Shown here: positions 1 through 46,363 of the stretch, piece by piece | Position numbering within the stretch: position 1 is the first letter of the stretch | How the letters are laid out: the number at the start of each line of letters is the position of its first letter | IMG/VR virus record: IMGVR_UViG_3300038457_000122 | Span: 1-46,363 of that record | Source: a virus | Length of the DNA stretch: 46,363 bases | Strand: one strand, 5' to 3' | The notes under the pieces: model-generated | What the model saw: only the letters and a program-made list of their open reading frames with translations | Database searches by the model: none | What the model was told of the DNA's origin: nothing | Translations under genes and position numbers: made by a program

Positions 1-143
1 CGGCTCAATCACGACTGGTTCGCGTATTCTCAGGGGGTCAAATGACGAAAAAACACAGGGCTTGGACCGCTGAGCAGAAAAAGCTGGTCCTCGATTTCGC
101 CAAGGAAGACGGGGCGCAGGCTGCGTCGACGAAGTTCGGCGTT
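1..143. repeat. Terminal direct repeat, left copy (circle junction)
   Basis: These 143 bases recur at the right edge (46221-46363) with one difference, G at base 17 against C at 46237. This is what an assembler leaves when a circular or circularly permuted molecule is opened. The unit length implied is about 46,220 bp. The repeat holds the end of the HNH-like gene and the start of the HTH gene, so it is not a separate element. Confidence 0.93.
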
Positions 144-371
144 CACAAATCCACGATTTACGCGTGGCAAGCCATGCCCCCTCCCGCTGAACTGCCGGAG
201 AGTTTTGCCGAATTCGAGCGGTACGGCGACATGGCGCGTCTCATTGAGATTCTGACGGCCGAAAGAGACCTTGCCCAGCAGCGCCTGGACGCCGCTGTGC
301 AGACGATGGACATGCTTCGACTTAAACTGACTAACTCGCCCGTCGTCGTCGAACGAACTGAGGGGGACTGA
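42..371 (+). CDS. Small helix-turn-helix DNA-binding protein
   Basis: A 109-residue protein. Residues about 6-43 (RAWTAEQKKLVLDFA, then STKFGVHKSTIYAWQ) form a helix-turn-helix of the kind found in IS3 OrfA and other homeodomain-like proteins. The rest is a charged helical segment (about 60-95) that could dimerise. There is no catalytic transposase part, so I read it as a phage regulator rather than an insertion sequence. The start overlaps the stop of the preceding gene (ATGA across the circle junction, seen at 46262-46265), so it is translationally coupled and is the last gene of the rightward set starting at 44743. Confidence 0.75.
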   Translation: MTKKHRAWTAEQKKLVLDFAKEDGAQAASTKFGVHKSTIYAWQAMPPPAELPESFAEFERYGDMARLIEILTAERDLAQQRLDAAVQTMDMLRLKLTNSPVVVERTEGD

Positions 372-399
372 TCGAGGCTGCTTTTCTCGACGACGACGG
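340..399 (+). terminator. 13-bp inverted repeat at the 3' end of the HTH gene
   Basis: CCGTCGTCGTCGA (340-352) pairs with TCGACGACGACGG (387-399) across a 34-base loop. The left arm lies in the last codons of the HTH gene and the right arm 16 bases after its stop. It sits where the rightward operon should end. No clear T-run follows, so termination is an inference from position and an RNA-processing or regulatory role is possible. Confidence 0.45.
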
Positions 400-516
400 A
401 ACACTTATGAAGTCTGCATCGAAGACGGAAGCCCGCGATTTTCCCCCCTTCCCTTTCAAAGGTTTAATACTTTCAATACGCTCCGCTCCAGTCGCTACTG
501 GCAGTATGGCTCCAAT

Positions 517-533
517 CTCTACTGCGAGTAGAG
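517..533. promoter_or_regulatory. Perfect palindrome CTCTACT-GCG-AGTAGAG, candidate operator
   Basis: Seven-base arms around GCG in the gene-poor stretch 372-599, ahead of the small gene at 600. Related fragments (CTACTGGCAGTA near 495, CTACTCG near 543) lie close by, as expected for a cluster of half-sites. No binding protein is known. Apart from this I see nothing coding in 372-599; the one open frame there has unconvincing composition. Confidence 0.3.
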
Positions 534-599
534 TCCCACTCACTACTCGAAAAATTACCTTGCCTCACGCCCAGCATAGGAGTACAGTATCAGGTAACC

Positions 600-782
600 A
601 TGACAAAACGCGAACTTAGTAAGGTGGCCGCCGAAATGGGCAGGAAGGGCGCCCGGCAGTACCGCAAGTTCCTCCGCAACCTGCCCCCCGAACAGTTGTC
701 CGAGAGGATGCGGCGCATGGCGAACGCCCGCTGGCATCCGCAGCCGGCCGCCAAGCCGGCGACAGAAACCGCCACTTCGTGA
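600..782 (+). CDS. Small basic protein of unknown function
   Basis: Sixty residues, starting MTKRELSKVAAEMGRKGAR and containing MRRMANARWHP. Helical and basic, with a Pro/Ala-rich tail (PQPAAKPATETATS). No family recognised. Composition and an ATG start favour a real gene; the AGGAG at about 577-581 is rather far from the start. It ends 2 bases before the stop of the convergent integrase gene, so the two transcripts meet tail to tail. A DNA-binding or recombination-accessory role is only suggested by position. Confidence 0.6.
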   Translation: MTKRELSKVAAEMGRKGARQYRKFLRNLPPEQLSERMRRMANARWHPQPAAKPATETATS

Positions 783-784
783 GC

Positions 785-1720
785 TCACAGGCCCAGCATC
801 GCGCAGGCGTTGGCGCGGAACACATCCGTGCGGCGGAAGTACCCGCGCAAGGTGGCTATGTCGCGATGCCCGGTCTGCGCAGCAATCAGAAGGTCCGAGA
901 CGTTCTGCTCGCCGGCGGCCGTGACGAAGCCGCTGCGAATGCTATGCGAGCCGTAGCCGTCCGGGTCGCGCCCGATGCGCACCAGGCAGCCCTGCACGAT
1001 GCGGCAGACCTGCTCGGCCTGCATGGCGCGCCTGGTGTCGCCTCCGTTGCAGACGGTGAACAGCGGCCCGGCATAGCTGCCACGGCGCGCGACCCAGGCT
1101 TGGAGCGCCGCCACCGGACAGGTTCCGTTGTGGCCGAAAGGCACCCCGATCAGTCGGCCCTTCCCCTCCTGATCGGTCTTTTCGCGCCGTATGGCCAGCG
1201 TGAGCCCCTTCTCGCCGAACTCGGCGTCCTGCAAGGTCAGGTCCACCAGGGAAGCGCTCCGCAGCGCGCTGGCGAAGCCCACCAGGACGATAGCGCGATC
1301 GCGCGCGGCAATCGGCGTGTCCTCGACGGCCAAGGCGGCCGCGATCGCGCGCAAGTCGTCGAGGGTCAGGGGCTTCATCTGCCGCACCCGCTCCTGTCTC
1401 AGCCGGCGGGCGCCCCGCAGCAGCTCGCATACGTGCGCAGTGACGGGCGAGTCCAACCCGGCCCGCTTGTGCATGTAGCCGATGGCGCAGACGTGGCGCC
1501 GCACGGTCGACACCTTGCGGGGCATCGTCAGGCGCACTGCGATGTAGAGCGCGAGTGTTTCGGGGGTGGCGGGCAGCGCCGCCAGGCCTTCGGAATCGCA
1601 CCACCGGCGAAAGATGCGCCAGTCGGCCCGATAGCCCTTGTGTGTGTTCTGGGCCAGCAAAGCGTGGTCCAATTTTTCGAGAAACAATACCGCTTCGGCG
1701 GTAGAATCTGGAGCAGCCAT
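785..1720 (-). CDS. int: Tyrosine recombinase (phage integrase)
   Basis: Catalyses site-specific strand exchange, presumably integrating the phage into the host chromosome. From the chosen start it has 311 residues. An N-terminal SAM-like core-binding region (about 10-105) precedes the catalytic domain, where the full active set is visible: Arg154 (SALRSASL), Lys181 (RREKTDQ), His259-x-x-Arg262 (SHSIRS), His285 (TGHRDI) and nucleophile Tyr294 (RGYFRR). The open frame extends 28 codons upstream to 1804, but the ATG at 1720 has AGAGG/TTGAGG just ahead, so I start there. It faces the gene at 600-782. Integration is inferred from the family; no attP core was identified. Confidence 0.93.
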   Translation of the reverse strand: MAAPDSTAEAVLFLEKLDHALLAQNTHKGYRADWRIFRRWCDSEGLAALPATPETLALYIAVRLTMPRKVSTVRRHVCAIGYMHKRAGLDSPVTAHVCELLRGARRLRQERVRQMKPLTLDDLRAIAAALAVEDTPIAARDRAIVLVGFASALRSASLVDLTLQDAEFGEKGLTLAIRREKTDQEGKGRLIGVPFGHNGTCPVAALQAWVARRGSYAGPLFTVCNGGDTRRAMQAEQVCRIVQGCLVRIGRDPDGYGSHSIRSGFVTAAGEQNVSDLLIAAQTGHRDIATLRGYFRRTDVFRANACAMLGL

Positions 1721-2088
1721 GGCCTCAACCTCTTGAGGATTTTGGTTAGCGCCGCGAGCGTGCTGACAACACACTCGTGGCGCGCCTCCCTCACCGTAGC
1801 GCACGCCTTCTCGCTTGCACAGGGCTATTGGTACGGGGTTACTCGGGAGATGTTACTTAGGCGGGGCAAACTCGGATTGTACCGCGTGAATGCCGCCGGT
1901 TGCGGTAGCCGTGGAAGGTCTCCCCCCGATACCTCGATTTCCTCGAAACGCTTCCCCTCTGGAAAAGTCGAAGCGCGCCGAGGCGCAAAAATTAACCGGA
2001 AGGAGTCGGCTCTCCTCAATTCTGCCACAGAGTCCCCTCTTTTCCCAAGCGTAAACCTGCAACGTTTTGTAACTGAGGAATGATTCGC
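1721..2088. promoter_or_regulatory. Divergent control region between integrase and replication-type operon
   Basis: About 370 bp with no credible gene. It must hold the leftward promoter for the integrase and the rightward promoter for 2089 onward; I cannot place clear -35/-10 boxes. Visible structure: direct repeats TCGAAACG (1944-1951) and TCGAAGCG (1968-1975), an inverted CGCTTC/GAAGCG pair (1949-1954, 1970-1975), and a hairpin at 1723-1738. It is also a natural place for attP, but no site can be proven. Confidence 0.4.
1723..1738 (-). promoter_or_regulatory. Hairpin covering the integrase ribosome binding site
   Basis: On the integrase strand CCTCAA-GAGG-TTGAGG precedes the ATG at 1720 by two bases. 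The six-base stem contains the likely Shine-Dalgarno bases, with GAGG also exposed in the loop. It could limit integrase translation; this is inference from sequence only. Confidence 0.35.
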
Positions 2089-2466
2089 ATGACGCCTGAG
2101 AGAATAGCCGCGTTTCTGAATGAAGTGACCGATTCCGCCGAGGCTAGCGCCGCGCTGGTCTCCGCCACCCTTGCCGACCTGGAGCGAGACGGAATCGTGG
2201 TCAGAAGCGCCGACAGCTACCAAGTCCAGAGCCAAGGAGCCGCTCCATCTGCCGGTCCAGGCAGCGACCTTGCCGATATGACCATCGCCGAAGCCCTTGA
2301 CCGGCTAGGCGTTCCACGTCAGGACTGGGCCGAATATCTGGGAAAGCTGGGGCTGGAAATGATGTGGGCGGCGGACGGTGAGCTGCTGATCCGAGTGGCG
2401 GCCGGAAGTAGGCCAATTTCAGCTACTACCGCCCATAAGTCATTGATTCTAGGTGGCGAAAAATGA
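2089..2466 (+). CDS. Hypothetical protein upstream of the replication-type gene
   Basis: A 125-residue protein. Residues about 1-45 (MTPERIAAFLNEVTDSAEA, then LADLERDGIVV) look like a small helical or winged-helix fold; no family recognised. GAGGA at about 2074-2078 suits the ATG at 2089 better than the in-frame ATG at 2080. Its stop overlaps the next start (ATGA), so the two are coupled. Its last 42 codons (from 2340) lie in the 167-bp inverted repeat whose other copy is at 24677-24843. Confidence 0.7.
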   Translation: MTPERIAAFLNEVTDSAEASAALVSATLADLERDGIVVRSADSYQVQSQGAAPSAGPGSDLADMTIAEALDRLGVPRQDWAEYLGKLGLEMMWAADGELLIRVAAGSRPISATTAHKSLILGGEK

Positions 2467-2506
2467 GTCTCAAGCTACCCGCCATCTTCGAGGGAATCCC
2501 ATGGCA
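2340..2506 (+). repeat. 167-bp inverted repeat, copy A
   Basis: Perfect reverse complement of 24677-24843. Here it spans the end of the gene at 2089 and the first 14 codons of the gene at 2463, including its ribosome binding region and ATG. Identity stops abruptly on both sides (base 2339 and base 2507 differ). Confidence 0.95.
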
Positions 2507-3992
2507 GTTCATCAGCAAAGGCCTCCTGGGGGTCTCCGGGCGCCCTGGCTGGACGCTGCGCTCGCGCACGCTCACTGCCCTAACCCTGCTGTCAGAGGGA
2601 TACGCGGGGACCGCTGGAGGGGAAATTGCTATCAAGCAAATCCCCACAGAAGCCTTGGGAGACGCCAAGAACTTCATCGCCGTCTCTCCGGACGGGCTGC
2701 GCCGTCACATCCTGAAAATAGAGATCGAGGCGTGCCGCGCTGCCGGCGTCGAACTCGACGAGAAACAACGGAAGGACCACCTAGTCAGCGGCCCCGCGAT
2801 GCGTGCCATGCTCGAAGAGCTTGAAGTGCACGACGGGGCGATCACCCGCGTCCGTTTCAACAGATCCGCGAAGAACCTGCTGATCGGGCTGAGCTACGAC
2901 GAGGCGCTGAAGGCGGCCCACATCACGCCCGTTCGCGACCTGCCCCTCAAAGAACGCCGCAAGCTCAACGGAAAGTGCTTTATCTACGTGCACGCCACAC
3001 CACGTCCGGCAACCATCGAAGCCCTCACGCGCCGTGTGGACCAGGAACGGGCGAGCGGAGCGGCCCCCAGCAAAACGGACGATAACTCGGCCGCCGTCCT
3101 CACAAATCAGCTCTTCGCAGACTGGGGAACCGAATTCGGCATCGACCCCGAGCTCCTAAAACAGCGCCCGGAGATGCGCGCTCTCATCGCCGAGCTGCAA
3201 CGGCTGGACGAACGCCGGCGGAAAGATGAAGACGCCTACCAGCGCAAGCTCTTACTCGCCCGCAGCAAAGCGGAATTGATCGCGCGCGGGGCCCGATCGC
3301 CAACCATCGCCGGCGCCCAGGAACCCCTTTTCCCGGCGCCCGGGCCCGCAACGCCCGCGCCGCCCCCAGTTTCGGCGCCTCTAAATCCAACCGGCGAGGA
3401 AGCTCCGTCTGTGTCAAACCCTCCGAGCCGTAGAGGCGCCGAATCCCCGATCGTCTCCATGCCGCGCTCGGCCGAAGCCTACCAGTTGCTCGACGAGCTG
3501 CGGAGGTATGTCAATGCCGACCTGGAGGGAGCCCGGGAAATGATCCGCCGCTGCCGCGCCCACGCCCCCCTGGTGACCATCGCCCAGTTGGCCGCATGGG
3601 CGGAAAGCATGGCGCCCACGGCTCGCGGCAAGGCGAATCCTTTCGGCTGGCTCCTCGTCTACCTGCCCAAGAAGTTCGAGGGCGCCCCCATTGCCGTAGA
3701 CACCCAGACGATGGAATACGATATCCCGCCCGAGCCCGAGGCAGCCAAGCGCATCCGCGAGCTGCTCGCCAAGGTCCACGCCTGCCAGCAGGCCGCCCGC
3801 AAGGAGCTCCGCGACGCCGGCACTTCCTCCATCGCCATGGAGCGCGCCCAGGCCAAGCTGCACCGCCTGTCCGCCGACGAGCAGCATCTGCAGGCTCAAC
3901 TGGACGAGCTGCTCAACCCCGCGGCCACCAGGCCGAAAGAAGCGGCCAGCGAGCGTCCCGAAGCGGCCGGCGCCGCAAGGAGCGGAGACTGA
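2463..3992 (+). CDS. Large putative replication-initiator-type protein
   Basis: A 509-residue protein, the largest of the rightward operon. Three parts: an N-terminal region (about 1-200) with YIYVHATPRP-like beta pattern, a Pro/Ala-rich linker (about 275-325), and a helical C-terminal region with ANPFGWLLVYLPKKFEG near 395-411. The last motif resembles the NPxGFLLxxxPKxFEG stretch I associate with replication or HTH proteins of plasmids and mobile elements; that link is from memory and tentative. Position at the head of the early operon and absence of any polymerase or helicase support a replication role. Coupled by ATGA to the upstream gene. Its start is duplicated in inverted orientation at 24677-24843. 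Ends in a helical charged tail. Confidence 0.65.
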   Translation: MSLKLPAIFEGIPWQFISKGLLGVSGRPGWTLRSRTLTALTLLSEGYAGTAGGEIAIKQIPTEALGDAKNFIAVSPDGLRRHILKIEIEACRAAGVELDEKQRKDHLVSGPAMRAMLEELEVHDGAITRVRFNRSAKNLLIGLSYDEALKAAHITPVRDLPLKERRKLNGKCFIYVHATPRPATIEALTRRVDQERASGAAPSKTDDNSAAVLTNQLFADWGTEFGIDPELLKQRPEMRALIAELQRLDERRRKDEDAYQRKLLLARSKAELIARGARSPTIAGAQEPLFPAPGPATPAPPPVSAPLNPTGEEAPSVSNPPSRRGAESPIVSMPRSAEAYQLLDELRRYVNADLEGAREMIRRCRAHAPLVTIAQLAAWAESMAPTARGKANPFGWLLVYLPKKFEGAPIAVDTQTMEYDIPPEPEAAKRIRELLAKVHACQQAARKELRDAGTSSIAMERAQAKLHRLSADEQHLQAQLDELLNPAATRPKEAASERPEAAGAARSGD

Positions 3993-3993
3993 G

Positions 3994-4311
3994 ATGTCGC
4001 GGGCTCTTCCCTCCAACCTGCGCGCCGATTATGCGGACGTCCACCCGATGCACCAGGCGAGACGCCGATCCGCGCCGAAGGTCCCCAAACCCTCGAACTT
4101 CCTGGACGGCGATCCGCACGGATCGCTCGAAGAGAAATGCGCCTGGCTGCGCGCCCGCGCCAGGCAAGTCAATCGCCGAAAGCCACAGGCTACCTGCATC
4201 TGCGGCAACCAGATATTTCGCCTGGCCATCGCTACGCCACGCATCCGGCCCGGCGAGCCGATCCCGCTTGAATGCGTCAAGTGTGGCCGGCTGAGGGCAG
4301 AGCCACGCTGA
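3994..4311 (+). CDS. Zinc-ribbon small protein
   Basis: 105 residues. C68/C70 and C94/C97 (CICG and CVKCG) look like a zinc knuckle at the C-terminus; the N-terminal half is basic and Pro-rich. No family recognised. AAGGAG lies ahead of the ATG, which follows the previous stop by one base, so it belongs to the same transcript. A nucleic-acid-binding role is a guess from the zinc-ribbon form. Confidence 0.7.
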   Translation: MSRALPSNLRADYADVHPMHQARRRSAPKVPKPSNFLDGDPHGSLEEKCAWLRARARQVNRRKPQATCICGNQIFRLAIATPRIRPGEPIPLECVKCGRLRAEPR

Positions 4312-4390
4312 TGCCCGAAGCTCGCACCGCGAGCGCGTCGCGGTAAGGCGTAGCGTCCCGAGCCGAATCGATCGGGGTGCCTGATATTTC

Positions 4391-4418
4391 GGGGGCGGCT
4401 TCTCCCGTCGCCGCCCCC
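4391..4418 (+). terminator. Strong GC hairpin in the 4312-4433 gap
   Basis: GGGGGCGGC (4391-4399) pairs with GCCGCCCCC (4410-4418), ten-base loop. No T-run follows; instead GGAAAGGA, the ribosome binding site of the gene at 4434, begins at once. It may be an attenuator, a processing site or an RNA stabiliser rather than a full terminator. Confidence 0.5.
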
Positions 4419-4433
4419 GGAAAGGAAAACACG

Positions 4434-4766
4434 ATGACACTCGACCCCATATCGAGCGCACAGTGCGCTTCCATTCTCAAGCAAATGCGCCGCACAGGCA
4501 AGTGGGGCGGCCGGAAATGCGGCCGCATGGTCCGCTTGTGGAGACACCAGACCGAAGAGGGAGTCAAGATCGGCTACCAGGTCTCCCTGAAAATGCACAC
4601 CCAGGTACACGGCACCGCGTTCAGCGTCGCCGCCGCCGTCGAGGCCGTGAACCGGATTTTGCAGCCGCGGCCGTCCACCCCGATAGTGGCTCCGCGCTTG
4701 CCCGCCGAAAGACGGCGAGAGGCGGCGAACTTCCAGTGGCTGCCTTACAAGGACACCGAGCTATGA
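4434..4766 (+). CDS. Hypothetical protein
   Basis: 110 residues, starting MTLDPISSAQCASILKQ. A beta-rich core around YQVSLKMHTQVHGTAFSV (about 48-65) and an Arg-rich tail. I do not recognise it. The ATG at 4434 has AAAGGA seven bases upstream; an in-frame start at 4377 would run through the GC hairpin and is rejected. Its stop overlaps the next gene (ATGA). Confidence 0.65.
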   Translation: MTLDPISSAQCASILKQMRRTGKWGGRKCGRMVRLWRHQTEEGVKIGYQVSLKMHTQVHGTAFSVAAAVEAVNRILQPRPSTPIVAPRLPAERRREAANFQWLPYKDTEL

Positions 4767-4990
4767 GGCCCCGGAGTTCAAAGCGGAGGAACGCTCAACT
4801 TGAGGCCCAGAGATGGGCGCGCAAATGCTCGGTCTGCGGGCGGCAAACCAAAGACTACAGACTCTGCGATGGTTCCACTGGACGCGAAAAGACCTGCGAT
4901 GCAGTTCTCTGCACGGCCTGCACGACGCGCGGTCCAGAAAATACCGATTACTGCCCGCTGCACGTGCCGGGTAGAAAGCTGAGGCTGTGA
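4763..4990 (+). CDS. Cys-rich zinc-binding miniprotein
   Basis: 75 residues with eight potential zinc ligands: C22, C25, C35, C45, C50, C53, C64 and H67 (CSVCG, CTAC, CPLH). The spacing suggests two zinc sites in a cross-brace-like arrangement; N- and C-termini are basic. No family named. Coupled by ATGA to the gene before and by TGATG to the gene after. Confidence 0.7.
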   Translation: MRPRSSKRRNAQLEAQRWARKCSVCGRQTKDYRLCDGSTGREKTCDAVLCTACTTRGPENTDYCPLHVPGRKLRL

Positions 4991-5169
4991 TGCCGGTCAT
5001 TCTCACAACGGCGCAAGTAGAACAAGCCCTCGACCGCACCCACGGGCGCGAGCTCGTGGAGTTGCTTGAATTTCTGGAACCGTTCGAAGGGGATTGCGAG
5101 GCATACCGGGAGAGGGCTTCGTCCTGGCTGCTCTCCCATGGAAAGGTGGCCGTCGATGCCGATTCCTAA
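4990..5169 (+). CDS. Small acidic hypothetical protein
   Basis: 59 residues starting MPVILTTAQVEQALDR, all-helical in appearance. No family recognised. The ATG overlaps the previous stop (TGATG). Its last codons are shared with the start of the next gene, which begins at 5156 in another frame. Confidence 0.6.
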   Translation: MPVILTTAQVEQALDRTHGRELVELLEFLEPFEGDCEAYRERASSWLLSHGKVAVDADS

Positions 5170-5440
5170 ACGCCTTCGCGCTGGCGTCGTCGCACTCGCG
5201 CTGACAGACAGCCAAGCCGACTTGCTCTTGGAGCTATTGGGGCAACTGCAAGATTACCTCGACAGCGCCATCGAGAGCGAGGTCCCGGAAGGCGAAGACG
5301 AGCCTCGCGATCCCGAGAGGCGCGCACCGGTGGCCATGCTGCGCGCGCGAAGCCGGCAGGCCGAAGACTTCAAGCTGCGGATAGAGGTAGTGCGCCTTGC
5401 GATCGAGCGGAGCAAAGGAGTCACCCATGCCGATTCCTAA
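5156..5440 (+). CDS. Helical hypothetical protein
   Basis: 94 residues, MPIPKRLRAGVV at the start, then an amphipathic helical region (DLLLELLGQLQDYLDSAI) and an acidic turn. No family recognised. A GG-rich AAAGGTGG lies ahead of the ATG. The first 16 bases of the gene (ATGCCGATTCCTAAAC) are repeated exactly at the start of the next gene at 5427, and both upstream genes end in the same bases read in another frame. Confidence 0.6.
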   Translation: MPIPKRLRAGVVALALTDSQADLLLELLGQLQDYLDSAIESEVPEGEDEPRDPERRAPVAMLRARSRQAEDFKLRIEVVRLAIERSKGVTHADS

Positions 5441-5924
5441 ACACCTGCGCCACTTCTACCGCGGCAAAGCCTATCAGGACTGGCGCAACGCCCTGCTGGA
5501 ACGCGCCGGCGGCAAGTGCGAGCAGTGCCGCAAGCGAAACGGCTTCCAGGTGGAGACTTGCACCCCGCTCAATGTGGCGGGCCTCCGGATGGCCTGGCGC
5601 AACGATCCCCGCAACGCCTGGCGCGATCAGCACGGCAAGCGAGTATCGCGTGTCCCTCACGCGCAGGCCCTGCGCGCCGCGGTAAAGGCCCGCCAGACTC
5701 GGATCGTCACCGTCGTATTGACCGCCGCCCATCTGAACCACACACCGGGCGACGACCGCATGGAGAACGGCATGATGCTCTGCCAATGGTGCCATCTCAA
5801 CTACGATCGGCCGGTGCACCTGGCGCATAGCCGAGAGACCAGGCGCGCGCGGAAAGATGCCGTCAGGCCGCTGCTCGAATGGGGCGGTGCGTTCGAAGCC
5901 GCGGGGAGGACGTCATGCTCCTAA
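5427..5924 (+). CDS. HNH endonuclease
   Basis: 165 residues with a recognisable HNH fold: zinc ligands C31/C34 (CEQC) and C119/C122 (CQWC), catalytic-region H102 and H105 (AHLNH), N114, H123, and H131/H134. HNH enzymes cleave DNA; in phages they take part in packaging, recombination or homing. Here the gene is in the early operon, not beside terminase, so recombination, host-DNA attack or defence is more likely than packaging. AAAGGAG precedes the ATG at a good distance. About 30 extra residues between the CxxC and the AHLNH motif (about 45-95) are unassigned. Confidence 0.82.
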   Translation: MPIPKHLRHFYRGKAYQDWRNALLERAGGKCEQCRKRNGFQVETCTPLNVAGLRMAWRNDPRNAWRDQHGKRVSRVPHAQALRAAVKARQTRIVTVVLTAAHLNHTPGDDRMENGMMLCQWCHLNYDRPVHLAHSRETRRARKDAVRPLLEWGGAFEAAGRTSCS

Positions 5925-6304
5925 ACTTTCAGCCGCGTTTCGTGCCCTTCATCCTGGACGGTAGTAAGACTCACACGATCCGCGCCGAACGGGCGATCAT
6001 GCCGCGAGTCGGCGAGACTTGCCACTGCTATACCGGATTGCGCCACAAGGGAGCCAAGTTGTTAGGGCGTTGGCCGTGCGTGAGGGTGGAGGGAATTCAG
6101 ATCTTCCAGGATGGACTGAGGCGCCGCGTCTTCATCGACGGCAATGAGCTGAGCCTCGATGAAAAAAACTCGCTTGCTTGGCGCGATGGCTTTCGACCCG
6201 AGGAAGGGTTCTCCTTCGCCTTCGCGGCTATGTCCCTGTTCTGGGACGCTCGCTTGCCCTTCGATGGGCATGTGATCCATTGGCTGCCGAGGAGGGTGCC
6301 ATGA
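5915..6304 (+). CDS. ASCH-domain protein
   Basis: 129 residues. LLNFQPRFVPFILDG, then KTHTIRAER (conserved K-T-x-R pattern) and a beta-rich C-terminal part match the ASCH/PUA-like fold, which binds RNA or modified nucleotides. In phages such proteins are common in early regions and their exact role is unknown. ATG at 5915 is preceded by GGGGAGGA; it overlaps the end of the HNH gene by 10 bases. Its stop overlaps the next start. Confidence 0.75.
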   Translation: MLLNFQPRFVPFILDGSKTHTIRAERAIMPRVGETCHCYTGLRHKGAKLLGRWPCVRVEGIQIFQDGLRRRVFIDGNELSLDEKNSLAWRDGFRPEEGFSFAFAAMSLFWDARLPFDGHVIHWLPRRVP

Positions 6305-6492
6305 CCGAAGACCGCGAGTACCTCGCCGCCCTCCGGCGCCTCAAAGCCTGGCGCCGCCAGCAGTGGAAGGCGATCCTGGCCGGCGTGCCGGCAGCCGCTC
6401 CGCCCCCCTCCCAACGCAAGCGGCCGGCGCCGCCGGCGCCGACGTTCAACCCACACCGCCGGTACACTCCCTACAGCGAGGATCGAGCATGA
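6301..6492 (+). CDS. Small basic Pro-rich protein
   Basis: 63 residues. A short helix (MTEDREYLAALRRLKAWR) is followed by a disordered Pro/Arg tail ending YTPYSEDRA. Not recognised. ATGA overlap with the ASCH gene and a 4-base overlap with the next gene support that it is translated. Confidence 0.55.
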   Translation: MTEDREYLAALRRLKAWRRQQWKAILAGVPAAAPPPSQRKRPAPPAPTFNPHRRYTPYSEDRA

Positions 6493-6686
6493 ACCGCCAA
6501 TTCGCGATCTTGCACCTGCACCAAGAGAAAGACGGGGCACTGGCGCTCTTCGTATCGTTCGAACCGCCGCTGGAGGACCCGTGGTGCATCGGGGCGCCGG
6601 ACGGCGTTCCTCAGGACGATGTCGTCGCGCTCGCCCAGAAGCTGGTCGAGCTCGCCGTCGAGCGCGGCGTGAGGGTCAGCCGATGA
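6489..6686 (+). CDS. Small hypothetical protein
   Basis: 65 residues starting MNRQFAILHLHQEKDG; alternating hydrophobic residues suggest a beta sheet followed by a C-terminal helix (DDVVALAQKLVELAVERG). No family known. It overlaps both neighbours by four bases. Confidence 0.6.
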   Translation: MNRQFAILHLHQEKDGALALFVSFEPPLEDPWCIGAPDGVPQDDVVALAQKLVELAVERGVRVSR

Positions 6687-6895
6687 TCTGCCAAAACTGC
6701 GGCAAGCCCGTCCAACACGCGGGAGACGCGCTCTGCCATGAGTGTCTGAGCCTGCTGCTCTCGCGCCTCCACGACGAGTCCCTGCGCGCCCTGGTCCCGC
6801 GCATTAACGACAGGTTATGGGCGGACATCAGGGAGGAGCGCGCCCTCCAGGAACGCGCCCTCCAGGAGCGCGCCGCCCGGGAGCGTCCCAATTGA
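6683..6895 (+). CDS. Zinc-ribbon miniprotein with a short repeat
   Basis: 70 residues. C3/C6 and C18/C21 (CQNC, CHEC) form a typical zinc ribbon at the N-terminus. The C-terminal part is a charged helix with the repeat ERALQ-ERALQ-ERA, encoded by an 18-base near-repeat (6839-6875). No family assignment. Coupled to both neighbours. Confidence 0.68.
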   Translation: MICQNCGKPVQHAGDALCHECLSLLLSRLHDESLRALVPRINDRLWADIREERALQERALQERAARERPN

Positions 6896-7140
6896 TCCTC
6901 TACAACGCCATCATCCGCTGCGAAGGGTGCTACGAACCGCTGGCGGTGCTTACCAACCTGGCCACCCCGGACCCCGAGGTCCTGCCGCGCATCCACGAAA
7001 TGATGGTGGACCTGGCCCGCTCTGCCGGCTGGACTGTCGATGGCGCCGCGCACTGGTGTCCCCGCTGCGTTCTGCAGCGACAAAACGAAACGGCCCGGTC
7101 CCCTCGCGGAGATCGGGCCGTTCTGACGCCGCCAGGCTGA
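6892..7140 (+). CDS. Zinc-finger miniprotein, TTG start
   Basis: 82 residues if it begins at the TTG that overlaps the previous stop (TTGA), the same coupling pattern as its neighbours. CEGC (C10/C13) and CPRC (C56/C59) would bind one zinc ion. No ATG is available. The 3' end runs through the transcription hairpin at 7089-7122, so the last 17 residues are probably unimportant to fold. Last gene of the rightward operon. Confidence 0.6.
   Translation: MILYNAIIRCEGCYEPLAVLTNLATPDPEVLPRIHEMMVDLARSAGWTVDGAAHWCPRCVLQRQNETARSPRGDRAVLTPPG
7089..7122. terminator. Hairpin between the converging early and late operons
   Basis: AACGGCCCG (7089-7097) pairs with CGGGCCGTT (7114-7122). Both sides begin or end with A/T pairs, so it could work on either strand, as suits the meeting point of the rightward early operon and the leftward late operon. 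It lies inside the 3' end of the gene at 6892. Confidence 0.7.
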
Positions 7141-7146
7141 AGGGCT

Positions 7147-7818
7147 CTACGCCGCGGACTCGTACTGCCGGTGGTAGATCGCTCCAGTGTTTTTCCTGCG
7201 GTGCTTGCGCTTGCCCCACTGGAACGTGTAGTCGAGCGGTTCCTCTTGCGCCTCTCGGACCTCCGGGAAGCGCGCCACGCGCCCGGTCCCGTCGCCCGTC
7301 GTGCCGGCGAAATACTCGCTCGGCGGATACAGGGCGTAGGGGGCGAGCTCGGCGAACGTCCGCCCCAGCAGTTCCTCCATGGCGTACACCCGGTGCCAGA
7401 ACGTCCCTCTGTCGATGCGCAACTCCCGGCAGCAGGCATGCCAGTCCAGGCCGAGGACGTAGTGCAGCCGGAGGATCGCCTGGTCCTGATCGTCGAGAAC
7501 CCGCCGCCCGGCCAGCCAGAAATCGGCGCAGTACTCTTCCCGCTTGCGCGAATAGGAGTGGTACCCTTTCGGCCCTCCGGAGCTGCCCCACGTCACCCCG
7601 TTCACGTGCGTGGCCAACGCCTGGCAGTCCTTCACGCGCCGGTAACAGATGCGGAACACCTCCCGCAGCACGCAACTGCAAGGCGTGTCGGGTCCTCTGA
7701 GAATGGGGCGTAAGCCGTATCCGTGACAGAAGCTGCAAGAGGGTTTGGCGAGACCGATGGCGGTCTCGCGGTTCCAGGTTCGTTTGGTGGTTCTCATGTC
7801 GATTGCGAGTGTCGCCAT
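7147..7818 (-). CDS. Putative zinc-finger/HTH transcription regulator
   Basis: 223 residues. A Cys cluster at 28-49 (CSFCHG and CSC) is followed by a sigma-region-4-like segment at about 105-155 (VLDDQDQAILRLHYVLG, then CCRELRIDRGTFWHRVYAMEELLG), where the second part reads as a helix-turn-helix. I believe related proteins occur in Acidobacteriota, from memory. It may drive or antiterminate late transcription; this is inference. It is the last gene of the long leftward operon, close to its terminator. GGAG eight bases ahead supports the ATG at 7818. Confidence 0.6.
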   Translation of the reverse strand: MATLAIDMRTTKRTWNRETAIGLAKPSCSFCHGYGLRPILRGPDTPCSCVLREVFRICYRRVKDCQALATHVNGVTWGSSGGPKGYHSYSRKREEYCADFWLAGRRVLDDQDQAILRLHYVLGLDWHACCRELRIDRGTFWHRVYAMEELLGRTFAELAPYALYPPSEYFAGTTGDGTGRVARFPEVREAQEEPLDYTFQWGKRKHRRKNTGAIYHRQYESAA

Positions 7819-7830
7819 GGGTGATCTCCG

Positions 7831-10800
7831 TTACTGCGGATGCAGCTCGCGCCGCTGCTGGCGTTTCATCTGCTCGACGGGGTTGGGCAGCCTGGCGGGT
7901 TTCGAGGCCGGTTCTTTCGGGGCGGCCACCTTGCCGGTCTTGATCTGCTCCCAGATACTCCGGGCGTCTTTCTCCGGCTTGGGCGGCGCGACGTGCACCG
8001 GAGGCGTGCCGGCGAATAGCGTGGTCATCACTTCGAGGGGCTTCTTGTACTTGTAAGCCTCGGGGCCGAACAGCATCTCTTCCACGTTGCCGAAGCTCCA
8101 GGGAATCGGCGCCAGGCTCTTGCCGGCTTCGTAGGCGCCGCGGACTGTGGATGCCAGGGGGCTCATTCCCTTGGGCGCGATCTCGCGTCCCAGGAACGTT
8201 TGGTTCTTGACCGCTTCCACTCCCGTGCGGATCACCGGCGAGGCCTTGTTACTCATCGTCCGGAAGAGGCCTTCGACGGCGCCGTAGTCCTTGATGTTGC
8301 CGATGGTGTTCGCCAGGTCGCCCGGCGCGCCCTTAAAAAACAGGTTCTGGTAGATCTCTTTTCCATCGGCGTCCGTTCCCAGGTGCACCTGTGTCGGCCT
8401 TTTCGAGAGCTTGCCCGAGAGCAGCAGGCTCATCAGTTGCGTGGCCGCCATGCCGCCGACGACGGCCCGCAGCCAGAACATGCGCGCCATCTTGCCGCCG
8501 GGCGACGCCTCGCCCGCGTACTTCAAATTGAAGAGATTGCTGAACGTCCAGTCCGGAGCGAGCATCAGGGCGCGCGCCACGTTGGCCGTCATCTTGTTGA
8601 TCCCCAGGTTCTCGGTGTGCAGGCCGCCGTAGACGGCATTGACTTCTTTGGCGATCGAGCGCATGGCCGCGGTCCGCTCCGAGGGCATGGCGTCTTTGTG
8701 CTCCGCCAGCCACGCGGCTTTGTGCAGCGAGTAGTCCACCACTTTGAATTGCCGCTGCAGCTTGCCGAACGTCAGATCGGTGATTCCCTTGGCGGCCGCG
8801 TACACGTGGCGCACGCCGGCTGTCGATCGCCAGGCCTCTTCGGCGGTCGGCAGCGAGCTGAGGGTCAATCCCTCGGCCGCCTCGTAGCTCTTGCCCTGAA
8901 TCGCGGTGGTTCCTCCATGCGCGATGAAGTCCGCCTCCCGCTCGTGAAACTCCGGGGTGTCCTTGTCGGCTTTCAGCGCTTTCAGCCAGCCGCGCGCGCC
9001 CATGTTGGCCAGCGCCATGTAGTTTTCGGTGGTGGCGTGGAAGAAACTAAGCCCCAGTTGCGCCGCCTTGGTGTAAGCCTGGAACACGCGCAGGTTGCTG
9101 AACCCCGCGATCTTATTGCTGTAGTCCGGGTCGGTGATCGGCCGCAGCCCCATCTCGATCTTGCGCGGCACGAAGAGAGTCTGGTAAGCCCCCACCGGCT
9201 CGGGCTCTTCCGTCCCCTCGCTGCGCGGAGTGTACGCCACCAGGTTGCGGAAGGGGTGCGCGTGCGGCGCGATCTCCACCCAGTCTTTGGGAATGCCGCG
9301 GTCGCCTTTGGCGCCCCACACGCCGGTGTCCGAATCTACCAGTTGGTTCACGAGTAAGTGGGTCGCGCGCGCGGTGGCAAACTTATCGCCGTAGGCGTCG
9401 AAGGCCTTCAGGGCGTCGAGAGTCTTCGGCCGCTGGTTGTGGGCGATGGCTTCCAGGATGGTGGGGAACGCCCGCTCTTGATTGAATGGGAAGTTGCGCC
9501 CGATCTTGCCGCCCATGGCCCGCCCCATGCGGTCCACCAGGCTCGGCTTTTGAGCTTCGTCCCCTTCGAGCAAGTGAGTCACGTACTCGTCGGGCGAGAC
9601 GTGATGGTCGATGAAGCCGAGTTTCTTTCCCTCGTTGAGCGATACTTCCGCGATCCGGGTGAGCACCGAGTCGGCCTTCAGCATGGCCGGCGTGGGATTC
9701 ATGGCCCGCTCGATGGCCGGCCGCAGTTTCTCGATATTGTCCCGAGCCGTTCCCAGGCGCGACACTTCCCCGAAGACATCGTGCGTGCCGGCGAGATACT
9801 GCTCCATCTCTCCCGGCCGGTGGCGCATGTCGCGCATCAGGTACAGGCCCTCGCGGTCCACGTGATCGGGCAGCTCTTTGCGCAGCAGGTCCATCTCCTG
9901 GCGCACACGCGCGCTCCACAGGTCGCGTCTGGCGGTGAACCACTCGCGCATGTTCTGGCCGTAGCGCTTGTCGGCTTCGGCTTTGACTTGCTCGGGGGTC
10001 TTGGTGGATTTACGGCTGAACGATCCGCGCTCGTTGCCGAACAGATCGCCCGTCTCCGGTTTTTCTTCCTCGAACAGCCCGCGGTTCTCCGCCGGTTTCA
10101 GGTTGGAGGGTTTGACCTGGCCGCCGGATTTAAGCTGCGCGGTGAGTCGATCGTGGGTGAGCTTGGCCTCATTCGATGCTTCTTGCGCCTTGGATCTCAG
10201 CTCCTCGGCGGGAGTGACAAGGGAGGATTGCCCCTCGGTACTATTGACCGCGCGTGGCTCCCCGCCCATACTGGTAGCAGGTGCACCGCTGTTCGGCGAG
10301 GAAGCCGTCTCGCCGGCCCTGGAAACGGGGTTGCCGGAAACGTCGCTACTTTTTCCGGTGGACGGAGGAACTTGACCGCCGACTGGCGAAAGAGCTTCGC
10401 CGGCTGAAAGGTCCCCGGGAGCGCTCGTCCTCTTCCCGGAAGTCGGTGGTTTATCCTCGTACACCGTGAGCAACCACTTTTTCGCTTTTCCGTCGTAGTC
10501 CAGCCGCACCGCAGCCTTGTGAGTGTCGTCGAACAGTCGCACGCGATTCGGCCCGGAACGGTTCTCGTCTACCTGCATCTTCGAAAAGAATTCCGGGAGC
10601 GTATCGAGGATCGACGTACGTCCTTTGGCCACCAGTTTGGCGATACCTTCCCCGTCCTCGTAGTCCTTTTCCGGCGTTCCGGGCTTGCCCCAAATCAGAT
10701 CGACGTCGCCGAGGCGCGGATCGGGGTGGTGCAACGCTCCCACCGCGTCGCCGGTCTGGTGACCGAGGAGCCACGCGATCGCGCCCCTCGCGTCCTGGTG

Positions 10801-13518
10801 GAATTGCCGCAAGATTGGCCCGTGCGGTCCCGTCTCGGCGCCCGGCTGCAGCTTTGCCTTGTTCGCCGCGATGTTGACCTTGTTTCTCTGTACGGCCTGC
10901 TGAAGTGAGTTGGGGGCCTTGACCGAGGCCTGAGCTACTGGGGCTTCGTCTGGACGCACCTGGCCCGCTCGGCCGGTGTCATCGACGCCAGCTCCGCCGG
11001 CGTCCAGCGAATTCGGTTCTCCGGATCCAGCTTCGCCGCTCCGCTCTTGACGCAGGCCTTCAGTTCGCTCACCAGCTCCTCGCGGAACTCCGGTGAGTCG
11101 ATCGATCTGGCCTTTGAGGTGGTCTCTGACTTCGCGGTAGGCTGACTGTTTGACGTCATTGGCGTTGCCTCCCTGGTGGAGTTGCTCGGCGGCGCGATCC
11201 AGGATGCCGTCGATAGGTCCGGCTGAAGTGCTCAGCTTATCGTACAGCGAAATGCCCTGGTTTGCGGCCTCTGTTTTCTCCGCATTGGCGCCCGCCTGGA
11301 TGACGTTCCCCGCTTCTCCCAGCCGGTCCGCCGCGGCTTGCCCCGACACCACGCCGAAGAGCTTCTTCTCCGCCTTGAGCTGTCCGCGCACGTAATCCGA
11401 GACGATGGCCTTTTCCGGCAGCAGGGAGCGCGTCATCTCACCCACGTCGAACATGCTGCCCTGCGCCGCTTCTCCCGGCTTCTCGGTTACTGTCGGGGCA
11501 CGCTGGTTCATGCGGATCAGCTCGCCCACCTGGTCGTTGGTGAGCCGCTGGCCCGCGGCCTCGCGCTGCCGCATGAGGGTGTAGATGGCCGTCTGGTCGG
11601 CCTGATTGGGGACGCCGGCGCCGAGCACGGCCGCGCGCTCCACCGGTAAAAGCCCATGCACCACGTCGTGGAAGATGGGAGGCGAGAGGTTTGCCAGGGC
11701 CATGCCCTGATTGGCGACCTGCTTGCGCATCGAGATCTTCCCCTCGGCCGCAACCGTCTCGGGAGTCATGCCGGTATCGCGGAAGAACTTGGCCGCGTCG
11801 ATGGCTGTTCCATTCCCCTCGGCGATATTGATCATGGCGCCCTTGGCGCGCGCTTCCGGCGCGGTGGCGGCATCCAGGTACCGCACCTGCATCTCCGGCA
11901 CGGGCTGCGGTTTGTTCGACTGATCGGCGATGGTATTCAGTCTCTGCGCCAGCTCCGTGCGGTGATGGCCGTTGACCGCGTAAGTCTGTCCGTTTGCCGG
12001 GTCCAGCCACACGTGTACCGTCCCGGCGATGTCCGGGTCCCAGGTCGTCACATCCTTGAACTGGTCGCCGACGCCGTGCTGCCCGATGTCCTGCTGCTTG
12101 AACTGGAACCGCGTGGGGTCGAGCTGGATATCGCCCGTGGGAATGCGGCCCTCGAATCCCGGACCGCGCGGCATCGGCGCCTCGGCCGCGGGAGCCTGGC
12201 TGGCGGGGGACTCCGCGGGCACCGGAGGCGCAGGAACGGCCGTCCAGCCCTTTCCCAGGTCTAAGGGCGGCTCAGTCGGGGTGACAGTCTGTGGCGTCTC
12301 GGCCGCAGGCTGCCGAGGGGCGGGGGCCGGCGGGGGCGCGGTGAAGTTCGAGACGTCCCACCCAGGGGCTGGCTCTTGCGCTACGGGCGTCTCTGAGGCC
12401 GCTGGCGGTGGGGGGGGTGCGGATACGGCAGAGGGCTCCGCGGATTTCTCCGGCAGCGGGTAGTTCGCCTTGCGCTCGGCGATGGCGGCTTGCTCCTGCC
12501 GCGCGATTTCCTCCTCGACGGGATTGGAGGTGAAGTTCGAGAGGTCCCAGCCAGGGGCTGGCGTTGGCGCTACGGGAGGCGCTGGGGCCGCTTGCGGCGC
12601 GGCGGCCGGTGGAGGGCCTTCCTCCGCGGGCGCTGGCAGGCCGCGGCTGAAACGGGCTTGGGAGGCTGCGTTCCTCTCCGCGCTCGCGCGGGTCGCCTCA
12701 TCGTTGTACAGCCGCTCCTGGAGGGCTTTCTTGGTTGCCGCCAAGGTTTCTATGTCGCTGAGCTGCCCGTGCGCGTGCATGACCGCGAGGCTTCCCAGAA
12801 ACGCCGATGTGCCGGCGGCGCCGAGCTGACCGAGCGCCCCCCAGTAATCGCCCTGCTTGGCCGAGCCGTAGGCCGCGGGGACCTCCTTCACAATCTGTTT
12901 GGCGGATTGCCCGGCGAACCAGATCGACAGAGCGGCGTCGGCCGCTTTCCCCGCCGCCGCCACTTGCGCGGTCCCGCTGGTAGCTGCCGCGCCGAGGCCT
13001 CCGCTGGCCAGGGCGATTGCGCCGCCGGCCGGCGAGAGCATGCTGGCCGCCGGTTCGATGAGCGCCTTTTGTTCGATCTGGAAGGGGCCGACCATGATCT
13101 GGTTCAGTTCCTTGACGGCATCTTTGACGGACTGCGGGGGAGAGAGCAGGAAATCCTGGATCGACTGGGACTTCGGTGCGGTGTCGACCGTCCGCCCGTT
13201 GGGCCCGGCGTATGTCTGAGTGCCCGGCTGTTTGACGAAGGTCGTAACGATGGGAGGGCCGGCCGGCTTCGGTTCCTCGGCCAGAATCTGGGGCACGGGT
13301 TGCCGCGGTCCCACGAAGGGCGTAGCCGGCGCCGGGGGAGTCGCGCCGGCAGGCGCGGCGGGAGCCGGCGTTGCCGATATCGGCGGAGTCGCGCCCACAG
13401 GCCCGAACTTACTCAGGTCCCAACCGCCCTGCGCGGGCGCGGCGGGGGCCGGTGTCGCCGGCGCCGGCGGCGGTCCGCCCACGGGCGCGAATTTACTGAG
13501 GTCCCAGCCGTCTGCCAT
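7831..13518 (-). CDS. Giant multidomain (polyvalent-type) virion protein, 1895 aa
   Basis: The N-terminal about 440 residues are mostly Pro/Ala-rich and contain the recurring motif GWDLSKF/GWDLSNF/GWDVSNF (about residues 4, 32, 322, 386). A hydrophobic Gly/Ala segment at about 155-200 could cross membranes. Residues about 455-560 look ParB/sulfiredoxin-like (GDIQLDP, then VNGHHRTELAQR). Residues about 900-1020 match the PBECR nuclease-like family of phage polyvalent proteins (LGDVDLIWGKPGTPEKDYED, AVRLDYDGKAKKWLLTVYE). A second hydrophobic stretch is near 1681-1702. Such giant proteins are often packaged and injected with the DNA. Position among ejection-like genes agrees. Enzyme activity is not proven. 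Confidence 0.75.
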   Translation of the reverse strand: MADGWDLSKFAPVGGPPPAPATPAPAAPAQGGWDLSKFGPVGATPPISATPAPAAPAGATPPAPATPFVGPRQPVPQILAEEPKPAGPPIVTTFVKQPGTQTYAGPNGRTVDTAPKSQSIQDFLLSPPQSVKDAVKELNQIMVGPFQIEQKALIEPAASMLSPAGGAIALASGGLGAAATSGTAQVAAAGKAADAALSIWFAGQSAKQIVKEVPAAYGSAKQGDYWGALGQLGAAGTSAFLGSLAVMHAHGQLSDIETLAATKKALQERLYNDEATRASAERNAASQARFSRGLPAPAEEGPPPAAAPQAAPAPPVAPTPAPGWDLSNFTSNPVEEEIARQEQAAIAERKANYPLPEKSAEPSAVSAPPPPPAASETPVAQEPAPGWDVSNFTAPPPAPAPRQPAAETPQTVTPTEPPLDLGKGWTAVPAPPVPAESPASQAPAAEAPMPRGPGFEGRIPTGDIQLDPTRFQFKQQDIGQHGVGDQFKDVTTWDPDIAGTVHVWLDPANGQTYAVNGHHRTELAQRLNTIADQSNKPQPVPEMQVRYLDAATAPEARAKGAMINIAEGNGTAIDAAKFFRDTGMTPETVAAEGKISMRKQVANQGMALANLSPPIFHDVVHGLLPVERAAVLGAGVPNQADQTAIYTLMRQREAAGQRLTNDQVGELIRMNQRAPTVTEKPGEAAQGSMFDVGEMTRSLLPEKAIVSDYVRGQLKAEKKLFGVVSGQAAADRLGEAGNVIQAGANAEKTEAANQGISLYDKLSTSAGPIDGILDRAAEQLHQGGNANDVKQSAYREVRDHLKGQIDRLTGVPRGAGERTEGLRQERSGEAGSGEPNSLDAGGAGVDDTGRAGQVRPDEAPVAQASVKAPNSLQQAVQRNKVNIAANKAKLQPGAETGPHGPILRQFHQDARGAIAWLLGHQTGDAVGALHHPDPRLGDVDLIWGKPGTPEKDYEDGEGIAKLVAKGRTSILDTLPEFFSKMQVDENRSGPNRVRLFDDTHKAAVRLDYDGKAKKWLLTVYEDKPPTSGKRTSAPGDLSAGEALSPVGGQVPPSTGKSSDVSGNPVSRAGETASSPNSGAPATSMGGEPRAVNSTEGQSSLVTPAEELRSKAQEASNEAKLTHDRLTAQLKSGGQVKPSNLKPAENRGLFEEEKPETGDLFGNERGSFSRKSTKTPEQVKAEADKRYGQNMREWFTARRDLWSARVRQEMDLLRKELPDHVDREGLYLMRDMRHRPGEMEQYLAGTHDVFGEVSRLGTARDNIEKLRPAIERAMNPTPAMLKADSVLTRIAEVSLNEGKKLGFIDHHVSPDEYVTHLLEGDEAQKPSLVDRMGRAMGGKIGRNFPFNQERAFPTILEAIAHNQRPKTLDALKAFDAYGDKFATARATHLLVNQLVDSDTGVWGAKGDRGIPKDWVEIAPHAHPFRNLVAYTPRSEGTEEPEPVGAYQTLFVPRKIEMGLRPITDPDYSNKIAGFSNLRVFQAYTKAAQLGLSFFHATTENYMALANMGARGWLKALKADKDTPEFHEREADFIAHGGTTAIQGKSYEAAEGLTLSSLPTAEEAWRSTAGVRHVYAAAKGITDLTFGKLQRQFKVVDYSLHKAAWLAEHKDAMPSERTAAMRSIAKEVNAVYGGLHTENLGINKMTANVARALMLAPDWTFSNLFNLKYAGEASPGGKMARMFWLRAVVGGMAATQLMSLLLSGKLSKRPTQVHLGTDADGKEIYQNLFFKGAPGDLANTIGNIKDYGAVEGLFRTMSNKASPVIRTGVEAVKNQTFLGREIAPKGMSPLASTVRGAYEAGKSLAPIPWSFGNVEEMLFGPEAYKYKKPLEVMTTLFAGTPPVHVAPPKPEKDARSIWEQIKTGKVAAPKEPASKPARLPNPVEQMKRQQRRELHPQ

Positions 13519-13519
13519 G

Positions 13520-14806
13520 TTACTTCACGAAGTAAACGATTCCGTCTTGCTTCATCCACACGTGGCCATCGGGGCCCGGTCCTTGCGTTCCCTCGGGAAT
13601 CTTGTCCATGAAGGCCTTAGGCGGCGCCTGCGCCCCCACGAGGGCCGCTTTGCGCGTCTGGTAGGACTGAATCTGGAACGCCGTGGTTTTCAGTTGCCCC
13701 TGCTTGACCTGCTTTTGAACGCTCGGCAGATTCGGATTCGCCAGGTCCGAATTGAGCTGTACTCGAGTGGCCTTCAATTCGTCCTCTTTTCCCTGGAGGG
13801 CTTGCATCTGCTTGTTCACCTGGTCGGCCTGGCGCTGGGTGAAGCGGTTATCCGTGCCGGCGTTGCGGTCCGCCGCGCGGCCGTTCGCCCCACTCACGCT
13901 GTTGGCGTTGCGCTGACCCGCGCCCGCGATCGTGGCGGCGTTGCGTTGACCCGCGCCCGCGATCGTGGCGGCGTTACGGTCCGCCGCGCCCGTAACGGTG
14001 TTGGCGTTGCGCTCCTCGGCGCCCGCGATACGCGCATCGTTACGCGCGCCCGAGGCCCTCCGGTCCTCGGCCTTCACTCCCGCGTTGATGAGGTTCGGCA
14101 CGTATTTCTGCGGCACGCTGGCCGGCGCGCCGGCGGCCTGGGCCTCCGGCGAGGTGGTTACCGGCTTCCATTGCCCCGTGGCCTGCGCGTAGGACGCCAG
14201 GTGTTCCGGCTGGATATAGATCTGCGCCGGGTATCCCTGCGCCTGCTGGTCTTCGCTGGTGGTCAGAGGAATCGCCGTCGAGCGGAACTTCGCCTGCGCC
14301 GCGGCGTTCGCCTGATCCTGCTGCTCCTGGTCCGTCTTCAGCTCGTACTGCTGCTTGTTCCCCTGGCGGTCCAGCAGGGTAACTGTGCGCGAGGGGTCCG
14401 CCTTCCGCACGATGCCCGGAACGCTCACCTGGCTGTCGCCCGCTCCTGGGACGCCCGGTACCGCCGGGACCGTGTAGCTGGCATCCGGCCGCTCGGTCAC
14501 CATCCCGTTATTGACCGGGCGCCCCACCTGCATGGCCATCTGTCGGTTCATGATGTCCTGCACGCTGGCGTTGCGGTCGTCGAGCGCGGCTTTCGTGGCG
14601 TCCGCCTGTCTTTGCGCCGCCGCGTCCTGCATCTGCTGGCGCATCTGGTAGCCTTGCAGAATGCCGTTCAATAGTCCGCCCAGAGGGCTTTGCTGTGTCG
14701 CCATTCGGTCCCTTCCCTCCGGCGGAGAGTTGCGCTCCGCCGCCCTGCTCATGGCCCCGCGGGCCTGAGATTGCGCTTCGTCCAGTTGACCCGAGAGATC
14801 GGCCAT
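13520..14806 (-). CDS. Putative internal virion (ejection) protein with hendecad repeats
   Basis: 428 residues, Gln/Ala-rich and helical. In its middle, four 11-residue repeats of the form xxRNAxTxxGA (DNA 13886-14017) suggest an extended coil. The C-terminus ends GPGPDGHVWMKQDGIVYFVK. Between an ejection-like neighbour and the giant protein, it is most likely an internal or ejection protein; no family named. Two starts are possible: ATG at 14806, touching the previous stop (TAGATG), or ATG at 14704 (MATQQSPLG), which has the better GGAGGGAAGGG ribosome site. I give the longer form. Confidence 0.62.
   Translation of the reverse strand: MADLSGQLDEAQSQARGAMSRAAERNSPPEGRDRMATQQSPLGGLLNGILQGYQMRQQMQDAAAQRQADATKAALDDRNASVQDIMNRQMAMQVGRPVNNGMVTERPDASYTVPAVPGVPGAGDSQVSVPGIVRKADPSRTVTLLDRQGNKQQYELKTDQEQQDQANAAAQAKFRSTAIPLTTSEDQQAQGYPAQIYIQPEHLASYAQATGQWKPVTTSPEAQAAGAPASVPQKYVPNLINAGVKAEDRRASGARNDARIAGAEERNANTVTGAADRNAATIAGAGQRNAATIAGAGQRNANSVSGANGRAADRNAGTDNRFTQRQADQVNKQMQALQGKEDELKATRVQLNSDLANPNLPSVQKQVKQGQLKTTAFQIQSYQTRKAALVGAQAPPKAFMDKIPEGTQGPGPDGHVWMKQDGIVYFVK
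13886..14017 (-). repeat. Four tandem 33-bp repeats in an ejection-type gene
   Basis: Each 33-bp unit encodes 11 residues (EERNANTVTGA, ADRNAATIAGA, GQRNAATIAGA, GQRNANSVSGA). The two middle units are almost identical in DNA, so repeat number may vary by slippage. An 11-residue period favours a right-handed coiled coil. Confidence 0.85.
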
Positions 14807-15556
14807 CTACTGGCCGCCCTGGGTGCTGAAGTAGTCGCCCCCGCCGCCGAAGCCGCCGGGACTGGTGTAGGTGATCCCGCCGTTGAAGCCGCCCGGGATG
14901 GCGTAGAGGTTCGCATTCGAAGTCGTGGGGAGATCGCCGATCGTCTCCGAGTTAAGAGACGGCGTCTCGCCCCCGCCGCTGCTGGGGCTCGAAAGCATCA
15001 GCAGACTCGACAGGCTCGACAGGATGTTGCCCAGCCCGCTGGTGGTAGTGGTGGAGCTGCCGCTCGTGTCGGCCGTGCCGCTGGTCGTCCCGCTGCTGGT
15101 TCCCGTCGAACTGGTTCCCTTGCCGGTGTTCAACAGTTGCTCTCCCAGGCTCGCCCCGTTGTTCATCTGGTTGATGGCGTCGCTTGAGATCTGCCCCTGG
15201 AAGTTCGACACCGCCCCGCTGCGCGCCAGGTTCGCGTTATACATGGCATCGCCCGCCGAGCCGCTCGATCCGTAGCCGCGGCTCGCCATCTGCTGCGCGA
15301 CCTGCGAGGGCACGCTGGCGAAGGATTGATTGATCGACTGCAAGCCGGCGTTCTGGATCGGCGCCAGCATCTGCATGGGATTCGACATCGAGCTCGCGGA
15401 GTAACTCAGCAGTTGATTCATCATCTGCTGCAGTTGCGGCGAGAAGGTCGGAGTCGAGCTCTGCGACGCGGTGCTGTTCGACTGCCCGCTGGTCGCGGTG
15501 TTGCTGTTGCTATTGGTATTGGTGGTGGTGCTGAACAGGTCACTTAGAAACGACAT
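14807..15556 (-). CDS. Ser/Thr/Gly-rich putative ejection or internal protein
   Basis: 249 residues. Low-complexity Ser/Thr/Asn N-terminus (about 8-37), a helical middle (FSPQLQQMMNQLLSYSASSM through AMYNANLARSGAVSNFQGQI, about 38-135) and a Ser/Thr linker into a Gly-rich C-terminus. The helical segment with RGYGSSG resembles small ejection proteins of podoviruses; weak evidence. It overlaps the end of the GNAT gene by 17 bases. Confidence 0.6.
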   Translation of the reverse strand: MSFLSDLFSTTTNTNSNSNTATSGQSNSTASQSSTPTFSPQLQQMMNQLLSYSASSMSNPMQMLAPIQNAGLQSINQSFASVPSQVAQQMASRGYGSSGSAGDAMYNANLARSGAVSNFQGQISSDAINQMNNGASLGEQLLNTGKGTSSTGTSSGTTSGTADTSGSSTTTTSGLGNILSSLSSLLMLSSPSSGGGETPSLNSETIGDLPTTSNANLYAIPGGFNGGITYTSPGGFGGGGDYFSTQGGQ

Positions 15557-16052
15557 TGGATTTCCCCTCGAATGCTGCTTTGCTCAGCCCGTAGAGCCAC
15601 ACGTCTTTGGGCTTCCCTGCGGACAGCGTGTGGCCGACCAGCGTGCCCTCGCGCTTCCCGCCGATATTGCAGATCAGCGATCCCAGCGCCAGGTTGCCGC
15701 AGAGCACGCGAAACTCCAGCTTGCCCAGGCCCGGCTCCTCGAACATTCCCGCTACCGCGATCCGGCACGCCTTCGCCGCCAGGCCGCGCCCCTGAAAGTC
15801 GGGCTTCATCACCACGTCCGCCGTCCCCAGCCACTTAGACAGCCGCTCGAAGATGACCAGGCCGCCCAGCTCGCCGTCTGCCGACACCGCCCAGGTCTTC
15901 TGCCGGTCCCACTGCGCTTTCATGCGCCCGAGGAAGCTCTCCAGGTCCTGCGGGCTGAAGTCGTCGGCCACCTTCTCGCGGAAGGGCGCGATCCAGTGCC
16001 ACACCCGCGGCAGCGCTGCGAACGGAAACGGACTGCTTACTTCGATGGTCAT
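15540..16052 (-). CDS. GNAT-family N-acetyltransferase
   Basis: 170 residues. VVMKPDFQGRGLAAKA (about 87-102) is the acetyl-CoA-binding R/Q-x-x-G-x-G/A loop, followed by a helix and the strand-turn typical of RimJ/RimL-like GNATs (RVLCGNLALGSLICNIGGKREG). It should transfer an acetyl group from acetyl-CoA to an amine on a protein or small molecule. It starts inside the stop of the large tail gene (ATGA) and is embedded in the virion operon, so its target may be a phage or host protein. The open frame runs far upstream in this frame, but only because of the GC-rich neighbour. Confidence 0.85.
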   Translation of the reverse strand: MTIEVSSPFPFAALPRVWHWIAPFREKVADDFSPQDLESFLGRMKAQWDRQKTWAVSADGELGGLVIFERLSKWLGTADVVMKPDFQGRGLAAKACRIAVAGMFEEPGLGKLEFRVLCGNLALGSLICNIGGKREGTLVGHTLSAGKPKDVWLYGLSKAAFEGKSNVVSK

Positions 16053-18859
16053 CTCACCGCCGCCCAGGACATCTCCTCCGCCGTGGGCAGCGGCAGAGGC
16101 CAGCCCAACAAACACAGGTGATCGTAGGCCCATGTCTTCACCATCGGCAGTTGCAGCCTCTGAACCGCCGCGTACTCGCGCTGCCACGCCCACCCGGCCG
16201 AATACCAGCCCATGAGATAGCGGCAGTGGGCCTTGTCCCAGGTCAACGTCGTGAAGGGGTAGGCCGCGCAGGCCTTCGCCCGGTCGATGTTGCGGTCCAC
16301 CCCGTTGTACTGGAAGCCTTCGACCAGAAACGTGTCGAAGCCCGAACCCGTTCGCGTGGCCCACGCCGTTGGCAGATTCACGTAGCGCATCAGTTGCGCC
16401 GCCGAGGGATCGTTCACGTCCAATGGCCAGAGCAGCTCGAATAGCGCCGTGGGGCACGCCGTCAACACCGCCGCGCGCACCGCGTCCACGTAGCTCTCCA
16501 GGCGCGCGCGCAGAAAGTTGGCGTCGGCGTAGGCGTCCGCCGCCGGGCTGTCGTTCGGCGTCAGGAACGTGTGCAGCGTGCCGCCGAACGCTGTTTCCGT
16601 GGCGGCATCGTAGAATGCCATCGACGGCGGCGAGCCGCCCGCCTGGTACCACCACAGCGCCTCGCCGAATTGCAGCCGCACGGCGAGCCCCGCCGCCGCC
16701 ATCAGGGCCGCCGCTTGAGAGTAAGCGCTCGCCATGTATGCTTGTACCGCCGAACCGAAGGCGCATTGCGAACTGAGCAGGGGACCGAATCCCGTCGCCG
16801 TTACCGCCGGGCTGCCGTCGTGGAAGCGCTGCACCCATACCGCCGCGGGCGGATTGTCCGGCGGGTTCACCAGCTCCTGGCTGAACGAAACCACCGCGCC
16901 GATCCCCGCCGCCGCCAGCTCGCCGAAGTAGTCGGCGTGCCATGCCGCCACCGCGGCGTTGATCGGGGATGTCGCCGTTTCGTCCACTCCCCAATACCAG
17001 GCGGCGGAAATCGGCGGCGGCGTCCCGTTGCTGGTCGCAACCCCCGCCGTGAAGCCCGAGTCGTGGGTATCCACGGCGATCGCCACGTAGTAACTCGCGC
17101 TCGACGCCCGTCCGTGCAGCGTGAGCACGGCCCCGCTCGTCTCCGCCCAGAACACCGCCGATCCCTGGTTCACCAGTTGCGCCAGCGCCAGGGCCACCGT
17201 CTCGGCCGTGTCCCCGTCCAGATTGACGTGGTCGATTTCCGCGCTGCCCATGAGCAAGCTGGTGGTGTCGCCGAAGGCCGGTGTGCCGGCGAAAGTAACG
17301 GCCGTCGTCTGCGACCAGGTGGATGCCGGTTCCAGGGCCTTGCGGACGGGCCACCAGAAGACGCCCATGTAGTGGTCCACTTCCCCAACCAGGCCCAGCT
17401 TTTGGATGTTCCACAGCACCCGCTGCGGCGGCAGCTTGTAGGTGTTGTCGGTGTCATAGTCGGTGGCCACGCCCACGTCCGTGCGCGTCTCCGGCGCGTC
17501 GGGCACGTCCGACAACACCGCGCACTCCAGGAAGTCGAAGTAGAAATACCAGCCGCCGCTGGCGGAGTTCTTCGTGCCGGGGAAAGTGACCGCTACGCTA
17601 TGTTGCCCCGCCGCCACGTCGGCGATCTTCACCCGGACCTGCATACCGCTGCCGTAGCAGTCCACCGCTAACGGCGTTCCCCCGTCGATCGACACGTTGA
17701 CGATCCCGCAGTTCGTGTCGAGCCGCGTTCCGAGGTAGATGCTATGCGCCGCCCCGCAATGCGTTTCGACGGTCAAGCTGCGCGTCTCGCTGGAACTGTA
17801 CGCCGAGCGGATGGCCCATCCCCGGCTCCACCACGCCGATACCGACGCCGCCACCACTGTGGGCGTGTCCCAATACCCCGCCTGTGTCACCCAGGGCGAA
17901 TTCTCCTCGATGCGCACCGACCCCGGCCCGGCGGCTTTGAGCGCGCGGCATCCCGTCCCGTCCGTCACCGTCCAACCGCTGAAGGTCGCAGACCAGTCCA
18001 CGGCCGTGAGCCAGCCGGCCAGGGGCAAGGGCGGCGCGAACGTCAACCACATCTTGTGGATCGCAGTGGCCGGAACCACCGTTACGCCGTCCTTGTCCTT
18101 GACCGTTCCCGAGGTGAAGTCGAGGCTTACCGTCCACACGTTCGGCGAAGTCCCGCCTGTAAACTGCGCCGAAGAAGGGGACCAGGTCTCGCTGCCCGTC
18201 CCTCCCCACACCGTCGCGTACGCTCCCACGCGGTTGCCGTTCGCCCCGGGGGTCCTCCATGTCAGCGTAACGTCCGCGCCAGCCGCCGCCGCGCTCACGG
18301 TCGGGCTGGCCGACGTGATTGCCGCCGCCAGCCCGGCCGCCGCGGTCGCCGGCGTATCGGCGCCCAGCACGGTGTAGTAATAGTGCTCCGTACCCCAGGC
18401 AAGCTGGATGTTGTCGCCCGGCGTGAGCGGGCCCCCGAGCGTGAAATCCGCCGTCGCCGGGGCATACGATCCGCCGGCCGGCGTGGCGTGAGCCAGCAGA
18501 GGCGCCTGGTATTGGGTGGCGTACTGGGTGCTCCCGTCGCCCACCAGAACGTTCAGGTACGGCCAGTCCACCGAGGGGTAATCGGCGCTGTCGAGCTGCT
18601 CGCAAGCGATCAGGTCGATATCGAACGACAGCGCCAGTCCGCTGAAATCGCCATCCGGCAGGTAGCGCATGCGCGGATGCTCGAACTGATTATTCACGTC
18701 CCACAGTTGCAGCACCGCGAAATCGTCCTGCCCGCCCCACACCCCCGAGACGGTGAAGCCGGTATCGCTGGCGTCGTGCATGGCCGCCGTAGCGCCGTAC
18801 CCGTCGAAGCCCTGCAACTGCATCGTGCGGTGCGGTTCGAGTTTGTAGATGGCTTCCAC
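16049..18859 (-). CDS. Large putative tail/receptor-binding protein, 936 aa
   Basis: 936 residues with a GTG start (18859), just past the stop of the upstream gene. Aromatic-rich beta-sheet regions fill the first 600 residues. From about 600 a different region has VRLQFGEALWWYQAGG and FELLWPLDVNDPSAAQL, with repeated Trp/Glu/Asp in an alternating alpha/beta layout that recalls a TIM-barrel glycosidase. That is a structural impression only; catalytic residues cannot be assigned. Its place after nozzle-type and small surface genes suggests a tail protein for host binding or polysaccharide attack. Confidence 0.6.
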   Translation of the reverse strand: MEAIYKLEPHRTMQLQGFDGYGATAAMHDASDTGFTVSGVWGGQDDFAVLQLWDVNNQFEHPRMRYLPDGDFSGLALSFDIDLIACEQLDSADYPSVDWPYLNVLVGDGSTQYATQYQAPLLAHATPAGGSYAPATADFTLGGPLTPGDNIQLAWGTEHYYYTVLGADTPATAAAGLAAAITSASPTVSAAAAGADVTLTWRTPGANGNRVGAYATVWGGTGSETWSPSSAQFTGGTSPNVWTVSLDFTSGTVKDKDGVTVVPATAIHKMWLTFAPPLPLAGWLTAVDWSATFSGWTVTDGTGCRALKAAGPGSVRIEENSPWVTQAGYWDTPTVVAASVSAWWSRGWAIRSAYSSSETRSLTVETHCGAAHSIYLGTRLDTNCGIVNVSIDGGTPLAVDCYGSGMQVRVKIADVAAGQHSVAVTFPGTKNSASGGWYFYFDFLECAVLSDVPDAPETRTDVGVATDYDTDNTYKLPPQRVLWNIQKLGLVGEVDHYMGVFWWPVRKALEPASTWSQTTAVTFAGTPAFGDTTSLLMGSAEIDHVNLDGDTAETVALALAQLVNQGSAVFWAETSGAVLTLHGRASSASYYVAIAVDTHDSGFTAGVATSNGTPPPISAAWYWGVDETATSPINAAVAAWHADYFGELAAAGIGAVVSFSQELVNPPDNPPAAVWVQRFHDGSPAVTATGFGPLLSSQCAFGSAVQAYMASAYSQAAALMAAAGLAVRLQFGEALWWYQAGGSPPSMAFYDAATETAFGGTLHTFLTPNDSPAADAYADANFLRARLESYVDAVRAAVLTACPTALFELLWPLDVNDPSAAQLMRYVNLPTAWATRTGSGFDTFLVEGFQYNGVDRNIDRAKACAAYPFTTLTWDKAHCRYLMGWYSAGWAWQREYAAVQRLQLPMVKTWAYDHLCLLGWPLPLPTAEEMSWAAVR

Positions 18860-18860
18860 G

Positions 18861-19328
18861 TCAGTAGTAAACGAACACAGATAAATCGGACCCCGGGACC
18901 GCGCTGCCCACTCCCGTGATCGCCAGGCGGACCTGCGCCGCGGCCGCCATGACGCCCGTAGGGGTCATCGTCGCCGAAGTCGCCCCCGCGGCGATCGTGA
19001 AACTCGCCCAGGCCGTGCCGCCCACGTAAATCGTCGCCGCGATCCCCGCGCCCGTGGGCGCCGTCTTCACGTATGCCGCCACGCTCCGCGGCGCGATCGC
19101 CGCATTCAGGTACACCGCCGGCGCGGCGTCCGCCTCGATCCCGAGCGTGCCGTTGGCGTAGAGCGCGAGCGCGCCGATCGCGCCCGTCGTCGCCGTGGTT
19201 CTCGCCGCCGCCGCCGTGCCCGTTCCCGTTCCCGCGCTCTGCTGCATCAGCATCAGGCGGTTGTTCAGCGTCTGGGTCAGTTGCGCCGGCACGCCCGCGA
19301 TCTGCGGAATGGGAACCGGCCTATTCAT
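18861..19328 (-). CDS. Small structural protein, Ala/Thr-rich
   Basis: 155 residues starting MNRPVPIPQIAGVPAQL, then beta-rich Ala/Gly/Thr sequence with a GTAWASFTIAAGATSAT stretch. No family recognised; composition is that of a virion surface or fibre-tip domain. It overlaps the upstream gene by 8 bases and is followed after one base by the next gene's GTG. Confidence 0.6.
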   Translation of the reverse strand: MNRPVPIPQIAGVPAQLTQTLNNRLMLMQQSAGTGTGTAAAARTTATTGAIGALALYANGTLGIEADAAPAVYLNAAIAPRSVAAYVKTAPTGAGIAATIYVGGTAWASFTIAAGATSATMTPTGVMAAAAQVRLAITGVGSAVPGSDLSVFVYY

Positions 19329-19965
19329 CGACCGGCGCCTGCACCCACTGCGGCACTGGCGGCGTGGGCTTCACCGGCAGGCTCAGCGGCGCGAAACTCT
19401 GCGGCGTGGCTTCCACCGGGATCGCCAGCGGGTTGTAGCTCTCCGGTGTGGCCTCGATCGGGATCTTCACGCCCTGAAACTCCGCGGCCGTCGCCTCCAC
19501 CGGGATCGGGACGGGAGCGTATTCGCTCGCGGTCGCCTCCACCGGGATCGGGACGGGTTGGTACTGCGCCCCCGTCGCTTCCACCGGGATCGGCACGGGA
19601 GCGTATTCTCCCGGCGTGGCCTCCACCGGGATCGGCACGGGCTGATAGTCGGGCGATGTCGCCACCACCGGCAGCGCGCACCAGCCCCACTGTCCGTCAG
19701 GCAGCTCGCGGGTCCACACCCGCACGCCGTAGAGTTCCACCTGTCCGGCGCCAGTCGGAGTCAAAGTGGCCGACAGGTAATGTCCCTGCATCAGGCCAGG
19801 CAGACGCGACCGCAGCACCGCGCGAGTGGTGATGGCGATGGCCATCGAGAAGCGCTGGGCCATCGCCTCGCCGGGAATATCCGTGCTGAACGCGAGGCTC
19901 GCTCCGGACGTGGACACCACGTCCACCTCGACCTTGCCGAAGAGATGCGATTTCTCGAAGCCCAT
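19321..19965 (-). CDS. Structural protein with seven 14-residue repeats
   Basis: 214 residues. An N-terminal domain (about 1-100) with FSTDIPGEAM and VELYGVRVW shares its pattern with the protein at 20052 and the C-terminus of the protein at 20415. From residue about 104 come seven 14-residue repeats of the form xxxYxPVPIPVEAT. The Pro/Val periodicity predicts an extended beta or polyproline stalk, as in a thin spike. No family recognised. Confidence 0.65.
   Translation of the reverse strand: MGFEKSHLFGKVEVDVVSTSGASLAFSTDIPGEAMAQRFSMAIAITTRAVLRSRLPGLMQGHYLSATLTPTGAGQVELYGVRVWTRELPDGQWGWCALPVVATSPDYQPVPIPVEATPGEYAPVPIPVEATGAQYQPVPIPVEATASEYAPVPIPVEATAAEFQGVKIPIEATPESYNPLAIPVEATPQSFAPLSLPVKPTPPVPQWVQAPVDE
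19363..19656 (-). repeat. Seven tandem 42-bp repeats
   Basis: Each unit encodes 14 residues (for example PGEYAPVPIPVEAT). The first four are near-identical; the last three have drifted (AAEFQGVKIPIEAT, PESYNPLAIPVEAT, PQSFAPLSLPVKPT). Copy number could vary between relatives. Confidence 0.92.
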
Positions 19966-19968
19966 GCG

Positions 19969-20052
19969 TCAATCTTTCGGGATGGTCTTTCCCTGGAGCC
20001 TCTGCCATGCCGCCAAGGCCACCAGGCGGATCGCCGCCAGCAGGGCTCCCAC
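19969..20052 (-). CDS. Possible 27-residue hydrophobic peptide, GTG start
   Basis: GTG overlaps the stop of the gene at 20052 (TAGTG). It would encode about 27 residues with a hydrophobic core (GALLAAIRLVALAAW) and a charged tail (QRLQGKTIPKD), like a single-pass peptide. It fills the only gap between two late genes and ends 3 bases before the next start. Too short to be sure. Confidence 0.35.
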   Translation of the reverse strand: MGALLAAIRLVALAAWQRLQGKTIPKD

Positions 20053-20402
20053 TACGCCGCCACTCCCGGCGCGATCGGCGCCGTCTGCCAGATCTCGCTC
20101 AGCGAGCCGTCGATGTAGACGCCCAGCGGCCGCAGGTACACAATGCCCGAATACAGCTCAAATTGGGTGCTCGCGCCCGGCGTGATCTTGGGATAAAATT
20201 CCGTTCCCCTGATGCCGTCGAGGGGAACCGTGAGGGTGACCCTCATCCCGCCGCCTCCGGAGCTCGCCAGGCTGATGCCCGCTCCCAGGCGCGCCGCGAG
20301 CGCTCCGCCCGGCATGTCGGTATAGAGCTGCAGGCTGGCCGCGCCGTTCGAGGCGTACACCAGCGTCAATTCTTTGAACTCGTTTACTTTTCTGAAGGCC
20401 AT
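20052..20402 (-). CDS. Small structural protein, paralogous to its neighbours
   Basis: 116 residues. It consists almost wholly of a domain also seen at the C-terminus of the 20415 protein and the N-terminus of the 19321 protein: LQLYTDMPGG, then FELYSGIVYLRPLGVYIDGS and a final W-x-x-x-P. GAGGAGTG precedes the ATG. A homologue of a tail-surface domain is likely; no named family. Confidence 0.65.
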   Translation of the reverse strand: MAFRKVNEFKELTLVYASNGAASLQLYTDMPGGALAARLGAGISLASSGGGGMRVTLTVPLDGIRGTEFYPKITPGASTQFELYSGIVYLRPLGVYIDGSLSEIWQTAPIAPGVAA

Positions 20403-20414
20403 CGAAACACTCCT

Positions 20415-22751
20415 CTATTCGCCGCCCTGCTCGCCCGGCGCCAATGGCAGCGTGTACCAGAAATCGTTCTGCGAGCCGTCCGCATACACTCCGATGGGCA
20501 GCACGCGCACCTTGTAGCCGTAGATTGCGAACGGGCCGGCCGGCTGGGCGTTATCCGCGCCCCCCAGCAGGTGCCGGAATAATCGCCCGCTCTGCGGCGG
20601 CGCCAGCACGATGCGCAGCACCTGGCGCCCGGTCGACTGGGGAATCGTAAATCCAGTTCCATTTCCCATCACGCCTCCAGGGATATCGCTGTACAAAATC
20701 GACTGGACGCCCGCCGTGCACTGGCTGGTGTCGCAATCGATCTCCAATTGATCGATTCGGCCCGCGCCCTCCAGCCCGTGATTCGTGGGCCCCGAATCCC
20801 AGCTCATACCGAGCCGTGCCTCCACGTAGTAATGCAACAGGATGGGACTCTCGATAACCGCGGGCGCGCCATTCGCGCCTTGCCCCGTGATGCGCACCGC
20901 CAGGCCGAAACTCTTGATCGGCAGCCCGCGCAAGGCTGTCACCGTGTAGGTCGACGGGTAGACCAGCGGGAAAATCTGCTTGGTGAGGCTCGTCGAGCTG
21001 AACGTGGCCAGCGTGAACGAAGTCGCGGCCGGCGGGCTCGATCCGAACGTGCCCCCCAACTTATCCAGCCGGCATACGATTGTCAGGGTCGCGCCGCCGG
21101 TATTGTGCGAGAGCACCAGGTCGCCCCAGGTTTTCTGACGGTCGGGAAGTCCGCAATCGTGGTACTGCGATTCGAAGGCCAGCGCGCTGGCACTCCCCAC
21201 GTAGGCGCTCTCCAGCGTGTAGACGCCCGCGTTGGCCCCCAGGAACCCGCTGCCGGTGTCGAGGAACGCCAGCCATCCGTAAGGGTGTGCGAACCAGCGC
21301 TGTGACGGAAGGTGCAGCACCAGGCTAACCTGCATCGTGCCGGCGGTGTCCGGGTAAGCACAATAGAGCCGCCCGTTGCGGTGTCCGATGGCGCACTGCG
21401 ACATATACGCCGGCCCGAGCTGCGGAAAGTTTTCCGTCGTCAATCCGCGCCAGATGCGGTCCACCTTGGCGCTCACCTTCCCCGCCGAGTCGTTATTGAA
21501 AGCGTAGACCCCGTCCACCCAGATGAAGTAGTCGCTCGCCGACGTGCTGCACACCGCGCGCGGCCCCACCGCGCCGCACTCCGGCACGGCCACCTCGACA
21601 ATGGCGCTTTCGCTGCCGCAGTCTCCCAGGTGCACCCAGATCGATTTCTGCCGGTAGATAGTCAGGAATCCCGGCCTCACCGTGATCGCCAGAATCCCGT
21701 CTGCGGTGTCCGTCCCGATATCCACCCAGTTGCCGTCGTAGCTGTCTCCCGAGCCCGGGAAGAACGCCGGCTCCAGCGGATCGGTGAACCACATCCGGTT
21801 GGGATTGGCGGTGCTGTTCGCCACCACGATGCGCCCGTTGTACACCTGATTGGCCACGATGCGCGCCGCCGGCGGGGCGTCGTGATCGGCCGTCATGATC
21901 GTGCCCAGCAGCAGCAGCGAAGTATCGTCCTGGTTATCGATGGGGTTGCCGGTATCGATGTAGATGAGCTGGGTGATGGGGATCGGCGACGGATTGAGCA
22001 GATACGGGGCAGTCTCGGCGTCGAGCGAAACCCCGCCGTAGCCCGGCACTTGCCGGTAGATGTTCCAGCCGGTGGCGCAGGCCGGTGGATACACCGGCAT
22101 GTTGATCTCGGTCGAGTGGCCCAGCCCGTCGTGCGCTGGTATTGCGCCGGAAATGTCGTCGGCGGTCAGCAGCATGGCGGGCGACGGATTAGTCTCGCCC
22201 ACGCTGGTGACCCAGGTCACCCGGTAGCTGTCCTCGATAGGCCAGAGCTTGTTTCCCGCGCCTCCGTTTATCCCCGGGGCGCCGCTCGACCCGATATCCA
22301 CCAGCGTCGGGCCGTACCCCGGCGCCGCCACCGTCCAGGGCGTCAGAGTCGTGCCGTCGTCGCGGCTCGCGTGGGCGGTATTCATGAACCACGCGAAGCC
22401 CTGGAACGCGATCATGCCCAGCGGGTAGCCGTCGAACCCGGTGTCGATCGGCGCATCGCTCGCGCGCCCGATCTGCCGCAACGCCGAACCGTCCGAGTAG
22501 TACACCCGCCCGGCCGTCGCCAGCAGACTGTTCTGCGAGCCCACCACCGCGGGATTGTTGGCCAGCGCGGGCTGAGGCGCCTGCTCCAACCGGCCGTCCG
22601 CGCCCGGCCAGAAATCCGTGAGGTCGAGACACTCCCCCTGCGGCACGTTCACCAGGTCGGTGAGCGCCGCGCGGCGCGGGTTCTGATCCGCCGGGACTAA
22701 GAGGTCCAGCCCGCCCGGAGTAATGCGCTGTTCGTTGAGCTTGTAGGACAT
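20415..22751 (-). CDS. Putative tail nozzle/hub protein (P22 gp10-like)
   Basis: 778 residues. Repeated beta-blade-like stretches (for example GILAITVRPGFLTIYRQKSIWV near 360) and the opening ITPGGLDLLVPADQNP resemble packaged-DNA stabilisation and nozzle proteins of podoviruses. The C-terminal about 110 residues form the SDIPGG/IYGYKVRVLPIGVYADGS domain repeated in two downstream genes. It follows two adaptor-like genes, as expected for the next ring of a short tail. Function rests on pattern and order. No ribosome site is obvious ahead of the ATG. Confidence 0.62.
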   Translation of the reverse strand: MSYKLNEQRITPGGLDLLVPADQNPRRAALTDLVNVPQGECLDLTDFWPGADGRLEQAPQPALANNPAVVGSQNSLLATAGRVYYSDGSALRQIGRASDAPIDTGFDGYPLGMIAFQGFAWFMNTAHASRDDGTTLTPWTVAAPGYGPTLVDIGSSGAPGINGGAGNKLWPIEDSYRVTWVTSVGETNPSPAMLLTADDISGAIPAHDGLGHSTEINMPVYPPACATGWNIYRQVPGYGGVSLDAETAPYLLNPSPIPITQLIYIDTGNPIDNQDDTSLLLLGTIMTADHDAPPAARIVANQVYNGRIVVANSTANPNRMWFTDPLEPAFFPGSGDSYDGNWVDIGTDTADGILAITVRPGFLTIYRQKSIWVHLGDCGSESAIVEVAVPECGAVGPRAVCSTSASDYFIWVDGVYAFNNDSAGKVSAKVDRIWRGLTTENFPQLGPAYMSQCAIGHRNGRLYCAYPDTAGTMQVSLVLHLPSQRWFAHPYGWLAFLDTGSGFLGANAGVYTLESAYVGSASALAFESQYHDCGLPDRQKTWGDLVLSHNTGGATLTIVCRLDKLGGTFGSSPPAATSFTLATFSSTSLTKQIFPLVYPSTYTVTALRGLPIKSFGLAVRITGQGANGAPAVIESPILLHYYVEARLGMSWDSGPTNHGLEGAGRIDQLEIDCDTSQCTAGVQSILYSDIPGGVMGNGTGFTIPQSTGRQVLRIVLAPPQSGRLFRHLLGGADNAQPAGPFAIYGYKVRVLPIGVYADGSQNDFWYTLPLAPGEQGGE

Positions 22752-22765
22752 TACAATTAGTTCAG

Positions 22766-22918
22766 ATGCCTATGCCCGATCCCGAGCCATGGTTTACGGA
22801 AGAAGAATTGGCAGTCATCGCCGAAAAGGCTCTCGCGATCCACAATCGAACCGCGGAGACTGCCGAACAGCGCCAAGCCAGACTGCTCAGGGACGGCTTC
22901 AGGCCATTCATGCCGTAG
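22766..22918 (+). CDS. Opposite-strand 50-residue miniprotein in the late operon
   Basis: ATG at 22766 (another at 22772) opens a 50-residue frame ending at TAG 22918: MPMPDPEPWFTEEELAVIAE, then a basic part and a terminal FRPFMP. Acidic-then-basic helical composition looks protein-like. It fills the 173-bp gap between two leftward genes, so it may be a moron or a small regulator. No ribosome site is visible; the other strand is also open here but lacks a start. Confidence 0.4.
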   Translation: MPMPDPEPWFTEEELAVIAEKALAIHNRTAETAEQRQARLLRDGFRPFMP

Positions 22919-22924
22919 TTGCGC

Positions 22925-23545
22925 TCACAGCGTGCCGTAATACTGCTGACAGATCTGCTCGTACATCTGCACCCTCGCGCGGCAGTGCTTCGCCAGTTCC
23001 GGCTGCTCGCTCTCGCCCTCTTCGCCGTAAGCCTTCGCCAGCACCGAGAAAGCCAGGTACCCCGCCAGCGGCGCGGGCGCCTGCACCAGCGTGTTGTCCT
23101 GGGCCACGTCCACGTCGGGCGGATACACCGCGCAGATCGTGGGCAGCGCCGCCGCGGCCGTGGGAACCGGGACCAGCCCCACCGTCCCCAGCATGATGTC
23201 GTCTTCGTACCAATGGTCCGGCGTTCCCGGAGTGCTCTGAAACGATTCGTCGCGCGCTTCCAGATCGATCACCGCCGCCGGCCGCAGGGGAGATATACCG
23301 AGGGAGATATGCAGCGTGGCAACCTGGCGGGAAGGTAAGGAGTAGATGGCCGTGCCGCCGGCGGTGGTAATCGAAGTGTCGCGCTCCACGAACGTCATGG
23401 AGACGCGCGCAAGGCGTTTGCAGGCCTCATCCGTCCACTGGATCAGATCGTCCTCCGTCCAGAATGTCAAGTCCGCGAAAGAGTCCGCGTGTAGGTCCGG
23501 GAGCAGCGCCGTGAGCAGGGCTTGCGTGTCGATCTCGCCGGCCAT
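22925..23545 (-). CDS. Putative head-tail adaptor/gatekeeper protein
   Basis: 206 residues. Begins with a helical region (DDLIQWTDEACKRLARVSM) and continues with beta strands (AIYSLPSRQVATLHISL) and a C-terminal helix (YEQICQQYYGTL). This layout is common in adaptor proteins of podoviruses between portal and nozzle. No certain family match. It starts one base beyond the stop of the next gene in the operon. Confidence 0.55.
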   Translation of the reverse strand: MAGEIDTQALLTALLPDLHADSFADLTFWTEDDLIQWTDEACKRLARVSMTFVERDTSITTAGGTAIYSLPSRQVATLHISLGISPLRPAAVIDLEARDESFQSTPGTPDHWYEDDIMLGTVGLVPVPTAAAALPTICAVYPPDVDVAQDNTLVQAPAPLAGYLAFSVLAKAYGEEGESEQPELAKHCRARVQMYEQICQQYYGTL

Positions 23546-24280
23546 TTACCTTCCCCCCTTGGGCGCGAGCATCGCCGCGAGCTGCGAGCGGTCGAAGCTG
23601 GCCAGCTCGAACGGCTGCACGTCGTAGTGCGCCGCCAGGCTGCGCGCCCGCGTATAGTTCCCGAGGCGCGTCATGCTGTCGAGGTACGCGTTCAGGCAGT
23701 TCATCCCGCGGGCGAGCTGCTGCGCGCCTTCCTTCAGCCTCACGCGGTACACGCCGTACTCCACCAGGTCCGGATGATAGGCGTCCGGAAGGATCGGCGT
23801 ATCCGTGGCTGCCAGCGCGGCCGGCGAATAGGCGTAAGTCGCCTGCGCCGTTTGGGAGGACTGCGGAGTCACCGCCCAGAGATTCGACCCCAGCAGGCAA
23901 TAGCGCGCCGCGGGGCCGGCCGTGGCCTGCCACTGGGAGTTCCAGCCGTCGAGCTCGTCGATGGTGGACGGCCGCAGTCTGATGCCGCCCACGGCGATGC
24001 GCAAGGGCGCGATCAGGTCCGGCAAAGCCGGGCGCGGCAGGTAGAACGCCCCATTGGCGTCGAGCGAATGCGCCGTTCCCAGCGAGAAGGCTACTGTCTT
24101 TTCGAAACACAGCGTGAGCAGGCTGGCGAGCTGCTGCCCTTCGTCGATCGCCGCGAGTACTTCATCGGCGACTACCACGCCGTTGACGGTCGGACCCGCG
24201 CCCACCACCACCGATACCGGCGCGGCGGGGTCGTCGTCGATCCGCGTGATGATTCTCCCGGCGATGTCGGAGACGGTCAT
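23546..24280 (-). CDS. Putative adaptor-like structural protein
   Basis: 244 residues from MTVSDIAGRIITRI; helical (DEVLAAIDEGQQLASLLTLC), then a beta-rich middle with RPSTIDELDGWNSQW and a helical tail. Similar layout to the genes at 22925 and 24847, suggesting a series of adaptor or neck proteins. The open frame extends to 24436, but that part is antisense to the ORF at 24367 and the GC hairpins at 24312-24350, so I start at 24280. The ribosome site is weak. Confidence 0.55.
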   Translation of the reverse strand: MTVSDIAGRIITRIDDDPAAPVSVVVGAGPTVNGVVVADEVLAAIDEGQQLASLLTLCFEKTVAFSLGTAHSLDANGAFYLPRPALPDLIAPLRIAVGGIRLRPSTIDELDGWNSQWQATAGPAARYCLLGSNLWAVTPQSSQTAQATYAYSPAALAATDTPILPDAYHPDLVEYGVYRVRLKEGAQQLARGMNCLNAYLDSMTRLGNYTRARSLAAHYDVQPFELASFDRSQLAAMLAPKGGR

Positions 24281-24366
24281 GCGGAGACCGCCGGGAGTAG
24301 ACTGAATGGGACGGCGGCCGCTGAAACGGCCCCGCCCCGGTGCAGCCGGGAAAGGAGATTTCCCAG

Positions 24367-24708
24367 ATGCAAAATCAGGGTACCAAAGCCGTCGAAGACA
24401 GAGTGTTGCAGGAAAGCCACGCGCACGGCGATACACGCCACGTCACTGGCAACGAGTGTGAGAGGCTTATCCGTAACGCAATCAGTCTTTACCCGGATCT
24501 TCCCGCCGCGGATCTTATCGAGAAACTGATTGCCCTTGCAGATCCGGAATTCCTTGCTACGCTCGACCGCCAGCTCCGGACGCAGTACCTCACCCATATG
24601 ATGAAAACGATTCGCGCTCGCGACCAGCGCGAGGAAGGCGCTTCCGCGTGGTCCACACGGCGCGTGAGGGCTTCGATGCCATGGGATTCCCTCGAAGATG
24701 GCGGGTAG
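24367..24708 (+). CDS. Opposite-strand moron, hypothetical protein
   Basis: 113 residues on the plus strand within leftward structural genes. AAAGGAG sits ten bases ahead of the ATG at 24367. The core (ECERLIRNAISLYPDLPAAD, then a Leu-rich helix and DRQLRTQYLTHMM) is helical; no family known. The last ten residues (MPWDSLEDGG) come from the 167-bp inverted repeat, read antisense to the 2463 gene, so the ORF looks truncated or fused at 24676/24677. Its composition is more balanced than random frames here. It may be a lysogeny-expressed cargo gene. Confidence 0.6.
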   Translation: MQNQGTKAVEDRVLQESHAHGDTRHVTGNECERLIRNAISLYPDLPAADLIEKLIALADPEFLATLDRQLRTQYLTHMMKTIRARDQREEGASAWSTRRVRASMPWDSLEDGG

Positions 24709-24843
24709 CTTGAGACTCATTTTTCGCCACCTAGAATCAATGACTTATGGGCGGTAGTAGCTGAAATTGGCCTACTTCCGGCCGCCACTCGGATCAGCAG
24801 CTCACCGTCCGCCGCCCACATCATTTCCAGCCCCAGCTTTCCC
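24677..24843 (-). repeat. 167-bp inverted repeat, copy B
   Basis: Perfect reverse complement of 2340-2506. It runs from inside the moron gene to 3 bases before the stop codon of the gene at 24847. On the minus strand it preserves the coupled stop/start and the first 14 codons of the 2463 gene, after which the frame continues into unrelated sequence. Confidence 0.95.
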
Positions 24844-24846
24844 GCC

Positions 24847-25719
24847 TCACCGGCAGCGCCTCATCCTGTGCCCCGTGTAGTACGGATCCATCTGCATGGC
24901 CGCCGGCGGCATGCCCTGCGCCTCGGAGCTCCGCATGTTGGCCAGGCCCACCTTGGCCATTACGCCGGCGAGCTGCGCGCCGTTATAGTCCTTCAGGTGC
25001 GCCTTGATCCGCGAGACCACGCCCTCGACCAGCGCCGCGGACTGCATCCACACTTGCAGAATCGTGCTCGTGGCCGCGCCGGTAAGCGCTCCGGGGTCGG
25101 ACACGTAGGTGAACGGGATCCCGTAGACCTTGTCGGGGACGGGGCACAGTTGCACCTGAATGCGCGGAGGCGTCGAGCCGTCGTCCATGTAGCTCGCCCA
25201 GATGCCCGGCAGTCCCGGACAGCCCGCGCCGGGAAAGGACTGGTTCAACTGGCTGCGCGCCATGCGCACCAGCGGCCCTTCGGTGAAGTCCGAGAAGGCC
25301 GTGTCCTCCAGCATCCGGCAATCCGCCGGCATGGCGTAGACGTGCTGAAAAATGGTGTACCCTGCGCCTGGCGCGAGCCCGAGCGATCCCTCGTAGCCGC
25401 GGTCCAGGGTTCCCGCCGCCGCGCCCACGTAAGTAAAGGCGTAGATATCGTCCTCGCCCACCACGCGAAACGCCATGCCCGTCATGGCCGGAGTGAACGT
25501 CCCTCCGCTGAGCGCGACGGCGTTCGATCCCGCCGTGAGTGTCACCGTGCCGGTGGAATACGGCGCCAGCGTCTGGAGCACCGCGGTGACGTTCTGCCGC
25601 GACCAGGGCAGCTCTCCCAGGATCTCGGCATAGCGGTCGTCGATCCATCCCTCGATGAGGTCCAGATCGACGCCCGGGAACTGCTTGGTCAAGCGGAATT
25701 TCAGTTGGCCGTAGGTCAT
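24847..25719 (-). CDS. Putative adaptor/neck structural protein
   Basis: 290 residues starting MTYGQLKFRLTKQFPGVDLD. The opening helical segment with ERWIDDRYAEIL-like pattern and WSRQ, a beta middle, and a C-terminal helix (ALVEGVVSRIKAHLKDYNGA) are typical of phage head-tail adaptor-like proteins, in line with its neighbours. No precise family. Starts on its own ATG three bases before the stop of the upstream gene. Confidence 0.58.
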   Translation of the reverse strand: MTYGQLKFRLTKQFPGVDLDLIEGWIDDRYAEILGELPWSRQNVTAVLQTLAPYSTGTVTLTAGSNAVALSGGTFTPAMTGMAFRVVGEDDIYAFTYVGAAAGTLDRGYEGSLGLAPGAGYTIFQHVYAMPADCRMLEDTAFSDFTEGPLVRMARSQLNQSFPGAGCPGLPGIWASYMDDGSTPPRIQVQLCPVPDKVYGIPFTYVSDPGALTGAATSTILQVWMQSAALVEGVVSRIKAHLKDYNGAQLAGVMAKVGLANMRSSEAQGMPPAAMQMDPYYTGHRMRRCR

Positions 25720-25722
25720 GAA

Positions 25723-27417
25723 TCAGTACCCAAAACAAGTGAATGCTAGAGTGTCCGAACTTCCATAGGTGGTCAACGAGGGGAACGTGGCGCTGTTTAC
25801 CGTGCTGGACGAGCTGCCGTAGGCCCCCTGCGTCGCGGCCATTTGTCTATCCACCAAGGTGCAGGTATACCCATTGGGCGCTGTCGGCAGCCCCGTCAAA
25901 ACGGGGGTACAACTCCCGCTGCCCGCCCCCGCTACAAACGTTCCCGCAAAAGATCCCCCAACTTGCGCTCCGATGGTCCCGCACCCTGTCACGACTGGCT
26001 GACTTCCGCTGGCAATCACAGTTGCTGTGATTACTTCGGCTGGTCCGATCCCCGTCGAGGAGAACACCATCTGCCAGCAGTTTCCGCTCGCCGCCGTCGA
26101 GATCCACAGCGTCCCGCCGCCGGTTACCGTGTCCATGTATCCGGCCAGGCTCGACGACGTGGGCGCCGAACACCCGCTGCCCTGAGTAGGAGGGCCGCTA
26201 CCCGTCGTCATAGTGAGGATGCCGCCTCCGGAGCTCGCCGTGCCTCCCTCTTCCGCCACTACCGAGACCCAAACGAGCGCCCCCGAGCAGCTCGACGTGC
26301 ACGGGGTCTCGACGATCGCGGTCGAATGGCCGGGCGCGACCGTCGAACGCGCGCCGGTGTCGTGGGCGTAGCCGCCGGTGGCGGTAGAGAGCACCACGAC
26401 GTCTCCAATCGTCGCAGTCCCCGAATCGAGGGTCGCCTGGACAGGCCCAAAGCGATCGACGTTCACCGGGTCGCCCGCGATGGCGGTGCTTTCCGCCACG
26501 CCGTACCAGGATGTGTCGCCCGTGGTGCATTCGATCACGGCGCCGGCGTTGGCCGGGTCCAGTTTCACGAACGTGTTGGCCGTAACTCCGCCGGTTCCAG
26601 CGGTGATTCCAGTCTCCACCAGATGTTGCGTGGCGTCGCCGCCCGAGGAGCAATCCGCGCCCGTGCCGCTCAGCACCCCGCTCGCGCTCACGTGCAGGCA
26701 TTGCGTCGTACCCGTGAAGGGAGTTGTGATCGTGCCGCTGAACGTCGGCGATGCGGCCGGCGCGTAGGCGGTGTTGTCGAAGACCCACGCCGAGCCGTGA
26801 TAGCCCAGGTTGCCCGTTGTCAGCGAAGGCAGCGCCGCGCCGCGCAGTCCCGTGATCGTCAGCGACGGGCCGAGGCTCGTGGCGCCGGATGCCGATCCCG
26901 ACGCGTCCCCTCCCGCACTCCACGTAATGGACTGGTTGCCGGTGAGGTAGCCCGGCCCATTGCTGAAGCTCGAAAGGCTCGTGGGAAACGTCCCCAGGCT
27001 CAGATCGCCGCGCAGATACTGCGACGTACTCCCAGTGCTCAAGCTCGCCTGCTTGCCGGCCAACGCCGCCGCCAGGTCCGTCTGCGCCGAGAGCGTCCCG
27101 CCGATCGATCCCCACGTTCCCCCGCCCCCGCCGCCGCCCGGCAGTTGCACCCACCACAGCGAGGCGGAAGCCGGATTGTTGCCCGTGTTCGAGCCCGCCA
27201 GGCTCACGTAGCTGAAGCCGGCGTAAGTTACCAGGTCCTGCGCGTTGTAGCCGAGAGAAGAGATCCACGCGCCCCGGTAGCCGACCTTGTTTGCCGACAG
27301 CCAGGCGAAGTTGGCGTTGATCTTCGTCCGGGCGGTGGGCATCGCCTCGTTGTTGACGGTCTGGATCTGCGCACGGAGCGAGAACGCCAGCAGCGCCAGG
27401 AGAAGAGCTCGTCTCAT
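25723..27417 (-). CDS. Fibre-like protein with a Sec signal peptide
   Basis: 564 residues. It opens with a clear signal peptide: RR, hydrophobic ALLLALLAFSL, and a likely cut after RAQ or RA. Residues about 46-92 (YNAQDLVTYAGFSYVSLAG, then LWWVQLPG) resemble a CBM5/12-like carbohydrate-binding module. The middle carries fibre-type sequence (GDASGSASGATSLGPSLTI). The C-terminal 200 residues contain many Cys (for example CGTIG, SCTPVL, CTLVD, FTCFGY) that may form disulphides outside the cytoplasm. A receptor-binding or cell-surface role is inferred. Coupled by ATGA to the 56-residue gene before it. Confidence 0.68.
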   Translation of the reverse strand: MRRALLLALLAFSLRAQIQTVNNEAMPTARTKINANFAWLSANKVGYRGAWISSLGYNAQDLVTYAGFSYVSLAGSNTGNNPASASLWWVQLPGGGGGGGTWGSIGGTLSAQTDLAAALAGKQASLSTGSTSQYLRGDLSLGTFPTSLSSFSNGPGYLTGNQSITWSAGGDASGSASGATSLGPSLTITGLRGAALPSLTTGNLGYHGSAWVFDNTAYAPAASPTFSGTITTPFTGTTQCLHVSASGVLSGTGADCSSGGDATQHLVETGITAGTGGVTANTFVKLDPANAGAVIECTTGDTSWYGVAESTAIAGDPVNVDRFGPVQATLDSGTATIGDVVVLSTATGGYAHDTGARSTVAPGHSTAIVETPCTSSCSGALVWVSVVAEEGGTASSGGGILTMTTGSGPPTQGSGCSAPTSSSLAGYMDTVTGGGTLWISTAASGNCWQMVFSSTGIGPAEVITATVIASGSQPVVTGCGTIGAQVGGSFAGTFVAGAGSGSCTPVLTGLPTAPNGYTCTLVDRQMAATQGAYGSSSSTVNSATFPSLTTYGSSDTLAFTCFGY

Positions 27418-27584
27418 GCCGGATCTCCCGTCTGGTCCCAGTTGCCGGCGATGTCGTCCCAGTTGCCCGCGATGTCGTCCCAGGGCAATCCCGTCGGCGG
27501 TGTGTCGAAGATCCGCGGCGCGCCGGCTCCGGAGGGGGCCTCGAAGATTCGCGGAGCTCCGCTTCCCGCTGGGCCGAAGATCAT
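27414..27584 (-). CDS. 56-residue repetitive protein
   Basis: Starts in the stop of the SGNH gene and stops in the start of the fibre gene (ATGA on both sides). Sequence shows GAPRIFEAPSGAGAPRIFDT, two copies of GAPRIF, and then three copies of a NWDDIAG-like heptad (PWDDIAG-NWDDIAG-NWDQTG). It is probably a real small protein or linker. Function unknown; perhaps it joins a trimeric surface protein. Confidence 0.6.
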   Translation of the reverse strand: MIFGPAGSGAPRIFEAPSGAGAPRIFDTPPTGLPWDDIAGNWDDIAGNWDQTGDPA

Positions 27585-29416
27585 TGCAAGATTCCCGTCA
27601 ACACCGGCAGCAGGTCCGCCGCGATGGCGTTCTCGCCCGTGGTGTTCGGATGCAGCCCGTCGCTGTTGTAGTACGTGGTGTTGGCCGCGCAGGCGTCACA
27701 GCCGATCGCCGGGTCCAAGTCGAGCCGTACAATCGCATCGTAGAAACTGGTGTCCGCTACGATCAGCGGATTCACCGTGTCCCGCCAGGCGTTGAAGCCG
27801 CTATAAGTCCGCGGCAGAACGGTGAGCACTACGATCTTCCAGCCGGCCGCCCGCATCGCGAGGCAGTAGGATTTGACGTTGGCCACGAAGCCGGAAGCCC
27901 CGCCGACGTCCCCCAGATCGTTCGCGCCGATCAGCACGGTCAATATGTTTCGCGTGGGAGACGGCTGCAGCAGCGCGTTATCCGCCGCCTCGCGCGACAC
28001 CATGGTCCCAATGTTCGATCCCGCCACCGCTGTGATGATCCCCTGCGGGTACGGGGTGATCGCCGCTTGCGCGGTGTAGCCGAACGGCGTCCCGTCCTGC
28101 CCCGCCGTGATCGAGTCTCCCTCGAACATCACCCAGTTTCGCCATGCCGGAATCGTCACGCCCAGCGATGCCATGCGGGCCTTGAGGGCCGCTGAATTGC
28201 TCGCCACCGCGGCGGCCGAATGCGCCACGTCGTACAGCGAGGCATAGCCGATCTTGCCGTTGTACTGGTAGCCGTTTTGATTTCCCAGCCCGAGGCCGGT
28301 CAATGTGATCGGGTTGGCCGCTCCGGTATTGCTCGCCACCGGGACTCCGTCCAGGTAGGCGGTGAGCGTCGTTCCGTCGTAAGTCGCCGCCAGAACGTGC
28401 GGGTTTCCATCGGCCACCCGGATCCCGTTCGGTGGCAGCATGACCCCGCCGAAATTGGCGCGGTAACTGGGGCCGTTAGAGTAGCTAGGCCATAGGCCCA
28501 GTTGCTGCGCGTCGTCTCCCAAGACAGACTGAGCGCTAGACGACTCGGCCGTCTGCTGCACCACCGCATACATCGACATGCTGGCCAAAGTGATCGGGCT
28601 CCAGTCTCCCAAGCCGTAGGCCCGCTGCGCGCCGGCAAACACCAGCCACGGCGCCGACCAGGTGGGCACCGTCGAATCGTTCGCCCACTTGTATCTACCA
28701 AGCAAAACGTTGAAGAAATGTGAGTCATAGGCCGTGGGCGATGAGCCATACTCCATTTCCAGGCCGTCGTAGGAAATGTCCACGGCGTCCCCGCCCGCGT
28801 CCTGATAAACCTGCACATTGGTTGATCCCGACGCGGCGGTGAACGTGTACGCGACCCGGCTCCAGGTAGTGCCCACCGCGATGTTCCCTCCGATTGCCCC
28901 ACCGTAGACTGTGCCCATCCGGATTGTCTGGGGCGAGCCCGTGTTTGAAATCGCGTCCATCGAGATCGTGTAGGTTTGGCCGCTGGTGAACAGGCCGCTG
29001 CCAGGCGACATATAGCTGAAGCTCGCCGCGCCGCTCAACTGAACTCGCGATGCGATCATGAGGCCGTTGCGGTTCATGGCGTAGTTGGCCGTGTTGGTGC
29101 AGGTCCCGGAACAACCGGTGAAGGGCGGGCTGAACACCGGGCTCCAGAGATTGTTGGTGGCGATGTGAGGATACACCGAATTGAAAGCCGTGCGCCCCAG
29201 TCCTTCGTCCAGACGGTATTCGGCCACCAGGCCGCCCGTGAGCGGCGCGACCGCGGCGGGGGCCGCACTGGTTCCCCACGCCGTGCCCGACCCATCTACC
29301 CACGCCGTACAGTTGGACGTCCTGGCAGCCGAGCAGAACACCGGGTCCTTCCCGAACTGCGCCAGCGCCGGCAAAGCCAGCGCCAGCAGCAGCAGGGGGG
29401 TCTTAGTCGAGCGCAT
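27581..29416 (-). CDS. SGNH/GDSL hydrolase with signal peptide and LamG-like region
   Basis: 611 residues. A signal peptide (MRSTKTPLLLLALALPALAQ, cut likely after ALA) leads a concanavalin/LamG-like beta region (GLVAEYRLDEGLG, about 60-420). The hydrolase domain follows with block I GDSITAG (about 430), block III GAND (about 497) and block V DGLHP (about 586), giving Ser, Asn, Asp and His of the SGNH fold. Such enzymes remove acyl or acetyl groups from polysaccharides or lipids. In a fibre locus it suggests host-surface deacetylation; its signal peptide instead suggests export. Confidence 0.82.
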   Translation of the reverse strand: MRSTKTPLLLLALALPALAQFGKDPVFCSAARTSNCTAWVDGSGTAWGTSAAPAAVAPLTGGLVAEYRLDEGLGRTAFNSVYPHIATNNLWSPVFSPPFTGCSGTCTNTANYAMNRNGLMIASRVQLSGAASFSYMSPGSGLFTSGQTYTISMDAISNTGSPQTIRMGTVYGGAIGGNIAVGTTWSRVAYTFTAASGSTNVQVYQDAGGDAVDISYDGLEMEYGSSPTAYDSHFFNVLLGRYKWANDSTVPTWSAPWLVFAGAQRAYGLGDWSPITLASMSMYAVVQQTAESSSAQSVLGDDAQQLGLWPSYSNGPSYRANFGGVMLPPNGIRVADGNPHVLAATYDGTTLTAYLDGVPVASNTGAANPITLTGLGLGNQNGYQYNGKIGYASLYDVAHSAAAVASNSAALKARMASLGVTIPAWRNWVMFEGDSITAGQDGTPFGYTAQAAITPYPQGIITAVAGSNIGTMVSREAADNALLQPSPTRNILTVLIGANDLGDVGGASGFVANVKSYCLAMRAAGWKIVVLTVLPRTYSGFNAWRDTVNPLIVADTSFYDAIVRLDLDPAIGCDACAANTTYYNSDGLHPNTTGENAIAADLLPVLTGILQ

Positions 29417-29768
29417 AGTACTTCCTCGCGATCAAGGTCAGCACACAGGCCGTCCCCTGGTTGACGGGCGAAGCCGTGAGCCCGCTGCGCAGCTTGATCA
29501 TGTCCACGTCGCGGAAGCTCGACGGATCGACCGCGATCCGCCGCCCCGCCACCACGTCGGCGGAAGCCGCCGAGATCTCGTTGCCCAGCCAGTCGAAATG
29601 GTCGTGCCAGGTCGCTCCCCCGTCGTCGGAGGCCTGGAAGCTCAGCGCCGCCGTGCTCCAGGCGGCCGGTATGACGATGGCCGAGAGCGTCTTGTCGCCC
29701 AGGTTGACGGCGTTGGACAGCGCCGTCCCCGCCGCGATGGTGACTTGCTCCGTTGTCTTTGCGCGCAT
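29403..29768 (-). CDS. Small structural protein, beta-rich
   Basis: 121 residues. Pattern ALSFQASDDGGATWHDH (about 42-58) is common in small phage surface proteins with a jelly-roll-like fold. Ends IARKYYALD. Not named. It overlaps the signal-peptide gene downstream by 14 bases. Confidence 0.6.
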   Translation of the reverse strand: MRAKTTEQVTIAAGTALSNAVNLGDKTLSAIVIPAAWSTAALSFQASDDGGATWHDHFDWLGNEISAASADVVAGRRIAVDPSSFRDVDMIKLRSGLTASPVNQGTACVLTLIARKYYALD

Positions 29769-29778
29769 GCGAGGCTCC

Positions 29779-30450
29779 TTAGAGGGTCAGCAGGGAATAC
29801 CACACGGTTACGATGGCCGCGCCCGTGCCGCTTGCGAACGGCGCCGTCGCGTTGGTGATGTCGATCCCCACCGCCGGGGTCACCACGCTGCCGCCGGCCG
29901 TCTGCGCCGGTTCGAGCAGCAAGAGCGATTGCCCCGCGCCGCCCTGTACCGTGGCCGCGGCAATCGACTGCGCCATGATCTCGGTCGTCTGCCCGTGGTA
30001 ATAGAAGTGCGCCACGCCGCCGCTCGTGAAGGCCGTAGCCGTGAGGTTCAACTCGACCGCGATCTGTTCGACCGCGATGGCGAACCCCGCGCCCGGAGCC
30101 GGCACGATGGTGATCGGAGTCGTTCCCATGGCGATGAGTTGCGCCGCCGTAAGCGGGAACTGCACGCAGCAGGCTTTGACCTTCGGAGAGCCGCCGTAGC
30201 TGTAATTGCCCGCGGCGTCCACGCCGAACAGCACGTTTCCGTTGGCCGGCACTCCACCGGTCGAATCCTGGATCTCCAGCGCGTTGGCGGTCTGTCCGGG
30301 GGGAAGCTGAATGACGGCCATTTGCTGGCCGGGATAGTCGCCCCAGTCTGTCGCGTCCTGTTTGTTAGTCCGCAGTCTCAGAAAGAGACGGGAAAACCGC
30401 GAAGCGTTGCGCGAGAACTGCCGCGCCATAGTGTCTTGATTGCCTGCCAT
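29779..30450 (-). CDS. Structural protein after the capsid gene
   Basis: 223 residues. A basic N-terminus (ARQFSRNASRFSRLFLRLR) leads a beta-rich body. It lies between the capsid terminator and fibre genes; a surface or head-decoration role is possible. No family recognised. AAGGAG-type bases precede the ATG (30451-30462, minus strand). Confidence 0.58.
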   Translation of the reverse strand: MAGNQDTMARQFSRNASRFSRLFLRLRTNKQDATDWGDYPGQQMAVIQLPPGQTANALEIQDSTGGVPANGNVLFGVDAAGNYSYGGSPKVKACCVQFPLTAAQLIAMGTTPITIVPAPGAGFAIAVEQIAVELNLTATAFTSGGVAHFYYHGQTTEIMAQSIAAATVQGGAGQSLLLLEPAQTAGGSVVTPAVGIDITNATAPFASGTGAAIVTVWYSLLTL

Positions 30451-30522
30451 TGGAAACTCCTTTTGTCTGCTGGCCGCGGTGGCGGCTCAGGGCCGTGATT
30501 TGGTTGAGAGGGTTAAGAAACC

Positions 30523-30550
30523 GGGGCCGTCGCCGTGTGGAGACGGCCCC
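30523..30550 (-). terminator. Hairpin after the major capsid gene
   Basis: GGGGCCGTC (30523-30531) pairs with GACGGCCCC (30542-30550). Read on the minus strand it lies just past the capsid stop, followed by GGTTTCTTAACC, a short T-containing tract. It may end most capsid mRNA or protect it, giving capsid transcripts a higher level than those of the tail genes. Confidence 0.65.
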
Positions 30551-30578
30551 GAAGCATTTGCAAGGAGGAGGAAGCGGA

Positions 30579-31514
30579 CTAAGCGCCCGGCGAGCCGTAC
30601 ACGCCGCGCCAGCCGTAGAAGCCATAGGTGGCGCGATAGCGCATGTAGACGTAACCGGTTTCGTTCTTCTCGACGTAGTCGTCCTTGGTGTAGGGCGCCT
30701 TGCGGTCGAGCCACATGGTCTCGGTTTCCGATGCCGGGGCCACCAGGAACCAGGCGTCCGGGTCCGTCAGGTAGGGCCAGGTCAGCGGCTCGATCGCGCC
30801 GCCGGTCTCGGTCCCGGTCTGGAAGGCGTTGATCGACACGCGGTTGGCGGTGTCCGAACGGGTTTGCGATTTCAGGATCTCGGTGACGTTCCAGCGATTG
30901 GCCGAAGCCGTCATCACGCGCGGCGTGGGCAACATCTGCAGGAAGCCTTCGTGCGTCTTGATGAGCTCCCAGTCTGTGAGAGCCAGTTCCAGGGAGCCGA
31001 CATCCAGATCGGCCGGAACAGCGATCATGTTGGGCTGCACGCCGCCGGCCTTGACCAGCGGGTGAGTGGCGGAGATCAGCGAGCAACCGTCCGAGCCGTA
31101 ATAAGCCCCGGTGGTATCGAACGCGTTGTTGTACACGCTCGCGCCCTGAATCTCGCGCAGTTGATAAATGGAGTTGGAGAGAGCCACGGCGCGCCGGCTG
31201 ATGATGCCGAACTTGTCGTCTTCGACCAGTTCCTGGGAAGCGGCGATCCCCATGCCGTACTTCGCCGGCTTGAAGTTCGTGTAGAAGCCCTGCACGAAGG
31301 TGTCCGTGGGGGTGTCTTCGGTTTCCGCGATGGCCGTGGGAAGTCCGACGCCGGCCATCATGGCGTATTGCTCGATGGATTTGGTGGTGGTGTCGCCGTT
31401 CAGGACCAGCTTGGACATGAACTTCTTGGCTTTGAAGTTCTGCCAGATCTTAGCGTTGAGCGCCGGCAACATCGTTTCGTAAAAGAAGTCGGAAAAACTG
31501 CCTCTGATTTGCAT
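30579..31514 (-). CDS. Major capsid protein
   Basis: 311 residues. Starts MQIRGSFSDFFYETMLPALN; contains the HK97-like features of an N-terminal helical arm, TKSIEQYAMMAGVGLPTAIAE, EYGMGIAAS-like spine helix and a P-domain strand region near GYVYMRYRATYGFYGW at the end. It is of a size common for Mu gpT-like or podovirus heads. It follows scaffold- and cement-like genes and has a terminator behind it, both typical. The exact subfamily is not certain. Confidence 0.8.
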   Translation of the reverse strand: MQIRGSFSDFFYETMLPALNAKIWQNFKAKKFMSKLVLNGDTTTKSIEQYAMMAGVGLPTAIAETEDTPTDTFVQGFYTNFKPAKYGMGIAASQELVEDDKFGIISRRAVALSNSIYQLREIQGASVYNNAFDTTGAYYGSDGCSLISATHPLVKAGGVQPNMIAVPADLDVGSLELALTDWELIKTHEGFLQMLPTPRVMTASANRWNVTEILKSQTRSDTANRVSINAFQTGTETGGAIEPLTWPYLTDPDAWFLVAPASETETMWLDRKAPYTKDDYVEKNETGYVYMRYRATYGFYGWRGVYGSPGA

Positions 31515-31548
31515 GGTGTGTGTTCAGCCCCGTGCGAAAGCGGGCTTA

Positions 31549-32094
31549 CTAGATGCCTGCCTTCTGGTCGGAACCGACCAAGTTATTGAACGTCACCAGG
31601 ACCTGCGCATACTGCCCGGCCACGTTGTTAATGCTCTGCACCAGGCCGCAGACCTTGAGGTCCAGCGTGTTGGTGGTGTTGAGCGAAGTCTCGGACAGCT
31701 CGTGCTTCGAGATCTTCGTGCCGGTGTTGCCGGCGGTCAGCGCGATGTTGGCGTTCTTGGAGAGAGACGCGGCCACCAGGAAGGTTGCCCCCGTGCCGTC
31801 GCCCTGCACCGCGAAGATGGCGCCGTCCGCCATCACGATAATGTGATCGGTTGCGGTCGAAGCCGCGCCATAGATCAAGTTGACGCCGAGCACCGGGGTG
31901 GTGCCCGGGGTGATCGCGGCGTCGATTGCGATGCTCTTCGAGAGCACGTCGGCCGCGGCGTGGGTCACCGCGTCGTTGATAAAGAGCGCCGTGCCGTAGC
32001 CCACCAGCTTGTTGGCCGGTATGCAGCTTCCCGAGCCGCCCGAGCGCGTGCGCATAGTCGGCCGGAAGCCGAAAGGCGCGTTAACGTTTGCCAT
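31549..32094 (-). CDS. Putative capsid cement/stabilising protein
   Basis: 181 residues, MANVNAPFGFRPTMRTRSGG at the start. Beta-rich with VMADGAIFAVQGDGTGATFLV. The N-terminal ANxxAPFGFRP pattern occurs in small head proteins encoded just before capsid genes in many phages. Decoration or stabilisation is inferred from position. Confidence 0.62.
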   Translation of the reverse strand: MANVNAPFGFRPTMRTRSGGSGSCIPANKLVGYGTALFINDAVTHAAADVLSKSIAIDAAITPGTTPVLGVNLIYGAASTATDHIIVMADGAIFAVQGDGTGATFLVAASLSKNANIALTAGNTGTKISKHELSETSLNTTNTLDLKVCGLVQSINNVAGQYAQVLVTFNNLVGSDQKAGI

Positions 32095-32226
32095 AGATAC
32101 ACTCCTAGAGTTCGATTTGCTGCCTCATCGGAGCGAAGACTATGGCGGGGCTGAGGCCGCCGCGCTCCGGTGCCCTCACGGGACGTTTGGAGCGCGCCTG
32201 CTTCGCGTGGTTGCGATTTGCTGCTG

Positions 32227-32841
32227 TTACCGGCTGCCGGGGTCGATCAGATCGGCCCCGTTTTCCTGCTTGTGCTTCTCGACTACCTGCTGCAGCATCT
32301 GGTTGCCGCGCTTCTGGTAGTGGGCGTTGCGCGCCTTGACGACATCTTCCGGCGCGTGGCCCAGGATCATTCCCTTGACCTTCACCGGATCGCCGTTTTC
32401 CTTTTTGACAACCTCGTAGATCCCCGTGCTGCCTTCGTCCTTGACCCGCGCGGCGCTGAGGAATTTCGGTTTCATGCCGGCCACTTTGAACTTCTCGGCC
32501 ACTTCCAGCAGCGGATTGCGCGCGTCGAACAGCGGCATGTCCTTCACCTTCACGTCGTCGCGCCGCTGATCGAGGGACTTCGCGAATTCGTCCTTGCCCA
32601 GCGACACGCCCGAGGGCTCGCGCACGTCGGGGCGCGCGTTGAACTCGGCAATCCCTTCGTCGGTGGCGCCGTAGCTCAGCGCCGAGAGCACTTCCGGCCC
32701 GAGGTTCATCTCCGCGACAGCCACGCCGTTGATATGGCACTTCAGGATGCGGTCTACGCCGCTCGCGAGGCGCGTCTCTTCGGGAGCGCCGAAGTTCCTC
32801 GATTCGCCGATACCGCCGGCTGATTTATTCGTCTTGGCCAT
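32227..32841 (-). CDS. Hypothetical head-region protein
   Basis: 204 residues from MAKTNKSAGGIGESRNFG. Basic, charged and helical towards the end (QMLQQVVEKHKQENGADL). GGAGGA precedes the ATG at 32841. The longer open frame to 33213 is a shadow of the scaffold gene. Its place between scaffold and cement genes suggests a head-associated role; no family known. The 132-bp gap downstream (32095-32226) shows no convincing gene. Confidence 0.6.
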   Translation of the reverse strand: MAKTNKSAGGIGESRNFGAPEETRLASGVDRILKCHINGVAVAEMNLGPEVLSALSYGATDEGIAEFNARPDVREPSGVSLGKDEFAKSLDQRRDDVKVKDMPLFDARNPLLEVAEKFKVAGMKPKFLSAARVKDEGSTGIYEVVKKENGDPVKVKGMILGHAPEDVVKARNAHYQKRGNQMLQQVVEKHKQENGADLIDPGSR

Positions 32842-32843
32842 GT

Positions 32844-33689
32844 TTACCGTTTCCTCCGCTGATCGGCGCCGGCTTCGCGCCTGCTGGCGTTGAACTCCGC
32901 CTCGGTGATGCCGAATCCTCGGATCACCTGGCGCGCTTCCGCACCCAGCATGTCGTCGACGTCGTCCACCGCCGCTCTGCCGCGCGGTCTCGCGTCCTGC
33001 GAATCCGCTCGCCGCCGCCGATCGTCCTCCGGCTCGCGTGCGCCGCGATACTCGGGCTCGTCGTCCTCGTTGCGAGTCCGCCGTCCCACCGCCTCTCTCG
33101 CCTTGAGCGTCTCGCGGGCCACTCTGGCCGCCAGAAATAGCGCCGCCGGCGTTTTCTTCGCCGCGGGGTCCATGGCCACGGCCGCCTGGTATTGCTTGGC
33201 CGTTTCCTTCCACATTTCCGACTTCTGATCGCGGAGTTCCGGGAACTCGCCCATGATCTGCGCGTCGGACGCCATCTTGCCGCGCTCCCGTCCCATCAGG
33301 TCGCGGGTCACCTTGGCGGCGATGTCCACGGCCATGCGCTGCGCGTCGGCGGCGGTGATGAATCCCCGCTTGCCTAAGGCCGCCGCGCCTTGCGCCGCCA
33401 GGTCGTCCACCAGTTTCTCCGGGGTGTCTCCCTCGACTCCCGCTGTTTCCTGGTCGATGTAATCGGCCGGGTCGAGCGCGTCCTCCGGTTCGGCCGCCGG
33501 CTCGGAAGCCGGAGTTCTGCCGCCGCGCGCCATGTTGGCCCAGTCGCGCTCCGATTGCTGCGTTTCTCTCAGGTCGCGCCGCAAGCTCTCAAGCTCCGCG
33601 CGACTGATATTTACGTTGTCGTCTTTTCCCTGGCCCTTATCGGGCACTGCGGGGTTCTGTGGATCGTTGCCGATCACTGGTTCTTCCAT
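32844..33689 (-). CDS. Putative scaffolding protein
   Basis: 281 residues, highly charged and helical, with an acidic middle (EPEDALDPADYIDQETAGVE) and an Arg-rich C-terminus (RRRRADSQDARPRGR). Coiled-coil N-terminal region (ISRAELESLRRDLRETQQ). Charge pattern, coiled coil and position after the portal and before the capsid fit a scaffold that binds capsid through its basic end. No direct family match. Confidence 0.7.
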   Translation of the reverse strand: MEEPVIGNDPQNPAVPDKGQGKDDNVNISRAELESLRRDLRETQQSERDWANMARGGRTPASEPAAEPEDALDPADYIDQETAGVEGDTPEKLVDDLAAQGAAALGKRGFITAADAQRMAVDIAAKVTRDLMGRERGKMASDAQIMGEFPELRDQKSEMWKETAKQYQAAVAMDPAAKKTPAALFLAARVARETLKAREAVGRRTRNEDDEPEYRGAREPEDDRRRRADSQDARPRGRAAVDDVDDMLGAEARQVIRGFGITEAEFNASRREAGADQRRKR

Positions 33690-33696
33690 ATGCTCC

Positions 33697-34047
33697 TTAC
33701 AGCTTCAAGTCGTGTGCGAATTGCGTGTCGCGGTACAGCTCGCGGCGTTTGGGGACGTAAGTGTCATGGCACCGCAGACACATAGCCCGGTATTTGCCGT
33801 TCTCGAAGTGCACCGCCATCTGGCCCAGGGGGCCGCATTTCTTCCGTTCCTTCAGCTCTTGGTGGTTCAGTCCGCACTCGCTGCACTGCCCCAAGAAGTT
33901 GCCAGTCTGCAGGGCTGCCAGCGCCTCGATATGCCGCTGCTCGCACGCCGTGCAGATCTTGACGCCGCCCGGCTGCCGGATGAAGTCCAGCGGAGAGCGG
34001 AACTTCGTGCAGTAGGGGCACTGCTCGCCAATGAGAATGGCAGGCAC
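33697..34047 (-). CDS. Multi-zinc-finger protein, GTG start
   Basis: 116 residues with four CxxC pairs: C10/C13, C32/C35, C55/C58, C90/C93, plus C71. Read as two zinc ribbons in tandem. No ATG exists upstream of the first CxxC, so GTG at 34047 is used; it lies one base from the next gene's stop. Function unknown; nucleic-acid binding is likely. Confidence 0.65.
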   Translation of the reverse strand: MPAILIGEQCPYCTKFRSPLDFIRQPGGVKICTACEQRHIEALAALQTGNFLGQCSECGLNHQELKERKKCGPLGQMAVHFENGKYRAMCLRCHDTYVPKRRELYRDTQFAHDLKL

Positions 34048-34245
34048 TTACCGGTTTCCGTTCCCCGGCTTCGGCGCGCCCACGCCGCTCGCCAGCATCT
34101 GGTTGGCGATCCCGGCCCATGCCGGTTGCGCGGAAGCCGCGGGTTTCTTCTTTTTCTTGGCTTGCGCTAAGTTGCCGCTGGAGGCCTGCATCGGCGCTTT
34201 CGCCTTCTCGACGATGGCCCCCATTTGCTGCGGTGTGACGCTCAT
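34048..34245 (-). CDS. Small Lys-rich protein
   Basis: 65 residues starting MSVTPQQMGAIVEKAKAPMQ. A helix followed by KKKKKP and a helical tail (AGIANQMLASG). The tail resembles that of the next gene's product (DIADRMLGAK). Coupled by ATGA. Unknown. Confidence 0.55.
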   Translation of the reverse strand: MSVTPQQMGAIVEKAKAPMQASSGNLAQAKKKKKPAASAQPAWAGIANQMLASGVGAPKPGNGNR

Positions 34246-34481
34246 TTCGCCCCCAGCATCCTGTCGGCGATGTCCTGCCACGGCCGCTTGGAAGCGCCGG
34301 TCTTGCGCCGGATCGCCGCCTTCACCTTGCCCGCTGCGGGTTTGCCGCTCGACAGCATTCCCGCGGCCTTCCTGTGGCCGGAGTCCTCGATCGGATACGA
34401 TCCCGGGCCCGGCGCCTTCGACGGAACTGCGAAATCGCTCTTGGGAAGCGCCCTGCGTTCGGCCATCGTTAGTTTCGCCAT
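34242..34481 (-). CDS. Small protein with a SDFAxP-YPIED motif
   Basis: 79 residues. RRALPKSDFAVPSKAPG, then SYPIEDSGHRKAAG resembles the L-P-x-S-x-F-A-x-P...YPIxDxxHARxA stretch of the DUF6582-type phage proteins, often near portal or head protease genes; tentative. AAGGAG precedes ATG 34481. A C-terminal SKRPWQDIADRMLG helix is shared with the following gene. Confidence 0.6.
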   Translation of the reverse strand: MAKLTMAERRALPKSDFAVPSKAPGPGSYPIEDSGHRKAAGMLSSGKPAAGKVKAAIRRKTGASKRPWQDIADRMLGAK

Positions 34482-34483
34482 CG

Positions 34484-34723
34484 TTACTCCTTGAGAGACG
34501 CCTTGATCTCCGCCTTCAGAATTTCCGGGATGCTCAGCACCGTGCGCAGCGCCTTGACCTGGCCCTGCGCGTAATACGTCGTCCAGGTGCTCGAAGGGCG
34601 TTCGCATTCCTCGCGCTGCCGTTCGAGTTCCTCGCCGGTCCGCGCCACGAGCAGCGCGTATCCGCGCGAGCGCTCCAGTTCGAGGACGGCGTCGAGGTCG
34701 GAGGAATCGTAGGGCTCGGTCAC
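34484..34723 (-). CDS. Small hypothetical protein after the portal gene
   Basis: 79 residues with a helical charged pattern (VLELERSRGYALLVARTGEE). No family known. Coupled to the portal gene by an ATGA overlap. Comparable small genes follow the portal in many phages. Confidence 0.6.
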   Translation of the reverse strand: MTEPYDSSDLDAVLELERSRGYALLVARTGEELERQREECERPSSTWTTYYAQGQVKALRTVLSIPEILKAEIKASLKE

Positions 34724-37008
34724 ATCATTCCGTTCTGCGGCACTGGCGCCTGCGTAGACCCTGCCGCGATGGGCGGAGGCTGAATGTCACCGGGAGCCGC
34801 GCCTTGCGGCGGTCCTGGCGCTCCTGGCGCTCCTGGCGGCATGCCTGCCGGTTGACCTGGTTGCATCGGCGGTCCCGGCTGTCCTGCCGGCGAAGGCGAG
34901 TACACGTGCTGCAACTGCTGCAGCCTCTGAAGCTGCTGGAAGACTTCCGGAGTCACTCCCGGGTGTGGCTGAAGCTGCTGCATCAGTTGCGACGTGAGAG
35001 ACGCCATCAGTTGCTTCGCCCGGATCTGCTGCTGCGTTTCCAGAATGTGCTTGACCAGCATGCCGATGGCCTGCACGTCGCGGTCCGGGTCTTTGCGCTC
35101 GGTCTCCAGTTGCAGGTGATGCTGGGTCAGGTGCGCCTGGTCGTTATCCTGCGGGTTCGGCATTACCGTCTGCCCTTCCAGAATTTCGGTCCATTCCTGG
35201 TTCGGATCTTTGGGCCGATCCAGGGCCGGAGGCCTCGGCACCAGCACGTTGAAATCCTGCACCCCGAATTCTTTGGCGAGCCTATTGGTGAGCTCCCACA
35301 TGGCCAGCGGGTTCTGCGCCACTATGGGGTTCTGCATGGCGAAAGAAGCGAATTGCAATAGCTCTTGCTTCTTTGCCTGCCGCGCCCACACGCTGGTGGC
35401 GAACTTGAGCTTGAAATCGTAGCGGCCGCCGAATTCCTTGGCCGTCATGTAAGCCCCGCTTTGCCGCACGTCGAACAGGCCGTCCGCCTGCTCCTCGGTG
35501 ACCCGGAAGAACAGACCCGGCTCGCTTTGGGGGACCAGGTCGCAGTCCAGGTCCCAGAAATCGCCGACGATCCGCTCCATGTCCTCGCGCAGAATCGTGG
35601 AGTCGAGGTACGCGCGGATGTTGCCCTCCTCGATCAGCGCCAGCTGGCCGGTCGCGGTTTTGGGAGCGTTGGGCCGGTCCACCGCGCGGCCGAGCGATTG
35701 ATCGGTGATGCCGGTACACCTCTCCGCCACACTCAAAATGTCCTGCTGCCGAGCCATGGCGAACTCCAGGTTCGGCATGATCTTCACCACGTTGACCGAA
35801 GAGGGGTCTTCCGTGGGGATCGCCATACCCGGCTGCATGCGGAACGCGCCCGGCTTCATTCCACCGCCTGGCTTGAAAAACACGATGGGCCAGACTGACA
35901 ATTCGCCGGCGGCCTGAAACAGCCGCGAGTTCGCAGTCGCGTCGTCTTCCAGGTCTTCCAGCAGGGCGCCGAACCCCTTCGGCCGGTACGTGCCGTCCTT
36001 GATGAGCGTCGATTCCACGAAGGGACGGCGCCGGCGCATCTTCGGGTAGAGCTGCAGCAGGTCCTGTACGCCGACAATCTCCTTGAGGCCGGGGATCAGT
36101 TTTACCACCCAGTCGGCTTCGAAGGTCTCGCGGCGCTGCAAATCGTACTCCGCGGCCTGGGTGTCCTTCTTGCCCTTCAATGGCCGCCACTTGCCGTACC
36201 ACTCCCACATCCAAAGAGAACGCCGTCCCAGCATGAAGGCGTCGTAGTCCACGCCCTCGGAGCGCTCGCGCTCCTGGCGCACGGGGTCTTGCCCTAAGAG
36301 CGTGTAATCGTTCGACGGCCCCTGGTTGGCCCAGTCGATCAGCTTCGCGACCATCGCCGGGTCGGACGTGCCCTGATAGAGAGTGCCGTCTCCCCGGACC
36401 AGCTCGTCGACCGTCACTCGCACCCTGCGGATCACGTAGCTGAAATCCTGCAGCGACATCACTCCGCGCTCCGGAGGGACCATGATGTCGTCGGGCTCTT
36501 CGGGGAAGAACCCCGGCCCCTCGTAATCGCACACCCGCTTGGGCTTGCCGTTTTCGAGCGTGGTGAACTCGCGCTTGTGCCACGGCCGGTAGGCGCATGC
36601 CCACCCGTTCAGTATCCGTCTGAACTCGAACACGCACAGCGGGTTGACGATCTCCATCTGATCGAAGACCCGGCTGGTCATGTACCGGCCGATCTTGGCT
36701 ACCTTGGCGGCATCGCTCGGCCCGGTAGCCTTGGCGGTAATCTCCGCGTCGTCGCCCAGCAGCGCTTGCAGGTCCCTGGCGAGTTTGTTGAAGCTCTGCC
36801 ACTGGATCAGCGGCACTACGTGATTGGGCTTGTCTTCGTCGCCGGCCTTGGGACGTTCGACGCGCGCTTCCCATTTCTTCATCCAGCCGGCGCAACGCTG
36901 GGACCATTTGAGGTGCGATGCTTTCGCCAGCAGGAAATCCTGCTCGATGCGGTTCACCAGCAGGCTTTTCTCGCCGTCCGGCAACTCGATCTGGAAACTC
37001 TTCGCCAT
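34720..37008 (-). CDS. Portal protein (P22-like)
   Basis: 762 residues, a size typical of P22-like portals. Forms the dodecameric ring for DNA entry and exit. Features: an N-terminal helical region (KWSQRCAGWMKKWEA), a wing rich in Trp and Arg (WMWEWYGKWRPLKGKK), and RTATGQ-like PNAPKTATGQLALIEEGN (about 455-472). The long Gln-rich helix near 655-720 (QQQIRAKQLMASLTSQLMQQ) would make the barrel, and a Pro/Gly-rich tail ends the protein. Order TerS-TerL-portal supports the call. Confidence 0.85.
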   Translation of the reverse strand: MAKSFQIELPDGEKSLLVNRIEQDFLLAKASHLKWSQRCAGWMKKWEARVERPKAGDEDKPNHVVPLIQWQSFNKLARDLQALLGDDAEITAKATGPSDAAKVAKIGRYMTSRVFDQMEIVNPLCVFEFRRILNGWACAYRPWHKREFTTLENGKPKRVCDYEGPGFFPEEPDDIMVPPERGVMSLQDFSYVIRRVRVTVDELVRGDGTLYQGTSDPAMVAKLIDWANQGPSNDYTLLGQDPVRQERERSEGVDYDAFMLGRRSLWMWEWYGKWRPLKGKKDTQAAEYDLQRRETFEADWVVKLIPGLKEIVGVQDLLQLYPKMRRRRPFVESTLIKDGTYRPKGFGALLEDLEDDATANSRLFQAAGELSVWPIVFFKPGGGMKPGAFRMQPGMAIPTEDPSSVNVVKIMPNLEFAMARQQDILSVAERCTGITDQSLGRAVDRPNAPKTATGQLALIEEGNIRAYLDSTILREDMERIVGDFWDLDCDLVPQSEPGLFFRVTEEQADGLFDVRQSGAYMTAKEFGGRYDFKLKFATSVWARQAKKQELLQFASFAMQNPIVAQNPLAMWELTNRLAKEFGVQDFNVLVPRPPALDRPKDPNQEWTEILEGQTVMPNPQDNDQAHLTQHHLQLETERKDPDRDVQAIGMLVKHILETQQQIRAKQLMASLTSQLMQQLQPHPGVTPEVFQQLQRLQQLQHVYSPSPAGQPGPPMQPGQPAGMPPGAPGAPGPPQGAAPGDIQPPPIAAGSTQAPVPQNGMM

Positions 37009-37011
37009 GTG

Positions 37012-37197
37012 TTACGCTCGCGCGCCCCTCGGGGCAGGAACTCCCGGCCGCCGCGTCCGATCCCAATAGCGCATGATCTGCGCCGGCCGCGACATACACC
37101 ACTCCGCGTGCTTCCCGCGCGCGAACACGCAACGCTCGCAGCAGTGCCGCGGATCCGGCTTGTAGGGGTTCGATCTGTTGCCGTCGCGATCGTTCAT
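37012..37197 (-). CDS. Small Cys-rich protein
   Basis: 61 residues. C19, C20, C23 and C34 (CCERC...C) could bind one zinc. Ends with a basic segment (RYWDRTRRPGVPAPRGARA). Starts in the stop of the upstream gene (ATGA) between terminase and portal. Unknown. Confidence 0.6.
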   Translation of the reverse strand: MNDRDGNRSNPYKPDPRHCCERCVFARGKHAEWCMSRPAQIMRYWDRTRRPGVPAPRGARA

Positions 37198-37394
37198 CGT
37201 TTCTTTCTCTTTTTCATCCGGGTCTTGGCCGCCGACACGCGCGCCTCGGCACATTCCTCGGCGCAGGCCTGCCAGTCGCGGATCGCGCCGTCGCGCTGCG
37301 CTTCGATGCGTTTCGCCGCGGAGATCAGCTCGCGCACGAAAGCGCCAATCGCCTGCTCGATCTGGCCCCGCTCCTCGATTTCCTCAGTCGTCAT
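37194..37394 (-). CDS. Small helical basic protein
   Basis: 66 residues. A single long amphipathic helix (IEQAIGAFVRELISAAKRIEAQRDGAI) then a Lys/Arg-rich C-terminus (TRMKKRKKR). It overlaps the terminase end by 11 bases. A terminase- or DNA-associated role is possible. No family known. Confidence 0.6.
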   Translation of the reverse strand: MTTEEIEERGQIEQAIGAFVRELISAAKRIEAQRDGAIRDWQACAEECAEARVSAAKTRMKKRKKR

Positions 37395-39111
37395 CTGCCC
37401 TCTTCGCCTGTCCGTAGCGCTGCGGTTTCCATGAGCTGTCGGCCTTGGCCAGCTCCTCGCGGTACGCGAACGCTCTGCGCGCGTACGGCAGCCCCTCCAC
37501 CGCCAGCGCCAGGCCGAACACGTCGTCATCGTGTCCGATGCCCTCCTCGCGGCCGTTGGGCTTGTGCACAAACTGCCGGCACTGCATCAGCGTCTCGGGA
37601 TCGTGGATCTGCACCGCGCCGAAGCGCAGCGCGTTATCCAGTCCCGCGATCAGCACCGGGCGAAAGACGGAATTCGTGTCGTAGCCCAGCTCTTGCAGCA
37701 ACGGGCTTCGCCGGTCGCTCGGATCGCGCTGCCGTGAGTAGATCAGCTCCAACGGATATCCCAGCCTGAGCAGCTCGCCGATCACCGCCTTGCCCACGGC
37801 CTTTTGCTCCGGGACCAGAAACGCGTTCTGGTAGAAACGGCCCAACCAGTAGACCCGTTCGCCCCACGGCGCCGGCTCGTAGCGCTCCTTGAGCTTCGCC
37901 ATCTCCTCGCCGGTGTCCGCGTCGAGCACCGTGGCGCTCGAGTAATCCGGATCCGAACCGCCCGCGCCCGCGCCCTTGCGCGCGTTGGGATCGATGCCCT
38001 CGGCGTGGTCTATGCCGATGAGGTACCGGCCGCCCTTGCGCGGCATCTGGTAAACCACCAGCTCGCCGCGGCCGTCTTCCGACTGCAAGAACTGGACGCG
38101 CTTCTCGATCCCCACCTCGACGACTTCCAGGCGTCCTCTGGGCGCCCCCTGAATCTGGGGCATCCTGGCGACCGCCGCCATGTCGAAGATCGTTCGGCCG
38201 CTCGACTGGAAGGCTTCCTGCGGGTTGCCGGGAAACTCCTGGCGGAATCTCTCGATCTTGCCTTCGCAGGCCGTCTCGATCTGCCGCCGCCGCCAGGCGA
38301 TCTGATCGACGTGGAGGTTGTACTTCTGCAGCTCGACCAGCTCCTCGCGGGTGAGCTTGAACCCGGGCTCCGGAGTCAGCCGGTATTCCGGGTGCTCCCA
38401 CCAGCCGAAGAACACGAAAGCCCAACCGGTCGACCGCCGCGGGTCCATGGCCAACTGGCAGAGGTCGTAGAAATCTCCGCCCATCCCGTTGGCCGTCGAT
38501 TCCACAATCAGGCCTGAGTCCGGCGAGTTCGGGATGCGCTGCATCAAGCCGGTCATGAGCGTGCCCATGTCGCGGTAGAAGGCTGCCTCGCTCAAGTGAG
38601 CCCAGTTATAAGGCGCGCTCCGTCCGACGTCCACGTTGTACGCCGTGTGCACCAGGATGCTGGAATCGTTCGCCCAGCGGATGTGGCGCTCGGTGTCCTT
38701 GATCAGCGCGGGCAGCACGATCGCCGAATCGAACTCCGCGCCGTAAGGATTGAGCGCGTAGCTTGCCACGTACTGCTGGTAATACTCGAAGACCAGGTTG
38801 GCGTGCGCCTCCGAGTCGGCCAACACCAGAGCCCGCCGGCCTGGAAAGAACGGCACGCGCCGGAAGATTTCGGTGGCCACCGAGCTCGACGCCCACACCT
38901 GGCTGGCCTTGAGCATTACCACACGCACCGGGTCGGCCGCCTGTTCCTGTTTGCGGATCGCCCGATTCAGCTTCGCGCCCGCCGGCGAATTGCGGTACCG
39001 AACCGCGATTCCCTCTTTGTTCCGGATTGTCACGTGCTCGCAGAACTTCGCGTGATTGGCGAACCCGCGGATCATGGCCGCCGTCTCTTGCGGAGTAAGA
39101 GTCGGGGTCAC
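37384..39111 (-). CDS. terL: Terminase large subunit
   Basis: 575 residues, GTG start overlapping the previous stop (GTGA). Packages DNA by ATP hydrolysis and cuts concatemers. The ATPase shows an unusual Walker A region (LKASQVWASS, 67-76), Walker B-like HLSEAAF (172-178) and motif III ESTANG (204-209). The nuclease domain has GIDHAEG (D368), VPEQK (E435) and GHDDD (526-530), the expected acidic triad. The P-loop Gly pattern is replaced by Trp-Ala, as in some divergent terminases. Position after TerS and before portal agrees. Confidence 0.92.
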   Translation of the reverse strand: MTPTLTPQETAAMIRGFANHAKFCEHVTIRNKEGIAVRYRNSPAGAKLNRAIRKQEQAADPVRVVMLKASQVWASSSVATEIFRRVPFFPGRRALVLADSEAHANLVFEYYQQYVASYALNPYGAEFDSAIVLPALIKDTERHIRWANDSSILVHTAYNVDVGRSAPYNWAHLSEAAFYRDMGTLMTGLMQRIPNSPDSGLIVESTANGMGGDFYDLCQLAMDPRRSTGWAFVFFGWWEHPEYRLTPEPGFKLTREELVELQKYNLHVDQIAWRRRQIETACEGKIERFRQEFPGNPQEAFQSSGRTIFDMAAVARMPQIQGAPRGRLEVVEVGIEKRVQFLQSEDGRGELVVYQMPRKGGRYLIGIDHAEGIDPNARKGAGAGGSDPDYSSATVLDADTGEEMAKLKERYEPAPWGERVYWLGRFYQNAFLVPEQKAVGKAVIGELLRLGYPLELIYSRQRDPSDRRSPLLQELGYDTNSVFRPVLIAGLDNALRFGAVQIHDPETLMQCRQFVHKPNGREEGIGHDDDVFGLALAVEGLPYARRAFAYREELAKADSSWKPQRYGQAKRADDD

Positions 39112-39314
39112 CGCAGCGCCTCTTCATACAGCCTCATCAGCTCGCCCGCGTAGTAAGTCTCTAGCCTCCCCTCGTCGAGTCGCGCCGCGAAGCACAGCTC
39201 CGTGAGCGTGTTGCGGAAGTCGTGCAGCAGCTTGCGCCGCCCACCCTCCATAGTCCGGCGCAGCCTGGCGCGCCACTCCGGAGTCTGGTCGGATCGATCG
39301 TAGGTCGCCATCAT
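39108..39314 (-). CDS. Small helical protein before terminase
   Basis: 68 residues from ATGATG at 39314 (MMATYDRSDQTPEW). Arg-rich helices (ARLRRTMEGGRRKLLHDF) and ETYYAGELMRLYEEALR at the end. The C-terminal pattern resembles that of the next small gene, so the pair may be diverged copies. Coupled to both neighbours. Confidence 0.58.
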   Translation of the reverse strand: MMATYDRSDQTPEWRARLRRTMEGGRRKLLHDFRNTLTELCFAARLDEGRLETYYAGELMRLYEEALR

Positions 39315-39469
39315 GCGTTCAAAGCGCCGGACAGCAGCGCCTCTCTGTACATCGCCAGCAGCTCCGCCAGGAGCTGCGAGATCCGCTGATAATCCTCGTC
39401 CAGCGCCGCGGAGGTGAGGCCGTAGAGCCCCTCCAGGAATTCGGCGGACAGAATCCCGTACTCGTTCAT
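39311..39469 (-). CDS. 52-residue helical protein
   Basis: Starts MNEYGILSAEFLEGLYGLTS and continues with LLAELLAMYREALLSG. The end resembles the LMRLYEEAL of the neighbouring gene. Shortness apart, ATGA overlaps at both ends strongly support translation. Unknown function. Confidence 0.55.
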   Translation of the reverse strand: MNEYGILSAEFLEGLYGLTSAALDEDYQRISQLLAELLAMYREALLSGALNA

Positions 39470-39639
39470 GCGGCCAGCGCGAGCTCCAACCGGTCGCCGG
39501 TCGCGGCGTCGCATCGCCGGCAGTCGCGCGGTTCCATGCTCGCAAGACATTCCAGGCAACACAGGAGGTCGCCTCGCGGTTCCGGCGCAGGCTCCGCCGG
39601 CAGGCCGACGAGCCAAACGAGCCAATCGACTGACTTCAC
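39466..39639 (-). CDS. Small Cys-rich protein, GTG start
   Basis: 57 residues. A hydrophobic, Trp-rich start (KSVDWLVWLVGLP) precedes a zinc knuckle formed by C27/C28/C31 and C40/C43 (CCLEC, CRRC). GTG at 39639 overlaps the stop of the terminase small subunit gene (GTGA), as elsewhere in this operon. The longer open frame is the shadow of that gene. Confidence 0.55.
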   Translation of the reverse strand: MKSVDWLVWLVGLPAEPAPEPRGDLLCCLECLASMEPRDCRRCDAATGDRLELALAA

Positions 39640-40136
39640 GCGGCCTTTCCCTGAACGGTCAGCTCTCGATACAGCGCCAGCAGGTCCTGCATCGAGCCCT
39701 CGAATTTCCTGGTCAATTCCGGCGCCACATCGTGCTCCACGCGATCTTTGTACTCGGCCGGCTTCTTGGCCCTCAGCAGCGCCAGCAGCAGGGTGTCCGA
39801 GCGCTCGTGTTCCAGCAGCGGCTTTTTCTTGCCGCGCAACTTCTTGGGGTTGACGGGGACCAACACCGGCTTGCCGTGATACATCACCGGCCGGCTTACG
39901 CCTTCGACCGCGCGCCTCACGGCCTCGTCTTCGAGGGTCTGGGCGGCTTCCTCGGCCGCCGCCGCGAACATCGTCCGATACGCCGCGGATCGCTCGAGCA
40001 AGCGGTAGTGCGCGTGCCTGTCGATCTTGGCGGCCGCGGCCGCGCGGGTCACGCTGGCCGTCCGCCGGTACGCAGCGATGAACGCCCGCACGCGCGGGCT
40101 GGGATGCCATTCAGCTTTTTCGGTGTCGCCGGCCAT
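39636..40136 (-). CDS. terS: Putative terminase small subunit
   Basis: 166 residues from MAGDTEKAEWHPSPRVRAF. An N-terminal HTH-like helical segment (RAFIAAYRRTASVTRAAAAAKIDRHAHYR) for DNA recognition, a middle basic region (PKKLRGKKKPLLEHE) and a tail (PELTRKFEGSMQDLLALYRE) fit TerS proteins. The LLxALLRAKKPAEYKDR stretch is also typical. Recognises phage DNA for packaging. Order relative to TerL supports it. Confidence 0.75.
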   Translation of the reverse strand: MAGDTEKAEWHPSPRVRAFIAAYRRTASVTRAAAAAKIDRHAHYRLLERSAAYRTMFAAAAEEAAQTLEDEAVRRAVEGVSRPVMYHGKPVLVPVNPKKLRGKKKPLLEHERSDTLLLALLRAKKPAEYKDRVEHDVAPELTRKFEGSMQDLLALYRELTVQGKAA

Positions 40137-40233
40137 GTCTCTTAGTCGTTGTTCGTCCAGGCAGATCCCATCCGGGAAGCTCCCAGATCGCTGGGCCCTC
40201 CTCGGGCAGGAAGAACCGCCTACGCTCTGCCAT
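40111..40233 (-). CDS. 40-residue basic protein
   Basis: MAERRRFFLPEEGPAIWELP, then a basic tail (TTTKRHGRRHRKS). It overlaps the genes on both sides by 26 and 14 bases. Probably real because of the ATG and steady overlap, but the size makes it uncertain. Confidence 0.45.
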   Translation of the reverse strand: MAERRRFFLPEEGPAIWELPGWDLPGRTTTKRHGRRHRKS

Positions 40234-40456
40234 GCGCCTGCCTCGGCAGCACGCCTTCGAGGCAATCCAGGCGCCGGCATACCTCGGCGTGCCGGTCGTC
40301 CGAGATGCGCTGTGTGAGCGTGCACTCGGTCCTGGTCGGGAACTCCTTGCGGATTTGCTCCTTGAGGCCGGCCAGCGTGCGCACATTGAGCGCCGTCCAG
40401 ATCAAGTTCACCACCATGCCGATGAACGGCCACGCGTAAGGGGGAAGACTGTTCAC
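40220..40456 (-). CDS. Small single-pass membrane protein, GTG start
   Basis: 78 residues. One membrane helix (YAWPFIGMVVNLIWTALNV, about 7-25) and a charged region with coiled-coil character. GTG at 40456 is used because no ATG precedes the membrane segment. A holin, lysis or scaffold-anchoring role is conceivable; there is no direct evidence. Confidence 0.55.
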   Translation of the reverse strand: MNSLPPYAWPFIGMVVNLIWTALNVRTLAGLKEQIRKEFPTRTECTLTQRISDDRHAEVCRRLDCLEGVLPRQAHGRA

Positions 40457-40457
40457 G

Positions 40458-40670
40458 CTAGACCTTGCTTGCCACCGCGGCGGCCGCCAGGGCGTCCATG
40501 CAGGCGTTCAGCGCGGCGCGGCGGTTCTGCGCCTGGGTCTGCGCGGAAGCCAGCGGCAAGCCCGCATTCTGCACGTCGGCCTCAATCTTGGCGATCGCGA
40601 CCAGATCGGCAGCGTAAGCCGCCTTTATCGTGGCGGCATCCGCCATGGCGTTTTCGAGTGTGGTTGGCAT
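40458..40670 (-). CDS. Small Ala-rich helical protein
   Basis: 70 residues: MPTTLENAMADAATIKAAYA and a hairpin-like pair of helices (DLVAIAKIEADV, then RRAALNACMDALAAAAV). AGGAAAC lies before the ATG. Unknown. Confidence 0.6.
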   Translation of the reverse strand: MPTTLENAMADAATIKAAYAADLVAIAKIEADVQNAGLPLASAQTQAQNRRAALNACMDALAAAAVASKV

Positions 40671-40696
40671 TTTGGGTTTCCTAAAAGACTGGGGAA

Positions 40697-40990
40697 TTAC
40701 GCGGCGAGTTGGCGCGAGCGCCTGGTCTGCAGGGTAATCAGCGCGACGGGGTGAATCACCGGCAGGCCTGCGATGGCGTCGAGCGTCGCCATCCCGCCGT
40801 CGATGTAGATAGGCCGCGCCGTGGCGCGCCCTACCGCCAGGTGCCTGGGATCGTCTTCGTGAAAGCGGATGGTGTGCTCATCGACGTACCGCGCCCGGCC
40901 GCTCTCCACGTACTTGAGCGCCATGGCGCGCGACGTACGGCTTGCGCCGTGGGAGTTCAGAATGCGGACGGCTCTGTTGGGAGACACCAC
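40697..40990 (-). CDS. Hypothetical protein, GTG start
   Basis: 97 residues if it begins at GTG 40990 (a second GTG follows). Contains ALKYVESGRARYVDEHTIRFHEDD and a C-terminal beta/alpha segment with YIDGGMATLDA. GAGGT lies ahead of the GTG. An internal ATG at ALKYVE gives a shorter form. Unknown. Confidence 0.55.
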   Translation of the reverse strand: MVSPNRAVRILNSHGASRTSRAMALKYVESGRARYVDEHTIRFHEDDPRHLAVGRATARPIYIDGGMATLDAIAGLPVIHPVALITLQTRRSRQLAA

Positions 40991-41046
40991 TGGCGTATAA
41001 CCTCGCTGGGATCGCCCAGGGTTGGGCGAGAAGTCAATGCCTGAAG

Positions 41047-41256
41047 TTACTGCGTGGAATGCGCGTATCGGCCGCGGATGTGCTGGTGGAAGTGCTGGCC
41101 CTTTGACGCGGCGGCCATGAGATCGGCGTGAGCTTCGGCCGGCACTCCGAAGTAATCGTAAGTGCCCCCGTGGATGAACCGGATCCGCAGCGTGTTGCTC
41201 GCAGGATCGTGTCCGACTTCCCTGATGTTGCCCGACTCGACCCGTTCCATCGTCAT
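41047..41256 (-). CDS. KTSC-domain protein
   Basis: 69 residues. MTMERVESGNIREVGHDPAS, then LRIRFIHGGTYDYFGVPAEA and a GQHFHQHIRGRY end make a complete KTSC domain, common in phage and bacterial small proteins with unproven function. Coupled by ATGA to the gene before it. Confidence 0.8.
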   Translation of the reverse strand: MTMERVESGNIREVGHDPASNTLRIRFIHGGTYDYFGVPAEAHADLMAAASKGQHFHQHIRGRYAHSTQ

Positions 41257-41708
41257 GCGGCAAGCCTCGTTTCGACGGCTTCCCGTCTCACCGGCCGCCC
41301 GATCGTCCGATTGCCGGTCTGCGACTCGGCGATGTACAGACTCTGCTTTTCCTTGGGAATCGCCTTCTCGACGTTGCCCAAAGTCGGCCGGCACATTTCC
41401 AGATACGCCTGCCGCCCCACGGCCTTGAAGAACTTCTCCAAGTTGACCACGCTGCGTTTCATCCGCCCGGCAGAGATCGGCAGCAGGTAACGCGCGCCTG
41501 GCGCCAGGATCGACCGATCCGCCGGCGCTTGCGCGTAGCGGCCCAGAATCAGCGAGCTAACTTCCGCGAACCGCGCGGCGTGCGGGTTCAGGGCCGGCTG
41601 CCAGGCCGCCATCTTCTCGGCTAACTCGCAGTACTCATCGATCAACGCCTCTTCCGGCGTGACCTGCGGTTTTGTCGCGGCACCTGACGCGGACTTACCC
41701 ACGTCCAA
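41253..41708 (-). CDS. First gene of the leftward operon, hypothetical, TTG start
   Basis: 151 residues. Helical N-terminal half (ALIDEYCELAEKMAAWQPAL) and a conserved-looking RMKRSVVNLEKFFKAVGRQA. No family recognised. The frame opens with TTG at 41708 (or GTG at 41702); no ATG exists. It lies at the head of the late operon, next to the divergent promoter region. Confidence 0.6.
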   Translation of the reverse strand: MDVGKSASGAATKPQVTPEEALIDEYCELAEKMAAWQPALNPHAARFAEVSSLILGRYAQAPADRSILAPGARYLLPISAGRMKRSVVNLEKFFKAVGRQAYLEMCRPTLGNVEKAIPKEKQSLYIAESQTGNRTIGRPVRREAVETRLAA

Positions 41709-41765
41709 TTGTCGTTCCAGCTACAATGGAGGCGCAATGCCTCAGTTCTTAGGCCCCTCAAATAC

Positions 41766-41781
41766 GGGGATGGATATCCCC
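41766..41781. promoter_or_regulatory. Palindrome GGGGAT-GGAT-ATCCCC in a divergent promoter region
   Basis: Six-base arms between the divergent TTG-start genes at 41708 and 41783. It could be the operator for the LuxR-type protein encoded at once downstream. No -35/-10 pair is convincing in 41709-41782. Confidence 0.35.
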
Positions 41782-41782
41782 C

Positions 41783-42097
41783 TTGAGGTCTAGCCCGGCC
41801 GACGGCTCGATCCAGCTCTCCGTGCGCCAGGCCCAGATACTCACCATCCTATGCCGCGAGGCCCTCGCGACCAAGGAAATCGCGTGGCGCCTGCGCCTCG
41901 CCGAAAGCACCGTCGCCGGCTACATAGACGACTTGGTCCGCGCCCTCCGCCTCGGCAGCCGCGCCAGGCTCGTACTGTGGGCCATGCAGCACCCTCAGGC
42001 CCTCCAGGGCGAGCGGTGCGAGCGGCGCGTACATCCGCCGCGGTGTAAGTGCGGTCTGGCGGGCTGCGGCATCCTCGATTTCGACGACGCGGCGTAG
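41783..42097 (+). CDS. LuxR-type HTH regulator
   Basis: 104 residues. LSVRQAQILTILCREALATK, then EIAWRLRLAESTVAGYIDDL is a full GerE/LuxR helix-turn-helix (about 12-63). No receiver or ligand domain, so it acts as a stand-alone DNA binder. A C-terminal CKCGLAGC segment may bind zinc. The start is uncertain: TTG at 41783 is the earliest. It faces the late operon and may control it or the decision between lysogeny and growth. Confidence 0.78.
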   Translation: MRSSPADGSIQLSVRQAQILTILCREALATKEIAWRLRLAESTVAGYIDDLVRALRLGSRARLVLWAMQHPQALQGERCERRVHPPRCKCGLAGCGILDFDDAA

Positions 42098-42119
42098 CTC
42101 TCAGGTGTAGAGTTGAGCC

Positions 42120-42368
42120 ATGGAGAACTACCTGAAGTTCGAGGCTGCCGTCACTTTCGGCGCAGCCAACTCCGACCAAAAACAAATTCTGCAGCCGATC
42201 CGGGCCGCCACGCTGGCGATGGCGCGCACCATCTACGACGGCCTGCCCGATAACCAGCGGCGCCGGGAGGCTGCCCGCAACCTGCTCACGACCTGGCACC
42301 TGGCCAGCGAGAGCTGCATCGGCGCCGTGCACCCGGCACACACCGCGTCCAACGCCGGCGCCGCGTAA
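42120..42368 (+). CDS. Small helical protein
   Basis: 82 residues: NYLKFEAAVTFGAANSDQKQ, then IRAATLAMARTIYDGLPDNQ and a second helix (RREAARNLLTTWHLASESCI). Two helices split by LPD-N with an Arg-x-x-A pattern recall the Acb2/Tad1-like (DUF7681) helical proteins that soak up cyclic nucleotides, but the match is loose. It shares an operon with the HTH gene and ends before the terminator. Confidence 0.6.
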   Translation: MENYLKFEAAVTFGAANSDQKQILQPIRAATLAMARTIYDGLPDNQRRREAARNLLTTWHLASESCIGAVHPAHTASNAGAA

Positions 42369-42410
42369 CGAGTTGGCGACGCACGCACCGCCAGGGCGCG
42401 CCTGGCCAAG

Positions 42411-42461
42411 GCCGCGGCTCTCCGGGCAGCTCAGTCCGGACGCCGCGGCTTTTTTGTTTTT
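42411..42461 (+). terminator. Rho-independent terminator
   Basis: GCCGCGGC (42411-42418) pairs with an identical self-complementary GCCGCGGC (42442-42449), with an inner TCCGG/CCGGA stem (42421-42425, 42436-42440), then TTTTTTGTTTTT (42450-42461). The best intrinsic terminator in the window; ends the rightward unit 41783-42368. The stretch 42462-42596 that follows shows no convincing gene. Confidence 0.9.
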
Positions 42462-42596
42462 GGCCCCGGGCGTCTACATTTGTCCGCCTGCGGGGCCGCG
42501 AGCGGGCTCGCAAACGCGGGCGTTCCGGCCGCGGCCCGCGGCGTCGGCGGAATGGGCATGCGCAAAAAGCGACCGCTTTCCAACAAAATAAAGGGG

Positions 42597-43331
42597 CTAC
42601 TTGCGGGACTTCAGTGGTTTGACTTGCGGGGCGACCCTCGCACGCCTTTGTTGCGCACCCCCTGGAGGGTGCTTTAGGGCCATCCTCAGCGTCGATTCCC
42701 CGACGCCGAGTTTACGCGCGATCGCGCGCCAACTCATCCCCTGTTTCCGCAGCTCCGCCGCCTTGCCGCGATCGAACACCTTGAACGGCCGCCCCAGCCT
42801 CACTCCCTTATTCCGGGCCGTCTCCAGCCCCGCCTTAGTCCTCTCGCTGATCCGCAGCCGCTCCTGCTTGGCCACCCACGCGAAAATCGGGAGGATCAGC
42901 TCCCCGGCCGGCCCCGAGGTTCGGAAGAACGGCTCAGTGTACGATTCCAAGAGCACCCCATAGTCCGCCAGGCGCCTGACGTGCAGCAACGTCTCTAAAG
43001 GCCCTTCGCGCGTCAGGCGGTCCAGCGCCCACACCAGCAGGACCTCGAACTTCCTCTTGCTGGCGTCGTCGAACATCCGCTGCATGGCCTCCCGCTCCGC
43101 GGTCTTGCCGCTGGCCCGGTCGGTGTACTCGATCGCTTCCCAGCCCTTCGCCGCCGCGTAGCGCCTCAGCTCGATCAGTTGGTTCTCGGGGTCCTGCCCC
43201 TGGTAGGCGTTGCAAGTGCAGCGCGGATGCGCGCAGCCCTTCTTTTTCTTGCTGTGCTCGTCGTGGAGGTGTCCGCAGCTCTCGCGGGTGCAGCGTTCCT
43301 TCGACACGCGGGCGTAGATGGCCGCCTTCAT
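42597..43331 (-). CDS. Serine recombinase (resolvase/invertase family)
   Basis: 244 residues. Catalytic Ser10 (IYARVSKE), LVWALDRLTRE (R105, D104) and the long E-helix region (QERLRISERTKAGLETARNKG) are clear; residues 190-218 form the C-terminal HTH (RKQGMSWRAIARKLGVGEST). An insertion at 11-41 carries C14, C19, H21, H23, H26, C33, H35, C38, C40, unlike typical resolvases. It cuts and rejoins DNA at short sites, perhaps resolving dimers, inverting a segment or integrating. The last gene of a leftward unit from 44692. Confidence 0.88.
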   Translation of the reverse strand: MKAAIYARVSKERCTRESCGHLHDEHSKKKKGCAHPRCTCNAYQGQDPENQLIELRRYAAAKGWEAIEYTDRASGKTAEREAMQRMFDDASKRKFEVLLVWALDRLTREGPLETLLHVRRLADYGVLLESYTEPFFRTSGPAGELILPIFAWVAKQERLRISERTKAGLETARNKGVRLGRPFKVFDRGKAAELRKQGMSWRAIARKLGVGESTLRMALKHPPGGAQQRRARVAPQVKPLKSRK

Positions 43332-43334
43332 GGG

Positions 43335-43604
43335 CTAGCCTCTCAGTCCCGACAGCCGCTCGCGGCGTTCGTATTCCTCCCGATCCTTCTCCGGATCGTA
43401 GACCGCACCATCCGGAAAACGGTGGGACTCCAGCTCGCCGATTCGCGAATGGACCGCGTCAAGGACCGGCTTGGCCGCCGGATTATTCAATCGGTCGATT
43501 GTCTCGACGATCCGACGCAACTCGGGGATCTTCATGGCTATCGCCAGGTTGATCTGCGCCGCCCAGACGTTAGAGGCGGCCTGTTGAGGTTTTTGGACTT
43601 TCAT
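43335..43604 (-). CDS. Small hypothetical protein
   Basis: 89 residues: NVWAAQINLAIAMKIPELRR (helical), then charged and ending in ERLSGLRG. Not recognised. It lies between the intact serine recombinase gene and the relic of another, with its start 4 bases after the relic's stop. It may be a partner gene. Confidence 0.58.
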   Translation of the reverse strand: MKVQKPQQAASNVWAAQINLAIAMKIPELRRIVETIDRLNNPAAKPVLDAVHSRIGELESHRFPDGAVYDPEKDREEYERRERLSGLRG

Positions 43605-43607
43605 TTT

Positions 43608-43658
43608 CTAGGACTTCGCTTTCTTCGTGGACACGCGCGCGTAGATAGCGACTCTCAT
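43608..43658 (-). pseudogene. Relic of a second serine recombinase N-terminus
   Basis: ATG at 43658 encodes MRVAIYARVSTKKAKS and then TAG at 43608. The first 11 residues are the universal start of serine recombinases with the catalytic Ser (YARVST). Sequence differs from the intact gene's start (MKAAIYARVSKE), so it is not a recent tandem copy. The rest is gone; a small gene (43335-43604) now follows. It might still serve for coupling. Confidence 0.6.
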
Positions 43659-43663
43659 CCCCG

Positions 43664-43888
43664 TCACTTGCCGAGCAGGCGCCGGTCCGCGGCCTCTCTG
43701 ATTTCCAGCCGGATCTCCGCCCGCATTTCCTTCATCTCCGCGCGGAGTACTTCCTTGGTGGCCTCCATCTGCTTTTGCAGCGAGTCGAAGCGGTCCTGGT
43801 TGCGCTTATCGAAATTGGAGGCCATCGTCCAAAGCGCGATCAGCACCCCCGCGGCCGCGGCAATCGTGGTCAGCATGTTCGGATTCAT
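43664..43888 (-). CDS. Small membrane-anchored coiled-coil protein
   Basis: 74 residues. One membrane helix (TIAAAAGVLIALWTMASNF, about 8-26), then a coiled coil (RFDSLQKQMEATKEVLRAEM, about 33-66). Layout resembles XhlA-like or spanin-like proteins, but no family can be claimed. Coupled by ATGA to the gene before. Confidence 0.6.
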   Translation of the reverse strand: MNPNMLTTIAAAAGVLIALWTMASNFDKRNQDRFDSLQKQMEATKEVLRAEMKEMRAEIRLEIREAADRRLLGK

Positions 43889-44469
43889 CTGGCCGCCTTC
43901 CCGGTCATAACCACGACATCCGCCCCAGGGAAACAGGCCTCGGAAACAGTCAGATCGCTGTCGGCAAGGGGCCTCAGCTTCTCCGCCAGCCGGTGGAGCT
44001 CGTCGGCTCTGCCCTGGTTCCGCTGCGAGCGTGCGTTGTACCTGGCTTCGTAGCCGAGGAATTCTGACACCTTGACCAGCCCAAGGCTCAGCGCCCTTCT
44101 GTCCACCTGAATGGTTTCCGGTAGATGGTCGAATCCGGGCAGAGAAAACTGTGCGTATCTCGCCTGCTCGCGGTAATATGCAGAGACCTTCAGGTTGATG
44201 AGGTCCGCGAGACCATCGATCACTATCTGTGTCTGGATCTTCTTCCACAGCGATTGCTTCGTGAGTCGGTAGTAAACCGAGCGAAATAGGGGTCCAGTTC
44301 CGCTCTGAATTGATACCGTTTTTGTGCGTTTTTCATGTCTGTTTCGCTCTCGTTTCATAGCGGTTTTCGCCCTCGGCACGGGAGCCAGAAGGGACCCCTT
44401 CCGTTTAAGGGCGGCCGTAATCGCGCCATCAATTGCCTGGTTCAGCGTAAATCTCAGTTTCCCGTCCAT
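43885..44469 (-). CDS. Hypothetical protein
   Basis: 194 residues. Basic N-terminus (KRERNRHEKRTKTV), helical middle (LWKKIQTQIVIDGLADLINL) and a C-terminal helix-sheet part. I do not recognise it. Codon usage is more AT-rich in places than its neighbours, as if from another source. Starts 8 bases after the preceding gene's stop. Confidence 0.55.
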   Translation of the reverse strand: MDGKLRFTLNQAIDGAITAALKRKGSLLAPVPRAKTAMKRERNRHEKRTKTVSIQSGTGPLFRSVYYRLTKQSLWKKIQTQIVIDGLADLINLKVSAYYREQARYAQFSLPGFDHLPETIQVDRRALSLGLVKVSEFLGYEARYNARSQRNQGRADELHRLAEKLRPLADSDLTVSEACFPGADVVVMTGKAAR

Positions 44470-44476
44470 GGTTCGT

Positions 44477-44692
44477 TCACCTGCCTTTCTTCCCCTTTGC
44501 CAGCTTGGCCTTCTTGACCCCAGCCTTCTTCTTGGGTGGCCGGCCGCGCCCCTTCGATACCGTGTCCCAGTGCGGCTGCTTGCATTTCGGGCAATGCTCC
44601 GGGCGCCCGTCGATCCGCTTTACCCACGCGTGGCCGCATCGGAGACAGTCGCAAATCTTTTCCGCCGGAATCGGCATAATATTCGCAATCAT
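44477..44692 (-). CDS. Zinc-ribbon protein with basic tail
   Basis: 71 residues. C14/C16/C19 and C34/C37 (CDCLRC, CPKC) form a zinc ribbon; the tail GRGRPPKKKAGVKKAKLAKG has an AT-hook-like GRPPKKK and would bind DNA. First gene of the leftward unit; AGGAGA precedes the ATG. A chromatin-like or regulatory role is plausible. Confidence 0.7.
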   Translation of the reverse strand: MIANIMPIPAEKICDCLRCGHAWVKRIDGRPEHCPKCKQPHWDTVSKGRGRPPKKKAGVKKAKLAKGKKGR

Positions 44693-44742
44693 AACAGTTT
44701 CTCCTGTTGCCTATAATTCATAATCAATGATAACATATTTCT
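44693..44742. promoter_or_regulatory. AT-rich divergent promoter region
   Basis: A 50-bp AT-rich island in GC-rich DNA between divergent genes. On the plus strand TATAAT (44712-44717) is a perfect -10 box with TTGCC just ahead; no good -35 at 17 bases, so an extended -10-type promoter is likely. Start would be near 44724, leaving about 20 bases before the ATG at 44743, with no Shine-Dalgarno. Confidence 0.5.
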
Positions 44743-45039
44743 ATGAACGCTTTCGATCGATTCAACCAAGCCCCACCGGAGACAGAAGAGACCTGGCTCC
44801 GGAGGGAAGAAGAGGCAGAACGCTTTGAGATGCGCCGTCACCTGGCCCTCCAGCAGGCCTGGTCGATGGCAGAGGAAGAAACCCACGTCCGCGGGGCGGC
44901 GGACTTCGACCCGGATAACGCCCTGCTGGCTGAGTCCGGATGCACGCCCGAGGAAGCCGCGGCGTTTGTCGCGCTGGTCGCCCCGAGGCCGCCGCGCATC
45001 GCGCGCCTGCAGATGAGCCTGTTCGAGGAGGTGGCCTGA
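44743..45039 (+). CDS. Small acidic protein with a C-terminal clamp-binding motif
   Basis: 98 residues, first gene of a rightward set. Charged N-terminus (EETWLRREEEAERFEMRRHL); the C-terminus ends RLQMSLFEEVA. QMSLF matches the bacterial sliding-clamp consensus Qx(S/D)LF, suggesting it binds the beta clamp of the host polymerase. Small phage proteins of this kind can hijack or block replication. Inference; no family known. Confidence 0.6.
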   Translation: MNAFDRFNQAPPETEETWLRREEEAERFEMRRHLALQQAWSMAEEETHVRGAADFDPDNALLAESGCTPEEAAAFVALVAPRPPRIARLQMSLFEEVA

Positions 45040-45227
45040 TGCTGACCGTCCTCATCCTCACCCAACTCGCCCAGGCCCAACGCGCCGCCGAGCGCATCCA
45101 GCAGGCGCAGTACTGCGCGGCCGTCGAGCTGCGCGCCCAACACAGAGAGATCGTCCAGGCGCAGCCGGTAAGCCACCTGGAGCCCGAGCTCGTCGAAGCT
45201 CACCGGCGATTCCAGGAGGGAACGTAA
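45039..45227 (+). CDS. Small helical protein
   Basis: 62 residues starting MLTVLILTQLAQAQRAAERI. The first 13 residues are hydrophobic and may be a short membrane or signal segment, followed by an amphipathic helix. ATG overlaps the previous stop (TGATG) with GAGGAGG ahead. Unknown. Confidence 0.55.
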   Translation: MLTVLILTQLAQAQRAAERIQQAQYCAAVELRAQHREIVQAQPVSHLEPELVEAHRRFQEGT

Positions 45228-45812
45228 ATGCCCCGCGAAGTCGTAGAGTTCCAGCCCAACGTGCCCCTGCGGATCGCCTTGGCCTACGCCGCCGGCAAGA
45301 CGATCGAGTCGCGCTTCGGCGAGCGCGTGATGTTCAGCCTGGCCGATGGCCGCGTGATGTTCCTGGACCTCGCCGCCGCCCAGAAAGTCAACGATCTGAA
45401 ACCGCGGCCCAATCAACCCTTCTACATCGTCAAGAACCAGGAATCGAGAAGGGGAAGTCCGATCGAGTGGCGCGCCTGGCCGTGTCCCGACGCGGCTTGC
45501 GGCGAGCAGCCGGATGGGACCTTCGTAGTGCCGGGTCAACCGGAGCGGGCGTCTTCAGCGCCCGCCCCGGCTCTGCCGGCGTCGTTTCCGGCGCCAGCAA
45601 GCAACACCAACGGCAATGGTAGCGCATCCACAGGCCACCCCTGGGAGCAAACCCTGCTGGCGCAGACCAGCGCCCTCATCGACGTGTACGCCGCGGCCCT
45701 GGCCTATAGCTCCGGGAAATACGGCAACACCGTCAAGCCGGACGACGTGCGCAACCTGCTCACCACCTGCTGGGTCTCCCAGACCAGGAATGGCGGACCC
45801 CATGTGGCGTAA
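45228..45812 (+). CDS. Hypothetical protein with two-part layout
   Basis: 194 residues. N-terminal beta-rich half (VPLRIALAYAAGKTIESRFG, then VMFSLADGRVMFLDL), a Pro/Ala linker (about 100-125) and a C-terminal helical domain (TSALIDVYAAALAYSSGKYG, then VRNLLTT). The last part resembles the RNLLTTW of the 42120 gene in sequence but not clearly in fold. Starts one base after the previous stop. Confidence 0.6.
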   Translation: MPREVVEFQPNVPLRIALAYAAGKTIESRFGERVMFSLADGRVMFLDLAAAQKVNDLKPRPNQPFYIVKNQESRRGSPIEWRAWPCPDAACGEQPDGTFVVPGQPERASSAPAPALPASFPAPASNTNGNGSASTGHPWEQTLLAQTSALIDVYAAALAYSSGKYGNTVKPDDVRNLLTTCWVSQTRNGGPHVA

Positions 45813-45909
45813 CCTCGGCGCCGTCCTGCTGATCGCACTATACGTCTGTGTAGTGTTCGTAGGTGTGCGCCTGGTGTGGCGCGCGTTTCATCCGCGGGGG
45901 CCGCGATGA
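45790..45909 (+). CDS. Small single-pass membrane protein
   Basis: 39 residues from ATG 45790 (or 35 from ATG 45802). One membrane helix (LGAVLLIALYVCVVFVGVRLV) and a basic end (WRAFHPRGPR). ATGA overlap with the next gene. Unknown; a membrane effector or holin-like peptide cannot be excluded. Confidence 0.5.
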   Translation: MADPMWRNLGAVLLIALYVCVVFVGVRLVWRAFHPRGPR

Positions 45910-46265
45910 GCGCCCTGGCGAGTTGGCTCATGTACGCGGTGCACGGGCAGACCGTGCGCCGCCGCGGCCGTCGGCGATCCCGCCGCTGTCGGCCGGCGCG
46001 GAGCTGGAAGTACCGCGCGTGGATCCGCTCGCTGCCGTCCGCCGTCTCGGGCCTGCCCGGGTGCGAGGCGGCCCACACCGGCGACGATGGAGGCATGTCG
46101 CAGAAGCCGTCCGACTACAGTTGCATCCCGCTGACCTGGTCCGAGCACCGCGAGTATCACCGGCTCGGCCGCGCGGGGTTCGAAGGCCTGCATCGGCTGA
46201 GCTGCCGCGAGATCGTCCGGCGGCTCAATCACGACTCGTTCGCGTATTCTCAGGGGGTCAAATGA
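45906..46265 (+). CDS. DUF968/HNH-like protein lacking its first Cys pair
   Basis: 119 residues. From residue 33: KYRAWIRSLPSAVSGLPGCE, AAHTG, GGMSQKPSDYSCIPLTWSEH and a REYHRLG end align with the DUF968 HNH-type family. The first CxxC is Ser-x-x-Ser here (45/48), while C53, H57, H81 and H85 remain, so zinc and nuclease competence are in doubt. In the left copy, base 17 changes Ser111 to Trp. Starts inside the preceding stop (ATGA) and overlaps the HTH gene. Confidence 0.72.
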   Translation: MSALASWLMYAVHGQTVRRRGRRRSRRCRPARSWKYRAWIRSLPSAVSGLPGCEAAHTGDDGGMSQKPSDYSCIPLTWSEHREYHRLGRAGFEGLHRLSCREIVRRLNHDSFAYSQGVK

Positions 46266-46363
46266 CGAAAAAACACAGGGCTTGGACCGCTGAGCAGAAA
46301 AAGCTGGTCCTCGATTTCGCCAAGGAAGACGGGGCGCAGGCTGCGTCGACGAAGTTCGGCGTT
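46221..46363. repeat. Terminal direct repeat, right copy
   Basis: Right-hand copy of bases 1-143 (C at 46237 where the left copy has G at 17). It repeats the circle junction and is not a biological repeat if the molecule is circular. Confidence 0.93.
46262..46363 (+). CDS. Start of the HTH gene, cut by the window edge
   Basis: First 34 codons of the HTH protein described at base 42, repeated through the circle overlap. Its ATG overlaps the stop of the DUF968-like gene (ATGA), which shows how the gene at base 42 is coupled. Confidence 0.9.
   Translation, partial: MTKKHRAWTAEQKKLVLDFAKEDGAQAASTKFGV

Follow-up and report, generated by a model that had tools for sequence, protein, structure and literature searches.

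How did the start of an early phage gene come to lie a second time, without a single difference and in inverted orientation, in the middle of the late operon, and does the second copy do anything there? We asked this of a viral genome of 46,363 nucleotides (IMG/VR record IMGVR_UViG_3300038457_000122, positions 1 to 46,363), which as a whole we call the window. A first-pass annotation had noted the repeat and proposed recent duplication, active gene conversion or an assembly join as its origin, and inversion of the DNA between the copies or an antisense or decoy role of the second copy as its possible consequences. The locus touches on the open question of how phages gain and trim accessory genes between essential genes. 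The mechanism by which such genes, the morons, are acquired has been called mysterious (PMC4378225).

Results

Self-comparison of the window confirmed that bases 2340-2506 (copy A, plus strand) are the exact reverse complement of bases 24677-24843 (copy B, minus strand), as first described. All 167 of 167 nt are complementary (100%), and 22,170 nt separate the two arms. An arm of this length is far above chance expectation; the next-best pieces matched from the region 24000-25400 measure only 13-20 nt. Copy A comprises the 3' end of ORF 2080-2466, an ATGA junction, a ribosome site and the first 44 nt of ORF 2463-3992, so that it does hold the translational junction and the gene start assigned to it. 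Copy B stops three bases from the stop codon of the late gene 24847-25719 (minus strand), likewise as annotated, and that stop codon is spared.

The extent given for copy B was correct for its 167 bp and incomplete beyond them, as an adjoining piece had been missed. Bases 24649-24678 (minus strand) are the exact reverse complement of 3014-3043 (plus strand, inside ORF 2463-3992), forming a second inverted pair of 30 nt, and the two pieces share two bases (CA, 24677-24678) at their inner join. The copied unit is thus 24649-24843, a continuous 195-bp mosaic of two pieces from one early gene. Read on the minus strand it runs through 2340-2506 and then directly into 3014-3043, keeping the order of the source, while the 507 source bases in between (2507-3013) are absent. 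The joined source points are 509 bp apart and the copied gene is therefore frameshifted: from the copied ATG at 24720-24718 it encodes MSLKLPAIFEGIPW, followed by unrelated sequence. The resulting ORF 24277-24720 (minus strand, 147 aa), frameshifted at the inner join, is of a chance type; its stop overlaps the ATGA start of the next late gene. Two other accounts of the skipped bases were considered and rejected: an early-gene copy that was spliced or carries an in-frame deletion, since the join shifts the frame, and a hairpin-driven skip of 2507-3013, since these bases are not flanked by inverted repeats of at least 6 bp.

Because there is no difference between source and copy in 195 bp, which by the rule of three places divergence under about 1.5%, the event must be recent. 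Of the origins proposed at first, recent duplication is the one best supported by this identity. The 2-bp overlap would be matched by 19% of random joins and hence is no proof of microhomology-driven joining; it was judged at the inner join only, as the two outer junctions would require the sequence of this lineage before the event, and a conspecific genome showing that state was not found. Further inverted joins of this kind were absent elsewhere in the window by self-comparison, and no comparable long dispersed inverted repeat occurred in six relatives. The repeat itself was found neither in close relatives nor in other contigs of IMG/VR or among phages, so that the suggested search for copy B in related phages returned no carrier. 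Both copies contain a sigma-70-like promoter match at 10 of 12 positions (TTGAGA-16-TAGAAT; 2473-2446 on the minus strand and 24710-24737 on the plus strand), with 0.3 expected by chance. The match in copy A points against the early operon.

The source gene 2463-3992 (plus strand) encodes a protein of 509 aa without known family. Its earlier label as a replication-type gene found no support, as no Pfam, PHROG, NCBIfam or PADLOC family was matched; its AlphaFold model was poor (pLDDT 49.5), and we did not retain the reading as a known replication protein. The gene is native in relatives, with products 39% identical in IMGVR_UViG_3300050030_000036 and 32% identical in IMGVR_UViG_3300027574_000003, and the alignment spans both copied pieces in the same order. 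Since two relatives have conserved the gene that contains the copied pieces, copy A is the original and copy B is derived. The upstream early ORF 2080-2466 (plus strand, 128 aa, with a sub-threshold MarR-type winged-helix match) is joined to the source gene by the ATGA overlap inside copy A. A tyrosine integrase is encoded at 785-1804 on the minus strand (PF00589, E 1.3e-11), from which we conclude that this soil phage is temperate; over it lies a longer ORF on the plus strand, 779-2083, which is probably its shadow only.

Copy B lies between two minus-strand late genes, one encoding an SU10-type adaptor protein (24847-25719; PF24175, E 7.9e-9) and the other a structural protein (23546-24280; phrog_399). 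The closest known relatives share only 53-62% amino-acid identity with this adaptor protein. Both flanks keep the gene order of the relatives, and the gap between the two genes measures 566 bp in the window. In two related loci (L006 and L022) the same two genes abut and the gap is empty. In others it is occupied in various ways: by a 111-aa sense gene of about 350 bp (L004 and L005), by a basic opposite-strand ORF of only 32 aa that has a ribosome site (L019), or by long tail-type genes (L021 and L045, the latter from a Terriglobia MAG). A further related phage (L020) carries an opposite-strand HicA/HicB toxin-antitoxin pair there, within its late operon (4095-4510, minus strand; PF07927, E 2.2e-22; PF15919, E 8.4e-10). 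In this phage group the position between adaptor and structural gene serves as a moron (accessory-gene) site at which opposite-strand cassettes recur, and the original reading of the surroundings of copy B as a cassette in the late operon was sound. A related terminase in two acidobacterial MAGs (71-74% identity) suggests an acidobacterial host.

In the window the gap holds an opposite-strand accessory gene of 113 aa (24367-24708, plus strand) with a strong Shine-Dalgarno sequence, GGAAAGGAG. The body of this gene, 24367-24648, is similar to the N-terminal half of a gene for 195 aa in IMGVR_UViG_3300050030_000036 (16048-16635, plus strand), its first 94 codons giving 45% identity over 58 residues (E 2.5e-12). 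The homology ends about where the copied patch begins, and the tail and stop codon of the accessory gene lie within the patch. From this one homologue, at 45% identity, the gene would appear to be truncated. The homologue sits at another place, near a serine recombinase gene, and its AlphaFold model is weak (62.0); it is the only one found, as searches of phages, of plasmids and of 396 genomes from the phylum to which the Terriglobia MAG belongs gave no other. The G+C content of the gene body is 57.1% against a mean of 65.0%, which ranks within the bottom 3.4% of 282-bp windows; a low G+C content is typical of morons (PMC4378225). A plus-strand scan for sigma-70 promoters and terminators, upstream and downstream, recognised none, the promoters of the likely acidobacterial host being poorly known.

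Discussion

We consider it probable that copy B is a recent natural scar of error-prone joining at a moron border, and not a switch or a regulator. An opposite-strand accessory gene, from 24367 onward, would have held the gap between adaptor and structural gene in this lineage. A recent illegitimate recombination might then have removed its 3' half together with the spacer up to the stop codon of the adaptor gene, and early-gene DNA of the phage itself, copied in inverted orientation, would have closed the gap: first the 167 bp of 2340-2506 and then, past a skip of 507 bp at the 2-bp overlap, the 30 bp of 3014-3043. Such a picture could arise by template switching while the phage DNA is replicated or a break is repaired. 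Copy B would be a passenger that by chance provides the truncated gene with a new tail and stop codon, and it is probably without function. We infer copy-type illegitimate joining because it explains the order, the orientation, the skip and the multiple patches at once; whether by template switching or by templated fill-in, the copying is read from a single sequence. Active gene conversion, the other biological origin proposed for the identity, is unlikely because the 30-bp piece is equally perfect and yet stands apart from the 167 bp in the source.

The locus shares several properties with known phage morons. The insert lies between two genes that abut in relatives (L006 and L022), has a lower G+C content (57.1% versus 65.0%), consists of a single gene with its own strong ribosome site in a temperate phage, and has counterparts in other cassettes at the same site, such as HicA/HicB in L020. 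It differs in that no promoter or terminator is recognisable around 24367-24708, in that the gene appears truncated, and in that, at one border, it has a mosaic copy of early-gene DNA from the same phage. This border resembles templated insertions, or filler DNA, in its short patches from the same genome (exact matches of 167 bp and 30 bp), several in a row, inverted and with tiny overlaps. Templated insertions at illegitimate joins, made by microhomology-mediated or template-switch repair, are known mainly from eukaryotic break repair, whereas our case comes from one phage sequence; a keyword literature search for bacterial examples gave plant work only. Here the junction is fresh and its filler can be assigned, base for base, to two source segments in the same genome, which speaks more for copy-type (template-switch) joining than for site-specific recombination. 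Exact, inverted, self-derived filler is moreover a simple signature to seek at other moron borders.

Could the copy instead have been placed at 24649-24843 by a chimera of whole-genome amplification or a misjoin of short metagenome reads? The contig stems from an environmental virus collection and the repeat exceeds common assembly word sizes. In phi29 (MDA) amplification, more than 85% of chimeras are inverted joins, formed by re-priming at short complementary stretches (PMC1855051), which is similar to the inverted joins with a short overlap seen here. However, 337 of 406 inverted chimeras in that study connected segments less than 10 kb apart (PMC1855051), and our locus has three junctions, away from the contig ends, around two pieces of distant origin. 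For an artefact, two or three joins would have had to arise independently and all lie on the majority path, in a window without other such joins, and to strike the variable site of the group, three bases past a stop codon, with the flanks in conserved order. The assembly join suggested at first is conceivable, and part of the scar picture could be a chimera, but we regard an artefact as unlikely. A switch in which the arms serve as sites for a recombinational inversion of 22 kb seems to us extremely improbable. Perfect arms of 167 bp should suffice for homologous recombination, the 2463 ORF stays intact in both orientations when inverted in silico, and the phage encodes a serine recombinase (42597-43331), so that the inversion proposed in the first-pass annotation is physically possible. 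Yet serine invertases use short sites, inversion would leave the early promoter in front of late genes and move early genes into the late operon, and the 30-bp second piece has no place in the model. The relatives show only the present, non-inverted order; as the gene order of the window is the same as theirs, no inverted isomer is indicated.

A regulatory role was considered as well. The plus-strand transcript of the gene at 24367, if it ran on through copy B, would contain a 167-nt stretch antisense to the 2463 gene's ribosome site and might block translation of that gene in lysogens or on superinfection, while the minus-strand late transcript could act as a decoy. The geometry behind this idea stands: on its plus strand, copy B is the exact antisense of the 2080/2463 junction, and it is situated where an opposite-strand gene that has a strong ribosome site reaches its 3' end. 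The same strand of copy B bears the 10/12 promoter-like match, and the phage is temperate (integrase at 785-1804, minus strand). The transcript would resemble the lambda OOP-type antisense RNA in being antisense near the start of an early gene, but it would differ from it in coming from a distant second copy, with no known transcript and without a terminator. Positive evidence did not emerge. An antisense RNA regulator should be a discrete structured transcript ending in a terminator, but the terminator scan detected nothing like a terminator downstream of copy B on the plus strand, the strand folds no better than shuffled sequence (z = 0.23), and there is no Rfam match. The copy is absent from all relatives, and its exact identity follows from its recency, so that selection need not be invoked. 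An antisense or decoy role is accordingly quite improbable. The more specific proposal, that a moron captured an antisense copy of the phage's own early-gene start and that its accessory transcript silences the early gene in trans as superinfection control in lysogens, is highly improbable; if functional, such a copy would offer a route to trans-acting antisense control from self sequence. The ribosome site and ATG of copy B might also initiate translation of the 147-aa frame, whose end falls on the ATGA of the next late gene, and so couple that gene to upstream translation. ORF 24720-24277 (minus strand) does begin at the copied ATG and its stop does overlap the next start codon. An open frame is nevertheless to be expected where TTA, CTA and TCA codons are rare, the chance of an open 94-codon antisense frame being 0.64, times about 1/3 for the phase, and the product belongs to no family. 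We hold such a translation bridge to be very improbable.

Other features of the window and its relatives

The serine recombinase at 42597-43331 (minus strand; PF00239; phrog_125, DNA invertase) has a Cys/His-rich insertion near its N-terminus and a homologue of 80% identity in IMGVR_UViG_3300037108_000055. The minus-strand ORF 7831-13518 is a portal fusion of unusual size (1895 aa): residues 439-785 match a portal (phrog_21), and residues 936-1023 have a PBECR1 nuclease-like match below threshold. The ends of the window form a direct repeat of 143 bp (1-143 and 46221-46363) with one mismatch at position 17, which suggests that the genome is circular or complete and carries a variant where its ends meet. 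Within a minus-strand late ORF, 42-bp tandem repeats occur at 19363-19676, and the corresponding region of relatives also has tandem repeats. Finally, in IMGVR_UViG_3300045119_000483 the perfect 22-bp palindrome ACTTCTCAGAGTTCTGAGAAGT and close variants of it are found at four dispersed, repressor-operator-like sites (1821-1853 in L026, 23405-23426 in the L027 contig, and 34027-34050 and 34358-34384 in the L028 contig).

Follow-up and report, generated by a model that had tools for sequence, protein, structure and literature searches.

How a phage chooses a giant effector protein for packaging is understood for few phages only, among them T4 with its internal proteins and P1 with DarB (PMC9024508). 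This question is raised by a protein of 1895 residues encoded in a virus record of 46363 bases, the whole of which is called the window below. A first-pass annotation had described a putative injected polyvalent protein in which a Pro-rich stalk with a repeated GWDLS(K/N)F motif is joined to a ParB-like and a PBECR nuclease-like region. What our analysis adds is an N-terminal motif that is alike within a protein and different between phages, which turns a vague remark about signals into a testable tag.

The giant gene and its surroundings

The reading frame of 1895 residues was confirmed, and its assignment to the minus strand is new (Table 1). Its ATG lies 2 bases past the stop of the preceding gene, and the gene closes a late block of podophage type. 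The same strand encodes the large terminase (phrog_2, E 7.4e-23), the capsid protein (PF25209, E 1e-12; phrog_371) and an adaptor of the SU10 type (PF24175, E 9.6e-16), as well as a non-contractile tail sheath protein (PF23845, E 6.5e-30). In most loci the giant is preceded by gene −1 (~390-620 aa) and gene −2 (~150-300 aa), in the manner of internal proteins.

Table 1. Features of the giant gene and of the two genes preceding it, in window coordinates
Feature	Position	Strand	Basis
Giant protein ORF, 1895 aa, ATG start	7834..13518	−	ORF read; tblastn relatives
Motif copy 1, GWDLSKF, aa 4-10	13489..13509	−	sequence
Motif copy 2, GWDLSKF, aa 32-38	13405..13425	−	sequence
N-terminal Ala/Gly-rich part, probably helical, ~aa 95-260	12739..13236	−	recurs in 4/25 relatives
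Motif copy 3, GWDLSNF, aa 323-329, past the N-terminal helical part	12532..12552	−	sequence
Motif copy 4, GWDVSNF, aa 386-392	12343..12363	−	sequence
LDLGKGW, one copy, ~aa 419-425 (position counted by hand)	12244..12264	−	sequence
ParB/Noc/KorB-like unit, ~aa 455-675 (modelled aa 448-800), GHHR at 517	11494..12156	−	fold and homology
PBECR1-related region, ~aa 895-1031; Arg967 replaces conserved His, Thr1018 kept	10426..10836	−	homology
Conserved C-terminal helical domain, ~aa 1170-1895	7834..10011	−	common to relatives; weak model
Gene −1, 428 aa, presumed internal virion protein	13520..14806	−	conserved position and size; family common to five phages
Gene −2, 249 aa, presumed internal virion protein	14807..15556	−	conserved position and size

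A near relative (L037) is located on a Bryobacterales MAG contig, which gives a hint at the host, although a phage contig may be binned by chance. With bases 1-25000 of the 46363 as the query no close DNA relatives were found among phages, and PADLOC returned no defence match. Pfam and PHROG labels for MtrA and Oxidored_nitro were discarded as noise (E 0.097 and 0.17). A serine recombinase or DNA invertase encoded at 42597-43331 on the minus strand (PF00239, E 2.4e-31; phrog_125, E 7.6e-38) hints at a temperate life style or at a switch. A 214-residue protein encoded at 19321-19965, also on the minus strand, carries the tandem repeat QPVPIPVEATxxEYAPVPIPVEATA in its second half.

Domains of the giant protein and their exchange among relatives

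The stretch VNGHHRTEL, on which a ParB-like region had been proposed, does lie in a ParB fold; it belongs to a full ParB/Noc-type unit and not to the short stretch originally envisaged. At the sequence level the unit matched phrog_21 with an E value of 1.2e-54, in the last part of a family that is labelled portal protein. Residues 448-800 were modelled from 29 aligned sequences, taken from the window and from contigs, and the structure prediction suggested at first pass returned a ParB/Noc fold with a pLDDT of 86.0. Foldseek ranked ParB and Noc at the top (6t1f_D, E 2.1e-5). With VIA-align the model was aligned to Noc 7nfu_A over 191 residues (Z 9.3, rmsd 4.3), to ParB 6t1f_D over 180 (Z 9.2) and to KorB 8qa9_A over 199 (Z 9.0), in a list that also holds entries at Z 9-10 with an rmsd near 11, corresponding to another domain arrangement, and weaker, unrelated helical entries (Z ~6). 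The alignments to Noc, ParB and KorB all cover model residues 8 to ~228, a span that takes in the nucleotide domain as well as the DNA-binding domain. The model thus places an N-terminal nucleotide domain before a DNA-binding domain, in the ParB/Noc-type order. The GxxR motif of the nucleotide site is present as GHHR, with G, H and R invariant in all 29 aligned sequences, and we take it to occupy the GERR position. Sequence searches with P0001, A1, A3 and A4 gave no solved structure of weight (E 0.11 or worse). Identity with DdrB-ParB was rejected: PF18763 did not match the window protein at E<=1, and it matches five of the ten members of set A2, the aligned giants, elsewhere, the window protein not being among the five.

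The same unit was found in other contexts. Portal proteins from two Pfam families carry it as a fusion on their C-terminal side (L072, L083, L091 and L117), and it occurs in two Autographiviridae, the cyanophage P-SCSP1g (ULF49719.1) and S31-C1 (BAQ94395.1), in a presumed core-protein gene. This gene comes after the tail tube gene and smaller internal-protein-like genes, a position that, from the gene order, we take to be the place of T7 gp16.

The PBECR assignment was borne out by homology to Bbp10 of Bordetella phage BPP-1, to which the region is 48-49% identical (E 3e-33 when compared locally, 4e-25 against the phage collection) and within which GDVDLIWGK is located. It was borne out as well by relatives that match Pfam PBECR1 (PF18809), the window protein's own score being below the curated cut-off (17.5 vs 27.6 bits, E 0.0059). 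At E<=0.1, PF18809 was matched by three of the ten aligned giants of set A2, window included (best 7.9e-10). The presumed active-site His on the N-terminal helix, which is probably the catalytic residue of PBECR relatives, is Arg967 in the window protein, whereas all seven aligned relatives have His; the C-terminal Ser/Thr is kept as Thr1018, invariant in 8 of 8. An Arg at the position of the His occurs in one PBECR family (Iyer et al. 2017, PMC5512222). Given Arg967 against the His of all seven relatives, toxicity of the nuclease-like region is not to be expected without a test, and the RNase-like domain of the window protein may be inactive. An alignment mixing ParB and PBECR relatives was discarded because its PBECR rows fell on the ParB part. 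In L043 (Itty13) the annotated genes near the PBECR match run on the opposite strand, and the gene calls of that record may be wrong-stranded there.

The C-terminal 725 residues were present in all 26 distinct proteins compared, the window counted, and were 49-61% identical among ten aligned. Their model was weak (pLDDT 59.1), and its best viral matches were named 'Large polyvalent protein associated domain', with a best E of 2.6e-9 but a TM of 0.28. The parts upstream vary. Of the same 26 proteins, 7 carry the ParB unit, 4 the PBECR region and 5 the N-terminal helical part, with the window counted in each. A separate scan of viral contigs used the ParB unit as its query, for which reason PBECR relatives are fewer than ParB relatives. 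Other cassettes matched in relatives were ddrB-ParB, a histidine phosphatase and a zeta toxin. As judged from these sequences, the middle cassettes swap between giants that share the C-terminal domain. With two or more unlike domains (ParB/Noc, PBECR1-related and C-terminal) beside late virion genes, the protein belongs to the polyvalent class to which it had been assigned at first pass.

A peptide pair at the N terminus

The previously annotated motif occurs four times in the Pro/Ala-rich N-terminal part, the fourth time in the form GWDVSNF. Within residues 1-80 of the window protein the best pair scored 53, whereas none of 300 shuffles scored higher than 24, and the repeat exceeds chance. 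GWDLS.F is absent from all other frames of the window, and the best other window match to an 11-residue form of the motif reached only 0.59 of the self score. Across the window and loci of up to ~25 kb each, as distinct from whole contigs, no convincing copy of a giant's own motif was found outside the giant. L002, L022 and L023 use motifs of the LDLGKGW type as their own repeat, and the single copy in the window protein is possibly a relic of cassette exchange.

Nearly all of the relatives likewise start with a pair of 7-14-residue copies, mostly of a different peptide: LNPDTFMAAQ/LNPDTFMASQ in L007, DIFDQAA/DIFDQVA in L006, TRWDAQGNPL/TRWDASGNPL in L029, and QDLGGGWTVA and HGPWEDY, each present twice, in L022 and L030. 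Residues 1-80 of 25 family members and of BPP-1 were compared with 300 shuffles per protein at a threshold of p<=0.01. Significant pairs were obtained in 20 of these 26 with plain BLOSUM62 and in 22 when Pro and Ala identities were scored 1; elsewhere in the same proteins, 2 of 180 windows were significant with both scorings. The median best score was 35 within proteins versus 17 between proteins. Uniform scoring over 90 residues gave pairs in 17 of 25 proteins of the C-terminal family versus 2 of 158 upstream neighbour ORFs. The eight below threshold were L002, whose copies are spaced more widely (25, 415 and 492), L004 (0.013), L009, L015, L024, L033, L034 and L036. Eight of 21 proteins had a further copy of their own motif past residue 100, as compared with 16 of 420 tests for the motif of another phage; additional copies in relatives were located at 229-304 and 415. 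The DIFDQ type recurs in the unrelated giants L006, L051, L053 and L105.

In a survey by the ParB unit alone, the best 80 of 331 relatives yielded 49 new distinct ORFs, 47 of them with their 5' end, and 21 of the 47 had significant pairs. When these carriers were divided into classes, drawn after the pairs had been seen and not set beforehand, all pairs fell to the long stand-alone proteins (21/31) and none to the others (0/16; Fisher 4.5e-6, or 1.3e-4 with three tape-measure-like proteins moved to the first group and 1.4e-5 with two near-duplicates dropped). The pairless classes comprised four portal fusions, defined by matches to Portal_Mu or Phage_portal_2, nine proteins under 900 residues and three tape-measure-like proteins, a label that is our own reading, two of the proteins having been scanned without a Pfam match. 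Two ParB giants without a pair, L078 and L082, start with LPD22 (PF18834, E 1.4e-16 and 1.6e-15), possibly an alternative N-terminal loading module. No paper on such N-terminal pairs was found in a search of open-licence PMC papers, a scope that makes this weak evidence of novelty.

The age of the copies was assessed from copies 1 and 2 of 19 proteins, in which 152 of 174 residues are identical. The compared stretches had been picked for likeness, so that the codon differences count as evidence and the residue identity does not. Among 137 degenerate codons for the same residue, 65 differ, where 75.2 would be expected from independent draws from each gene's own usage. Synonymous codons are thus nearly independent, which argues that the copies are old and that selection maintains the likeness of the peptides. 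The codon comparison speaks against recent duplication and against conversion at the DNA level.

A proposed loading tag, its alternatives and known systems

We propose that the giant is a polyvalent internal virion protein that would be loaded via its repeated N-terminal tag and ejected with the DNA; to this explanation as a whole we assign a probability of about 0.5. During head assembly the repeated peptide (GWDLS[KN]F) would be gripped bivalently by a cognate partner that the phage encodes, either within the procapsid or at the portal vertex, and the giant would thereby be loaded. All copies would have to fit one partner, and for this reason they would be alike within a protein while the peptide differs between phages. 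A portal-fused protein would ride in as part of the portal and would need no loading tag, as the tag model expects. The conserved C-terminal helical domain may serve as the common structural or ejection part. Upon infection the giant would be ejected with the DNA and deliver its swappable middle cassettes, here a clamp of ParB/Noc type that would bind nucleotide and DNA, and an RNase-like domain related to PBECR1, maybe inactive. In an ejected protein, the ParB/Noc unit would suggest a clamp that acts on the incoming phage DNA or on the host nucleoid right after entry.

More tentatively, many podophage-type phages could use the tag as a private loading code: the giant would be admitted by a bivalent N-terminal peptide that is unique to a phage or phage group and that evolves together with a single receptor encoded by the phage. 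If so, the tag could be read from the genome as the peptide occurring twice in the first 45-75 residues of the giant. Gene −1 was considered as the partner; within four families its similarity was uncorrelated with motif similarity (rho 0.10, 0.06, −0.03 and 0.12). If the pairs are tags, the rule 'find the peptide written twice' would predict the loading tag in many phages from sequence alone and provide peptide handles for loading chosen proteins into phage heads.

The likeness within proteins and the divergence between phages would fit self-recognition as well as they fit a partner, and in the loci examined a giant's own motif occurs only in the giant itself. The copies could then act as homotypic stickers, the motif binding the motif or the protein's own domains in a self-associating internal core. 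We regard this as unlikely, many of the motifs being short and acidic (DIFDQVA, PDTLPADF), which is unusual for self-sticking.

The first-pass annotation had offered binding or processing signals as the role of the copies. The binding side has been strengthened by the significant pairs, the codon divergence and the relatives, and processing becomes a rival to the loading tag. The repeats would then be recognition sites for a phage head protease or a self-cleaving part that cuts the polypeptide into units. Copies 3 and 4 do fall between parts (323 and 386 in the window protein, 229-304 and 415 in relatives); two papers further report that processing of polyvalent proteins by metallopeptidases has been proposed (PMC5512222) and that the head protease cuts P1 DarA (PMC12810830). 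The two copies in the first 45 residues, however, would free only a tiny peptide, and the copies contain aromatic and acidic residues with no scissile pattern common to phages. No protease domain was found in the giant or in 10 other Pfam-scanned ORFs of the window, and we hold such processing to be improbable.

Binding to a host factor such as a protein of the envelope or inner membrane, in the course of ejection or after it, would account for fast divergence among phages of different hosts, and the recurrence of the DIFDQ type in the unrelated giants named above speaks for it. A host-acting tag would be equally useful in the portal-fused and the short ParB carriers, yet pairs were present in 0 of 4 and 0 of 9 of these, respectively, and the extreme N-terminal position better suits loading; this role too appears rather doubtful. 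Functionless recent or neutral duplication in low-complexity linkers is highly improbable: Pro/Ala-rich N-terminal linkers are prone to slippage, and in the window protein the linkers that follow copies 1 and 2 resemble each other as well, but among 137 synonymous codons 65 differ, close to the 75.2 expected for unrelated ones, while the residues stay alike. Pairs occur, moreover, in 2 of the 158 neighbours and in 2 of the 180 windows inside the same proteins.

Among known systems, the T7 gp16-type core protein is the comparison that we presume for the ParB-carrying gene of P-SCSP1g and S31-C1. It shares with the window giant the gene position and the internal-protein class. The P-SCSP1g and S31-C1 proteins differ from the window giant in having no N-terminal pair (p 0.59 and 0.64) and in not sharing its C-terminal domain.

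With the polyvalent proteins of Iyer et al. (PMC5512222) the window protein shares giant size, several unlike domains including PBECR and ParB-type ones, and a location beside late virion genes; it differs in having a full ParB/Noc-type unit in place of the DdrB-like family. A text search of that paper for short or repeated peptide motifs gave no hits.

P1 DarB is a giant that is loaded into the head via its first 30 residues and is thought to be injected; these 30 residues suffice for capsid loading whereas 9 are too few, and loading is likewise lost when 16-30 or 21-30 are deleted (PMC9024508). By analogy, pairs of the window type may do the same loading job as this N-terminal signal, although DarB, the one giant whose signal is proven, has no motif pair (p 0.63-0.97) and its domains are unlike those of the window protein. 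Another P1 protein, the small virion protein DdrA (L127, complement 3043-3408), starts with the repeat TLSAIELMDLSDKLDALMSK / TASGMELLDISDEIDQIMQQ (p 0.003), which looks helical and may be unrelated to tags.

When the giants of eight named phages were tested for a pair, only BPP-1 Bbp10 was positive (Atu_ph08 gave p 0.017). Bbp10 retains the His that the window protein lacks, and neither the ParB unit nor the window-type C-terminal domain was seen in it. Bbp10 shares with the window protein the PBECR1 region, the placement of the giant after two smaller genes, and an N-terminal pair of its own, EFDAAVAGTL / PFDAAVAGVL.

Follow-up and report, generated by a model that had tools for sequence, protein, structure and literature searches.

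The window, i.e., the whole stretch of 46,363 nucleotides that was analysed, carries a podovirus-type morphogenesis operon, which comprises a terminase, a portal-like protein, a capsid protein (PF25209), three SU10-type adaptors (PF24175) and a sheath, the latter being a non-contractile sheath protein with a TIM barrel (PF23845, 16049-18859). Between the capsid gene and the adaptor gene ADA1, in the structural operon and near the head-tail connector genes, lie the two genes considered here, which encode a fibre-like protein (FIB) and a protein with an SGNH hydrolase domain (the SGNH protein). The coordinates that the earlier note gave for both open reading frames held; both are located on the minus strand, which that note did not state. 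The features of the locus are as follows:

30579..31514, minus strand: major capsid protein (Pfam PF25209), left border of the cassette region
29403..29768, minus strand: small conserved structural-operon protein, the end of which overlaps the start of the SGNH gene by 14 nt
27581..29416, minus strand: 611-aa SGNH protein with a Sec signal, a LamG-like domain and an SGNH/GDSL hydrolase domain
29360..29416, minus strand: predicted signal peptide of the SGNH protein, MRSTKTPLLLLALALPALA before Q (rule-based prediction with controls)
28202..28582, minus strand: LamG / concanavalin-like domain of the SGNH protein, residues 279-405 (Pfam PF13385)
27635..28120, minus strand: SGNH/GDSL hydrolase domain of the SGNH protein, residues 433-594 (Pfam PF13472)
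27414..27584, minus strand: 56-aa short-repeat protein (APRIF..., WDDIAGNWDDIAGNWDQ), the stop of which overlaps the FIB start (ATGA)
25723..27417, minus strand: FIB, a 564-aa fibre-like protein with a Sec signal and 11 Cys, with relatives in nine contigs
27370..27417, minus strand: predicted signal peptide of FIB, MRRALLLALLAFSLRA before Q (rule-based prediction with controls)
27268..27369, minus strand: mature N-terminal motif of FIB (QIQTVNNEAMPTARTKINANFAWLSANK...), conserved in proteins whose C-terminal parts are of different length and content
24847..25719, minus strand: ADA1, an SU10-type adaptor (Pfam PF24175), right border of the variable cassette

The genes in this part of the structural operon are packed or overlapping. 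The 14-nt overlap with the SGNH gene was also found in the related contigs L063 and L067, the 56-aa ORF shares nucleotides with SGNH on one side and with FIB on the other, and 3 nt separate FIB from the start of ADA1. Because of this arrangement, FIB and the SGNH protein are probably expressed together with the virion proteins. Several other features of the window can be recorded. The three adaptors (22925-23545, 23546-24436 and 24847-25719, minus strand) are adjacent paralogues of one SU10-type family, and a 116-aa ORF (20052-20402, minus strand) resembles part of the neighbouring 778-aa protein (34%), as is also the case in L012/L013. A 1895-aa protein (7831-13518, minus strand) matched a PHROG 'portal' family at 1.2e-54 over 350 residues, a label that may be wrong, and additionally showed a weak match to the PBECR1 nuclease. 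A serine recombinase is encoded at 42597-43331 (minus strand), which fits a temperate life style.

The Sec signal peptides that the earlier note had seen at the N-termini of both proteins were confirmed using an explicit rule of our own for the n-, h- and c-regions, which was applied instead of SignalP. FIB begins with MRRALLLALLAFSLRA followed by QIQTVNNEAM and the SGNH protein with MRSTKTPLLLLALALPALA followed by QFGKDPVF; both have the positive n-region, the hydrophobic h-region and the AxA-type cleavage site of a Sec signal that is cut by signal peptidase I, and neither has a lipobox Cys at position +1, where the mature residue is Gln in both. Each ATG is preceded by a purine-rich, Shine-Dalgarno-like stretch (GGGAG for FIB and GAGGAAG for SGNH), and the ATG of SGNH lies about five codons from the preceding in-frame stop, the open frame being 616 aa compared to 611 aa for the protein; wrong start codons were ruled out on these grounds. 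When every position of 15 conserved structural proteins was taken as a start, the rule was passed by 0 of 6838. Sequences drawn at random from the composition of each protein passed in 0.5-0.6% of cases, and those made by shuffling its first 30 residues in 3-7%, a higher rate that is due to these residues already being hydrophobic. Chance signals were ruled out by these start-position and composition controls together with the contig counts that are given below. As judged from these N-termini, it is very likely that both proteins are exported through Sec.

As for the other descriptions of the two proteins in the earlier note, FIB, which it called Cys-rich, has 11 Cys in 564 aa, and the name SGNH hydrolase was right, with a Pfam Lipase_GDSL_2 match at 3.5e-13 (PF13472, above the cut-off) and with the GDS, GxND and DxxH blocks present in the translation as FEGDSIT, IGANDLG and DGLHPN. 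The term fibre-like is reasonable for FIB, although the profile match behind it is weak (PHROG tail protein, 2.3e-4). The SGNH protein has seven Cys, of which 28/36, 102/106 and 573/576 are close together, as well as an additional LamG domain (Pfam, 4.6e-9), over which a profile search matched a minor tail protein family (1.8e-5). Relatives of the full-length SGNH protein were not found in viral contigs using peptide patterns, nor was a match to FIB found among GenBank phages. The fibres are probably trimers, and the alignments available for these proteins are shallow.

Related contigs were gathered by capsid, portal and adaptor searches, and 26 distinct contigs were counted. In these, the interval from the capsid to the adaptor is a variable fibre cassette. 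Signals were predicted for 27 of the 88 cassette genes vs. one of the 185 conserved structural genes (Fisher p 5e-14), the former fraction being conservative since some of the 88 are wrong-frame ORFs and the lone conserved structural gene with a signal (in L017) looking false. At least one signal was present in 16 of the 26 contigs. Export is not obligatory, as the cassettes of L007, L016, L058 and L061 are complete without any signal. That signals are a general trait of the capsid family was ruled out by the distant capsid relatives, in which none of the 95 large ORFs had one. Three N-terminal families carry the signals, and across them the sequence diverges while the pattern of K/R, a hydrophobic stretch and AxA before Gln is kept. 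The FIB family, found in ten contigs, is marked by the motif Q[IV]QTIPNExMPxARxxINANFxxLxANK; the QFG family includes the SGNH protein of the window and proteins of L063, L067 and L071 at the same operon place; the spike family has the motif TARYPxAxATNxDL... Within the signal-bearing families, the mature N-termini can be aligned, but length and content differ among the C-terminal parts. This pattern, which is typical of fibres that dock by their N-termini, is found in the FIB and spike families and is weaker for the SGNH protein (24% over 226 aa to L067).

The spike family also includes a signal-less protein (L059, 7680-8222), the first Met of which is aligned just behind the cut site of four signal-bearing homologues, from which it follows that the signal, as read from the alignment, is a modular addition. 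Moreover, the mature signal-bearing proteins contain 1.73% Cys compared to 0.56% in the signal-less cassette proteins (p 7e-8), a difference that persisted when lengths were matched (1.63% vs. 0.47%, p 5e-5) and that is expected for proteins folding outside the cytoplasm. As for their domains, a pectate-lyase-like one is present in L082 15463, which also matches PHROG tail-spike families and the tail spikes of Salmonella and E. coli phages, and L071 13558 matches a PHROG tail-spike family. LamG and SGNH domains behind a signal were found in L014 7699, in gp342 of the cultured phage Tunturi_5 and in the window protein; L014 7699 additionally has a weak carbohydrate-esterase-2 N-domain, below the cut-off.

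In ten contigs (the window, L005, L008, L014, L015, L022, L059, L060, L062 and L064), an ORF with a repeat array lies directly upstream of the signal-bearing FIB. It consists of, or ends in, PxIFR repeats, and in nine of the ten also contains WDDIxGNWDD, the array of L022 having the PxIFR part only. Elsewhere among the loci examined, the WDD repeats gave only two scattered single matches, in large proteins of Tunturi_3 and Tunturi_4. In L061, a similar N-terminus is fused to a signal-less fibre. The repeat-array protein might conceivably serve in docking.

The host is probably acidobacterial, since one of the nearest relatives of the window, L082 (G001:C86), is a prophage with 76% capsid identity that sits, with flanking bacterial genes, in a chromosome contig of a soil member of the Terriglobia (Acidobacteriota). 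From their translations, we take these flanking genes to be glmM and fabF. L082 has two signal-bearing proteins, located between ADA1 and ADA2 and not between the capsid and ADA1. A search with alignment A4 against 396 genomes of the L082 phylum gave ten matches including L082 itself, most of them weak; one of them, L094, has a plausible signal further into the open frame. In two cultured phages of Tunturiibacter with different morphotypes, 10 of 12 consecutive fibre-module genes carry signals with the deposited start codons, i.e., all six of gp337-342 in Tunturi_5, and gp12, gp13, gp16 and gp17 in Tunturi_2, where gp14 and gp15 have hydrophobic N-termini and fail the rule. Tunturi_2 gp14 has a weak pectate-lyase-like domain. 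The Tunturi_5 genes gp339 and gp340 (L078, 28138-28921), which encode signal-bearing proteins of 120 and 135 aa inside the fibre module, are possible partners or chaperones. No signals were found by the rule in the fibre genes of Tunturi_3 and Tunturi_4, and signals as a general trait of acidobacterial phages were thereby ruled out. A freshwater phage (L002/L003), unrelated by the capsid search, has three consecutive signal-bearing fibre-type ORFs in L003; its fibre of 1254 aa is matched in part by signal-less proteins of a Limnohabitans phage and of an uncultured podovirus.

Taken together, the evidence available from sequence consists of the signals, which recur, are restricted to fibre modules and are placed in a modular way, as well as of the Cys enrichment and the operon context. 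The explanation that we rank first, which was absent from the options of the earlier note and to which we give, as a whole, slightly less than an even chance, is that exported and trimmed proteins dock on virions at lysis. FIB and the SGNH protein would serve an acidobacterial podovirus in receptor binding or surface modification; they would be synthesised late, along with the virion proteins, and exported via the host Sec pathway. Signal peptidase I would cleave them after AxA/RA and before Gln, and folding and disulfide formation would probably take place outside the cytoplasm. Lysis would bring the mature proteins together with the virions that had been assembled in the cytoplasm, onto which they would dock via their conserved N-terminal segments. 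More broadly, and still more tentatively, tailed phages of mainly acidobacterial hosts may, as a group, pass their fibres through Sec, oxidise them in the periplasm and attach them at lysis, perhaps via the repeat-array protein. We know of no mechanism that returns exported proteins to the virion. Tailed-phage particles are taught to be assembled wholly in the cytoplasm; if the proposal is true, a portion of the tail comes from a separate, oxidising compartment. The production and testing of receptor-binding proteins from soil phages would then have to change as well, and the evolution of cysteine-rich adhesins in phages might find an explanation.

The main rival, which we consider unlikely but well ahead of the others, is that the proteins are exported by Sec but stay free, whether in the periplasm, at the surface or in the surroundings, and are never parts of the virion. 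Free enzymes could, for example, liberate the progeny by SGNH de-esterification or lyase cleavage of exopolysaccharide, or mask receptors on dying cells, and the signal-bearing proteins with SGNH and LamG domains in the window, L014 and Tunturi_5 (gp342) would suit such roles, as would the pectate-lyase-like domains in L082 15463 and, weakly, Tunturi_2 gp14. Free action is conceivable for an SGNH esterase as well as for a pectate-lyase protein. The sheath protein of the podovirus (16049-18859) could itself bind the receptor, as gp65 of N4 reportedly does. However, docking is favoured over free enzymes because conserved N-termini are combined with diverse C-terminal parts, because one spike family exists both with and without a signal, and because most large fibres of Tunturi_2 and Tunturi_5 are signal-bearing; with entire fibre modules carrying signals, few obvious cytoplasmic candidates for receptor binding are left in these phages.

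Three further readings are each very improbable. The hydrophobic N-terminus might be a structural element, such as a membrane-contacting or trimerising helix that is kept in the virion, and its place beside the presumed docking segment would fit this; the n/h/c architecture with AxA before Gln, the signal-less homologue that begins at the cut site and the cysteine enrichment speak for an export signal instead. Slightly less probable still is superinfection exclusion, one of the options of the earlier note, in which exported proteins would mask or change the surface of infected cells or lysogens. Export itself agrees with it, and lysogeny is possible given the serine recombinase of the window and the prophage state of L082. 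Nevertheless, this option is disfavoured since the genes overlap within the late structural operon, with translational coupling in part, and since whole fibre modules bear signals; the set is also large, multi-gene and very diverse, and proteins for such exclusion are usually expressed early or in lysogeny. Equally improbable is another option of that note, capture from the host, in a passive form in which genes for host secreted proteins recombined into the fibre locus with signals useless to the phage: secreted enzymes commonly have SGNH and LamG domains and cleavage before Gln is common in secreted bacterial proteins, but the signals are kept across highly divergent sequences ahead of phage-type N-terminal motifs, in 16 of the 26 related contigs and three N-terminal families, and recur in unrelated cultured acidobacterial phages.

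In the open-access literature, searched by titles and the starts of abstracts, we found no paper on Sec signals on tailed-phage tail fibres or on exported fibres, and any novelty is provisional. The full text of the Tunturi paper (PMC11924767) mentions neither signal peptides nor mass spectrometry. The proteins described here resemble the tail fibres and spikes of tailed phages, such as tail spike protein 2 of Salmonella kutterviruses, in their operon place and in having a conserved N-terminus and a variable C-terminus, and L082 15463 shares its pectate-lyase-like fold with tail spikes. They differ in the signal peptide, which was absent from all those annotated structural proteins, spikes and fibres included, that were checked in the Salmonella phage SenALZ1, crAss001 and the Myxococcus phage Mx8; the single proteomics-identified structural protein of Cellulophaga phi14:2 that was considered also lacks one. 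The SGNH domain in a presumed phage surface protein is reminiscent of gp63.1 of phage G7C, an SGNH O-acetyl esterase tail spike; spikes of this type are not known to have a signal peptide, and a sequence match to such spikes was not found. In filamentous phages, virion proteins pass Sec with cleaved signals and assembly takes place in the membrane; the Sec-signal virion proteins are the likeness, whereas the window phage is tailed and its particles are assembled in the cytoplasm. The fibre modules of Tunturi_2 and Tunturi_5 share with the window the consecutive fibre genes with Sec signals and, in gp342, a signal-bearing LamG and SGNH protein, although the two phages, a larger podovirus and a jumbo myovirus, are distinct from that of the window, and among FIB, SGNH, Tunturi_2 gp12/gp13 and Tunturi_5 gp337, which were searched between the window and these modules, the only match was that of SGNH to gp342 (27% over 18%). 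As cultured phage-host pairs, Tunturi_2 and Tunturi_5 make the idea of export and docking directly testable.
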